Part shown: positions 1 through 64,000 of the stretch, one piece after another | Layout: every line of letters begins with the position of its first letter | Numbering within the stretch: the stretch's first letter is position 1 | Origin: Dillenia suffruticosa | Taxonomy: Eukaryota; Streptophyta; Magnoliopsida; Dilleniales; Dilleniaceae | Assembly: GCA_033439265.1 (NCBI GenBank) | Contig: JAVTVX010000026.1 | Coordinates: 761,501-825,500 of the forward strand | DNA length: 64,000 nucleotides | Reading direction: 5' to 3' | Made by a program: the position numbers and the translations under genes | Notes under the pieces: model-generated | The model's input: the letters and a program-made list of their open reading frames with translations, nothing else | What the model was told of the DNA's origin: nothing | Databases searched by the model: none

Positions 1-97
1 GATCGGTATTGATTTGCAAGAGATTGACTCCATAACAATTGTATATATTACCTCTTGAAATTAATAGAAAGTTGCCATTGCTCCAATATTCTTCGTA
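1..97 (+). mobile_element. 3' end of a copia 5' LTR (partial)
   Basis: The sequence just upstream of a primer-binding site is the tail of a 5' LTR whose start lies left of the window. The expected terminal CA reads CG or TA here, consistent with decay. Assigned only from its position next to the primer site and the gag reading frame that follows. Confidence 0.6.
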
Positions 98-110
98 TGG
101 TATCAGAGCC
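98..110 (+). promoter_or_regulatory. Primer-binding site (tRNA-iMet type)
   Basis: TGGTATCAGAGCC is the standard plant copia primer-binding site, complementary to the 3' end of initiator methionine tRNA. It marks the 5' LTR/internal boundary and shows that this element runs on the plus strand. Confidence 0.85.
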
Positions 111-237
111 ACGATCCTAAGCCAATCTTTCTCTATCTCTCTCCATTTTTCCTCACGTACAAACTCAGTTCAGCCACAGACACTACTAGTAACACCCAGA
201 AATCATATTCTGCACACTTCTTCTTCTTCTTCAAACA

Positions 238-1050
238 ATGGCCTCACAAGATCTAACACTTGCTGCCACCTCTCAACCAATTATTCCCAATTCTCACGAA
301 CCTAATCATCCTCTTATTGCTATAAATATCTCCTCCCATTCCACCATCAAACTCACACCTATAAATTATCTCTCATGGAAATTATAGTTTCAAGCAACCT
401 TAATTGGCTACAATCTTGAAGGATATATTGATGGCTCAATTAATGCACCGTCTCCCACCATTACCATTGATGGCAAGGAGTCACCAAATCCAGCATTCCA
501 AACATGGCTTCGATAGGACAAATTAATTTTTAACGCCATGGTCGGATCATTATCCGCTGCAATTGTTCCACTCTTAAACCGTGCTACCACCTCTCATGAT
601 GCCTAGATGATCCTTGAAAACACATATACAAAGCCTACTCGTGGTCATATTAAACAAATTAAGGTGCAACTAAAGAAACCAATCAAAGGCTCACGTACCA
701 TTAGCGAATATATGTAATATATTTGAAGCCGTGCCGATGAGCTTGCAATTCTGGGCAAACTATATGATGAGGAGGACTTGATCAAAAAAGTCCTTGACGG
801 TCTAGATGAGGAATACAAATCAATTGTTGACGCCGTTAACGCTCGAGGTATGACCATCTCATTTGATGAGCTTCATGAAAAACTTTTGAGTCATCACCAA
901 ACCATAGCGTCCTCCTTTCAACTCATCACCAAACCAATGGCTGTCATCTAACAATTCTCGATGTAAAAGACCTCCACCACGTCCTTCTCTTGGAACATGT
1001 CAATTGTGCAATACTCAAGGGCACACAGCCAAACGATGCTCACAATTTCG
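238..1050 (+). pseudogene. copia gag pseudogene with CCHC zinc knuckle
   Basis: The ATG at 238 opens a frame beginning MASQDLTLAA, followed by the copia gag motif with INYLSWK, which is typical of the UBN2/retrotransposon gag family. The frame has several in-frame stops (after SWKL, TWLR, SHDA, and twice near 715-730), most of them one transition from CAG, CGA or TGG. It then loses frame before a CCHC knuckle (C-X2-C-X4-H-X4-C) at 998-1039. Gag would form the capsid and package element RNA. This copy cannot make a full protein. It lies 128 bp downstream of the primer site, as expected. Family assignment is firm; exact frameshift positions are approximate. Confidence 0.85.
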
Positions 1051-1183
1051 ATTAATTTTGACTTAACCCAATTTAGGTTACTCATCAATAGCCCTATGAT
1101 CATCGGGTTTCCGACCAATAGGTTTACATTCATTATCTTCTTGGCAACCTTGAGTCAACTATACAACAACTAGCAAATCCAAC

Positions 1184-1576
1184 ACTCCATCATGGCTCCT
1201 TGATAATGGCGCATCTCATCATGTCACCACCGACTTGAATAATCTCTCTCTTCATGCATCGTATGATGCCCATGATGATGTCATGATTAGAGATGGCACA
1301 AGTCTTCAAATTCCTCACACTGGTTCTACCTCTCTTTCTTCCTCCTCATGTGATTTTAAATTACATATTGTTTTGTGTGTTCCAACCATGAAAAAGAATC
1401 TAATTTCCATATCTCAAATGTGCCTTACTACTAATGTTTCTATCGAATTTTTACCTTTTGGTTTTCTGGTGAAGGACCTGAGCATGGGAGCAACACTTTT
1501 GAAGGGACCAACTAAGGATAGTGTGTATGAGTGGCCAATTGCTTCAACTAACAAATCTCCTCTCGTTATCTTTTCC
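1184..1576 (+). pseudogene. copia protease / pre-integrase fragment
   Basis: The frame carries WLLDNGASHHVT at about 1193. This matches the copia aspartic protease active site, normally D-S/T-G-A, with N in place of S/T. The following ~120 residues match the rest of the protease and linker region (for example HIVLCVPTMKKNLISISQ). The frame then runs directly into RT sequence: the integrase catalytic core and the N-terminal half of RT are absent, so a deletion of well over 1 kb occurred near 1,577. Protease would cleave the gag-pol polyprotein. The substituted active-site triad and the deletion make this copy dead. Confidence 0.8.
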
Positions 1577-2683
1577 AGTGTCAAGGCCATCTCACAGAAG
1601 ATGTCTTCATGATACAACCTCTAGGCTTTATTGATAAAGAATATCCATATCATGTGTGCAAATTACACAAAGCCATCTATGGTTTGAAACAAGCTCCATG
1701 GGCATGGTGCCATGAGTTACGATAATTTCTTCTTACTGAGGGATTCAAAAACTCATGTGCAGATACTTCCTTGTTCATCTACAACAATACAAATACCATG
1801 ATCTACTTGCTAGTATATGTAGATGACATCATACAGGAAGTGATAACTCCATCATGCGACATTTTGTTACTCAACTTGCAACACATTTTTCTCTAAAGGA
1901 TCTTGGTCATCTCTCTTATTTTTTAGGTGTTGAGGTTCTTCTACACAAGCATGGTCTCCTTCTTTCTCAACGTCGCTACATCAATGATCTTCTCACACGC
2001 ACTCACATGACCAATGTCAAGCCAGTTCATACACCTTTGGGAACAGATCAAACTCTGAGTCTTCACAATGAAACCACCTTGACAGATGCTTCAGAATATC
2101 AAACTATTGTCGGTAGTCTTCAATATTTAACTCTCACAAGCCCTGACATTGCATTTGCAGTAAACAAGCTATCTCAGTTCATGCACCGTCCTACGATAGA
2201 TCACTAGAATACAACCAAACGATTGTTATGAAACCTTCGTGGCACGTCTGATCATGGAATAGTACTTCCTTGCAACCAAACACTTTCTCTCCGTGCTTTC
2301 TCAAATGTCGATTGGGCTGGTAACAAAGATGACTACGCATCAACCAGTGCTTACATTGTTTATCTTGGTCGCAGTCCAATTTCTTGGAGTTCTAAGAAAA
2401 AACACACTCTGAAGCTGAGTATCGTGCTATCACAGCAACTGTTATCGAATTGCGTTGGATCTGTTCACTTCTTACCAAACTTGGAATACAGACTTCGCAA
2501 GCGCCAGTCATCTACTGTGACAATATTGGAGCACCCACCTTTGTCCCAACCTAGTTTTTCACCGTTGAATGAAGTATGTCGCCATTGATTTTCACTTAAT
2601 GTGTGACCAAGTCCAAAGTGGGGCCCTCAGTGTCGCCTTGTCTCCCTGTAGATCAGCTAGCCGATGCGCTCACAAAGAAGACA
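1577..2683 (+). pseudogene. copia reverse transcriptase C-terminal half and RNase H (broken)
   Basis: Sequence resumes at the RT motif GHLTEDVFM and continues through AIYGLKQAP and the catalytic YVDD box (LVYVDDII, about 1,811-1,834). It goes on through the connection domain (FLGVEV, VGSLQYLT, PDIAFAVNKLSQFMH) and RNase H (DWAG, SWSSKK, EAEYRA, YCDN, DQLADALTKK). There are frameshifts near 1,840 and 2,400, a stop at 2,205-2,207, and further damage after 2,540. It ends abruptly at about 2,683, where tRNA-array sequence starts; no polypurine tract or 3' LTR is present. YVDD itself is intact, unlike in the copia element at 40,827-52,509. RT and RNase H would copy element RNA into DNA. Confidence 0.85.
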
Positions 2684-4789
2684 AAATTTTATTTGTGTAA
2701 AGTTTGTAAATAAAAAGGTGTGGCATCACCTGGACTCAAACAGGATACCTTCATTGTGCTAGACTGACATGATAAACAACAACACTGTGACACCGTTGAT
2801 TTTGGACATTAAAATTTTCTTAGTCACTTAATTTGGGTTTGATTGTTTCTTTAAAAGTATTGAAAATAAAAAAATTACGCAAGTTTCATCTTGTTATTTT
2901 CAGTTAAAGTGCTGAACAAAAAATTTTATTTGTGCAAACCATGAGATGTAGTAGGTGTGACATGTTCAAAATTGAACCGAAGACTTTTTCTATGTTTTAC
3001 ACACGTGATAACAAACTAACCATGAAACCTTCTATTTGGGTCATTAAAATTTTTCTAGTGGCCCAATTTTGGTTTGAATATTACACTAAATAAATTCATA
3101 ACAACTAATTAAATGTCTCTTATCCCCTTCTTTTGGATTAAAGTCCTTAGAACAAAATTTTATTTGTGCAAACCTTGAGAAGACGCAAGTGTGGTATCGC
3201 TCAGACTCGAATCAGAGACCTTTAGTGTGTAAAACTAATGTGATACCCAACTACACCATGAGACCTTTCACTTGGGTCATGAAAATTTCATTAGTTACTC
3301 AATTTGGGTCTGAAACCCTAAAAAATTAATCATAGAGAAATTAACCCTTTCTTAACCCATTATTTTAAATTAAAGTGCCTAGGACAAAATTTTATTTGTG
3401 TAAAGCTTGAGAATAGGTAGGTATGCCATTGCCTAGACTTGAACTAGAGACATTCAATGTGATAGATTGATGTGAAAACCAACTACATCTTGACACCAGT
3501 GATTTGAATCATTAAAATTTTATTAGTAACTCAATTTGCTTAACAAATATCCTAAAAAATATTGATAATAAAAAAAGTAAGCCTCTCTCATCACATTATT
3601 TTGAATTAAATTGCTGAGAAGAAAATTTTATTTGTGCAAACCTTTAGAAGTTGCAAGTATTGCATCATCTGGACTTGAACCAGAGATCTTTAGTAAGATA
3701 ACTAACTACACCATGACTCCTTTCAATTGGGTTATTAAAATTTCATTAGTGACTCAATTTGGGATTGACTAACACTCTAAAAAAATTGTTCATAAAAAAT
3801 TATGCCTCTCTAAACCCTTTATTTTGAATTAAAGTGCCTATGACAAAGTTTTGTTTGTGCAAAGCTAGAGAATTGGTAGGTGTGGCATAGGCTGGACTCA
3901 AACTGGAGACCATCGGTATCTGAGATTGATGCAATAACCAACTTCACCATGACACTATTAATTCGGATCATTGAATTTCATTAGTGACTTAGTTTGGGTT
4001 TAATAGATTAAAAACTTGATCAGAAAAAGTTAAACCTCCTTTATCTCATTATTTTGAATGAAGATACTTATGACAAAATTTTATTTATGTAAATTTTGAG
4101 AATAAATAGGTGTAGCTTCATCCAGACTCAAAATGGAGACCTTTAGTATATTAGATTAACGTGATAACTAACTACACCATGACAATATTGACTTTGGACA
4201 TTAAAATTTTGTTAGTGACGTAATTTGGATTTGGCAGATACTCTAAACATATTGATAATAAAAAAAATTAAGTCACTTTCATCCTATCATTTTGAGTTGA
4301 TTATTTGTGCAACCTTAAGAAGCAGGTGTGGCATCATCCGGACTTGATCCGAAGACATTGTGTTAGAATCACGTGATAACAAACAACACCACAACACCTT
4401 TGATTTGGGTCTTTAAAATTTCAATACTGGCTCAATTTGGGTCTGAATGATGCTCTAAATAAATTCATAACAAACAAATTAAATTGTACTTATCCCATTA
4501 TTTTGAATTAAAGTGCTTAGAACAAAATTTTATTTCTGCAAAACTTGAGAACATACAAGAGTGGTGTTGCCCGGACTTGAACTGGAGACCTTTAGTATGT
4601 AAGGCTGACATGATAACCAACTACACCACAACACCTTTCACTTGGGTGATTAAAATTTCATTAATGACTTAACTTGGGTTTGATACTCTTAAAAAAATTG
4701 ATCAAAAGAAAATTAAGCCTCTGTTAACACATTATTTTAAATTAATGTTCCTAGGACAAAATTTTGAATGGCGAAAGCTTAGATCTAGG
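2684..4789 (-). repeat. tRNA-Val-derived tandem array, segment 1
   Basis: Nine tandem monomers of about 230-235 bp, with tRNA-like parts near 2,719, 2,956, 3,189, 3,422, 3,655, 3,888, 4,111, 4,325 and 4,560. On the minus strand each has a GGTGTC-like 5' end, a D-arm/A-box block, an anticodon arm with a valine-type loop, and a GGTTCGA-like B box. Between tRNA parts lies an AT-rich spacer with a conserved TTTT run about 40 nt past the tRNA 3' end. Monomers follow a six-type order. The copy near 3,655 lost its anticodon arm. The left edge abuts truncated copia RNase H and the right edge a retroelement fragment. All copies here are decayed. Confidence 0.85.
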
Positions 4790-5937
4790 ATGACATGTTT
4801 CTTTCTTGGGTTGACCTATGTAGCTTGGTTTAAGTCGACATATATATCTCCTAGGTTAACCTATGTGTTGTGAAGAACTTAATCCTAATTTTAGGTTGAT
4901 GTGCTTATATCTTTGGGTCGACCTATACATGCTAGGATCAACCTATCTTCCTTCATGGGTCGACCTTGGTTTTGAATTTCCTTAAAACTTTGATTCTCGG
5001 GTCAGCAAGTTAGTTCTCAGGTTGGCTTGTATCTATAGGTTAATCAATTTAACTTCTAGTATCGACTAATTAAAAGGGAACATTCAACTTACCATTGAGT
5101 TGGTGGATAGTTCAATGTGATTTCATCATCAAGGGTCGACTTATTCAAACATGGGTTGGCTCATTAAAGTTCCTAAGTCAATAGGTGTGTTGTTGAGTCA
5201 AATCGATGATTTGCTTTAACTCATGCTAGGTCAAAATGTTCAAAATTAGAGTCTGCATGTCTTTTCATTTTGACTATGGATAGATTCGATCTATATAAGT
5301 TATGACTTGTGTTCTAAGTGCATTTGGGACGACTTGCTAAGTGTATTAAACTAACATAGGTCAAACTCATCTATGAAAGGGGTTGACCTGTATGTGACTT
5401 AGACATATTTATGTGTGTTGAACAAGCTTATGTCAACATCTTTGATGGTAGGTGACTTATGTGATGTTTTAAATATGTTTTGATGCTAAGTGTTCATCGG
5501 GTTGACTTGTATGTGCTTGAGGGTTGACTTGTGTAGTTTTAAACCAAATGTTCTAAGTATGTGCAGGTCGAATTGTCGGTTGGCTTAGACAAGGATGTTC
5601 AAAGGTTAAGTTATGTTTAGGTTGACCTATTCATTCAAGAGGTCAACCTGTATATCTCACTAGGTCAAATGTTCATTCCATAGGTCGACATTTCTATGTT
5701 ACAAATTGGGGTTCCTATAGCTTAGGTCGACTTGTCTAGCATAGGAGTTGACCTAAATTCTTTGGTAGGTCGAATAAGCTTAATTTTTCTAAGGCAAACC
5801 TTAATGGGTCGACCTATGCACTCAGTAGGTCGAACTGGTCACCTAGTGCACGATTGCCTTTGTATTTCCAGGTTGTTCAAGATTTGATTATTCATATTAT
5901 CTCGTATGATCATCATCAAAACACCATTTGTAAAATA
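4790..5937 (-). mobile_element. Partial LTR rich in GTCGAC/GGTCGACC motifs
   Basis: About 1.15 kb of the type GGTTGACCTATG, GGTCGACCT, AGGTCGAACT and so on, with one motif every 20-60 bp in either orientation. The composition matches the LTR at 50,429-52,509, although the sequences are not closely alignable by eye. It ends just before a polypurine tract, so it is the 3' LTR of a minus-strand element. The outer end is missing. Confidence 0.6.
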
Positions 5938-5959
5938 ATCTTCCCCTTTTGATGATGAT
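5938..5959 (-). promoter_or_regulatory. Polypurine tract
   Basis: Minus-strand reading gives ATCATCAAAAGGGGAAGAT directly before the LTR start, the expected position and make-up of a plus-strand primer. The intact-looking equivalent in the larger element is at 45,264-45,277. Confidence 0.7.
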
Positions 5960-6620
5960 AAAACTCCTAGGTTCTAGAAATACATTGGTTATGCCGCCTA
6001 CATGTGCCTTACGTTAAGCTTTATTTTGCCTTTCTTTCTCCCCCTTTGACCAACTTTTATTAGCCATCTACTTGTCATCTCCCTTGTACTTTTCACCTAT
6101 TCAAAGGGCCCAAGATTGATGTCATTAACCTTTGATCAATGAACAAAACTCCCCCCAAAAAGGTGTCTAAGTGCTTAGGTGAATATGATAGACATTAGTA
6201 TATTCTAAACAATGATAAGCAACACAATGAACACATACTAATCTAACAATGATAAGAAAATATATCGAGCTAATAATATAACCAATAGCAAGCAAGTTTA
6301 CAAACTACGAACATCCTAAGCAAAGAAAACATCCCAAACAACTTTACAAACCCCAAACTAGTTTCAGACACACAAACATCAGAAAAGCAAAGAAAAAAAA
6401 TACAAATCAGACATCATCAAAACACATGAGGGGTTCACGGATGATTCATCCAAAAAAAAAATACAAATCAGACATCATTAAAACACATGAGGGGTTCACG
6501 GATGATTCATCCAAGGCAGAAAGGGGAAGAGTGGGCTTCAGAGTGGGCTTGAGAGTGAGCGTGTGGTCCTTGTGTCACTGGAGGTCTTGCCTTTGGCATT
6601 TGAATCTATCTTCTATTCAA
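5960..6620. other. Non-coding internal region of the retroelement fragment
   Basis: Between the polypurine tract and the ORF3 pseudogene. No coding signal seen. It contains C-rich runs near 6,049 and 6,150 and a 61-bp-period tandem duplication at 6,401-6,515. Confidence 0.5.
6401..6515. repeat. Tandem duplication, period 61 bp, two copies
   Basis: The segment starting TACAAATCAGACATCAT at about 6,401 is repeated starting at 6,462, each copy ending GGATGATTCATCCAA. Copies are nearly identical and differ mainly in an A-run length, so the duplication is much younger than the decayed element around it. Confidence 0.85.
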
Positions 6621-6639
6621 TCTTCTTGAGCTCCAAGCC

Positions 6640-7768
6640 AATTATAGCATAATTTTTCCTAATGTTACTTGTTTCAAATCAATTTTGTCAACCTTATCCT
6701 CAATCTTGTCGAGCTTAGCCCACATCTTCTCAAGAGTGATTTGTTCAGAACTAAATATACTTCCTCCATTGATAACCAATACTCCCTTTGCTCCACTCTT
6801 TGGTTTTCCTCCGCTCTTCCATTGGTCTTTTTGCTTTCTTCTTTGTTTCTTTAGCATCTTTCCTCACCCTTCTCCATTGTCTTTGCATATCTACTTCACT
6901 TTGAGTAATGAGGATGCATTAATTCGATTCTTCATATTCAATTCAACCATAGTTCTTGTCCTCAAATCTATCCTATATGCACCAAGAATGTTAGTGATTA
7001 CACTTGCGTAAGGAAGATTTACACTCAGCTATGTGGGCAGCCCTCATGAAGTGGGGAATCAAGAAGTGCATCCCTGAGTTCTTTTTCCTCAGAATATACA
7101 CCATCAACCAAAAGTCCGTGTGATTTACAACCCTAGGTTTGAAGATATGAGTGACTAGCAGATGCAAGATCATCTCATGAAACTTAAATCCGTGGCATTT
7201 GTATTTACCACAATCATATTTGAATTATCAAACACAATCCTTGCATTGCTTACCAAACTAGATTGCGTATATGGTTTACACTCACTATATGGCACCCAAT
7301 ACATTCCTTTCTCCTGACAAATGAATTTAGGATTTACTTCTATGATCTTCCCATCATAAAAAGTCTTAAACGCACAAGTAGTAGAATGCTTTCCAATCAT
7401 TATACGATTATCACTAATTTCATCCTCTTCTTTGTCACTAATGTTTTCTATGTTGTTGTAGAACACCTTAGCAACCTTCTCATGAACATATTTGTTTGGA
7501 ACAATCAACCAATTGGGAAATACTTGACTCAAGAACACTTCATATTTAAAATTTACTTGTTTAGGAAATTCCAATCAATCAACCTCCCAAAATTAATCTT
7601 ATTAGTAGAAAAGAGTTTCTTGTAGATCTTACTGTATTGTATCAAAGGAAAATCCTTGATGTTGAACTTGGGGGCTTCAGTTGGAAGCTTCGACAATGAA
7701 GGTTCGGAGGAAGATGGCTTTGCTGTTGCCGGTTGCTTTGGAACAGGCGTTCTAGTCTTCGAACCCAT
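6640..7768 (-). pseudogene. ORF3-like 'putative plant transposon protein' pseudogene
   Basis: A broken minus-strand frame starts MGSKTRTPVP at 7,768. It shifts frame near 7,560 and 7,172 and ends in a lysine-rich tail near 6,640. Characteristic pieces are GRLIDWNFL, VPNKYVHEKVAKVFYNN, CAFKTFYDGK, ARIVFDNSN and LLVTHIFKPR. The same blocks in the same order occur in the plus-strand pseudogene at 43,269-44,513, so the two are homologues. The pattern resembles the plant family annotated as putative plant transposon protein (Transposase_32), but that name comes from memory of the family. The function is not established; its place between RNase H and the 3' LTR is where env-like ORFs sit in Sireviruses. 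Confidence 0.65.
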
Positions 7769-7920
7769 GAATGACCTAAGAGATCTTGAGATGATGAAAG
7801 ATTTTTGGATTGTTCAAGGATGCTTTAGCCGATATCTTGAAGAAAACCAAGAGATGGTGGAAGGCCAAGAGAGGGAATGGAGAGGAGAAGTTGAAGAGCC
7901 GAGAGAGAAAATGTAAGAAA

Positions 7921-7953
<33 letters not shown>
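7921..7953. repeat. (GA)n microsatellite
   Basis: An uninterrupted AG run of about 33 bases just upstream (minus-strand sense) of the ORF3-like pseudogene. Confidence 0.95.
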
Positions 7954-7955
<2 letters not shown>

Positions 7956-8027
7956 GTTAGTATATTTACAAGTGCTCAAAGCAAACAAATTAAAAAGCTC
8001 AAAATAAATTTATAACAAATTAAAGCT

Positions 8028-8780
8028 TTAGATCCAAATGATACTATAAATAAATTCATAACAAATTAAATTGGTATGATCCCATTATTTTGAATTAAAG
8101 TGCTCAAAACAAAATTTCGTTTCTGCAAACCATGATAAGACACAAGAGTGGCGTTACCCGAACTCGAACTAGAGACACTAAGGTAATAACCAACTACACC
8201 ATGACAACCTTCACTTGGGTCATTAAAATTTCATTAGCAACTCAATTTGGGTTTGATACTCTAAAAATTGATCATAGAAAAATTAAGCCTCTCTTAACCC
8301 ATTATATTGAATTAAAGTGAATTGAACAAAATTTTCTTTGTGTAAAGCTTGAGAAAAGGTAGTTGTGGCATCGCTTGGACTCGAATAGGAGATCATTAGT
8401 ATTTTAGATAGACGTGATAACCAACTACGCCATGATACCAAAGATTTGGGTCTTTAAAATTTTATTAGAGACTTAATTTGGGTTTGATTGATACTCTAAA
8501 ATATATTGATAATTAATATTGTAAGCCCCTCTTATCCTATTATTTTGAATTAAAGTACTGAGAACAAAATTTTATTAGTGTAAACCGTGAGAAGATGCAA
8601 GTGTAGCATCTCCCGTACTCAAATTAGAGAGCTTCAGTGTGTAAAATTGACGTGATAACCAAATATACCATGACTTCTTTCATTTGGGTCATTTAAATTT
8701 CATTAGTGACTCAATTTGGGTTTGACTTATACTCCAAAAATTGATCATAAAAAAATTAAACTTCTCTTAACCCATTAAAG
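8028..8780 (-). repeat. tRNA-Val-derived tandem array, segment 2
   Basis: About three monomers with tRNA-like parts near 8,147 (internally deleted in the anticodon arm), 8,366 and 8,604. The 70 bp before it (7,960-8,027) is scrambled array-like debris. The segment ends at the TAAAG target duplication of a solo LTR, which split the monomer spacer. Confidence 0.85.
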
Positions 8781-11589
8781 TGTCACGCCCCGAACCGGGA
8801 TCATGAACAACAGCCCGTTGCCCTGGATGCCGGCTGTATTTTTATGAAAAATTGGACAAAACCTCCCTATAAATCGGAGGTCTCCCATGTACAATTTCAC
8901 CTATATATCAATATTCATCTTATAAAATAAACAAAGGGCCATCCTGACCTCTCCAAAATCAACAAATCCCACAATCAATATCCAGAACAACACAGGCTAT
9001 AACAACGAATTTCCACAGTCCTAACCACAGACCTCTACTGCCATGCCCCGTCAAAGGCATGGACAGCCGCTAGTCGCCCCTCCTATGATTTAGAGGAGGC
9101 ACCGAGCAATCCTAGAGTACACTTCTAAGACATGACACATTCCCAAGTACTTACACAATGAACCAGAAATGCTTCAATGCAATGTTATGCAATGACATGT
9201 CCATATTTATACAGTCATCCCAGAATTATACAATGGTCGTCTATCGACCTCAGAATACATATACATCACCAATACAATTGCTAACTCACGAAATTGCGGC
9301 AGAAATATATGACTCCTCAAGTCCAGACCAAATCTCCCAATGATACTGAGCGTCCTAAAAGTAACGCTTCTTGCCAAATACTATCTCTGAAACAAGAAGG
9401 GAAGTGAGGGGTGAATACTTGGGGAAGAATACTCAGTGAGTAAGTGGATCAATACAATCATCAAATATGAAATGTGAAACTGGAGTGTCAAAGAATAAGT
9501 ATACGAATCATATTTCAAAATATTATGCTTTTCATTTCAACAATATATCATTAGCACGTATTTTCAAATCAAATATGCATCCAAAGCACTGTCACTAAAA
9601 ATCATAGGGCTGCCAGCCAAAAATGTCCTGGCAGAAGTCTACCGTGACCTATGACAGGCACACCGGGGGTGTTATATGCAAGTTTATTTAAAGTACTCTC
9701 TACCCCGACGTTGGCGACGAACCTCGTCCAGGTGCTAGACTTGGAGAGAGTATCCAAATCCTCCCCCTTTCAGGTTCAACCTGGTTAGTACCGTGTTGTT
9801 AATCAATATCACGACAACTCGTGAGATACCCCAGGCCTAGGCATATCCGGACGCCACTAAAGTATCTCTCACGGTGTCCTTCGTAGCTACGGAACAATAC
9901 ATATCAAAGCCCTCAAGGCCAAAATCAATATCATATCAAAATGCGTCGAAATCAGGTTCATAAACCAATGCAGCATAGAGCATAAAATGGCACATTATAC
10001 ATTTCAACCACATGGATGCATAATTTTATAATTCAACACAGTTTTTGGATACTCCATCGGTTCACAAAAATCAATTTTTAAAACCAGTCAAAACATTTCA
10101 AGCATACGACAAATCATGCTCATTCATCAAAATATTGTAAAACAGGGTTTACATATTAAACAAAAGTATTGAAATAAATCCCATTCACCGTATACGGGAA
10201 GGTGGTCACTCCCTATTTTTAAAAGCCAATTCAAATCTGACCGCTCGAGTCTCCAATGAGATTTTCCTAATTAATCATCACAATTCGATATCAGGTAAGG
10301 GCCTAGTAATGAATCTTCAATTTTCTTTCCAACCAATACTACTTAATTTGACAAAGTTTGTCCAAAAGTTGAAGAAATTTCATTTCTCTCACCTAGGGTT
10401 CCTCGGATCTCCGATCTAGCTTTTGTTCGCCCGTTGGTTTGGTCTAAAACCTGAATGTTTCCAAATTTGAAACAATTGTGAGCAATTTCTGTCCAATTAC
10501 TAAAGAAATTCAAAACCCTAGTGCGAAAATCGAACTTTGAGTCATTTACCTTCGCAGAGGCTCACGAACTGTCACGGGCCGTGGGCCTGGCGGGTTGATG
10601 GGCTGGCCTACTGGTGGGCTCGCGGGTCAGCAGGCCGCAGTGGGCTCGCGGCTGTGCGCTCGTGGCTGGGGCATGCTCACAGGCTAGGGCTCACACTCGG
10701 GAGTTGGATTGCGCGCTCACGCAGTGGGTCTCGCACTGGAGCACTTGTGCTCGGGCTGGGGGCGCTCGAGCAGTGGATCGCACGCTTGGCTCGCACGGAT
10801 GGTCGCGCTGGGGGCGCGCACTTGCACAGGGTAGCTCGCGCTGAGGCGTGCTGGCGCTCGTGTAGGCGCCTGTAGGGGCGCGCTGGCGCTCGTGCAGGAG
10901 CGTGCAGAGGCACGTAGGGGCGCGCTAGTGCAGGGACCGCGCAGGTTGAGGGGCGCTCGGGCTCGCGCTCACGGATGAAGGGTCGCGCGCTCGCGGGAGG
11001 AAGTAGCAGCGGCGGTGGGTGGCGCATGGCGGCTTCGGGCGAGGGAACCGGGTGGTGGCTGCGCGGATCGCGGTGGAGGGTGGCGGATTCGCGGTGGAGG
11101 GCGATCGCGAGAGATAGAGAGGGAGTGAATAGTGAGAGAGAGAATTTGAGAGAGAAAGATAGAGAAGGAGAGAAGAAGAAGAAGAAGAAGATGGTGACGG
11201 TGGTAGTGGCGGTAGGTGACGGCGGAGGGCCCCAAAATGGTCGCGGAGGAGGGCGGCAGCCGCGGAAGACGAAGAGGCAGGGAGAAGGGGAGATGAAGAG
11301 TCAGGGAGAGAGAGATGAAGAGAGAGAGAGAGAGAAGGATTGGGGCTAAAAGCCTTAATCCCAAATTAGGCGGGGGTGTTGCATTTTGTCTTAAAATGCA
11401 GTACTCCGCTGTTTTGTTTCTTTTTTTTTTTATATAGAGAATATATAAAATGAAAAAAAAAATCCTAAAAATTCAACCACTCCAAATAAATAAAAAATTT
11501 TCCATATATATAAAGTGAGAAATATTGTTATTAAATTTCTAGACCGAAATACAAAAATATGGACACTGCGGTGTCGGTGTTACATAAAG
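8776..11589 (-). mobile_element. Solo LTR A (2,804 bp) with TSD TAAAG
   Basis: Bounds are TGTCACGCCC at 8,781 and GGTGTTACA ending at 11,584. They are flanked by perfect 5-bp duplications TAAAG at 8,776-8,780 and 11,585-11,589. Read on the minus strand it begins TGTAACACC and ends GGGGCGTGACA, the form seen in long plant gypsy-type LTRs. It has no primer site, polypurine tract or retroviral domains, so it is best read as a solo LTR left by LTR-LTR recombination. The middle (about 10,540-11,110) is strongly GC-rich, followed by GA-rich repeats to 11,340. Open frames across the GC-rich part are compositional. A homologous copy lies at 15,014-18,270. Confidence 0.85.
10540..11345. other. GC-rich tract and GA-rich low-complexity in solo LTR A
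   Basis: A GC-rich, CpG-containing block of about 570 bp grades into GAGAGA/GAAGAA repeats. Frames on both strands stay open here only because of base composition; no recognisable domain was found. The equivalent block in the second LTR is at 17,060-18,150. Confidence 0.7.
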
Positions 11590-14500
11590 TGCCTAGGATA
11601 AAATTTTATTTGTGTAAAGTTTAAGAATAGGTAGATGTGGCATTGTTCAGACTCAAACCGGAGACCTTCAGTGTGTGAGACTAACGTGATAACTAACTAC
11701 ACCATGACACTATTAATTAGGTTCATTAAAATTTCATTGGTGATACAATTTGGGTTTGACAGATACTTTAAAAAAATTGATAACAAAAAGTTAAGTCTCT
11801 CTTATTTCATTATTTTGCACGAAGTTGCTGAGAACAAAATTTTATTTGTGTAAAGGTTGAGAATAAATAAGTGTGGCATTGCCTAGACTCGAACTAGAGA
11901 CCTTCAGTATGTTAAACTGACGTGATAACTTACAAGACCCTGACGCCGTTCATTTTGGAGATTAAAATTTTCTTACCGACTTAACTTGGGCTTGACGATA
12001 TTCTAAAAATATTGATAATAAAAAAATTAAACCATTTTCATCCTTTTATTTTGAGTTGAAGTGCTGAACACAAAATTTTATTTATGAAAACCTCGACAAG
12101 TGGTAGGTGTGGCATCACCAGGACTCAAACCGAAGACCCTTTTTGTGTTAGACTCATGTGACAACAAACTACACGACGACACCTTCAATTTGGGTCATTA
12201 AAATTTCAATAGTGGCTCAATTTGGTTCTAAATGATACTCTATACAAATTCATAACAAACAAATTAGATCACTCATATCCCATTATTTTGAATTAAAGTA
12301 CTGAAAAGAAAATTTTATTTCTACAAACGTTGAGAATATGCAAGTGTGGCATCGCACGGACTTGAATCGGAGATATTCAGTGTGTAAGACTAACATAATA
12401 AGCAACTACACCATGATACCTTTGGCTCGGGTCATTAAAATTTCATTAGTGATTCAATTTGGGTTTGACACTCTAAAAAAATTGATCATAGAAAAATTAA
12501 ACCTCTCCTAACCCATTATTTTGTATTAAAGTGCCTAGGACAAAATTTTCTTTGTGTAAAGCTTCAGACTAGCCAGGTGTGACATTACCAAGACTCAAAA
12601 TGGAGACCTTCAGTGTGTTAGATAGACAAGATAACCAACACCACCATGACACCAATGATTTGGGTCATTAAAATTTTATTTGTGACTTAATTTGTGTTTG
12701 ATTGATACTTTAAAAAAATATTGATAACAAAAATTGTAAGCTTCTTTTCTCCGATTATTTTGAATTAACGTGCTGAGAAGAAAATTTTATTTGTGCAAAC
12801 CTAGAGAAGATGCAATTGTAGCACCTCTTGGACTCAAGCTGGAGAGTTTCAGTGTGTAAGACTGACGTGATAACCAACTACACTATGACTCCTTTCATTT
12901 GGGTCATTTAATTTCATTAATGACTCAATTTGAGTTTGACTTATACTCTAAAAAATTGATCATAAAAAAATTAAGCCTCTCTTAGCCATTATTTTGAATT
13001 AAAGTGTCTAGGACAAAATTTTATTTGTGTAAAGCTTGAGAATAGGTAGGTCTGGCCTCGCCCAAACTCGAATTGGAGACCTTCAGTGTGTAAGACTAAC
13101 ATGACAAACAACTATACGACAACACCATTAATTTGTATCATTAAAATTTAACAAGTGACACAATTTGGGCTTGATAGATACTCTAAAAAATTGAAAATAA
13201 AAAGAAGCCTCTCTTAACTCATTATTTTGATTGAAGTTATCGAGAACAAAATTTTGTTTGTGTAAAGCTTGAGAATAAATAGGTGTGGCATCACCTGAAC
13301 TCAAACCGGAGACCTTCAGTTTGTTAGACTGACATGATAACCAACTATACCACGATACCATTGATTTTGAACGTTAATATTTTCTTAATTTGGGTTTGGC
13401 TGATCCTCTAAAAACATCAATAATTAAAAAATTAAGCCAGTTACATCTTAATATTTTTGAGTTGAAGTGCTGACCACAAAATTTTATTTGTGAAAGCCTT
13501 GACAAGTGGTAGGTATGGCGTCACATAGATTTAAAGCGAAGACCTTTTTTGTGTTTGAATCATTTGAATCATGGGACCACAAACTATACCACGACACCTT
13601 TGATTTGGGTCATTAAAATTTCAATAGTGGCTTAATTTGGGTCCGAGTGATACTCTACATAAATTCATAACAATCAAATTAAATCTCTTTTATCCTAATA
13701 TTTTCAATTGAAGTGCTCAAAACAAAATTTTATTTCTACGAATCATGAGAGGACGCAAGAATGGCATCGCCTGGACTCGAGCTAGAGACCTTCAATGTGT
13801 AAAACTAATGTGATAACCAACTAGATCTCAACACCTTTCACTTGGGTCATTCAAAATTCATTAGCGACTCAATTTGGGTTTGATACTCTAAAAAAATTGA
13901 TCATAGAAAAATTAAGCACTCGAACTAGAGACCTATGTGTTAGACGGATGTGATAACTAACTACTCCGCAACACCATTGACTTGGGTTATTAAAATTTTA
14001 TTAGTGACTCAATTTGGGTTTGACAGATACTCTAAAATATATTGATAATGAAAATTGTAAGCCTCTCTTATCCCATTATTTTGAATTAAAATGCTCATAA
14101 CAAAATTTTATTTGTGCAAACCTTGAGAAGATACAAGTGTTGCATCTCCTGGACTCAAACTGGAGAGCTTTAGTGTGTAAGACTGACATGATAACCGACT
14201 ACATTGTGACTCCTTTCATTTGGGTCATTTAAATTTCATTAGCGACTCAATTTGGGCTTGACATATACTTAAATAACAGATCATAAAAAATTAAGCCTCT
14301 CTTAACCTATGATTTTGTATTAAAGTGCATAGGATGAAATTTTATGAGGGTAGAGCTTGAGAAAAGGCAGGTGTCACATTGCCTGGACTTAAATCGGAGA
14401 CCTTCAGTTCATGGGATTGAGTGATAACCAACTATACCATGACACTATTAATCTAGATCATTAAAATTTCATAAAAGACTTAATTTGGGTTTGATGAATA

Positions 14501-15013
14501 CTCTAAAAAATTGATAATAAAAAGTTAAGCCCCTCATATCTCGTTGTTTTGAATGAAGTTACTTAGAACAAAATTATATTTTTGTAAAGCTTGAGAATAA
14601 ACAATTGTGGCATTGCCTGGACTAGAACCAGAGACCTTCAATTTAGAATATTAGACTAACTTGATAACCAACAGCACCATGATAGCATTACTTTTGCACA
14701 TTAAAATTTTTTTAGTGACTTAATTTGGGTTTGACTCGTACTCTAAAAATGTTGATAATAAAAAAATTAAGCCACTTTCATCCTATGATTTTGAGTTGAA
14801 GTGCTGATCACAAAATTTTATTTGTGAAAACCTAGAGAAATGGAGGGTGTAGCATTGCAAGGATGCAATCCAAAGACCTTTTTGGCGTTAGAATCACAAG
14901 ATAACAAACTACACCACGACACCTTCAATTTAGGTCATTAAAATTTCAATAGTGGCTCAATTTGGTTCCGATTGATACTCTAAATAAATTAATAACAAAC
15001 AAATTAAATCTCT
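11585..15013 (-). repeat. tRNA-Val-derived tandem array, segment 3 (six-monomer order)
   Basis: tRNA-like parts near 11,638, 11,872, 12,108, 12,343, 12,580, 12,813, 13,050, 13,286, 13,520, 13,762, 14,138, 14,373, 14,607 and 14,850. A deletion at about 13,915 fuses two monomers. Spacer-defined types repeat in a six-member order with a period near 1.4 kb (12,108 to 13,520). Anticodon-loop readings include UAC, CAC and AAC. The right edge is cut by solo LTR B at the TCTCT duplication. Confidence 0.85.
11638..11711 (-). tRNA. tRNA-Val-like copy, CAC anticodon, probably decayed
   Basis: A 74-nt minus-strand unit whose anticodon loop reads CTCACAC (anticodon CAC, valine). The anticodon 3' side ACTGA would pair with TCAGT, but the 5' side reads TTAGT, leaving one mismatch. 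Position 1 is A instead of G and the T-arm is partly mismatched. It is one of the clearer CAC-type monomers. I regard it as a pseudo-tRNA unless folding shows otherwise. Confidence 0.5.
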
Positions 15014-16141
15014 TGTCACGCCCCGAACCGGGATCGTGAACAGTCGCCCGTTGTCCCTGGATGCCGGCTGGATTTTTACAGAAAATCGGGCAGAACCTCC
15101 CCATAAATCGGAGGTTTCCCATGTACAATTTCACCTGTATATGACATTCATCCAGTACAAATAAACAATTGGCCATCCCGACCTCTCCAAAATCAACAAT
15201 ATCCACAGCCAACATCCAGAACAACGCAAGGCTATAAAGTTTCTAACAGTCCTAGCAACAGACCTCTACTGTCATGCCCAACTAGAGCATGAGCAGCCGC
15301 CACACCGAGCGGACTTAAATTCTACGCATATATAAAATAAATTCCCAAGTTATTTTTAAATATTTACAAATGCCTCAATGCAACGAAATAATCAACACGC
15401 GAGTTCCGCGAAATAAAGTCCATAATTTATACAGTCATCCCAGAAAATTTATATAAATACATTGGTCAATCTAAAACCTCCAATACATAATAATATCACC
15501 AATCATCATAGCGGAAGAGATGGAAAATATCCATACCCAATCCCAGTGGTATCTCCTCGATCCAACACTAATCCTGTGGGAAAGAAAGTGAGGGATGAGT
15601 ATCTATGGGAGGATACTCAGTAAGTGAGGGGATTGACATCATGCTATCAATATCGAGGTGAATTTGGAGTGTCAAAGCATAAGATAAGAAAATATCCACA
15701 GTGTGCAAACCAATCATGTTATTTCAAAATCATATATAATACGCACACATCAGAAAGCAAGATATGCATCCTAAAATTTTACATCAATGTCATGAAGAAC
15801 CGGCCAATGAAATATTCCCGACAATGGTCTACCTCGACCAAGGACGGCGCATTGGGGTTTTTTCCAAATGCAAGTATTAAAGAATGGTTCTCTGCCCCAA
15901 TGTTGGCCACAGACTACCCCAACTAGCCTGTAAAAAAATATATAGTGTACATATAACTAGTCGGCCGTGTATGGTGCCCCCGCCTGGTGCTAGACGGAGC
16001 CGTACTCAACGTCCTCTCCGATGAGGGTCAACCTGGGACACCCATACACACGACAATCTGGCGGATACCTCCGGCCGAAGCGTATCCGGACACAAGGGGT
16101 GCCTCTACCAGATGTCCTTCGTAGCTACGGATCACAATATC

Positions 16142-16407
16142 AAATCGGCTGGCACGTAGCCCCATGCATCCCATCACCAGTCGGCCGGGCATATAGCCCC
16201 ATGCATAATATCATAACGTCGGCCGGGCATACAGCCCAATGCATAATATCATAAAGTCGGCCGGGCATACAGCCCAAAACATAATATCGTAAAGTCGGCC
16301 GGGCATACAGCCCAAAACATAATATCGTAAAGTCGGCCGGGCATACAGCCCAAAACATAATATCGTAAAGTCGGCCGGGCATATAGCCCAAATGTGTAAG
16401 TAAATCC
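16142..16407. repeat. 38-bp minisatellite, seven copies
   Basis: GTCGGCCGGGCATACAGCCC-type units begin at 16,180, 16,218, 16,256, 16,294, 16,332 and 16,370, exactly 38 bp apart, with a degenerate copy at 16,142. The copies at 16,256-16,370 are nearly identical. The unit is absent from solo LTR A, so it expanded in this copy's lineage. Repetitive frames on the minus strand are a by-product. Confidence 0.95.
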
Positions 16408-17059
16408 ATTTAAAACCATGTGCCAATGCAGTGAAAGCATTTAAAACATATCAATATGTCGAAAATGTGGCACAATATACGTTTATCAAAACTCATGGAT
16501 GCATATCAATAAGGTCAGCAGTTAAGACACTCCAAAGGTCACAAAACATTTCATCAAATATTGGAAAGTCATAACAATCATACATTTTGCAGAAACATGT
16601 CATTAAAAGATATTTTTGAAACATGGTTTTCAATCAATAGCGAATGTCAAAGTCCCACTCACAGTTCTACGGGAGGGAAGTCACTCCCTACTGACAAGCC
16701 AAATCGGATCTGACCGCTCGAGTCTCCAAAAGATCAACCTAAATCAGATTATCAAATTTCTGTAACATTCTATACTTAACCTTCAATTCATAGATAATCA
16801 TTTCATAATTTGTATTCTATATGCATTCCACTTATACTCTAAACATATACAAAACCTTTCATCTTAAATTCAATTCTAGATTCGTCCAATTTATCAATTA
16901 GAGTCGAAATCTCCTCACCTAGGGTTTTCTCGAAGCGCCGAGTCTCGTCCGAAAGTCGCTTCGGTCACTCCAAAGTCTGTAGGGTTTCCTATCAAAACAA
17001 GGTTCATTTGTTAGATCTAAACACATAGATCCGAAACAAAACCCTAAGTCATTTACCTG

Positions 17060-18101
17060 CGTGGAGATTCGTGGGCTGTCACGGGCTCGTGGGCCGTCAC
17101 GGGCCGTCGCGGGCTCGTGGGCCACGGGCCGGACTGGGCTCGTGGGCTACAGCTAGCGGGCTCGCTGGTCAGCGGGCCAGCGGGCTGGCAGGCCGATGGG
17201 CTGAACTGGGCCGCGGGCCGTACTGGACCTGTGGGCTTGGACGGGCTGTCGGGCCTGGTGGGCCCGTGGGCTTGGACGGGCTGTCGGGCCTGGTGGGCCC
17301 GTGGGCTTGCTGCTGATGGGCCTGTGGCTAATGGGCCTGCAGGCTGGCGGGCCTGCGGGCCGACAGTGGCTCGCGGACTGATGCTCGCCCGTGCGCTGGT
17401 GCGCTGTGCTGGGGCGTGCTCGTGCGCTGCTCGCGCGCGCTCGTGCGCTGCTCGCGCGCGCTCGTGCGCTGGGCCGCGCTCCCGTGCACGCTCGTGCGCT
17501 GGGCCGCGCGCCCGTGCACGCTCGTGCGCTGGGCCGCTCGGGCTAGTGTGCTGGGCCGCTCGCGCTAGTGCGCTGGGCCTCGCGCGATAGTGTGCTGGGC
17601 CTTGTGCGCTCGCGGCCTCGCTCGCACTCGCGGCCTCGGTCCTGCTCGTGGCCTGGGCGCGAGCTGCGGGCTGGGTCCTGCTCGGGGCCTGGCTCGCGCT
17701 GTGGGCTGCAGGGCACACTCGGTGGCTCGATAGAGCGAGGAGGCAGCAATCGCGCGCTGTGGCACGATCGGGCTCGCGTGGAGGAATCGCACTGTGGAGC
17801 GCTCAAGCTCGCGCGATGGTGGCAGGAGGAGGGGGTTGCTGCTGGTGGCGGCTGTTCGCGGACGGAAGCGAGATCGCGCGGTGGCGGCGCTCGGCGGAGC
17901 TTGCGAAGGAGGTGAGATCGCAATCAATCGCGACTGCAGAAAGGAGAGTGAGCCGCGGGAAGAAAGAAGCAGAAGAAGAAGGAAGAAGGCGGCGAATGGC
18001 GGAGACACGCAGCGAGGAAGGCGGCGCCGGCGGTGGCTGTGGCGGAGGAAGCCGAACGGCCGTGGGAGAAGGCGAACAGCCGCAGGAGAGGGAACGTCGG
18101 G

Positions 18102-18153
<52 letters not shown>

Positions 18154-18216
18154 CGAATTAGGGCTTTAGCCCTAATTCAATTGGGGGGAGGGCCAAAACG
18201 CTGCGTTTTGGCTCTC

Positions 18217-18255
<39 letters not shown>
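17060..18255. other. GC-rich block, (GA)n and poly-T in solo LTR B
   Basis: About 1 kb of strongly GC-rich sequence with internal GGGCC and GCTCGTGCGCTGGGCC-type repeats, then (GA)n at about 18,105-18,147 and a long T run at about 18,222-18,255. Open frames on both strands are compositional. This block contrasts sharply with the AT-rich array on either side. Confidence 0.8.
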
Positions 18256-18257
<2 letters not shown>

Positions 18258-19580
18258 TCTTGGTGTTACATCTCTCATATCCCACTATTTTCCATTAAAC
18301 TCAAAATAAAATTTTATTTCTGCAAACCATGAGTAGATGCAAGAGTGGCCACTCATAGACTCGAACTGAAGACCTTTGATGTGTAAGACAGATGCAATAA
18401 CTAACTATGCCACAAAACCTTTCACTTGAGTCATTAAAATTTCATTAGTGACTCAATTTGGGTTTGATATTCTAAAAAAATTGATCATAGAAAAATTAAA
18501 CCTCTATTAACCCATTATTTTGAATTAAGGTGTCAAGGACAAAATTTTATTTGCACAAAGCTTGAGAATAGGTTGGTGTGGCATCACCCGGACTCGAACC
18601 CATTATTTTGAATTAAAGTGTCAAGGACAAAATTTTATTTGCATAAAGCTTGAGAATAGGTTGGTGTGGCATTACCCAGACTTGAACCGGAGATCTTCAG
18701 TGTGTGAGATTGACGTGATAACCAACGACACTGTTGATTTTGGACATTAAAATTTTCTTAGTCACGCTATTTGGGTTTGACTGACACTCTAAAAATATTC
18801 ATAAAAAAATTAAGCCTTTTTCATCGTATTATTTTGAGTTGAGGTGCTCACTACAAAATTTTACTTGTGAAAACCTTGAGAAGTAATAGGTATGCCATTG
18901 CACGGACTCAAATCAAAGACCTTTTTTGTGTTAGAATCATGTGACAACAAACTACACCATGACTCCATCGATTTGGCTCATTAAAATTTCAATAGTGGTT
19001 CAATTTAGGTCCGAATGATACTCTAAATAAATTCATAACAAACAAATTAAATCTCTCTTATCCCATTACTTTCAATTAAAGTGCTCAAAATAAAATTTTA
19101 TTTCACAAGACTGGCATCACCTGAATTTGAACCAGAGACCTTCAGTGTGTAAGACAGACATGATCATCGACTACACCACGACACCTTTCACTTGGGTCAT
19201 TAAAATTTCATTAGTGAGTCAATTTGGGTTTGACACTCTGAAAAAATTTATCATAGAAAAATTAAGCCTCTCTTAACCCATTATTTTGAATTAAAGTGTC
19301 TAGGACAAAATTTTCTTTGTGTAAAGCATGAGAATAGGTAGGTGTAGTACTGCCCGGACTTTAATCAGAGACCTTCAATGTGTGAGATTGACGTGATAAC
19401 AAACTACACCATGACACCATTAATTTGGATTTTTAAAATTTCATTAGTGATTTAATTTGGGTTTGACAACTACTCTTAAAAATTGATAATAAAAAAGTTA
19501 TATCTCTCTTATCTCACTATTTTCAATGAAGCTACTAAGAACAAAATTTTATTTGTGTAAAGCTTGAGAATAAACAGGTG

Positions 19581-19654
19581 TGGTGTTACCTAAACTCGAA
19601 CCAGAGACCTTTAGTGTGTTAGACTGACTTGATAACCAATTACAATACAACACC
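19581..19654 (-). tRNA. tRNA-Val-like copy, AAC anticodon, decayed
   Basis: 74 nt. The loop reads CTAACAC (anticodon AAC). The B box GGTTCGAGTT is close to consensus and the A box TTGGTTATCA is intact, but the acceptor and D-arm carry several substitutions. Shown as an example of the AAC-type monomer. Confidence 0.4.
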
Positions 19655-22489
19655 ATTCATTTAGGACATTAAAATTTTCTTAATGACATTATTTGGGTTT
19701 GACTGATGCTCTGATAATATTGATGATAAGAAAAATTAAGCCACTTTCATCATATTATTTTGAGTTGAATGCTGACCACAAATTTTCATTTGTGAAAACC
19801 TTGAGAAGCGGTAGGTTTGGCATCGCATGAACTTGAACCAAAGACCATTTTCATGTTAGAATCACGTGACATCAAACTACACAACGACACTTTCGATTTG
19901 GGTCATTAAAATTTCAATAGCGGCACAATTTAGGTCCAAATGATACCCTAAATAAATTGATAACAGACAAATTAGATCTCTCTTATCCCGTTATTTTCAA
20001 ATAAAGTGCTCCAAACAAAATTTTATTTCTACAAACCATGAGAAGACGCAAGAATGGCTTTACCCAGACTTGAACTAGAGACATCGGTGTGTAAGATTGA
20101 CGTGATAACCAACTACACCATGATGCCTTTCACTAATGTCATTAAAATATCGTTAGCGACTCAATTTGGGTATGATACTGTAAAAAAATTGAGCATAGAT
20201 AAATTAAGCCTCTTTTAACCCATTATTTTGAATTAAAGTGTCTAGGAGAAAATTTTATTTGTGTAAAACTTGAGAATAGGTAGGTATGGCATCACCCGGA
20301 GTTGAACCAGTGACTGACTTGATAGACAACTACACCATGATACCATTAATTTGGATTGTTAAAATTTCATTAGTGACTCAAATAGGGTTTGATAGACACC
20401 CTAACAAATTGATAATAAAAAGCTAGGCCTCTCTTATCTCTTTATTTTAAATGAAGCTACTAAATACAAAATTTTATTTGTATAAAGCTTGAGAATAAAC
20501 ATTTGTAGCATTGTTCGAACTCGAATTGGAGACCAGTCCGTTACCATGACACCATTGATTTTGGACATTAAAATTTTCTTTGTAACTTAATTTGGGTTTG
20601 AGTGGTACTCAAAAACATTTGTGAAAACCTTGAGAAGCGGCAGGTTTGGCATCGCACGAACTCAAACCAAAGACCTTTTTTGTGCTAGAATCACAAGATA
20701 ACAAACTACACAATGACACGTTCATTTTGGGTCATTAAAATTTCAATAGTGGCTCAATTTGGGTCTGAATGATAATTTAAATAAATTCATAACAAACAAA
20801 TTAAATTTCTCTTATCCCATTATTTTCAATTAAAGTTCTCAAAACAAAATTTTATTTCTATAAACCATGAGAAGACTCAAAAGTGGTTCACCAGAACTTT
20901 GATTGAAGAACTTCAGTATATGTAAGACTGATGTGACAATCAACTACCTCCCAACACCTTCGATTTGGGTCATCAAAATTTTAATAGTAGCTTAATTTGG
21001 GTCTGAATGATAGTCTATTTAAATTGATAACAAACAAATTAAATCTCTCTTATCCCATTATTTTCAATTAAAGAGCTCAAAATAAAATTTTATTTTAGCA
21101 AACCATGAGAAGACGCAAGAGTGGCATCACTTGGACTCAAACCGAAGACCTTTAGGGATAAGACTGATGTGATAACCAACTTCACCACGACACCTTTCAC
21201 TTGGCTCATTAAAATTTCATTAGCTACTCAATTTTTATTTGATACTCTAAAAAAATTGATCATAGAAAAATTAAGCCTCTTTTAATCCATTTTTGTGTAA
21301 AGCTTGAGAATAGGTAGGAGTGGCATCACCTAGACTCAAATAGAGACCTTCCAAATGTGATTGACGTGATAACCAACTACACAACGACACCATTAATTTG
21401 GATCATTAAAATTTCATTAGTGACTCATTTAGGTTTGAGAGACACTTTAAAAAGTTGATAATAAAAAGCTAAGCCTCTCATCACATTATTTTGAATGAAG
21501 TTATAAGAACAAAATTTCATTTGTGTAAAGCTTGATAATAAACAAGTATCGCATCGCCCATGCTTGAACTAGAGGCCTTCTGTGCATGAGACTGACGTGA
21601 TAGCTAGTTACACCATGGCACCATTAATTTTGATTGTTAAAATTTCATTAATGACTCAATTTTAATTTGATAGATACCCTAAAAAGTTGATAATAAAAAG
21701 CTAAGCCTCTCTTAACCCATTATTTTGATTGAAGCAACTAGGAACAAAATTATATTTTGTGAAGCTTGAGAATAAATAGGTGTGGCATTGCCCGAACTCA
21801 AACCGGAGACTTTCAGTGTGTAAGACTAATGTGATAACATACCACACCACGACACCATTGATTTTGAACATTAAAATTTTCTTGGTGACTTAATTTGGGT
21901 TTGACTGGAACTCTAAAAATATTGATAATAAAAAAAATTAAGCCACTTTCATCCTATTATTTTGAGTTGAAGTGCTTACCACAAAATTTTATTTGTTAAA
22001 ACCTTGAGAAGCGGTGGGTTTGGCATTGTACGAACTCAAATCGCAGATATTATTTTGTTAGATTCATCTGATAACAAACTACGCCATGGCACCGGTGATT
22101 TGGGTCATTAAAATTTCAACGGTGGCTCAATTTGGGTTTGAATGATACTCTAAATAAATTCATAACAAACAAACTAAATCTCTCTTATCCCATTATTTTC
22201 AATTAAACTTGTCAAAAAAAAATTTATTTATGCAAATCATGAGAAAATGCAAGAGTGGCTTCACAAGGACTCAAATCAGAGACCTTCAGTGAATAAGACT
22301 GATATGATAAGCAACAACACCATGACACCTTTCACTTGGGTCATCAAAGTTTCATTAGTGGCTCAATTTGGCTTTGATACTGTAAAAAATTTTTCATAGA
22401 AAAATTAAGCCTCTCTTAACCCATTTTTTTTTTGAATTAAATGCCAAGGTGAAAATTTTATTTGTGTAAAGCTTGAGAATAAGTAGATG

Positions 22490-22563
22490 TGTCATTGTCC
22501 GGACTCAAACCGGAGACCTTTAGCGTGTGAGATTGATGTGATAACTAGCTACACCATGACACC
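22490..22563 (-). tRNA. tRNA-Val-like copy, CAC anticodon
   Basis: 74 nt on the minus strand. The 5' end is GGTGTCA, and the loop reads CTCACAC with anticodon CAC. The T-arm reads TCCGG-TTTGAGT-CCGGA, nearly fully paired. The acceptor 3' strand is mismatched. One of the best CAC-type monomers; probably a pseudogene. Confidence 0.45.
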
Positions 22564-23650
22564 ATTAATGTGGATCATTAAAATTTCATTAGTGACTTAA
22601 TTTGGGTATGCCAAATGCTCTAAAAAATTAATAATGAAAAGCTAAGCCTCTCTTATCTCATTATTTTGAATGAAGTTACCAAGAGCAAAATTTTATTTGT
22701 GTAAAGCTTGGTAATAAAAAGGTGTGGTGTCGCCCGGACACAAACCGGAGACCTTTAGTATGACTGACATGATAACTAACTACACCACGACAACATTGAT
22801 TTTGGACATTAAAATTTTCTTAGTCACATAATTTAGGTTTGGCTGTTACTCTAAAAATATTGATAATAAAAAATTTAGCCACTTTCATCATATTATTTTG
22901 AGTTGAACTGCCAACAACAAAATCTTATTTGTGAAAACCTTGAGAAGTGGTAGGTCTGGCATTGCATGAATAGGAGCTGAAGACATTTTTGTGTTAGAAT
23001 CACGTGATGACAAACTACACCACGACACATGGGATTTGAGTAATTAAAATTTCAATAGTGGCTCAATTTGGGTCTAAATGATATTTTAAATAAATTCATA
23101 ACAAACCAATTAAATCTCTCTTATCCCATTAGTTTCAATTAAAGTGCCCAAAATGAAATTTGATTTCTGCAAACCTTGAGAAAACACAAGAATGGCTCCA
23201 TTAAGCCTCAAATCAGAAACCATGAGTGTGTAAGTGATAACCAACTACCTCCGACACCTTTCACTTGGGTCATTAAAATTTCATTAGCAACTCAATTTGG
23301 GTTTGATATTCTAAAAAAATTTATCATTGAAAATTAAGCCTCTCCTAACCCAATTTTTTGAACTAAAGTGTCTAGGTGAAAGTTTTTTTGTGCAAAGCTT
23401 GAGAATAGGTAGGTCCGGTATTACCTGAACTTGAATTGGAGACTTTCAGCATGTGAGATTGATGTGATAACCAACTACAGCATGACACCATTAATTTGAA
23501 TCTTTAAAATTTCTTTAGTGACTCAATTTAGATATGACAGGTGCTCTAAAAAATTGATAATAGAAACCTAAGCCTCTCTTATCACATTGTTTTTAATGAA
23601 GTTACAAAGACCAAAATTTTATTTGTGTAGAGCTTGATAATAAACAGGTG

Positions 23651-23724
23651 TGGCATCATCTAGACTCGAACCGAAGACTTTCAGTGTGTTAGACTGACGT
23701 GATAACCAACTACACCACAACAAC
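23651..23724 (-). tRNA. tRNA-Val-like copy, AAC anticodon, decayed 5' end
   Basis: The anticodon arm TCAGT-CTAACAC-ACTGA is perfectly paired with anticodon AAC. The A box (TAGTTGGTTATCAC) and B box (GGTTCGAGTC) match plant tRNA-Val. Position 1 is altered, giving GTTGTTG instead of GGTGTCG, so acceptor pairing is weakened. Confidence 0.5.
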
Positions 23725-24880
23725 AATGATTTTGGACATTTTCTTAGTCACTTAATTTTAGTTTGACTATTACTCTAAAAATATTGATAATAAAAAAACC
23801 ACTTTCATCCTATTATTTTGAGTTAAAGTGTTGACCACAAAATTTTATTTGCGAAAACCTTGAGAAGCAGTAGGTTTAGTGTCGCATGAACTTGAACCGA
23901 AGACCTTTTTGTGTTAGAATCACGTGCAACAAATTAAACCATGACACCTGTGATCTGGGTCATTAAAATTTCAATAGTGGCTCAATTTGGATCCGAATGA
24001 TACTTTAAATGAATTCATAACAAACAAATTAAATCTCTCTTATCCCATTATTTCAATTAAAGTTCTCAAAATGAAATTTATTTTTGCAAACCATGAGAAG
24101 ACACAAGAGTGGCAATGCCCGGACTCGAATTGGAGACCTTCAGTATGTAAGACTAACATAGTAACCAACTACACTATGACACCTTTCACTTGGGACATTA
24201 AAATTTCATTAGCGACTCAATTTGGGTTTGATACTCTAAAACAATTGTCATAGAAAAATTAAGCCCCTCTTAACACATTATTTTGAATTGAAGTGCCAAG
24301 GACAAAATTTTCTGTGTAAAGCTTAAGCAAAGGTAGGTATTGCATCACTCGACATCGAACCAGAGACCTTCAGTGAGTGACACTAACATGATAACCAACA
24401 ACACCACGACACCACAAATTTGGTTCATTAAAATTTCATAAGTGCCTCAATTTGGATCCGACAGATACTAAAAAAAATTGATAATAAAAAGTTAAGCCAC
24501 TCTTATCTCATTATTTTGAATGAAGTTACCAAGAACAAAATTTTATTTGTGTAAAGCTTGATAATAAATAGGTATTGCATCACTTGAACTAGAACCGGAG
24601 ACCTTTAGATTGTTAGACTGACGTGATAACCAACAACACCATGACACCATTGATTTTGGACATTAAGATTTTCTTAGTGACTTAATTAGGGTTTGACTAA
24701 TACTCTAAAAATATTGATAATAAAAATATTAAACCACTTTCATCATACTATTTTGAGTTGAAATGTTGTCCACAAAATTTTATTTGTGAAAACCTTGAGA
24801 AGTGTTAGGTGTGGTATCACATGGACTCGAACCAAAGACCTTTTTTGTGTTATAATCACGTAACAACAAACTACACCATG

Positions 24881-25756
24881 TGATGTTAACCTGTTGGGTA
24901 TAGAAACCCGAGAACCCACAAACAAGTTAATATAGTCCAAGGATCATCTCGACAAATGATATCAACTCAGTAGAAATAAAGACCTCAGCCCATTGCCCTA
25001 AAGGAAGAAGAGCCTAAGGAATATGATCTTATACATGTTTCTCACTAAAATAAGAACTTCGGTATAAGATGGATCGAATCATGTCACAATCTAGGTTCAT
25101 TGGTGAAGAAAAATGTGAAGAACTACATAAGTCATGCCACAATCTAGGTATAAGATGGATCGAATCATGCCACAATCATGCCACAATCATGCCACAAAGA
25201 ACTACATAAGTCACATATCTTGAATAAGTTCAAAGAGTTCTCAAAAGAAAAAAATGTGAAGAAACCTCACAATATTATTAATACTTTTCAAAAACGTCTG
25301 TCTTTATATAACTTGTGATGGTCTATTTATAGATTAGAAGTAACCCCTAAAATGGTAACTAGAATTTAAATAACTTCTTAAACAATAAAAATCAAAAAAA
25401 GGAAACCAGACCGAATCTTTTCATATTTTGACCAAAGCAAATAAACTAATGAAAATTGTCTAAAAATCTTTCAAAGCATATTTTGACCAAGTCTTTTCCA
25501 TATTTTGAATGATTCTTTGCTACTATTTCTTTCACTCACGTCTTCCTTTGGTTGGTTTTAGGCCTTTTATTTTTTTCAATTGGGCTTGAATGAGCATAAT
25601 TAAAGCCCCTTTTGGTTCTTCTTTTACCTGGACTCTAACTTCTTGTCGTAAAATCCTTTGGAATATATTATTCAGCTCTTCGTTGAATCTTTTCGCTCGA
25701 GACCTTGTCATTGGCCCAACTAGAACTTGAATTAGATCATGCGAATTCCTTGTAGC
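24881..25756. mobile_element. Unclassified 0.88-kb insertion in the array
   Basis: Array sequence stops at CTACACCATG (24,880) inside a tRNA-like part and resumes at CCTTGATTGGGTCAT (about 25,757), with only a few bases missing. The insert starts TGATGTTAACCTGTTGGG. It has no recognisable coding frame, no clear terminal repeat and no target duplication. It has local repeats of GATGGATCGAATCATG and CATGCCACAAT at about 25,070-25,200. It could be a truncated LTR or a non-autonomous element; I cannot place it. Confidence 0.6.
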
Positions 25757-28700
25757 CTTGATTGGGTCATCAAAATTTTAATAATAGCCCAATCTGTGTC
25801 GAATGATACTCTAAATAAATTGATAACAAACAAATTAAACCTCTTTTATCCCATTATTTTCATTTCAAGTACTCAAAACAAAATTTTATTTCTGCAAACC
25901 ATGAGAACGTGCAAGAGTGGCATCGCCAGGACTTGAACAGGACACCTTCAGTGTGTAAGATTGATGTGATAATCAACTGCACCATGACACCTTTCACTTG
26001 GGTTATTAAAATTTCATTAGTGACTCAATTTGAGATTGAGACTCTAAAATAATTGATCATAGAAAAATTAAGCCTCTTTTAACCCATTATTTTGTACTAA
26101 AGTGCCTAGGAGAAAATTTTATTTATGTAAAGCTTGAGAATAGGTTGGTGTGGCATCTCCTAGACTCGAACCGGAGACCTTCAGTGCATGAAACTAACAT
26201 GATAACCAACTAGACCATGACACCATTAATTTGGATAGTTAAAAGTTCATTGGTGACTAAATATGGGTTTGACAGATACTCTAAGAAATTGATAATAAAA
26301 AGCTAATCCTCTTATCTCATAATTTTGAAAGAGGTTACTAAGAATAAAATTTTATTTGTGTAAAGATTGATAATAAATAGGTGTGGCATCACCCAAACTC
26401 GAATCGGAGACCTTCAGTGTATGAGACTGGCATGATAACCAACTACACCATGACACCATTAATTTGGTTTCTTAAAATTTCATTAGTGACTCAATTTGGG
26501 TTTGGCAGATTATCTAAAAAATTGATAATAAAAAGCTAAACCTCTCTTATCCCAATATTTTGAATGAAGTTACAAAGAACAAAATTTTATTTGTGTAAAG
26601 CTTGAGAATAAATAGGTGTGGCATCGCCCGAAGTTGAACCGGAGACTTTCAGCATATTAGATTGACGTGATAACCAACTACACCACGACACCCTTGATTT
26701 TGGACATTAAAATTTTCTTGATGACTTAATTTGGGTTTGACTGGTACTCTAAAAATATTGATAATAAAAAAATTAAGACACTTTCATCCTATTATTTTGA
26801 GTTGAAGTGCTAACCACAAAATTTTATTGGTGAAAACATTCAAAAGTGGTAGGTTTGGCATCGCATGAACTCAAACCAAAGACCCTTTTGTGTAAGAATC
26901 ACGTGAGAAGAAACTACGCCATGACACCTTCAATTTCGGTCATTAAAATTTCAATAGTGGCTCAATTTGGGTCCAAATGATACTCTGAAGAAATTCATAA
27001 CAAACAAATTAAATCTCTTTTATCCCATTATTTTTAGTTAAAGTGCTCAAAACAAAATTTTATTTATGCAAACCATGAGAAAATGCAAGGGTGGTGTTGC
27101 CAGGACTCAAATCAGAGACCTTCAATGTGTAAGACTAATGTGATAACCAATTATGCCATGATACCTTTCACTTGGGTCATTGAAATTTCATTTGTGACTC
27201 AATTTGGGCTTGATACATTAAAAAAATTCATCATAAAAAAGTTAAGCCTCTCATAACGCATTTTTTCGAATTAAAGTGCCCAAGAGAAAATTATATTTGT
27301 GTACAGCTTGGGAGTAGGTAGGTCTGGCATCGTTCAGACTCAAATTGGGGACCTTCAATATGTGAGACTAACATGATAACCAACTACACCACTACATCAT
27401 TAATTTAGATAATTAAAATTTCATTAGTGACTCAATTTGGGTTTGATAGATGTTCTAAAAAATTGACAATAGAAAGCTAAGCCTCTCTTATCTTATCATT
27501 TTGAATGAAGTTTAAAAGAACAAAATTTTATTTGTGTAAACCTTGATAATAAACAAGAATTGCGTCGCTTGGACTTGAACCAGAGACCTTTCATTTCATG
27601 TGTTAGACTGACGTAATAATCAACTACACCACGACAACATTGATTTTGGAAATTAAAATTTTCTTAGCTACTTTGTTTGGGTTTAATTGGTAACCTAACA
27701 ATATTGATAATAAAATAATTAATCCACTTTCATCCTATTATTTTGAGTTGAAGTACTGATCATAAAATTTTATTTGTGAAAACCCTGAGAACCGGCAGGT
27801 TTAGCGTTGTACGAACTCGAGTTGACGACCATTTTTGTGTTAGAATCATGTGCCAACAAACTGCACCATGACACCTTCGATTGATACTCCAAATAAATTC
27901 ATAACAAAAAAATTAATTCTCCCTTATCTCATTGTTTTCAATTAAAGTGCTCAAAACATAATTTTATTTTTGCAAACCATGAGAAAACGCATGAGTAGTG
28001 CTGCCAGGACAAAAACTGGTGACCTTGAGTGTGTAAGATTGATGTGATAACCAATTACACCATGACACCTCTCAGTTGGATCATTAAAATTTCATTTGTG
28101 ACCCAATTTGGGTTTGATACTCTAAAAAAAATTATGACTGAAAAATTAAGCCTCTCTTAACCCATTTTTGTTGTATTAAAGTGCCTAGGAGAATTTTATT
28201 TCTGTAAATCTTGAGAATAGATAGGTGTGGCATCGCCTCGACTTAAACCAGAGACCTTTCTGTGCATGAGACTAATGCGATAGCTAATTACACCATGACA
28301 CCACAAATTAGGATCATCAAAATTTTGTAAGTGGTTTAATTTAGGTTTGACAGATACTCTGAAAAATGGATAATAAAATGTTAAGCCTCACTTATCTCAT
28401 TATTTTGAATGAAGTTACCAAGCACAAAATTTTATTTGTGTAAAGCTTGATAATACGCAGCTCTGGCATTTCCCGGATTTGAATTGGAGACGATTTGAAT
28501 CATAGACCTTCAGTGTGTTAGACTGACGTGATAACCAACTACACCACGACATCATTCATTTTGGACATTAAAATTTTCTTAGTCATTTTATTTAGGTTTA
28601 ACTGATACTCTAAAAATATTGATAATAAAAAAATTAACCCGCCTTCATCCTATTATTCTGAGTTAAGTGCAGGCCACAAAATTTTATTTGTGAAAACCTT

Positions 28701-31700
28701 GAGAAGTGGCAGGTGTGGCATTGCTCGGACTTGAACTGAAGACGTTTTTTGTGTTAGAATCACGTGACAAAAAACTACCCCACTACACTGTTGATTTGGG
28801 TCATTAAAATTTCACTAGTGGCTCAATTTAGGTCTGAATGATACTCTAAATAAATTCATAACAAACAAATTAAATCTTTCTTATCCAATTGTTTTCTATT
28901 AAAGTGCTTGAAGCAAAATTTTATTTCTGCAAACCATGAGAAGACGCAAGCATTGTGGTGCCTAGAGTCGAATTGGAGATCTTTAGTGTGTAAGACTTAT
29001 GTGATAACCAACTACACCATGATACATTTCACTTGGGTCATTAAAATTTCATTATTGACTCAATTTGAGTTTGATACTCTAAAAAAATTGATAATAGAAA
29101 AATTAAGCCTCTTTCAACCCATTATTTTGAATTAAAGTGCCAAGGAGAAAATTTTATTTGTGTAAAGCTTGAGAATACGTAGGTGTGGCATCATCAGGAG
29201 TAGAACCAAAAACCTTTAGTGTGTCAGATTAGCGTGATAACCAACTATACTATGACACCATTAATTTGGTTATTAAAATTTCCTTAATAACTTAATTTGG
29301 GTTTGACAAATAATCTAAAAAATTGATAATAAAAAGCTAAGCCTCTCATAACCCATTATTTTGAATGAAGCAACTAGGAACAAAATTATGTTTGTGTAAA
29401 GCTCGAGAATAAATAGGTGTGACATTGCCCCGGACTCGGACCGAAGACCTTCAGTGTGTAAGATTGATGTGATAACCAACTACACCACAACACCATTGAT
29501 CTTGGACATAAAAATTATCTTAGTGACTTAATTTGGTTTCATTGATACTCTAAAAATGTTGATAATAAAAAAATTAAGCCACTTTCATGCTATTATTTGA
29601 AGGGCTAACCATAAAATTTTATTTGTGAAAACCTTGAGAAGTGGCAGGTATGGCATCGTGTGGGCTCAAACCGATGTCTTTTTTGTGTTAGAATCATGTG
29701 ACAAGAAACTGCACCATGACACCTTTGATTTGGGTCATTAAAATTTTAATAGTGGCTCAATTTGGGTCCGAATGATGCTCTAAATAAATTCATAACAAAC
29801 GAATTATATCTCTCTTATCCCATTATTTTCAATTAAAGTTCTCAAAACAAAATTTTATTTCTGCAAGCCATGAGAAAGTGCAATTGTGGGATGGCCCGAA
29901 CTTGAACTTCAGACTTTCAGTGGGTAAGACTGACGTGATAACCAACTACACCACTACAACTTTCACTTAGGACATTGAAATTTCTTTAGCGACTCAATTA
30001 GGGTTTGATACTCCAAAAAAAAATTGGTCAAAGAAAAATTTAGCAACTCTTAACTCTTTATTTTGAACTAAAGTGCCTAGGAACAAATTTTATTGGTTTA
30101 AAGTTTGAGAAAAGTTCGGTTTGGAATCCGTTGGACTCGGATCGAAGACCTATAGTGTGCGAGACTAGTGCGATAACCAACTACACCACGTCACCATTAA
30201 TTTGGATCATTAAAATTTCATTAGTGACTCAACTTAGGTTTGACAGATACTGTAAAAGTTGATAATAAAAAGTTAAGGCTCACTTATCTCATTATTTTGA
30301 ATGAAGTTACAGAGAACAAAATTTTATTTGTGTAAAACTTGATAATAAATAGGTGCGGTGTCATCTGGACTCGAACCGAAGACCTTCAGTGAGTTGGACT
30401 AACATGATAACAAACCACACCATGCCACCATTGATTTTGGACATTAAAATCTTCATAATGACTTTATTAGGGTTTGACACATACTTTGTAAATGTTGATA
30501 CTAAAAAAATTAAGCCACTTTCATCCCATTATTTTGAGTTGAAGTGCTGACCACAAAGTTTGATTTGTGAAAATTTTGAGAATTGGTAGGTGTGGCATCG
30601 CATGGAGTTGAACCGAAGACCTTTTTTGTGTTAGAATTACATGACAATAAACTACACCGCGACACCTTCAATTTGAGTGATTAAAATGTCAATAAGGGCT
30701 TAATTTGGTCCAAATGATACTCTAAATACCTTCAGCATGTAAGACTGACTTGATACCTGACTGCACCACAACACCTTTCATTGGGGTCATCAAAATTTCA
30801 TTAGCGACTCAATTTGGGTTTGATACTCTAAAAGAATTTATCAAACAAAAATTAAGTCTCTCCTGACCCATTTTTTTTGAATTAAAGTGCTAGGACAAAA
30901 TTTTCTTTGTGTAAAACCTGAGAATGGATAGGTGTGGCTTCACCCAAACTCAAATCGGAGACCTTTTGTGTGTGAGATTGAAGTGAGAACCAACTACACC
31001 ATGACACCTTGAATTTGGATTGTTAAAATTTCATCAGTGACTCAATTTAGGTTTGACAAATACTCTTAAAAATTGATAATAAAATGCTAAGCCTCTTTAT
31101 CTCATTATTTTGAATGAAGTTACCAAGAACAAAAATTTTTTTTTGTGTAAAACTTGAAAATAAATAGATATGGCATCGTCAAGACTCTAACCGGAGACCT
31201 ATAGTGTGTTAGATTGACATGACAACTAACTACACCAGACACCATTCATTCAGGACAATAAAATTTTCTTAATGACTTAATTTGGCTTTGACTGTTACTC
31301 TAAAAATATTGATAATAAGAAAAAATTAAGCCACTTTCATCCTATTATTTTGAGTTGAAGTGCTGACCACAAAATTTTACTTGTGAAAACCTTGAGAATG
31401 AAGAGGTGTGGTGTTGTCCATACTTGAACCGGAGACCTTCAATGTGTTAGACTAACGTGATAACCAACTACAGCATGACGCCCTTGATTTTGGACATTAA
31501 AATTTCCGTAGTCACTTAATTTGGGTTTGACTGATTCTCTAAAAATATTGATAATAAAAAAATTATGCCACTTTCATCTGATTATTTTGGGTTGATGTGC
31601 TTAACAGAAAATTTTATTCGTGAAAACCTTGAGAACCGGTAGGTGTGGCATCGTATGGTCTCGAACCAAAGCCAGCCAATTTTGGTCTTTGAATCATGTG

Positions 31701-34700
31701 ACTACAAACTACACCACGACATCTTCCAATTGCATTAAAATTTCAATAGTAACTCAATTTGGATCCGAATGATACTCTAAATAAATTCTTTACAAACAAA
31801 TTAAATCTCTCTTGTCCCATTATTTTCAATTAAAATGTGCAAGAGTGGCATTGCCTGGACTCGCATTGGGAATCTTTAGTGTTTAAGATTGACACAAAAA
31901 CCAACTATACCACGGGACGTTTTAGTTGGGTCATTAAAATTTCATTAGTGACTCAATTTGGGTTTGATACTCTAAAAAAATTGATCATTTGAAAACTAAG
32001 CCTCTCTTAACCCATTACTTTGAATTAAAGTGCCTAGGACAAAATTTTCTTTGTGTAAATCTTGAGAATAGGTAGGTGCGGCAACATCCAGACATGAACC
32101 AGAGACCTTCAGTTTGTAAGATTGACGTGATAGCTAACTACACCATGACATCATTAATTTGGATTGTTAAAATTTCATTAGTGATTCAATTTGGGATTGA
32201 CAGATACTCTAAAAACTTGATAATAAAAACCTAATCCTCTCTAATCCCATTATTGTGAATGAAGTCACCAAAAACAAAATTTTATTTGTGTGAAGCTTGA
32301 GAATAAACAAGTGTGGCATTGCCCAGACTTGAACCGGAGACATTCGGTGTGTTAAATTGATGTGACAACCAACTACACTATGATACCAATGGTTTTGGAC
32401 AATAAAATTTTCTTAGTCACTTAAATTGGGTTTGATTGATAACCTTGAAATAGTGATAATAAAAAAACTAAGCCACTTTCATCCTATTACTTTGAGTTCA
32501 TGTACCGCCGACAATACTTTATTTGTGAAAACATTGAGAAGTGGTACGTGTGGCATCACACAGATAGGAGCAAAGGACCTTTTTTGGGGTTAGAATCATG
32601 AACTACTCCACAACACATTCAATTTGGGTCATTAAAATTTCAACAGGCGCTCAATTTTGGGTCTTAAGGATACTTTAAATAAATTCATAATAAACAAATT
32701 AAATCTCTCTTATTCCATTATTTTATATTAACATGCTCAAAACAAAATTTTTTTTCTACAAACCATGAAAAGACGCAAGAGTGGTCTAGCCAGGAATCGA
32801 ATCAGAGACCATCAGTGTGTAAAACTGATGTAATAACCAATTAGACCACGACACCTATCACTTGGATCATTAAAATTTCATTAGTGACTCAATTTGGGTT
32901 TGATACTCTAAAAAAATTGATCATAGAATAATTAAGTCTCTCTTAACCCATTATTTTGAATTATGTTCCTAGGACAAATTTTTCTTTTTGTAAAAGTGAA
33001 TAGGTAGGTGTGGCAATGCCAGGACTCGAACTTGAGACCTTCAGTGTATGAGACTGACGTGATAACTAACTACACCACGATACTATTAAGTGGGATTGTT
33101 AAAATTTCATTAGTGACTTAATTTGGGTTTGATAGAAATTTTAAAAAATTGATAACAAAAACTTAAGACTCTCTTAACTCATTATTTTGAATGAAGCTGC
33201 AAGAACAAAATTTTATTTGCGTGAAGCTTGAGAATAAACAAGTGTAGCATCACCGGACTCGAACCGGAGACCTTTAGTGTGTTAGAGTGACCTGATAACA
33301 AACTACACCATGACCCCATTGATTTTGGATATTAAAATTTTCTTAGTCAATTAATTTGGGTTTGACTGATACTCTTGAAATATTGATAATAAAAAAACTA
33401 AGCTACTTTCATCATATTATTTTGAGTTCAAGTGCTGACCACAATATTTTATTTGTTAAAACATTGAAAAGTGGTATGGCATTGCATGGAGTGGAGCCGA
33501 GGGCCATTTTCGTGTTAGAATTACGTGACAAGAAACTACACCATGACACCTTTGATTTGGGTCATTTAAATTTCAATAGCGGCTCAATTTGGGTCTAAAT
33601 GATACTTTAAATAAATTTATAACAAACAAATTAAATATCTCTTACCCTATTATTTTCTATTAACGTGCTTAAAACAAAATTTTATTTCTGCAAACCATGA
33701 GAAGATGCAAGAGTGGCATCACTCGGACTCAAACTGGAGACTTCAGTGTGTGAGTCTCACATGAGAACCAACTACACCACGACACCTTTCACCTGGGCCT
33801 CTAAAATTTAATTAGCAACTCAATTTGGGTTTGATACTCTTAAAAAATTGATCATAGGAAAGCAAAGCCTATTATTTTGAATTAAAGTGCCTAGGACAAA
33901 ATTTTCTTGGTGTAAACCCAAAGAATAGGTAGGTGTTGCAATGCCCAGACTCGATCCAGAGACCTTTAGTGCATGAGATTGATGTGATAACCAATTACGC
34001 TATGACATCATTAATTTGGATTGTTAAATATTTGTTAGTGAGTCAATTTGGATTTGACAAACACTCTAGAAAATTGATAATAAAAAGTTAAGCCTCTCTT
34101 ATCTCATTATTTTGAATGAAGTTGCCAATAACAAAATTTTATTCGTATGAAGCTTGAGAATAAACAAATGTGGAGTCATCCAGATACGAGCCAAAGACCT
34201 TCAGCATGTTGGACTGACGTAATAACCAACTACACCATGACACCATTGATTTTGGACATTAAAATTTCCTTAGTGTTTTAATTTGGGCTTGACTGATACT
34301 TTTAAAATATTGATAATAAAAAGCTAAGCCACTTTCATCTTATTATTTTGAGTTGAAATGCTACCTACAATATTTTATTTGTGAAAACATTGAGAAGTGG
34401 CAAGTGTGGCATCGCATGAACTCGAACCGAGGACCTTTTTTGTGTTAGAATCACTTGACAACAAACTACACCACGACACCTTCGATTTGGGTCTTTAAAA
34501 TTTCATTAGGGGCTCAATTTGGGTCTGAATGACACTTTAAATAAATTCATAACAAACCAATTAAATCTCCCTTATCCCATAATTTTCAATAAACGTGCTC
34601 AAAACAAAATTTTATTTCAATGAACCATGAGAAGACGTGGGAGTGGCATCACCCAGACTCGCACCAGACACCTTCAGTGTATAAGATTGAGGTGATAACC

Positions 34701-36280
34701 AACTACATCATGATACCTTTCACTTGGGTTGCTAAAATTTCTTTAGCGACTCAATTTGGGTTTGATACTCTAAAAACATTGATCATAGAAAAATTAAGCC
34801 TCTCTTAACCCATTATTTTGAATTAAAGTGTCTAGGATGAAATTTTCTTTGCGTAAAGCAAGAGAATAGGCTGGTGTGGCAATGCTAATATTCGAACCGG
34901 AGACTTAAGTGTGTCGAACTGACATGATAACCACCTACACAAGACACTTTAAAGTTGGATTCTTAAAATTTCATTAGTGACTCAATTTGGGTTTGACCGA
35001 AGCTTTAAAAAATTGATAATAAAAACTTAAGCCTCTCTTTTCTCATTATTTTGAATGAAGCTACCAAGAACAAAATTTTATTTGTGTGAAGCTTGAGAAT
35101 AAACAAGTGTGGTGTCACACGGACTCAAACCGAAGACCTTCAGTGTGTTAGATTGACGTGATAACCAATTACATTGTGACACCAATCATCTTGGACATTA
35201 AAATTTTCTAAGTCACTTAATTTCGGTTTGACTGATATCTTGAAATATTGATAATAAAAAAAGTAAGCCACTTTCATCCTATGATTTTGAGATGAACTGC
35301 TAGCCACGATATTTTATTTCTTAAAACAAATAGAAATGGCAGGTATGGCATCACACGAATTGAAGCCGAGGACCTTTTTTGTGTTAGAATTATGTGACAA
35401 GAAACTACACCACAACACCTTCGATATTTGGATTACTAAATATTCATTAGTGACTCATTTTGGATCTAATAGATACTCTAAAAAATTGATAATAAAAATT
35501 TAAGCATCTCTTATCTCATTATTTTGATTGAAGTTACTAAGACTGTGAAGCTTGAGAATAAAAAATGTGGCACTGCTCGGACTCAAACCAGAGACCTTTA
35601 GTGTGTTAGACTGACGTGATAACCAACTACACCATGACACCATTGATTTTGGAGAATAAAATTTCCTAAGTCTTTTAATTTGGGTTACACTAATTCTCTT
35701 AAATTGTTGATAATAAAAAAACTAAGCCACATTTATCCTATTATTTTGAGTTCAAAATGCTGACCACAATATTTTATTTGTGAAAACATTGAGAAGTGGC
35801 AGGTGTGGCATCGCACGAACTCGAACCGGGTACATTTATGTTAGAATCACGTGACAAGAAACTACTTCACAACATCTTCGATTTCAGTCATTAAAATTTT
35901 AGAAAGGGCTTAATTCGGGTTTAAATGATACTTTAAATAAATCCGTAACAAGCAAATTAAATCTCTCTTGCCCCATTATTTTCTATTAACGTGGTCAAAA
36001 CAAAATATTTTTCCGTAAACCTTGGGAAGACGCTAGAATGGCGTCACCCGGACTCAAACCGAAGATCTTCAATGTGTAAGACTAACGTGATAACCAACTG
36101 CATCATGACACCATTGATTTTGGATAATAAAATTTCCTTAGTCTTTTAATTTGGGTTTGACTGATACTTTTAAAATGTTAACAATAAAAAACTTAGCAAC
36201 ATTAATCCTATTATTTTGAATTGAAATGTTGACCACAACATTTTATTTGTGAAACATTGAGAAGTAGCAGGTGTGGAATC
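25757..36280 (-). repeat. tRNA-Val-derived tandem array, segment 5
   Basis: About 45 monomers, the longest uninterrupted stretch. It keeps the mostly four-type order, with local losses near 27,870, 30,730 and 31,850 and drift to a different spacer form after about 32,400 (TTAAGCATCTCTTATC, CCTTAGTCTTTTAATTTG). Anticodon loops still read mostly UAC, CAC or AAC, with scattered single-base changes such as CAU and AAU. All copies share one orientation. The segment ends inside the 3' end of a tRNA-like part where a solo LTR inserted. Confidence 0.85.
26619..26692 (-). tRNA. tRNA-Val-like copy, altered anticodon, decayed
   Basis: 74 nt with 5' GGTGTCG, D-arm and A box intact, and acceptor CGATGCC pairing with GGTGTCG through two G-U pairs. 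The loop reads CTAATAT, so the valine anticodon is lost (AAU). It shows that acceptor and A-box integrity can outlast the anticodon. Confidence 0.4.
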
Positions 36281-37578
36281 TGATAGCGATATTTTTATAC
36301 AGTTGAATTTATTTTATTTTATTTTATTTCAGGCTTTATTATGACTTTTAGAACTATTTTTAGGTTTTATTTCACGATTTTACATTAATTATTTTTGTGG
36401 GTTTTATTTTAGGATTATTGGACTTATTTAAAGATATTGGATTGCACAGATAGTTGTTAGTATTTTAGACATAACTTTCTGTTCCAATATCCGATTGACC
36501 TGATTCTTGTTGGATTAGAAAGAAGACTTCAAGGCCTACAAATCTTAGGAGGACCTCAGAGGCTGGGTTAGACCAAAAGATATCCAAAATTTGAGTTGAA
36601 GTTACTACAGTGCTAGAAATCAAGGCCTATGAGTTCTAAAAGCCCAAGTCCAAGTGAAATATCAAGCTGTTATGAAGGCCCACGAATTTTTAGTCATTTA
36701 GGACTCTTAGGAATTAGAATATAAGAAGGAGACATCCTTTACACTTGAAAGAGAGGAGGAGACACCCTAGCAACTGCCTCCTTAGTCTTCTTGGACGGGA
36801 TTCTTCGATCTTCATTGGGGTTGAAGGGGTTGTAATGTTTTCTTAACCTTTCTTGCATTTCTTTATCATGGCTACTTAGATTTCTTGTTCTTAAGACTTG
36901 ATGAATACTGTTTTTGGATTAATAGCATAGTTTGATTCGTTTCTTTCCCTTAAATTTTTATTAGTATGTTCTTTCTGTGATAAGATTTCATTGTTAAATT
37001 TAATGCTTCATTCGTAAAGGGCCCTACGATTTGATAATTTGCGATTACATGCATGAGATCGAGAGAAGATTGCATGAAATCTGACCAATACAATAAAATT
37101 CATATAGGGTTATGAGATCGATAGATGATTAACTCTGTGTGTGGGGATTTTATGGGAAACCCCATATTACAAATATTCCATAGATCTTAATGCAGTTCGG
37201 TCTAATCAAGATTGTATGACCATTGGGTTTTGGTTAGTCGAATTAGGGTTTCATTGCATGACCATTGGGTGAATCTAATTTAGGAAAATCTGCAATCATC
37301 AAGAATGAAACTTGTGAAAAAATTGAAAACAGATGAAATCGATATTCTAGGGTTTTATAAAACTAGGGTTTTTTCTATCAATATTTCTATTTTCAATATT
37401 TTTGAAGTTTTAATATTTCTACCATCTTGATTCGTTTTGTCCAACTTAGATAGGATATTTTACAATTGGTAAAACATAATATTCTTGTGGGACCGACACT
37501 TGTTCTGTACTATACACAACACTCGACTAAAGTATACTTGCCCAAAATCGTAATATACCTAAATCGCGTAACAGAATC
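36276..37578. mobile_element. Solo LTR C (1,293 bp) with TSD GAATC
   Basis: TGATAGCGATATTT at 36,281 to CGCGTAACA ending at 37,573, flanked by perfect 5-bp duplications GAATC at 36,276-36,280 and 37,574-37,578. TG...CA ends and a 5-bp duplication fit an LTR retrotransposon. No internal primer site, polypurine tract or coding domain was found, so it is a solo LTR. It is unrelated to LTRs A and B by sequence. Orientation is not determined. The insertion point is within the T-arm/acceptor part of a tRNA-like unit. Confidence 0.85.
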
Positions 37579-37809
37579 GCACGGACTCAAGTTGAGGACC
37601 TTTTTGTGTTAGAAGCATGTGACAAGAGGCTACACCATGATACCTTCGATTTGAGTCATTAAAATTTCAGAAGGGGCTCAATTCGGGCTTGAATGATACT
37701 TTAAATAAATCCATAACAAACAAATTAAATCTCTCTTGCCCCATTATTTTTCTATTAACGTGGTTAGAACAAATTTTTTTTTTCCATTAACTATGAGAAG
37801 ACACAAAAG

Positions 37810-37883
37810 TGGCGTCGTTTGGACTCGAACCGAAGACCTTCAGTGTGTAAGACTGACATGATAACCAACTACATCACAACACC
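37810..37883 (-). tRNA. tRNA-Val-like copy, UAC anticodon
   Basis: 74 nt. Acceptor GGTGTTG/CGACGCC pairs at all seven positions, counting two G-U pairs. The anticodon arm TCAGT-CTTACAC-ACTGA is perfect (anticodon UAC). The D-stem has A10-U25 in place of the usual G10-C25, so pairing is kept. The T-stem has one mismatch. The A box and GGTTCGAGTCC B box are intact. A plausible foldable tRNA; function untested. Confidence 0.55.
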
Positions 37884-38277
37884 TTTCACTTGGGTCATTA
37901 AAAGTTAATTAGCGTCTCAATTTGGCTTTGATACTCTAAAAAAATTGATCATTGGAAAACTAAGCCTCTCTTAACCCATTATTTTGAATTAAAGTACCTT
38001 GGACAAAATTTCCTTGGTGTAAACCTTGAGCATATATAGGTGTTGAAATGCCCACACTCGATGTAGAGACCTTCAGTGTATGAAATTGACATGATAATCA
38101 ACTGCACCATGACATCATTAATTTGGATTGTTAAATATTCGTTAGTGACTCAAATTGGATTTGATAGATACTCTTGAAAATTGATAATAACAATTTAAGC
38201 ATCTCTTATCTCATTATTTTGAATGAAGTTACCAAGAATAAAATTTTATTTGTGTGAAGCTTGAGAATAAACAAATG

Positions 38278-38351
38278 TGGTGTCACCTGGACTCGAACCG
38301 AAGACCTTTAGTGTGTTAGACTGACGTGATAACCAACTACACCATGACACC
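38278..38351 (-). tRNA. Near-intact tRNA-Val-like gene, AAC anticodon
   Basis: 74 nt on the minus strand. Acceptor GGTGTCA pairs with TGACACC at all seven positions with Watson-Crick pairs, followed by discriminator A. The A box TAGTTGGTTATCAC and B box GGTTCGAGTCC match plant tRNA-Val. The anticodon loop CTAACAC reads AAC (valine). There is one mismatch in the anticodon stem and one in the T-stem. Like other monomers it has CAA-containing sequence just upstream and a TTTT run some 40 nt downstream that could end Pol III transcription. The best AAC candidate in the window. Confidence 0.6.
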
Positions 38352-38749
38352 ATTGATTTTGGACAATAAAGTTTCCTTAGTCCTTTAATTTGAGTTTGAC
38401 TGATACTTAAAATGTTGATAATAAAAAACTTAACAACTTTAATCCTATTATTTTGAATTGAAATGTTGACCACAACATTTTATTTGTAAAAACATTGAGA
38501 AGTGGCAGGTGTGGAATTGCACAGACTCGAGCTGGGGACCTTTTTTGTGTTAGAATCATGTGACAAGAGACTACACCACGAAACCTTCGATGTGTGTCAT
38601 TAAAATTTTAGAAGGGGCTTAATGCTGATCTTAATGATACTTTAAATAAATCCATAATAAACAAATTAATTCTCTCTTACCCCATTATTTTTCTATTAAC
38701 GTGGTCAGAACAAATTTTTTTTTCCATTAACCATGAGAAGAAGCAAGAG

Positions 38750-38823
38750 TGGCGTCGCCCGAACTCGAACCAGAGACCTTCAGTGTGTAAGACTGACGTG
38801 ATAACCAACTACACCACGACACC
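38750..38823 (-). tRNA. Near-intact tRNA-Val-like gene, UAC anticodon
   Basis: 74 nt on the minus strand. Acceptor GGTGTCG/CGACGCC is fully paired with one U-G pair, and discriminator is A. D-stem is G10-C25, U11-A24, G12-C23. The anticodon arm TCAGT-CTTACAC-ACTGA is perfect with anticodon UAC (valine). The T-arm TCTGG-TTCGAGT-TCGGG is paired with G-U pairs. No broken stem was found by eye, making this the strongest candidate for a foldable tRNA. A TTTT run lies downstream. Whether it is transcribed or charged is unknown. Confidence 0.65.
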
Positions 38824-40168
38824 TTTCACTTGGGTCATTAAAAGTTAATTTGTGACTCAATTTGGGTTTGATGCTCTAAAAAAATTGATCATTGGAAAAC
38901 AAAGCTTCTCTTAACCCATTTTTTGAATTAGAGTACCTGGAACAAAATTTCCTTAATGTAAACCTTGAGCTTATGCAGGAGATGCAATGCCTAGACTCGA
39001 TCTGGAGACCTACAGTGTATGATACTGACGTGATAATCAACTGCACTATGACATCATTAATTTGGGTTGTTAAATAATCGTTAGTGACTCAATTTGGATT
39101 TGATAGATACTCTTGAAAACTGATAATAAAAATTTAAGCATCTCTTATCTCACTATTTTGAATGAAGTTAACAACAACAAAATTTTATTTGTGTGAAGCT
39201 TGAGAATATACAAATGTAGCGTTGCCTGGAATCGAACCGGAGGCCTTCAGTATGTTAGACTGACGTGATAACCAACCACACTACGACACCATTGATTTTG
39301 GACATTAAAATTTCTTTAGTCTTTTAATTTGGGTTTCACTGATTCTTTTAAATTGTTGATAACAAAAAAACTAAGCCACATTCATCCTATTATTTTGAGT
39401 TCAAAATGCTGACCACAATATTTTATTTGTGAAAACATTGAGAAGTGGCAGGTATGGCATTGCATGGACTCCAACGAAGGGTATTTTTCGTGTTAGAATC
39501 ACGTGACAAGAAACTACACCACGACACCTTCGATTTCAGTCATTAAAATTTCAGAAGGGGCCCAATTTGGGTTTGAATGATACTTTAAATAAATCCATAG
39601 CAAACAAATTCAATCTCTCTTGCCTCATTATTTTCTATTAATGTGGTCAAAACAAAACATTTTTTTTGTAAACCTTGGGAAGACGCAAGAGTGGCGTCAC
39701 CCTGACTTGAACCAGAGACCTTTAGAGTGTAAGAGTGACACGATAACCAACTAAACCACGACACCATTGATTTTGGACAATAAAATTTCCTTAGTGTTTT
39801 AATTTGGGTTTGACTAATGCTTTTAAAATGTTGATAAATAAAAAACTTAGCAACATTAATCATATTATTTTGAATTGAAATGTTGACCACAATATTTTAT
39901 TTGTGAAAACAATGAGAAGTGGTAGGTGTGGAATTATGCGGACTGGAGTTGAGGACCTTTTTTGTTTTAGAATCATGTGACAAGAGACTACACCACGACA
40001 CCTTCAATTTGGGTAATTAAAATTTCTGAAAGGGTTCAATGCTGGTCTTAATGGTACTTTAAAAAAATCCATAACAAACAAATTAAATCTCTCTTGCCCC
40101 ATTATTTTTCTATCAACGTGGTTAGAACAATTTTTTTTTTTTTGGTTAACCAGGAGAAGACGCAAGAG

Positions 40169-40242
40169 TGGCATCGCCCAGACTCGAATCGAAGACCTTC
40201 AGTGTGTAAGACTGACGTGATTACCAGCTATACCATGACACC
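40169..40242 (-). tRNA. tRNA-Val-like copy, UAC anticodon
   Basis: 74 nt. The anticodon arm TCAGT-CTTACAC-ACTGA is perfect (UAC). The acceptor GGTGTCA/CGATGCC is paired except at position 7. There is an A-box substitution (TAGCTGGTAATCAC). Probably decayed, but the general tRNA form is clear. Confidence 0.5.
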
Positions 40243-40826
40243 TTTCACTTGGGTTATTAAAAGTTAATTAGCGACACAATTTGGGTTTGATACTCTAAAA
40301 AAATTGATCATTGGAAAACTAAGCCTCTCTTAACCCATTATTTTGAATTAAAGTGCGTGGGACAAAATTTCCTTGGTGTAAACCTTGAGCATATATAGGA
40401 GTTGCAATGCCCAGACTCGATCCAGAGACCTTCAGAGAATGATATTGACGTGATAATCAACTGCACCATGACATCATTAATTTAGATTGTTAAATATTCG
40501 TTAGTGACTCAATTTGGATTTGATAGATACTCTTGAAAATTGATAATAAAAATTTATGCATCTCTTATCTCATTATTTTGAATGAAGTTACCAAGAACAA
40601 AACTTTATTTTTTGTGAAGCTTGAGAATTAACAAACTTGGTGACGTCCAGATTTGATTCGGAGACCTTCAATGTGTTAGATTGACGTGATAACCAACTAT
40701 ACCATGACATCATTGATTTTGGATAATAAAATTTCCTTAGTCTTTTAATTTGGATTTGACTGATACTTTTAAAATGTTGATAATAAAAAACTTAGCAACC
40801 TTAATCCTATTATTTTGAATTGAAAT

Positions 40827-42248
40827 TGTTATTCAACTAGAGGGGAGGGGTGAATAGTTGAATATAGATTATTTGAAACTTTTTCAGAATTTAAAATAAT
40901 ATGGTAGTAATTGAAAAATCAAGTGCAAGAAGACATAGAGAATTTTTATTATGGTTCCACCAAATCCAGTGTACGTCCACTCCCAGGCTCACTCTAGATT
41001 TTCCACTAAATGCTTAGTTTACAAAATTGATTACAAGTTCAAGTTTAACCTCATACAGTGTTACATCTGAATACCACAATTCAATCTTACTCGGACTGAA
41101 TTTGACTTCTCTTGACTTAAGGCAGTGACACACACTCCTTAGTCTTTGATACTCGAATTAATTTATGAAATAAATATCAAGAATTGAGGCTACCTTTCCT
41201 CAGATTTGACAGTGTGAGAAAATTTTTTGAGATACTTAATGCAGTTTCAAACTTTAAATGCAGAGATGAAAGTATTCAATAGAGCTTTTAATTCAAATCG
41301 TTGTATCTCATCTATTTCAAAGTCTTGTTACACTCTCCATTTTCTGCTTCCCAATATTTATTGAGGTGTTGAATAGATCTGTTGAGGGTTGGTGATGGTT
41401 GTTGCATTTGAATGTTAGGCATTTAATTTCTGCCATTAAAACTTTTGCAAATGTTTCTTCATTCCGCTGAATCTTCATTCTTTTTACTGGCGCCGCGTTT
41501 AAATAAGCCAATTAGATTTTGTTTGTGCTGTATTTGAATGTTAGCTTTGATAGAAAAAGAAACACTTCAAAAATCGAAGAAATAAAGGGTCCGTTAGGTT
41601 CAGAATTGTTTCACAGATCTGGTTTCTGACACATGCAAGTCGACAAGTCTATTGTGAACATCGACCTAAATTTGAATCATTTCTAGTGTATTTTTATGCA
41701 AATAGGTTGACAAGATACTCTTCTAGGTCGACAAGGAACTGTGCCAAATAAAATTGGTAGACATGTGATTCTTAATTGGTCAATGTGTTCATATGTGTCG
41801 ACAAGTTTTTAGCCGTATCGATGTGTAATGTTTCAAACTTTGTGAAGAGTAGGTCGACAGGTCATTTAAATACATCGACATGTTCTTATTCAGATAATAA
41901 ATTAGTCGATGTGTGGAACTCAATTGGTCGATGTGCATATGCTATGTCGACAAGGAGATAACAGGTCGACATGTGTCGTAATGAGCAAACACTCATTAGG
42001 TCGACATATCTGATAATATATATCGACATACTATTGTACAATTTTTGATTGGTGGACCTGAGTAATTTAATTGGTCGATATGTTGATGTGTGTTTATTTC
42101 ATAAACATAATGGATGGGTATGATAGAAACTTGTGTTGATGTGTGTTTATTTCTATAGGTCTACATATTTGATAATATATATTGACATATCACTTGTGTT
42201 GATGTGTGTTTATTTCTATAGGTTGATGTGTTTCTATAGGTCGACAAG
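40827..42248 (-). mobile_element. Left (3') LTR, outer part
   Basis: Aligns from its first base (TGTTATTCAACTAGAGGGG) with the right LTR at 50,429, with frequent single-base differences, up to about 42,080. The last ~170 bp (42,080-42,248) is a patchwork of short LTR pieces at an inversion breakpoint. The inner part of this LTR is found inverted at 45,278-46,088. Confidence 0.85.
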
Positions 42249-42786
42249 AATCTTCAGATACTTAAAGGAAACAACTCACTTAGGACTTTAGTATGATAGA
42301 AACTCAAGCTTTCAATTGCATGGGTTTTGTGATCCTAACTTTGCTGGATACAAAATAGATAGAAAAAGTACAAGTGACACTTGTCAATTTTTTGGAAGTA
42401 TGTTGGTATCATGGTCTTCCAAAAAGCAAAGTAGTGTGGCCTTGCCAATAATAAAAGCTGAATATACTTCAGCTGGACAATGCACAACACAGATTCTTTA
42501 GATCAAATATCAAATGAAAGACTATGGATTAGACTTTGATTGCATTCAAATCAAATGTGATATCACAAGTGTAATAAATCTCACAAAGAACCCAGTGCAT
42601 CACTTACGAACCAAACATATAGAAGTGAGGCATCATTTCATTCGTGACTATGTTCTGAGGAATGAAATTGTTCTTGAGTACATTGACACTAAAAAAGAAC
42701 TTGCTGATATCCTCACAAAACGCTTAGATAAAAATAGGTTTTGTGAATTAAGAAGAGATTTGGGAATGACAGAAATGAAGAGATAG
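42249..42786 (+). pseudogene. copia RT connection / RNase H fragment (inverted part)
   Basis: Reading from 42,250 the frame starts IFRYLKETTHLGL, which is the expected continuation of the WAAVKRI-type sequence that ends the minus-strand RT at 46,089. RNase H motifs follow: HGFCDPNFAGYKIDRKSTS, SWSSKKQSSVAL, KAEYTSAG, then IKCDITSVINLTKNP, RTKHIEVRHHFIRD and ELADILTKRLD. In-frame stops occur in the GLW motif (TGG to TAG) and at 42,499. RNase H would remove the RNA strand during cDNA synthesis. The domain is dead because of the stops and its separation from RT. Confidence 0.9.
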
Positions 42787-43268
42787 AGAAAATGGAAAGA
42801 AAAACATAGTTTTATTTTTCTAAGAAATAGACTCCAGGTTAACCTATTTATCAAAATATATCGACAAATTTGAAAATGTATAGAGGTATGCCGACCTGAT
42901 AGACGTTAGAAGTATAAACTATGTCAACCTGATCTCGAACCAACATTTAAAACTAAACTCAGAAGTTAACACATCGACTCGGATATAATATTGTCGACCT
43001 GAGGTATAGTGAGAAGGCAAGTTGCTGCCTTTCTTAGTATGTCGACCCAATTATTCAAAACCTCCAAACAGGTCATTGTATACTTAATTGTGTCGACCTG
43101 AGAAACATCTAATGGAATACCAACAGTCGGCACGTCGACTTATCTAACCCTAAACCCCAAAATTTTAAACTTCCCTCTTTCTTTTGAAACCTTAACTCTC
43201 AAAATCCGTAACTCTAACTCCTAAATCGAAACCCTAATCATTCGAATCTTCTCAACAATCAAATCTAG
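42787..43268. other. Spacer between RNase H and ORF3, rich in GTCGACC motifs
   Basis: Non-coding. It contains several GTCGACCTGA-type motifs, the same kind that fill the LTRs. The last 100 bp before 43,269 is CT/A-rich leader-like sequence. Confidence 0.6.
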
Positions 43269-44513
43269 ATGGCTCTTAAGATGAAAATGGCCATCAAGAA
43301 ACCTATGGAACCCTCGAAATGACTTACCAAACTGACGGAAAAGGGCACCTCCTCTTCTGCGCAACCCATGGAACTAACAGCCCCTTTACTACAACCATTC
43401 CCTCAGTTTAGCATCTATGAGTTTCAGACGATTGAATAGAGTGAACTCTATGATAGGGTTTTCGAAAAGAAAGACAAACCACGGTCGATTAATCGATTGG
43501 GAGTTCTTGAAAAGAGTTGGTTTCAAGTACGAAGAACATTTAATAGAGGTATGCCCTACTTCTCTCTTGAATCCTAACAAGTATATCCATGAGAAAGAGG
43601 TTAAACTATTTTACAATAACCTATAAGTCATCAGTGAAGAACCAATGAATGAGATGCGAATCACTATCGATGATTATTATGTATCTTGTGCATTCAAAAC
43701 CTTTGTGAATGGAAAGGAATTCAAAGTGACACATAGGAAAATATGTGAGGACAATTAAATTTCCTGGGTCTCTTATGAAAAATGTGAACCGTACATGAAA
43801 TCGAACTATTTAGACAATGTAAGGATTGTGTATGATAATCAAAACCTAACTGTAGTGATCACTAGTGCAACTGAACTTGGCTTTCATGAAAGAATTTTGT
43901 ATTTGATAGTCAGTCATGTGTTGAGACCTAGAAGAGGCAACTATATTACAATTTCAAAGGAAGACTTGTGGTTAATGGCTTGCATTATTAGTGTAAAGAA
44001 TCCCGGCTTCCATTATATAGTTCCCCATTTTATGATCTCCATACATAGATTCAGAGCTCTCTCCTGCCCAATGCTAGTATGATAACTGACATATTGTCTA
44101 AGAATAGAGTGGAATTGGAAAAGGATTCAATTGTTGAATTGAGTAATAAGAATTCAATCAATGCATCCTTAATGCTAAGGGCAAGATAAATAAGCAATGA
44201 TGAGGGAGAATGGGTAAGAAGGAGGAATAGGGAAGAGACAGGTTGAGGAGACTGAGTCTGAGCCTGATGAAGAAACCAAAATGTTCTAAGAAAGGAAAGA
44301 AGGACTAAGGAAGGTGAATCATCGAGCATCCAACCAATCACTCTTCCAATGATTTGGGAAAAGCTACAGAATATTGAGAGGTGACAAACCATGATTGGTC
44401 AAATGTGTTGTTTCAATAGAATGGATCTTTCCAACATACAAGAAAAATTGGATGTTTTGATAAAGGAGAAGGGGAAGCCAAAGAAGGATCCCAAACCATC
44501 GAAGTCCTTCTAG
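43269..44513 (+). pseudogene. ORF3 pseudogene downstream of RNase H (putative plant transposon protein type)
   Basis: The ATG at 43,269 opens MALKMKMAIKKP. The reading continues in shifted frames through GRLIDWEFLKRVGFKYE, NPNKYIHEKEVKLFYNN, CAFKTFVNGKEF, VRIVYDNQN, VSHVLRPRRGNY and LWLMACI, then a C-terminal tail ending KPKKDPKPSKSF and a stop at 44,511-44,513. Frameshifts and stops occur near 43,325, 43,440, 43,625 and 43,757. It is homologous to the minus-strand pseudogene at 6,640-7,768. It sits between RNase H and the polypurine tract, the env-like position in Sireviruses. No membrane segment or signal peptide is evident, so envelope function is not supported. Function unknown. Confidence 0.75.
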
Positions 44514-45263
44514 CATAGGAGTCTGTTTTTCATTAATGTTATCTGACCTTGTTTTCTAACTTTCTGAATTATGATTGTGTTCTTTTCTAGTTATGATCAC
44601 TGTTCATTGCATTTAATAGTTCTTTCTCTGCTACAATTGAACAAAAGCATGAGCCTTATGTGTACTATTGTATACATGCTGGTTATGATCAATGTGAATT
44701 GAGTGTGAGTTGAACTAAATGCACATGCTACTGCTAAACATTATAGACTATTGAAAATATGCATGCTGAATTTGAATGGGCTAATTTATGGTTCTCTTGT
44801 TGAATCTAAAGTGTATACTGTGGCCTGAAGATGGATGTGTGCAACTGTAAAGAGATATTGTTGATGACAAAAAGGAGGAGAAGAAAGAAGTGTATGTATG
44901 CAGTTTGTGTACAGTATATAAATGTGTGTAGTGTAGTGTATATATGCATATGTTATATACGTGTGCGCTATGGAAAGTGTATGTGTGCTGCAAGTGCAAA
45001 GACATATGTGTGTACTGAGCTAAGATGTCTAGGTATGTGTTTAATATGTTAAAAATGAGTGTCTGAGTATGTGTTAAAATATATGAATTCAATGTGCTAA
45101 TGCTAAATATGTTGATATGTTGGTATAAGTGCTGAAATGTGCTAAGTATGTGTGAAGTATGTTGGTGTGTTAATATGAAGAGTACTCAAATACAAATGTC
45201 TAGAAATTAGGATTTAAAATGACTAAGAATTATAGATTGGACACTAGAAGCTTTGTCATCATC
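44514..45263. other. Non-coding tail with TG-rich low complexity
   Basis: Between the ORF3 stop and the polypurine tract. The stretch at about 44,890-45,180 is rich in TGTGTGTAT and ATGTGCTAA-like runs. No coding signal, RNA gene or clear repeat unit. Confidence 0.6.
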
Positions 45264-45277
45264 AAAAAGGGGGAGAA
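45264..45277 (+). promoter_or_regulatory. Polypurine tract
   Basis: AAAAAGGGGGAGAA directly before the inverted LTR end, which reads TATTAACCAAGTAG here against TGTTGACCAAGTAG in the right LTR. It is the expected plus-strand primer. Its plus orientation, opposite to gag-RT, is direct evidence of the inversion. Confidence 0.85.
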
Positions 45278-46088
45278 TATTAACCAAGTAGAGTTTTGAT
45301 GATGAAAGAGTGAAAGGAAAATAATTTAAGAAAATAAGAAAACAGTTAGAAAATTCAGAAGTCTACGGTACAGGTCAACCTAGTTAGAAAATACATTGAC
45401 CTGTGACATTCATACACACACACATCGACCCGTTTGATATTCTTGTCGACCTGAGCCAAATGTTTTCCATAAAAAAACATATGTTTGATCACTTTGACCC
45501 ACACAAACACACATCGACCTATAGGTTGTCAGGTGAACCAATATAAAATTACACATCAACAAATCGATGAAGCACATCGATCTGCTGAGAAAAGAGAACA
45601 CATTAGGAAATCGATGTCTACACAAATCTTGTCGACATAAGACTATAGGAACAGTGACACTCGACCAATTCATTCTAACACATCAACCAATTTCACACAT
45701 AAATAGTGACACATCAACCTGATCTCCATACACATCAACTTGTTTTTCAAATACATATCAACCTGATTTGCAACACATCAACCTGACAGTGCTAGGTAGA
45801 CCAATTCATATACTATGTCGACCGATTTAACCTCTCAATAGGAACACATCAACCTGAGTGTTTAGCACATGAACTTGTTAGTCCTTGATTCTGAAATGGA
45901 CACATCAACCCGTTACTATGCGTATCGACCTAGCCAAAAACACATAGACCTATTCACCTAGACACTTCAACCAATTCAATAAATGAATAGTAACACATTA
46001 ACCCTTGATGAGCATATGTCGACCCATCCATTATGTTTATGAAATAAACACACATCAATACAGTAAAAGTCTTGTCGACCTATAGAAA
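45278..46088 (+). mobile_element. Inner part of the left LTR, inverted
   Basis: This stretch is the reverse complement of the part of the right LTR from about 52,509 back to about 51,690. The motif order matches throughout, for example GTCGACC-type motifs and the AACCTATAGGTTG block. It completes the LTR that stops near 42,080. Many C-to-T/G-to-A differences are present. Confidence 0.85.
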
Positions 46089-46093
46089 GATTC

Positions 46094-47065
46094 TCTTAAC
46101 TGCAGCCCAGTGAGATTCTTTAGAATCTGATTGAAATGTAGTACAAAACATATACTGAATTGTATGTCAGGTCTTGAAGCAGTAAGGTATAGCAAAGACC
46201 CGATCATGCTTCTATAAAGTTTTTGACAAATTGATTTACCATTTTTGTCTAGCTTAATGTTTGTGCTCATTAGTGTTGCATTTCCCTTATAGTCACTAAA
46301 ACCAATTTTTTTAATTAAATCATTTGCTTATTTTGATTGATTTATAAAGATTCCATCTTCTGATTGTTTGATTTGCAATCCAAGGAAGTAATTTAACTCT
46401 CCTATCATACTCATTTCAAATTCTTCCTGCATTTTGGCTGCAAATTCCTCATACATTCTTGTGCTATTTCCTCCAAAAATTATGTCATTTACATATATTT
46501 GTATGATCAAGAAATTCTCATTTTCCTTTTTAATAAATAATGTGGTGTTTATCTTTCCTCGTTCAAAGTCATTTTCTACCAAAAGATTGCTTAATCTTTC
46601 ATACCAAACTCTAGGAGCTTGTTTCAGACCATACAAAGCTTTGGTTAATTTGTAAACATATTTAGGACATTTAGGATCTTCAAATCCAAGAGGTTGTTCA
46701 ACATATACTGTCTCACTCAAATGTCCATTCAGAAAAGCACTTTTGACATACATTTGGTAAATATTAAAATTCATAAAACAAGAGAAGGCAAACATCATTC
46801 TTATGACTTCTGATCTTGCTACCGACACATAGATTTCATCGTACTCAATTCCTTCCTCTTGATAGTAACCTTTGGCCACTAATCTTGCTTTGTTTCTTGT
46901 GATTGTGTCAAATTCATCAAGCTTATTTCTGAAAATCCATTTGGTTCCAATCACCAATTGATCCGTTGGTCTAAGAACTAGATTCCATATCTTGTTTCTC
47001 TCAAACTGATTTAACTTATCTTGCATTGCCATTATCCAATGTTCATCTCCTAAGGCTTCATTCAC
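46094..47065 (-). pseudogene. copia reverse transcriptase, N-terminal to connection
   Basis: The open frame runs 47,065-46,328 with motifs WIFRNKLDEF, ARLVAKGYYQEEGIEYDE, YVKSAFLNG, ALYGLKQAPRVWYERL, YVNDIIFGG and LNYFLGLQIKQ. It continues after a stop to SLLYLTASRPDIQFS and a WAAVKRI-type end at 46,094. The first catalytic aspartate (normally DVKSAFLNG) is Y here, and YVDD reads YVND, so the polymerase is inactive. The reading is cut at the inversion breakpoint; the rest of the domain lies on the plus strand at 42,249. RT would copy the element's RNA. Confidence 0.92.
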
Positions 47066-47389
47066 ATTTTTGGGTTCATTTTGAGAGATAAAAGTTACAT
47101 ACTCACATTGGTTTAGAAGTGCAGATCTGGTTCTAACTCCTGAATTAATACTCCCAATTATATTCTCTAGATTTATATCTTTCCTAATCTGAAGGTATTT
47201 GATCTCTTGCTCCTGTTGTGTTTCATTGCTTACCTCCTATACAGTGAGTTCATTTGATTCCTTTTTCTGACTGTTTACTTCATCAGATAAGTCTTTTCAT
47301 TTAGTCTCTCAGATATTTCCTTATCATCCATCGTTCTTTGATTGGAATCATTTTCTTTATCAAACTCTACATGAATTGATTTATCCACT

Positions 47390-48397
47390 GTCATGGTTCT
47401 TTTATTATAGATTCTATAAGCTTTGCTTGCTAAGGAATAGTCTAGGAAAATTCTTTCATTACTTTGGCATCAAATTTACCTAATGCTTCTTTTCCATTGT
47501 TTAAAACAATGCATTTGCATCTAAACACCTTAAAGTATGCTATATTTGATTTTCTTCCTTTATAGAGTTCATAGGGAGTTTTCTTTAGAATTGGTTTTAC
47601 TTGTGCTCTATTTTAAATATAGCATGTAGTGTTTACAGTTTCTGTACAAAAGAACTTAGGTAGGTTATTTTCACAAAATATTATTCTAGCCATTTCTTAA
47701 AGGGTTCTATTTTTCCTTTCTACAATCCCATTTTGTTGAGGTGTCATAGGAGCTGAAAAATTATGGTCAATCCCAAAATAACTATAGAAGTCATCCATAG
47801 TTTTATTTTCAAACTCTTTGCCATGATCACTTCTAATGCTTTAATGGGTATTCCCTTTTCATTTTGAATTGTCTTGTATAATTTTATGAATGTCTCACTG
47901 GCTTTTTCCTTTTTGGCAAAAAACAAAACCCATGTGAATTTAGAGTAATAATCAATGATTACAAACCCATAATGTTTTCCTCCCAAACTTTGTATTCTAG
48001 TTGGTCCAAACAAATCAATATGAAGAAGTTCTAGAGGACTTCCTATTGACACATAATTTTTAGATTTAAAAGATGTTTTTGTTTGTTTTATTTTCATACA
48101 TACATCACACAATTTGTTCTTTTCAAATTTTAATTTTGGAAGACTCTTAACTATATCTTTCCTAACTAATTTTAAAATTGTGTCCGTGCTAGGATGTCCT
48201 AAACTTCTATGCCACAACCATGATGAATTTTTGTTTACAGCAACTAAACATGATTCATTTGAGATTTCTAAATGATCTAAATTAATTGCATATATGTTTT
48301 CTCTCCTGTGACCAATAAATTTAATAGAGTCAGAGGATTTGTCAATGATAGTGCATGCATCAGATTCAAACAAGTTTGTCATACAATTGGCTAACAC
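47390..48397 (-). pseudogene. copia integrase
   Basis: The HHCC zinc-binding part is visible: HRSLGHPSTDTILKLVRK, then CDVCMKIKQTKTSF. The catalytic core begins LLHIDLFGPT. Near 47,843 the frame shifts and the second aspartate context (SDHGKEF) continues in another frame, followed by TPQQNGIVERKNRT with the catalytic glutamate. C-terminal sequence such as VFRCKCIVLNNGKEALGKFD follows to about 47,390 with further stops. All three catalytic acidic positions can still be read, but not in one frame. Integrase would insert element cDNA into the genome. Confidence 0.9.
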
Positions 48398-48412
48398 TTA
48401 ATAACCTAAATC

Positions 48413-48661
48413 TCAGTTTAAAAACAAGAAACACATTCTTAATTTGACAGTCAGAGGACTTCCACCTATGTTGCCTGTTCCGATGATTTTTCCCTTTGAA
48501 TTGTCTCCAAAAGCAACCTTTCCTCCTTTCTTGCTTTCAAGAAAAGAGAATTTTAATGCATCTTCGGTCATGTGTCTTGAGCATCCACTATTTATGCACC
48601 ACACAGACTTACTGGGAGATTCTCTTAATTTAAAGTTGCCATTGGTACCCATAGTACCCAT
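48413..48661 (-). pseudogene. copia protease (active-site Asp changed)
   Basis: The frame reads SVWCINSGCSRHMTED, aligned with the copia protease site that is normally LDSGCSRHMT. The catalytic aspartate is N. The domain continues GGKVAFGDNSKGKIIGTGNIG, typical of the family. It stops before the integrase frame. The same kind of change (D to N, one transition) hits RT YVDD. Confidence 0.88.
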
Positions 48662-48699
48662 ATCTTTTTGGGTCTGGCTGAATTAGCTTTGAATTTATC

Positions 48700-49486
48700 T
48701 TTGGGGATCCATTTTGAGGTTGTTCTTGAGGAGTTTAGAAATCCACAATCATAAATTGAATTTATAGATTTCAGATTTATGCCCAACCTTCATGCATGTG
48801 TGACATCTTTCTAATTTATCATTTTCAGTGCTCGACACAAAAAACCTATATAACTTTTTTGGTGTTTAGTTAGGGTTAAATCCTAATCCTGCCTTATCAA
48901 ATATGGCTCTTTAGACTCTTAGCATGGCATCTAACTTTTCTTGTCCTTGAATAAATTTCATTACTATAATGTTTTACCTGTGATTCTTTTCCTTTTGTTC
49001 ATCCAATTCTTTCTTTAGAAGTATATTTTCATTTACTAGAGTGTCATTATCTTTCTCTGAACATTCGACATTCAATTTCTTCTCGAGTTCATCAATATAC
49101 AGATCTAATTCAGTATTTTTCTTTTTTAGCTCATTTACTTCACTTTTTGATTTTTCTGATATTTTGACATTTTCATCCAGTTCTTTCCTTAGCAAATTAT
49201 TTTTTCTTTTTAGTCTTTTTAATTCCTTTAGTGATTCTACTAATGTCTCATGTAATTCAGTGATAAAAAAATCATTTTTCAGATTTAGAACATGATGAAT
49301 AGAGTATGGAGATTACCTTACTGTCTGAAGATTCTTCATTTTCCATGAAACATACGTTTGCCTATTCCTCATTTTGCTCTTCATCACTTGAGCTTGAATC
49401 TTCATCACTCCATGCAGCAAGTGCCTTTTTCTTTCTCTTCTCTCTTCTGTCCTTTTTTTCTTTTCATCCTTTTTTGAGAGAATGAC
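48700..49486 (-). pseudogene. Gag-protease linker with coiled-coil-like segment
   Basis: Between the zinc knuckle and protease. The minus-strand piece 49,195-48,974 reads as a highly charged Lys/Glu/Leu-rich stretch (for example KKNTELDLYIDELEKKLN) with heptad-like spacing, as in the long gag-pol linker of Sireviruses. Stops and frameshifts break it. Confidence 0.55.
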
Positions 49487-50369
49487 AGTCAGCCTTCATA
49501 TGCCCCAGCTTTTTGCATTTAAAGCATCTAATTTCTTCCTTTTTTTGACTTTTTGAAGACAGACTTGTTCTTGTTCCTCTTCCTCATCATGAATTTTCTG
49601 AATTTTCTCGCTAGAAGAGCTTCATTTTCTTCGTCTTCTTCTTCTTCTGAGTTAGATGTGCTTTCCTCATTATTAGCTTTTAATGCTACTCCTTTGCTTC
49701 TTTGGCAGACTCTTTCATGTTTAGCTTCATCTCATGGGTTATTAAAGATCCCACAAGCTTATCCATTGTCAGAGTCTCAAGATTCTTGGATTCCTCAATT
49801 GCTGTCACCTTGGACTTCCAAGACTTTAATAGACTTCTCAAAATTTTGTCCACCATATCTTCTTGTGGAATTCCTTTTCCAAGTAGTCTAAACTCATTTG
49901 TTACTTTGTTGAATCGTGTGATCATCTCGCTGATAGTTTCTTCATCCTTCATCTTGAAGACTTCATATTCTTGCTTCAGTAATCTGATTTTGTTTTTGCG
50001 AACTTGATTAGTCCCTTCATAGGTTGTTTCGAGTCTTTCCCAAATTTCCTTTGTTATTATGCATGATGAGACTCGATTGTATTCGTTGACGCTTTGTGCA
50101 AGGTGAAGAAGGTTGATGGCTTTACAGTTAGCTTGATAGGTTTTCTTCTGTTCCACAGTTATATTTTTCAATTTGACCGACACATGTACTCTATCTATTT
50201 CTTCAGTGGGGAATGCAACTCCTTCGATAATTTCCTATGCATGTAGGTCGTGTGCAATGATGAAGTTGCGCATCCTTTGCTTCCAATAGCTGAAGTTGCT
50301 TCTATTGAAGAATGATGCATGGTTTGTTGAGCAAGCTTCAACTGGCACGTTGTCTCCACTGATTGCCAT
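49487..50369 (-). pseudogene. copia gag with CCHC zinc knuckle
   Basis: The start MAISGDNVPVEA at 50,369 is 47 bp inside the primer site. Typical gag features follow: SYWKQRMRNFI, then LKNITVEQKKTYQANCKA, IWERLETTYEGTNQVRKNK, MKDEETISEMITRFN and MDKLVGSLITHEMKL. After a stop near 49,686 an acidic region rich in E/D/S, RKFRKFMMRKRNK and the knuckle CFKCKKLGHMKADC (about 49,528-49,487) are read in shifted frames. A TAG lies at about 50,235. This acidic/basic block before the knuckle is typical of Sirevirus gag. It would form capsids; broken here. Confidence 0.9.
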
Positions 50370-50413
50370 TTGGATTTTTGGTGTTAAGCTATTAGGCTTC
50401 TTGACAACACACC

Positions 50414-50428
50414 CGCTTTGATACCAAT
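50414..50428 (-). promoter_or_regulatory. Primer-binding site (tRNA-iMet type)
   Basis: Minus-strand TTGGTATCAAAGC immediately follows the LTR end (AATAACA). It matches the tRNA-iMet primer site with one change (AAAG for AGAG). Confidence 0.88.
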
Positions 50429-52509
50429 TGTTATTCAACTAGAGGGGAAGGGTGAATAATTGAATATGGACTATTTGAAACTTTTTTAGAATTTAAAACA
50501 ATATGGCAGTAAATGAAAATCAAGTGTAAGAAAATACAGAGAATTTTTATAGTGGTTCCACCAAATCCAGTGTATGTCCAATCCCAGGCTCCCCCTGGAT
50601 TTTTCACTAAATGCTTAGTTTACAAACTTGATTACATGTTCAAGTTCAACCTCATATAGTGTTACGTCTGAACACCACAATTTAATCTTGCTCAGACTAA
50701 ATTTGACTTCTCCAGACTTAAGGCAGTGACACTCACTCCTTAGTCTTTGACACTTGAATTAATCTATGAAATAAATGTCAATAATTGAGGCTTGCTTTCC
50801 TCAGATTTGACAGTGTGAAAAATTTTTTTGAGACACTTAATGCAATTTCAAACTTTAAATACAGAGATGAAAGTACATAGAGCTTTTAATTCAAGTCGTT
50901 GTGTCTCATCTATTTCGTAAGTCTCGTCACACTCTCCATTTTTTGCTTCCCAATATTTATTGAGGCTTTGAATAGATCCATTTAGGGTTAGTGATGGTTG
51001 TTGCATTCGAACGTTAGGCATTTAATTTTCGCCATTAAAACTTCTACAACTATTCCTTCATTCCTGTTGAATCTTCGTTCTTTTTACTGGCGTCTCTTTT
51101 AAATATGCCAATCAGACTTTGTTTGTACTACATTTGAACGTTAGCTTTGATAAAAAAGAAAAAATTTCAAAAATTGAAGAAATAAGGGGTCCGTTAGGTT
51201 CATAATTGTTTCTCAGATCTGGTTTCTAACACATGTCGGTCGACAAGTCTATTGTAGACGTCGACCTGAATTTGAATCATTCCTAATGTATTTCCATGCA
51301 AATAGGTCGACAAGATACTCTTCCAGGTCGATAAGGAACTATGCCAAATAAAATTGGTCGACATGTAATTCTTAATTGGTCGATGTGTTCATAAGTGTCG
51401 ACAAGTTTTCAGTCGTGTCGATGTATAATGTTTCAAACTTTGTGAGGATTAGCTCGAAAAGTCATTTACATACATCGACATGTTCCTATTCAAATAATAA
51501 ATTGGTCGATGTGTGGAACTCAATTGGTCGATGTGCATATGCTGTGTCGAAACGAGATAACGGCTCGACGTGTGTCTTAATGAGCAAACACACATTAGGT
51601 CGACATATCTGATAATATACATTGACATGCTATTTTACAATTTTTTATTAATAGACCTGAGTAATTTAATTGGTCAATGTGTTCTACAGGTCAACATGAC
51701 TTTTACTGTGTCATGTGTGTTTATTTCAGAAACATAATGGACAAGTCAACATATGCTCATCAAGGGTTGATGTGTTACTATTTATTTATTAAATTGGTCA
51801 ATGTGTCTAGGTGAATAGGTCTATGTGTTTTTAGCTAGGTTGAGATGCATAGTAATGGGCTGATGTGTACATTTCAGAATCAAGGACTGACAAGTTGATG
51901 TGTTAAACACTCAGGTTGATGTGTTTCTGTTGAGAGCTTAAATTGGTCGACATAGTGTATGAAATTAGTTTACCTAGCACTGTTCAGGTTGATATGTTGC
52001 AAATCAGGTTAATGCGTATTTGAAAAACAAGTTGATGTGTATGGAGAACATGTTTATCTGTCACTATTCAAATGTGAAATTGGTTGATGTGTTAGAATGA
52101 ATTGGTCGATACGTCACTATTCCTGTAATCTTATGTCTACAAGATTTGTGTAGACATCGATGTCCTCATGCGTTCTCTTTTCTCAGTGCTGATGTCTGAT
52201 TTGTGCAGGTCGATGTGCTTCTGCAATTTGTCAATGTGTAATTTTATATTGGTCTACTTGACAACCTATAGGTTGATGTGTGCTTGTGTGGGTCGAAGTG
52301 TTCAGACATATGTTTATTATGGAAAACATGTGGCTCAGGTCGATAAGAACATCAAATAGGTCGATGTGTGTGTATGAATGTCATAGGTCAATGTATTTTC
52401 TAACCAGGTTGACCTGTACTGTAGATTTCAGAATTTTCTAACTATTTTTTTATTTTCTTGAATTATTTTTCTTTCACTCTTTCATCAATAAAACTCTACT
52501 TGGTCAACA
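50429..52509 (-). mobile_element. Right (5') LTR, full length 2,081 bp
   Basis: On the minus strand it runs from TGTTGACCAAGTAGAG to CTAGTTGAATAACA. The half nearest 52,500 to 51,240 is packed with GTCGACC/GTTGATGTG motifs every 20-50 bp. It is the reference used here to recognise the split left LTR. It differs from the left copy at many positions, so the insertion is old. Confidence 0.88.
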
Positions 52510-52802
52510 AAAACACGGACTACAACATTTTATTTTTGAAAACATTGAGAAGTGGTAGGTGTGGAATCGCACGGACTCAAGTTGAGGACATTTTTTGTGT
52601 TAGAATCATGTGACAAGAGACTGCACCATGACACCATCGATTTCGGTCATTAAAATTTCAGAAGGGGCTCAATGCTGATCTTAATGATACTTTAAATAAA
52701 TCCATAACAAACAAATTAAATCTTCCTTGCCCCAATATTTTTCTATTAATGTGGTCAGAAAAAAAATTTTTTTTTTCTGTTAACCATGAGAAGACACAAG
52801 AG

Positions 52803-52876
52803 TGGCGACGCCCGGACTCGAACCGGAGACCTTTAATGTGTAAGACTGATGTGATAACCAACTACACCACGACACC
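52803..52876 (-). tRNA. tRNA-Val-like copy, UAC anticodon
   Basis: 74 nt. T-arm TCCGG-TTCGAGT-CCGGG matches the plant tRNA-Val consensus exactly, and the A box is intact. Acceptor GGTGTCG/CGTCGCC has a single U-U mismatch. The anticodon stem has one mismatch on its 3' side (ATTAA for ACTGA). Anticodon UAC. Confidence 0.5.
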
Positions 52877-55571
52877 ATTGATTTTGGGCAATAAAGTTTC
52901 CTTAGTCTTTTAATTTGGATTTGACTAATGCCTTTAAAATATTTATAATAAAAAACTTGGCAACATTAATCCTATTATTTTGAATTGAAATGCGGACCAC
53001 AACATTTTATTGGTGAAAACATTGAGAAGTGGCAGGTGTGGAATCGCACGGACTCGAGCTGAGGACCATTTTTTGAGTTAGAATCATGTGATGAGAGACT
53101 ACACCACGACTCCTTCAATTTGGGTCATTAAAATTTTAGAAGGGGGTTAAATGTTGGTCTTAATGATCCTTCAAATAAATCCATAACAAACAAATTAAAT
53201 CTCTCTAGCCCCATTACTATCTATTAACGTGGTCAGAACAAAATTCTTTTTCCGTTAACCATGAGAAGATGCAAGAGTGGTGTCGCCCAGACTCGAAATG
53301 GAGACTTTTAGTGTGTAAGATGGTTGTGATAACCAACTACACCACGACACCTTTCACTTGGGTCATTAAAAGTTAATTAGCGACTCAATTTGGGATTGAT
53401 ACTCTAAAAAAATTGATCATTGGAAAACTAAGCATCTCTTAACCCATTATTTTGAATTAAAGTGCCTAGGACAATATTTCCTTGGTGTAAACCTTGAGCA
53501 TATGTAGGTGTTGCAATGGCCAGACTTGATCCAGAGACGTTCAGTGTATGATACTTACGTGATAATCAACTGCACCATGACATCATTAATTTGGATTGTT
53601 AAATATTCATTATTTACTCAATTTGGATTTGATAGATACTCTTGAAAATTCATAATAAAAATTTAAGCATCTCTTATCTCATTATTTTAAATGAAGTTAC
53701 CAAGAACAAAATTTTATTTGTGTGAAGCATGAGAGTAAACAACTGGGGACTGTCAGTATGTTAGACTGATGTGATAACCAACTGTAGCATGACACCATTG
53801 ATTTTGGACAACAAAATATCCTTAGTCTTTTAATTTGGGTTTCGCTGATACTTTTAAAATGTTGATAATAAAAACTTAGCGACATTAATCCTATTATTTT
53901 GAATTGAAATGCTGACCATAGCATTTTATTTGTGAAAACATTGAGAAATGACAGGTGTGGAATCGCACGGACTCGAGCTGAGAACCTTTTTTGTGTTAGA
54001 ATCATGTGACAAGAGATTACACCACGTCCTTCGATTTGGTTAATTAAAATTTTAGAAGGGCCTCGATGCTGGTCTTAATGATACTTTAAATAAATGAATA
54101 ACAAACAAATTAAATCTCTCTTGCCCCATTACATTTCTATTAACGTGATCTGAACAAAATTTTTTTTCCGTTAACCAAGAGAAGATGCAAGAGTGGTGTC
54201 ACCTGAACTTGAACCGAAGACCTTTAGTGTGTAAGACTGACGTGAAAACCAGCTACACCAAGACACCTTTCACTAGGGTCATTAAAAGTTAACTAGCGAC
54301 TCTATATGGGTTTGATACTATAAAAAAATTGATCATTGGAAAACTAAACCTCTCTAAACCCATTATTTTGAATTAAAGTGCCAGGGAAAAAATTTCCTTG
54401 GTATAAACCTTCAGCATATGTAGGTGTTGCAATGCCCAGACTCGAACCAGACACCTTCAATGTATGATACTGACGTTGGATTGTTAATATTCATTAGTGA
54501 CACAATTTGTATTTGATAGATACTCTTGAAAATTGATAATAAAAATTTAAGCATCTCTTATCTTATTATTTTGAATGAAGTTACCAACAACAAAATTTTA
54601 TTTGTGTGAAGCTTGAGAATAAACAAATGTGGCGTCACCCGGACTCGAACCGGAGACTTTCAGTGTATTAGAGTGACGTAATAACCAACACCACGACACC
54701 ATTGATTTTGGAAATTAAACTTTCCTTAGTCTTTTAATTTGGATTTCACAGATTCTTTTAAATTGTTGATAACAAAAAAACTAAGCCACATTCATCCAAT
54801 TATTTTGAGTTTAAAATGCTGACCACAATATTTTATTTGTGAAAACACTGAGAAGTGGCAGGTGTGGCATCACACGGACTCCAACTGAGGGCATTGTTTG
54901 TGCTAGAATCACGTGACAAGAAACAACACCACGACACCTTTGATTTCGGTCATTAAAATTTCAGAAGGGGCTCAATTCGGGTTTGAATGATACTTTAAAT
55001 AAATCCATAAGAAACAAATTAAATCTCTCTTGCCCCATTATTTTCAATTAACGTGGTCAAAACAAAACATTTTTTTCCGTAAACCTTGGGAAGATGTAAG
55101 AGTGGTGTCACCCAGACTCAAACTAGAGGCCTTCAAAGTGTAAGAGTGACGTGATAATCAACTATACCACGACACCATTGATTTTGGACAATAAAGTTTC
55201 CTTAGCCTTTTAATTTGGGCTAGACTGATGCTTTTAAAATGTTGATAATAAAAAGCATCCCAACATTAATCCTATTATTTTGAATTGAAATGCTGACCAC
55301 AACATTTTATTAGGGAAAACATTGAGAAGTGGCAGGTGTGGAATCGCACAGACTCGAGCTGAGGACCATTTTATTTGTTAGAATCATGTGACAAGAGGCT
55401 ACACCATGACAACTTTGATTTGGATATTTAAAATTTCAGAAGAAGCTCAATGTTGGTCTTAATGATACTTTAAATAAATCCATAACAAACAAATTAAATC
55501 CCTCTTGCCCCATTATTTTTCTATTAACGTGGTGAAAATTTTTTTTTGTTAACCATGAGAAGACGCAAGAG

Positions 55572-55645
55572 TGGCATCACGCGGACTCGAACCGGAGACC
55601 TTTAGTGTGTAAGATTGACAAGATAACCAACTACACCATGATACC
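55572..55645 (-). tRNA. tRNA-Val-like copy, UAC anticodon, decayed
   Basis: 74 nt with intact TCCGG-TTCGAGT-CCG T-arm core and A box. The loop CTTACAC gives anticodon UAC. Acceptor ends and the anticodon stem carry mismatches. Confidence 0.4.
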
Positions 55646-56006
55646 TTTCACTTGGGTCCTTAAAAGTTAATTAGCAACTCAATTTGGATTTTATACTCTA
55701 AAAAAATTGATCACTAGAAAACTAAGCCTCTCTTAACCCATTATTTTGAATTAAGTGCTTGGGACAAAATTTCCTTGGTCTAAACCTTGAGCATATGTAG
55801 GTGTTGCAATGCCTAGACACGATCCAGAGACCTTCAGTGTATGATACTGACGTTAGATAGTTAAATATTCGTTAATGACACAATTGTATTTGATAGATAC
55901 TCTTGAAAATTGAAAATAAAATTTTAAGCAACTCTTATCTCATTATTTTGAATGAAATTACGAACAACGAAATTGTATTTGTGTGAAGCTTGCGAATAAA
56001 CAAATG

Positions 56007-56079
56007 TGGCTTCGCCCGGACTCGAACCGGAGACCTTCATTGTGTTAGACTGACTGATAACAAACTACACCACGACACC
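56007..56079 (-). tRNA. tRNA-Val-like copy, AAC anticodon, 1-nt deletion
   Basis: 73 nt. The 3' strand reads CGAAGCC, the form I recall for ordinary plant tRNA-Val(AAC). The T-arm TCCGG-TTCGAGT-CCGGG is perfect and the loop CTAACAC gives anticodon AAC. A one-base deletion lies between the D and anticodon arms. Confidence 0.45.
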
Positions 56080-57802
56080 ATTGATTTTGGACATTAAACT
56101 TTCCTTAGTATTTTAATTTGGGTTTCACTGATTCTTTAAAATTGTTGATAATAAAAAAACTAAGCCGCATTCTTCCTATTATTCTGAGTTCAAAATGCTG
56201 ACCACAATATTTTATTTGTGAAAACACTGAGAAGTGGAAGGTGTGGCATCGCACGAACTCCAACTAAGGGCATTTTTTGAGCTAGAATCACGTGACAAGA
56301 AACAACACCACGACACCTTCGATTTTGGTCATTAAAATTTCAGAAGGGGCTCAATTTGGGTTTGAATGATACTTTAAATAAATCCATAGGAAACAAATTA
56401 AATCTCTCTTGCCCTATTATTTTCTACTAATGTGGTCAAAATAAAATATTTTTTCCATAAACCTTGGAAAGACGCAAGAGAGGAGTCACCCGAACACAAA
56501 CCAGAGGCCTTCAGAGTGTAAGTGTGGCATGATAACCAACTACACCACGACACCATTGATTTAGGGCAATAAGGTCTCCTTAGTCTTTTAATTCGGGTTT
56601 GTCTGTTGCATTTAAAATGTTGATAATAAAAAGCATGGCAACATTAATCCTATTAAAATGTTGAGAAGTGGCAGGTGTGGAATCTTATGGACTCGAGATG
56701 AGGACCATTTTTTGTGTTAGAATCATGTGACAAGAGACTAAACCATGACACCTTCGATTTGGGTCATTAAAATTTTAGAATGGGCTAAATGCTGGTCTTA
56801 ATGATACTTTAAATAAAACCATAACAAACAGATTAAATCTCCCTTGCCCCATTATTATCTATTAACATCATTAGAACAAAATTTTTTCCGTTAACCATGA
56901 GAAACAGCAAGAGTGGCGTCACCGACTCGTACCGGAGACCTTCAGTGTGTAAGAATGACGTGATAACCAACTACACCATGACACCTTTCACTTGGATCCT
57001 TAAAAGTTAATTAGCGACTCAATTTGGGTTTAATACTCCAAAAAAATTGATCATTGGAAAACCAAACCTCTCTTAACCCATTATTTTGAATTAAAGTGCC
57101 TGGGAAAATATTTCCTTGGTGTAAACCTTGAGCATATGAAGGTGTTGCAATACCCAGACTAAAACCAGAGACGTTCAGTGTATGATACTGACGTGATAAT
57201 CAAATGCACCTTGACATCATTAATTCAGATTGTTAGATATTCGTTAGTGACTCAATTTGGATTTGATAGATACTCTTGAATGAATTTACCAAGAACAAAA
57301 TTTTATTTGTGTGAAGCTTTAGAATAAACAAATGTGGCGTCGCCTGGACTCGAACTGGAGACCTTCGTGTATTAAACCGATGTGATAACCAACTGTAGCA
57401 TGACACCATTGATTTTGGACAACAAAATATCCTTAGTCTTTTAATTTGGGTTACACTGATACTTTTAAAATCTTGATAATAAAAAACTTAGCAACATTAA
57501 TCCTATTTTTTTTAATTGAAATGCTGACCACAACATTTTATTTGTGAAAACATTGAGAAATAGCAGGTGGGGAATCGTACGGACTCGAGCTGAGAACCAT
57601 TTTTGTGTTAGAATCATGTGACAAGAGACTACATCATGACACCTTCCATTTAGGTAATTAAAATTTCAGAAGGGGCTCAATGCTAGTCTTAATGATACTT
57701 TAAATAAATTCATAATAAACAAATTAAATCTCTCTTGCCCCATTATTTTTCTACTAACATGGTCAAAATTTTTTTTCCACTAACCATGAGAAGATGTAAG
57801 AG

Positions 57803-57876
57803 TGGTGTCTCCCGAACTCGAACAGGAGACTTTCAGTGTGTAAAATTGACGTGATAACCAACTACACCACGACACC
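57803..57876 (-). tRNA. tRNA-Val-like copy, UAC anticodon-type, decayed
   Basis: 74 nt with 5' GGTGTCG and A box TAGTTGGTTATCAC intact. The loop region reads TTTTACAC, retaining anticodon UAC but changing position 32. T-arm TCCTG-TTCGAGT-TCGGG has a mismatch. Confidence 0.4.
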
Positions 57877-59013
57877 TTTCACTTGGGTCAATAAAAGTTA
57901 ATTAGCGACTCAATTTGGGTTTGATACTCTAAATAAATTGATCATTGTAAAACTAAGCCTCTCTTAACCCATTATTTTGAGTTAAAGTGCTCGGAACAAA
58001 ATTTCCTTGGTGTAAACCTTGAGCATATGTAGGTGTTGCAATGCCTAGACTCAATCCAGAGACCTTTAGTGTAGGATACTGACGTTGGATTGTTAAATAT
58101 TCATTATTGATTCAATTTGTATTTGATAGATACTCTTGAAAATTGATAATAAAAATTTAAGCTTCTCTTATCTCATTATTTTGAATAAAGTTACCAAGAA
58201 CAAAATTTTATTTGTGTAAAGCTTGAGAATAAACAAATGTGGCGTCGTTCGGACTCAAACTGGAGACCTTCAGTATGTTAGATTGACATGATAACAAACT
58301 ACACCATGACACCATTGATTTTGGATATTAAAATTTCCTTAGTCTTTTAATTTGGGTTTCACTGATTCTTTTAAATTGTTGATAATAAAAAACCTAAGCC
58401 ACGTTCATCCTATTATTTTGAGTTCAAAATGCTGACCACAATATTTTATTTATGAAAACACTGAGAAATGGCAGGTGTGGCATCACATGGACTCCAACTG
58501 AGGGCATTTTTTGTGCTAGAATAACGTGACAAGAAACAACACCACAACACCTTTGATTTTGGTCATTAAAATTTCAGAAGGGGCTCAATTCGTGTTTGAA
58601 TGATACTTTAAATAAATCCATTACAAACAAATTAAATCTCTCTTGCCCCATTATTTTCAATTAACGTGGTGAAAACAAAATATTTTTTTCCGTAAACGTT
58701 AGGAAGATGCGAGAGTGGCGTCACCCAGGCTTAAACCGGAGGCCTTCAGAGTGTAAGAGTAACGCGATAACAAACTACACCATGACACCATTGATTTTGG
58801 ATAATAAGGTTTCCTTAGCCTTTTAATTTGGGTTTGACTAATGCTTTTAAAATGTTGATAATAAAAAACATGGCAACATTAATCCTATTATTTTGAATTG
58901 AAATACTGACCACAACAATTTATTTGTGAAAATATTGAGAAGTGGTAGGTGTGGAATCGGACAGACTCGAGCTGTGGACCATTTTCTGTGTTAGAATCAT
59001 GTGACAAGAGACT

Positions 59014-59450
59014 CACTACAGGAAAAATAGGTATCAGTGACGGAAAAATCTGTCGTTGATACTCAATATTTTGTCGGTGAAGACTATCATCGACGGATCA
59101 AATCCGTCGCAGAGGAGGTCGCTGATATTGACCCCGTAAATAAGTAGCAACGGATCTGTGATCCATCGGTATATTTTTCGACGGATTACCGACAGAAATT
59201 AATCCGTCGGTAATTTTTTGTCGGTGAAATTAGAAGTTCACTGACGGAATGCTGTAGGAATAGCGACGAAATTTTGAAATTAGGATAATAATCCGTCAAT
59301 AATCCGTTGATAAATTTATCTATTTTACCGATGGCTCATCGACGAAATTCATTTTGCCCTCGCTAATTCCGACGGAAATCCATCAGTAATGCTTTGTCCA
59401 CTAGAATGAGATTCCGACGGATTTGTTTGTGACTTGTGGATTTCCCTCGA
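59014..59450. repeat. CACTA terminal inverted repeat and subterminal motifs
   Basis: Begins with CACTACAGGAAAAATAGG. It is followed by about fifteen TCCGTCG/CGACGGA-type motifs, several as back-to-back inverted pairs (for example GACGGATCAAATCCGTC near 59,094). Such arrays bind the element's own TNPA-type protein in known CACTA elements; that role is inferred here. Confidence 0.85.
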
Positions 59451-59690
59451 AAATTCATTGGTAATTTTTTTCCCCCCAAAAGTCCGGAATGCATTTTTTG
59501 GCTGATCCGGCCCAATACTTGTATACCTATAACATATAATTCCAAGCATCTGATCCAATCAATATATAATGCTACGAAAAATACAAGGGTCATAACTATT
59601 TCAACAAAGGAAACAAATTGCCCAAATTGGTGTAGCATCACACTTAAAAATTCATTTGTACAACATACAATGTAGACGAACTCAAATACA

Positions 59691-62687
59691 TCAAATAACT
59701 CGAAAATATGTACTACAATCCATAATGAAAAACACCGTAGTCATGAAATAAATGAAAAAAAATTCATCAATGTCACAAACAAGGGGATCAGAGTCTGGTG
59801 GCTGTGTGCTATCAAGGTTAGGTGGTGTAGGTGATATACCTATTTGTCCAAGAATTTCACGAATTTGTGCTCCCATTTCCTCCCTCACTTGACATTGGAC
59901 TTCCTGTAGCATTTTATTTCTCATTTCCTCCCTCATTTGAGATTGCACTTCCTATAGCATTTGATGTCTCATTTCCTACATCATTTGATCAACCTCTTCC
60001 TTAGTGTACATCTGACTCGAAGGCACACATGGAGAGGAAGTGGCACCCGTGGAAATTCTGGTTTGCTTGTCATCAACGCCCTCGCCAAAACCATAGAGAC
60101 GTCCTTTCATCGGACCCCAAGTAACCTCACACCATGATCTTACATCATAGTCTGTCTGCGACGCCCCATCTGAGCCATATTTCTCATCAAGCAGTAGTTT
60201 ATACTTACCCTACAACAAGCATAGGTAATTACATTTGTCAATTTAATCATATGAATATGTTATGTAAAGTAGATGTAATAATGTTTTTTGCTTACACTAA
60301 TTGATTCTGATTTCTTGTCCACAAACTGGCCTTTTCCTTTTTCACGCCTATGCGTACGATTGAAGAGGTCGATATGTGAAATTGATTGGTTGCTTTCTTC
60401 TGATTGAAATAAGGAAAAAATATAATCATAAAATTATTAGTACAGTTTAGGAGTAGAAAAATATGTTGAACAAAATTTGGAGATAAAAAATAATATATAC
60501 AAACCATCATTTTCATGTGTGTCGCAAAGGGGATTGAATTGGAAGTATGCTTCATAATTTCTCCATCCTTTTCTATGTTCCGTTTTTGCTTCGCCGCGTT
60601 TGACTGACGCTGCCATTTTTCAGTACTCCAATGTTTATTGATTAATTCGTTCCAAACATCAAATGTCAAAAGGGGTGGCCTTTCATTTCAGCGATGTTTG
60701 CAGCTCCAACGGCCTGTATTGCTTGCTTCCGAGCTGCTCCAAGCATATCTGCATACCTCCTCATGCAGGAAGCTTTCCATGCTTGATAAATCAATAATGA
60801 TTCGTTGTTTCGCCATGTGAATTTATGTTGGACATAGTGAAATGTGATTGAGCAAGTTAATTTGATGCAATAACTGAGAACAAATTCCTAAAAAATACAA
60901 TAACCCACCACGAAATAAAACATAATAAAAGAGATCAATAGCAAATCAAAAGAGCTATCTGCATGTGCTTGTTCGAGGCTAACCGCTTGAGTGCCTGGGG
61001 GTGGTCCAGGTAGACTACATCAGCAACCACAGTGTGGTGCATGAGCGGCTAACCGACGTTTTTAAACACTATGGGGCTATATAAACAAGCTTGAAGTAAT
61101 TATTTGCTTTAAAAAGAAATAAATACATATCATGACATTGATCATTTAGTAGAATCATTATTATATGCTCATTTTGGAACATGGTGAATTGCATCCATGG
61201 AGTTAAAGCAATTTTTAAAAGGCCATCAAGAAAGTGAAGCTATCACAAACATAAATTGGAAATGGATATGAGTGAAAGAATGAGATCTGACAGTAGCAGC
61301 TACTGGGCTAGCCAGTACGCGAGGTTTAGTGCTGGCTATTCATGTACCCTTTAGACCATTAGTGTAGACAGTATTAGTTTCTAACCTCTGCATAATGTGA
61401 TGCTGAAGCTGATGTTCATGACTTCAATTGAGCATAACAGTCCATTTACATGCAGGTTTACTTTCTGACTGTGAGAGTCCAATGATTAGGGCAATACTTC
61501 ACTGCTTTCAAGTATTTTGAAACAAAAAAGGTTTCACTTTTTTCTTCATGTTATTCCAGGTTATGTGCAAAAGATAACAACCAGAAAAGCCATTGAAGTG
61601 ATGGAGGATCTGGATAATGGAAAATTTCAGCAAAATCAGCACATTTCTTTTGAGGATACTTAAAAACTTGTGGTACAACCTTTTGAACCAAGATGTATAA
61701 TCAGTTTAAAGATCTGCAGCTCAAGCAGTTGCAAAAGAAAATCCAATCCCAAGGTATAGCACAACTATAAATAGATTTTACTAAATGTTGAAGGATGTTG
61801 CCACAAAGTCTTAATCTGACTGAAAGGATCAGTTAATAGACAAAGTACAAAATACCGAATGATTATATGTCAAATGTAGAGCATCACACTGAAGAATATG
61901 GTTCATATTCTTCCAAGTCCTTAACATCTGATGCTTAATCAAGCATTTCTAGGGCATTAATCTTTCTTGACACCTACTCGCTACTAATAACAGGCAGTTT
62001 CATGCAGGTGCCTTTATTTCTTAGTTGGATGAATCAGTAATAACTGTGAACTTCAACAACCAGATAATTAGCTTGATTATTAGAGAAAGAATGAGATTGG
62101 CAATAGTCTCCCTAAAGTAGCATAAATGGTTTCATATGGTAAGGTTGGAAAGAATCCATGGGCACTCATTATAAGGATTAAAGAAAGCCTTGCTGTATGA
62201 ATATATGTGCTTATTGAAGGATTAAAGAAAGACTGATGCACACAATGCTGGATGCATATGGCAGGGACAAGCAATAGTCTCTTAAAGGTCGCAACATGTA
62301 TGAATAAACAAAAAGTTTCTCAAATGTATACTAACCTGAAACTTCTCCCAAAGTCCATCTTTTGTCTCCTGTGGGACCATCCGCCAGTAGGCCATGCCCT
62401 AGTGAGATGTCCCTTAATGTCCTCAGTTATAGAATGGACCACTTTAGGATCAAGAAACCTATTTTCAAATAAAATAATGAAAGTTAACTTACAAAATGCA
62501 ATAAGAATATGAATCGGAAATTCAAGTGTGAATTGACTTACGTATGATTTGCCGGCTAGATAAATGTTCGACCATTTGGATTGTCAGGCACATCGGTGCC
62601 ACGGTTTGGGCCTCTACCTGGAGTAGAAGAAGACCCCACAATACCATCATCTTCAGCCTCGGTACCTTGAGGGACAGCGATAGTCAT
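59691..62687 (-). pseudogene. CACTA TNPA-like transposase (Transposase_24 / Ptta-En-Spm type), broken, five exons
   Basis: The first exon (62,687-62,542) starts MTIAVPQGTEAEDDG and contains NPNGRTFI. Exon 2 (62,458-62,336) has WRMVPQETKDGLWEKF. Exon 3 (about 60,840-60,505) has RRYADMLGAARKQAIQ, then KWQRQSNAAKQKRN and SNSIPFATHMKMM. Exon 4 (60,399-60,298) reads HIDLFNRTHRREKGKGQFVD. Exon 5 (60,209-59,691) starts GKYKLLLDEKYGSDGASQTD and ends with a coiled-coil-like repeat of MREEM/QEVQ units. The pattern DLF...TH...GQFVDKKSE is the hallmark of plant En/Spm-type Transposase_24. Splice sites GT/AG are visible at most borders. Frameshifts (about 60,675 and 62,395) and TAG stops in the coiled-coil part disable it. 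It would bind subterminal repeats. Confidence 0.8.
60841..62335 (-). other. Large intron of the TNPA-like pseudogene
   Basis: About 1.5 kb between exons 3 and 2 without a recognisable domain. It contains a short inverted or repeated motif around GGCTAACCG (60,978 and 61,047) and a local direct repeat GGATTAAAGAAAG (about 62,176 and 62,218). It may hold a captured sequence or a nested insertion, but I see no clear termini. Confidence 0.5.
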
Positions 62688-62734
62688 TGAGAAATCACTT
62701 GTATTTATAGATCCTCGACCGCTCTCGTTGCTTC

Positions 62735-64000
62735 TCCTAGAGCTCAGGTGACAAATTCAATATGTTATGTTGTTCTTCCATTATATCATTTGGATTTACC
62801 TCCTCTATATCACGAGCAATAAGAATTGTTGGATCATCAAGTTCAGTTGTCGGCTTTGCAAGGAAAAGAATTGATGGTTCATCTTCTTGGTAAAAAATTT
62901 CATCTACCATCAGAAGCGTAACACCATCATTAGCTGATCCTCGAGCCTTTGTTTTACAAACAACTCACCAATCATTTTTCTCTCTTTTCCTACAAGGGTG
63001 TGGTGTATAGTACGCTTGTTGTGTTTGTATTGCCAAAACAAAAGGCTCATTTGAATGCAGTCTTGATTTATTATTAGCTTCAACAATTCTGTGACGAGGG
63101 TGCACCCGTACTCCTCTCTCAGTACCATACTAAATGCACTTAAATAAGACCACATTGTTACCAAATCCAAAGTACTCTAACTCAATGATATCAATCAACA
63201 TCCCATAGAAATCACGTTCGAAATCATTGTAACAACTCCCTTTCACACATATGCCGTTATTCATTGTTGATTTGTTATGTCCATACTCGTGTGTGTGAAA
63301 CTTGAAACCGTTTACAAACTATCCATTGAAACGTTTCACTGCACGTGATGGCCCTTGTGTTATGTCCCTTACATTTTTACTTACGGAATTTCTCTCATCA
63401 AAGATCTATTTAAAAATATTAACAAATATAACCTAGTTAGCTATAACATTGATATACATATATATTAGAAATTAGTCAATAATAGTAAAGTCAATGTTAT
63501 ACTTACAAATCTCCTCAACCAACTGTCAAATTCTTATTCATTTTTTCTCTTTAGTTCCTCTTCAGCAATATTTGAAATATGTTGCCTAACAACAGTATCA
63601 TATATCCTTTTGAAAGAAACGATATAAGATGTCATGACCTTTTGCCTTGCAATGGATGTGAAATGTAAAAGGTTATGAAAATACATACTGTATAAACTCA
63701 TTAAGCTCGATACAATTTAACAAGATATATATTACTGTAGCCTTGTATTCTTGTTCAGTAGAAATCTCCAAACACTTCCCCCAAGTGGTTTACCTGAGAG
63801 AGAAAATATAGATAATCTCCCCAGTGATTTAGCAGCTCCCTCATCATCATTTCGCGGAACTCGGTTCAACCTTGTCTCAACATGGGGTTCAAAATAGAAG
63901 GATCAAAATGTTGAAATCACCTCCATTATATAGTCCTCACAAATAGAACCTTCAATGTGTGCTCAGTTTCGTGCTTTCTTTTTCAATCGAAGCATACACC
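62735..64000 (-). pseudogene. CACTA TNPD-like transposase, C-terminal part (DUF4216 type), runs off edge
   Basis: Minus-strand blocks in order from the edge: HIEGSICEDYIMEV, VETRLNRVPRNDDE, FSLSGKPLGGSV; then HISNIAEEELKRKNE and EFDSWLRRF; then VNGFKFHTHEYG, FYGMLIDIIELEYFGFGNN, VVLFKC, RVHPRH, SRLHSNEPFVLAIQTQQ; then a tail ending in acidic residues near 62,735. This order is the standard C-terminal half of plant CACTA TNPD. Stops (for example after KRKNE, KRFNG, FKC) and shifts show it is dead. TNPD is the catalytic transposase; its DDE part would lie beyond the right edge. It ends about 50 bp before the TNPA-like start. Confidence 0.85.

Follow-up and report, generated by a model that had tools for sequence, protein, structure and literature searches.

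The origin of satellites and the fate of plant tRNA clusters are open questions, and a tandem array in Dillenia suffruticosa raises them together: is it a tRNA gene cluster, a satellite, or the one turned into the other? We analyzed a window of 64 kb (64,000 nucleotides) around this array, and all coordinates refer to the window.

A long tandem array of valine tRNA units

The window contains a long head-to-tail array of a single monomer, as expected of a satellite. An iterated nhmmer profile (232 columns, cut-off E <= 1e-3) gave 148 matches in the 64-kb window, from 2678 to 59016, the weakest with E = 1.6e-7. All 148 are on the minus strand, in line with the single orientation reported by the first-pass annotation, and 133 are near full length (more than 190 profile columns covered). 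Median spacing is 234 bp (interquartile range 230-237, n = 141), and the monomer lengths sum to 32,345 bp, interrupted by inserted elements. The annotated figures of about 33 kb, about 230 bp and 140-145 copies were close to these values.

Chance low-complexity similarity does not account for the matches, since the reversed (non-complemented) window gave only 14 of them, versus 154 in the real window, both at E < 10. No monomer was found elsewhere in the window at E <= 1e-3, and a pattern scan detected the tRNA core in none of the viral contigs. An assembly artefact is unlikely, because the monomers differ by about 28% on average (mean pairwise identity 0.718) and the insertions have target duplications. 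The array segments and the elements inserted into them are:

2678..4767, minus strand: array segment 1, ten profile matches, quartet types B/D/A/C
8077..8780, minus strand: array segment 2, three matches, then a spacer stub reaching an inserted LTR-like element
8781..11584, unstranded: inserted element, read as solo LTR, TG...CA ends, 5-bp target duplication TAAAG
11585..15013, minus strand: array segment 3, fifteen matches, B-D-A-C higher-order repeat
15014..18270, unstranded: inserted element, read as solo LTR, TG...CA ends, 5-bp target duplication TCTCT
18271..24880, minus strand: array segment 4, thirty matches, B-D-A-C higher-order repeat
25758..36280, minus strand: array segment 5, B-D-A-C higher-order repeat, change to E/H types at about 35.7 kb
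36281..37573, unstranded: inserted element, TG...CA ends, 5-bp target duplication GAATC
37574..40823, minus strand: array segment 6, younger E-F-G-A / H-E-F-G-A higher-order repeat
40824..51683, minus strand: Ty1/copia retrotransposon, 88.5% identity between its terminal repeats, pieces of gag, integrase and RT
52510..59013, minus strand: array segment 7, younger higher-order repeat E-H-E-F-G-A-E-F-G-A...
59014..64000, unstranded: CACTA-like element, terminal CACTACAGG..., cuts a type E tRNA unit, far end beyond the window

Segment 7 contains a tandem block of about 3.7 kb (52510-55400 and 56192-59013, 85.3% identical). The elements at 8781 and 15014 have identical ends. The best matches of the copia RT piece reach up to 65% identity; at most 7992 candidates were scored, and the organisms named among the best 120 are land plants from many different families. 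The element at 36281..37573 interrupts a tRNA unit in its 3' acceptor strand; a transposon preference for tRNA was rejected, as other insertions fell in spacer and there are too few of them. At the right edge, the array abuts the terminal CACTACAGG motif, which we take to be the sign of a CACTA-like element. Since this edge is a transposon terminal repeat and the left border is a decayed copia remnant, neither need be a true end of the array.

Whole tRNA-Val units, mostly decayed

The Rfam covariance model RF00005 accepted 29 of the minus-strand units at its gathering score (29 bits) and 34 with laxer filters, under which 46 matches had E <= 10. The top score (55.3 bits, 38750-38823) came from an alignment over all 71 model positions. 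Because the similarity spans whole 74-nt tRNAs, a resemblance confined to the A and B boxes, which the first-pass annotation had named as the outcome that would speak against its reading, can be rejected. Its proposal that a tRNA-Val gene plus flank has become the monomer of a satellite-like array, with about 148 copies by our count, is supported.

The majority of copies are too decayed to reach the model score. Among 105 gap-free units, one has standard pairs at all 20 stem positions, 47 have an A box and six a strict B box. None combines all stem pairs, both boxes and a valine anticodon, the complete cloverleaf expected of a functional tRNA. A whole tRNA-Val is thus part of the monomer, as annotated, but not of each copy in canonical form. 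Stem pairing inside types stays in the range of column shuffles, with no excess. In 117 of 139 units a CAA start-site motif lies no more than 12 nt upstream, versus 71.3 expected. Judged from its sequence, the array most likely has little or no functional tRNA output today; functional copies may exist outside the window. Well-preserved and representative copies are:

38750..38823, minus strand: best preserved tRNA-Val(TAC), type F, 55.3 bits, 20/20 stem pairs, intact A box, one deviation in the B box
38278..38351, minus strand: well preserved tRNA-Val(AAC), type A, 50.1 bits
52803..52876, minus strand: best preserved type H (TAC) unit, 48.9 bits
22409..22641, minus strand: example of a type D monomer, CAC anticodon

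The 22 tRNAs called by ARAGORN are all minus-strand, namely 18 Val (13 TAC, 5 AAC), 2 Met (CAT) and 2 Ile (AAT). The latter names are a warning for annotation, as one C-to-T change in its anticodon is enough for a decayed valine unit to be named Met or Ile. Three calls (Met, Met, Ile) fall within 1 kb (26150-26692); a plant tRNA cluster has been defined by at least three tRNA genes per kb (excerpts of PMC11700998), a criterion that rests on the tRNAscan-SE high-confidence filter, whereas our calls are from ARAGORN.

Unit types in a higher-order repeat

The left part of the array consists of B-D-A-C quartets, and the right part of E-F-G-A and E-H-E-F-G-A cycles. These cycles are obeyed by 126 of 141 neighbour steps, compared with a mean of 34.4 and a maximum of 51 in 1000 shuffles done separately in the left and right halves. 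The first-pass annotation was right about the tandem array but missed that the copies are ordered as a higher-order repeat of four and six types. Such a repeat is a common, though not required, feature of satellites.

The types carry different anticodons. ARAGORN read the type consensus as AAC for A, TAC for B, F and H, and CAC for D; it detected no tRNA in the consensus of types C, E and G, where the tRNA is broken. Re-assignment with spacer columns only agreed for 144 of 148 monomers. By these spacer-only types, the wobble base is T in B (24 of 25 units with a base there), F (8/8) and H (6/6), C in D (16/24) and G (9/9), and A in A (27/29), C (22/23) and E (15/15). The diagnostic columns show type H to be recombinant between A and F: up to column 79 it resembles A at 22 of 23, and from column 86 on it resembles F at 22 of 26, with the tRNA occupying columns 80-153.

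Constraint between types and its loss within types

Over the whole array, tRNA and spacer are about equally conserved (identity 0.709 vs 0.722). The simple reading that there was no constraint was revised once between-type and within-type divergence were separated. The net-divergence analysis covered 139 of the 148 monomers, with the tRNA taken without its wobble column; type founders are represented by majority consensus or net distances rather than by sequenced ancestors.

Between founder types A, B and D, and also between F and the right-hand A (A2), the tRNAs are near-identical except for the wobble base, while the flanks are 8-26% net apart. Net divergence (tRNA / spacer) is 0.005 / 0.115 for A-B, 0.001 / 0.076 for A-D, 0.004 / 0.085 for B-D and -0.001 / 0.264 for F-A2, and for all four pairs the tRNA-minus-spacer difference (wobble included) has a bootstrap interval below 0. 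The A-C pair takes an intermediate value (0.46), whereas neither B-C nor D-C can be told from neutral. Two to three further bases differ between the tRNA consensus sequences of A, B and D, all of them C/T or G/A changes.

Lineages leading from the left to the right part behave in two ways. The tRNA stayed constrained from A to A2 (0.002 / 0.051) and from B to F (0.013 / 0.074), but not from D to G (0.093 / 0.067) or from C to E (0.043 / 0.054). The contrast is significant for all consensus differences (Fisher p = 0.032) and without the CpG-type ones (p = 0.009). The early-dead unit types serve as internal controls, and loss of constraint can be dated relative to amplification.

Inside types, the tRNA diverges more than the spacer, with a ratio of 1.36-2.08 in 9/9 groups. 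With this ratio and shuffle-like pairing, the monomer is free of coding constraint, as expected of a satellite. After removal of columns with CpG, TG or CA in the type consensus, the ratio is 0.99-1.83 and the lower bootstrap bound exceeds 1 in only 3/9 groups, so that the absence of constraint is firm, whereas the faster decay is largely C-to-T bias. C-to-T changes at CG / CHG / CHH sites amount to 0.269 / 0.192 / 0.099 in the tRNA and 0.227 / 0.204 / 0.079 in the spacer. One locus would then preserve both phases, selection between types and release within types.

Proposed history and its alternatives

Near-identical tRNAs between types, decay within types and the CG/CHG excess of C-to-T changes together point to a selected gene set that was amplified, released and decayed. 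We consider it probable that a valine tRNA gene cluster turned into a satellite in this way, by amplification, loss of constraint and decay, probably with methylation. The starting point would have been a nuclear gene of the tRNA-Val(AAC) type, duplicated head to tail together with about 160 bp of its flank to give a small cluster. The spacers of this cluster would have diverged while selection held at least three members almost constant in their tRNA, the wobble base changing to A, T or C (hence valine anticodons AAC, TAC and CAC), with early decay of a fourth member, C. Unequal crossing-over may then have multiplied the quartet C-A-D-B (in transcription order) into a higher-order repeat of about 0.94 kb, whose surplus copies, freed from constraint, would have decayed at methylation-type rates, probably in silent heterochromatin. 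A later amplification presumably involved a quartet in which D (today's G) and C (today's E) were dead, and A and B (today's F) still constrained; an F x A crossover inside the tRNA would have given hybrid H and changed E-F-G-A to E-H-E-F-G-A. Retrotransposons and the CACTA element would have fragmented the array afterwards.

It is also possible, although we lean slightly against it, that the anticodon-complete quartet (AAC, TAC, CAC and a dead fourth) was the selected unit, and that crossing-over at the constrained tRNA, the longest identical stretch between diverged monomers, assembled and later reassembled the higher-order repeat. If true, selection on a gene seeded the satellite by which that gene was later buried.

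Gene conversion could mimic selection on the tRNA. If conversion from dispersed valine tRNA genes kept the tRNAs identical before amplification, identical tRNAs next to diverged flanks are likewise predicted, and type H shows that exchange is possible inside the tRNA. We regard this as unlikely, as D to G and C to E gained tRNA changes but A and B did not; conversion must skip two of four neighbours yet preserve three distinct wobble bases. In one survey, valine AAC and CAC genes belong to one sequence cluster and TAC genes to another (PMC12652284, table 1, in excerpt), so a TAC gene with an AAC-type body would not be a usual donor. A living tRNA-Val cluster, silent in most tissues and on in some, as the Arabidopsis Ser-Tyr-Tyr cluster, would fit the 34 units at or above the Rfam cut-off, the 20/20 stem pairs and intact A box at 38750-38823 and the past constraint on the founder types. 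It appears quite unlikely given that the tRNA is no better conserved than the flank in any of the nine groups, that none of the 105 gap-free units is canonical and that only six of them have a strict B box.

The regular period, higher-order structure and length are all satellite-like, and the array might be maintained not for tRNA but for some function in the chromosome, such as TFIIIC binding, a boundary or a centromere. We think this improbable, since the box motifs decay freely (A box 47/105, strict B box 6/105) and, to our knowledge, a 234-bp period is not usual for centromeric monomers. SINEs, too, have a tRNA-related core and internal A and B boxes, but a SINE or other tRNA-derived retroelement in tandem is scarcely credible: the monomer includes a complete tRNA with a pairing 3' acceptor strand, as well as a 5' flank and CAA motif that retroposed Pol III transcripts would lack, and the window has no dispersed monomer at E <= 1e-3. 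The organization expected of SINEs (5' tRNA head, unrelated body, tail, and dispersed copies with target duplications) was not found in this window.

Comparison with known tRNA arrays

The decayed valine cluster that we favor has its nearest known counterpart in the Arabidopsis Ser-Tyr-Tyr (SYY) cluster. As described in excerpts of two papers (PMC12308677, PMC10701932), it spans about 40 kb on chromosome 1, with 27 tandem units of three genes each for two amino acids; it is heterochromatic and methylated, and a conserved core of good copies, switchable in root cap cells, lies beside variable pseudogene-bearing regions. The Dillenia array differs from the SYY cluster so described in being confined to a single amino acid, for which it has three anticodons, in comprising 148 monomers with higher-order repeats in two layers, and in having canonical copies in 0/105 gap-free units.

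Other plant clusters, namely Pro clusters, maize Ile (28 genes) and Arabidopsis Cys, resemble the Dillenia array in tandem duplication of one gene plus flank and in the occurrence of pseudogenes; a higher-order repeat is not described in the excerpted text (PMC11700998, PMC12652284, PMC10701932). Valine is among the amino acids having tandem pairs with unlike anticodons (excerpts of PMC12652284). With one exception, these clusters have far fewer units than the Dillenia array. The first-pass annotation put plant clusters at tens of copies, which is slightly low, as cluster sizes in that survey range from 2 to 110 tRNA genes (excerpts of PMC12652284). A search of the open-licence literature found no plant satellite built from tRNA-Val.

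Entamoeba has similarly long tandem arrays, with up to five tRNA genes per unit; according to excerpts of PMC2652664, these contain most of the organism's tRNA genes in uniform copies without clear evidence of pseudogenes, whereas the Dillenia copies are diverged and decayed. Satellites of Harttia catfish share tRNA-related sequence, mixed with SINE/LINE pieces in complex monomers (excerpts of PMC11955569); the Dillenia monomer is instead a complete gene with its flanks.

Monomers and higher-order repeat

An iterated profile search of the window identified 148 tRNA-Val-type monomers between 2678 and 59016, all 148 on the minus strand, and 133 of them cover more than 190 of the 232 profile columns. 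Their median spacing is 234 bp and their total length 32,345 bp. Each monomer consists of a 74-nt tRNA-Val-type gene (columns 80-153) with a 5' flank and a 3' flank of about 79 bp each (spacer). ARAGORN called 22 tRNA genes in the window (18 Val, 2 Met, 2 Ile), and 29 tRNA units were accepted with Rfam, or 34 with laxer filters. CAA, a start-site motif of plant tRNAs according to PMC11700998, occurs within 12 nt upstream of the tRNA in 117 of 139 units, versus 71.3 expected from shuffling of those 12 nt. TTTT was found within 60 nt downstream in 130 of 139 units, a raw count in an AT-rich flank.

Clustering and reassignment of monomers gave eight types (B 28, D 26, A 31, C 24, F 8, G 9, H 7 and E 15 monomers). 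On the plus strand, their order is B-D-A-C in the left part, and E-F-G-A and E-H-E-F-G-A in the right part. The B-D-A-C cycle accounts for 83 of 141 neighbour steps and either cycle for 126 of 141; in 1000 shuffles of the type labels, done separately for each half, the mean was 34.4 and the highest count 51. Since type consensus sequences match for F and B (0.90 identity), G and D (0.89), and E and C (0.90), the right repeat derives from the left quartet. Spacers diverge from their type consensus by 0.052-0.081 in right types versus 0.094-0.109 in left types. The far-right array block of ~3.7 kb is itself tandemly duplicated, with 85.3% identity between copies.

Up to column 79, type H follows A at 22 of 23 diagnostic columns; from column 86 on it is F-like at 22 of 26, A-like at 1 and neither at 3. 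Because column 86 itself is of CpG type, the switch can be placed safely only between columns 79 and 114, within the tRNA's 5' half. An F-A crossover that removes G from the plus-strand order F-G-A would produce exactly E-H-E-F-G-A. The longest stretch of F-A agreement is the tRNA, which for this reason plausibly supplied the homology.

Anticodons

ARAGORN assigned the consensus of A to Val-AAC, those of B, F and H to Val-TAC and that of D to Val-CAC, and found no tRNA in the consensus of C, E or G. The wobble base tracks type even when typing relies on the spacer only, which leaves 144 of 148 labels as they were, and is least uniform in D (16 C, 4 A, 2 T, 2 G). According to table 1 of PMC12652284, one sequence cluster of plant tRNA genes is enriched in Val-AAC and Val-CAC, and a different one in Val-TAC. 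Given this separation, the TAC anticodon on an AAC-type tRNA body suggests an anticodon change within the gene cluster. The ARAGORN tRNA-Met (CAT, two) and tRNA-Ile (AAT, two) calls, at 26150-26692 and 54629-54700, are decayed Val units in which a C-to-T change has hit the third anticodon base, and represent an annotation trap. Type G has T at this base in 9 of 9 units.

Probable constraint before amplification and none after

Net divergence (between-type minus mean within-type) was calculated from 139 of the 148 monomers, with the wobble column left out of the tRNA.

Net divergence between types
A-B: tRNA 0.005, spacer 0.115
A-D: tRNA 0.001, spacer 0.076
B-D: tRNA 0.004, spacer 0.085
F versus right-hand A: tRNA -0.001, spacer 0.264

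Values for the tRNA are far below those for the spacer, which means that constraint acted on the founder genes. The majority consensus sequences of F and right-hand A are distinguished by 2 of 74 tRNA positions (the wobble base and one CpG-type site) versus 47 of 151 spacer positions (p = 1e-7). A-C divergence falls in between, and B-C and D-C divergence is indistinguishable from neutral, which fits an early loss of type C.

Within types the sign is opposite, with a tRNA/spacer divergence of 1.36-2.08 in 9 of 9 groups. Excluding CpG, TG and CA columns, the ratio is 0.99-1.83 and its lower bound exceeds 1 in only 3 of 9 groups, so that the safe statement is absence of constraint on the tRNA, the excess coming largely from C-to-T change. 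Stem pairing within types was not better than with shuffled partners (44 to 411 of 500 shuffles reached the observed value, with the lowest number in F).

From left to right, A (0.002 in tRNA, 0.051 in spacer) and B to F (0.013, 0.074) were constrained, whereas D to G (0.093, 0.067) and C to E (0.043, 0.054) were not (Fisher p = 0.032 on consensus differences; 0.009 excluding CpG-type changes). Because of this contrast, we read the right part as amplified later, from a quartet with A and B still working.

Present state and C-to-T bias

The tRNA is gap-free in 105 of 148 units. Among these, all 20 stem pairs are present in 1, the A box in 47 and a strict B box in 6, and none of the 105 combines all stem pairs, both boxes and a Val anticodon. 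The best unit (38750-38823, 55.3 bits with Rfam) might still be transcribed.

On both strands, C-to-T change from the type consensus amounts to 0.269 in CG, 0.192 in CHG and 0.099 in CHH contexts in the tRNA (0.227, 0.204 and 0.079 in the spacer); transitions at A or T amount to 0.027-0.062. From known plant methylation contexts, we infer that the CG and CHG excess is the trace expected of cytosine methylation. In Arabidopsis, methylation silences clustered tRNA genes according to PMC12308677 and PMC11700998.

Insertions and array edges

The array is interrupted or cut by the following elements.
8781-11584, insertion with TG...CA ends and 5-bp target duplication
15014-18270, insertion with TG...CA ends and 5-bp target duplication
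36281-37573, insertion with TG...CA ends and 5-bp target duplication
40824-51683, copia element with gag, integrase and RT pieces
59014, CACTA-like end cutting a type E unit

The insertions at 8781-11584 and 15014-18270 share the initial TGTCACGCCCCGAACCGGGATC stretch and a TTACA end, have differing 5-bp target duplications, and are read as putative solo LTRs of one family. The latter has a GC-rich interior rich in short tandem repeats, and contains a 38-bp tandem repeat with 5.6 copies at 16179-16392. Assuming a rate of 1.3e-8 per site per year, the K2P distance of 0.121 between the terminal repeats of the copia element corresponds to about 4.7 million years, and this part of the array is therefore at least as old. 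Relatives of the copia element among the matches listed come from land plants, which places the host in that group. Adjoining a terminal repeat, ~0.8 kb at 51684-52509 is an inverted relative (86.6% identical) of 45280-46087 within the element. An 877-bp insertion (24881-25757), lacking clear terminal repeats or target duplication, lies exactly at the 5' start of a tRNA unit. A 3.3-kb inserted stretch (4768-8076, with a 61-bp tandem duplication at 6393-6514) separates array segments; sequence was also lost there, since the flanking profile positions, 182 and 225, cannot be joined into a single monomer.

Comparison with known tRNA gene clusters

Judged within the window, the array is satellite-like in its behaviour today and by its sequence descended from a gene cluster. 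Closest to it in kind is the SYY cluster of Arabidopsis, described as 27 Ser-Tyr-Tyr tRNA gene units in about 40 kb, methylated and with a conserved core. Compared with that cluster, the array has more monomers, no canonical copy, one amino acid with three anticodons, and a layered higher-order repeat.
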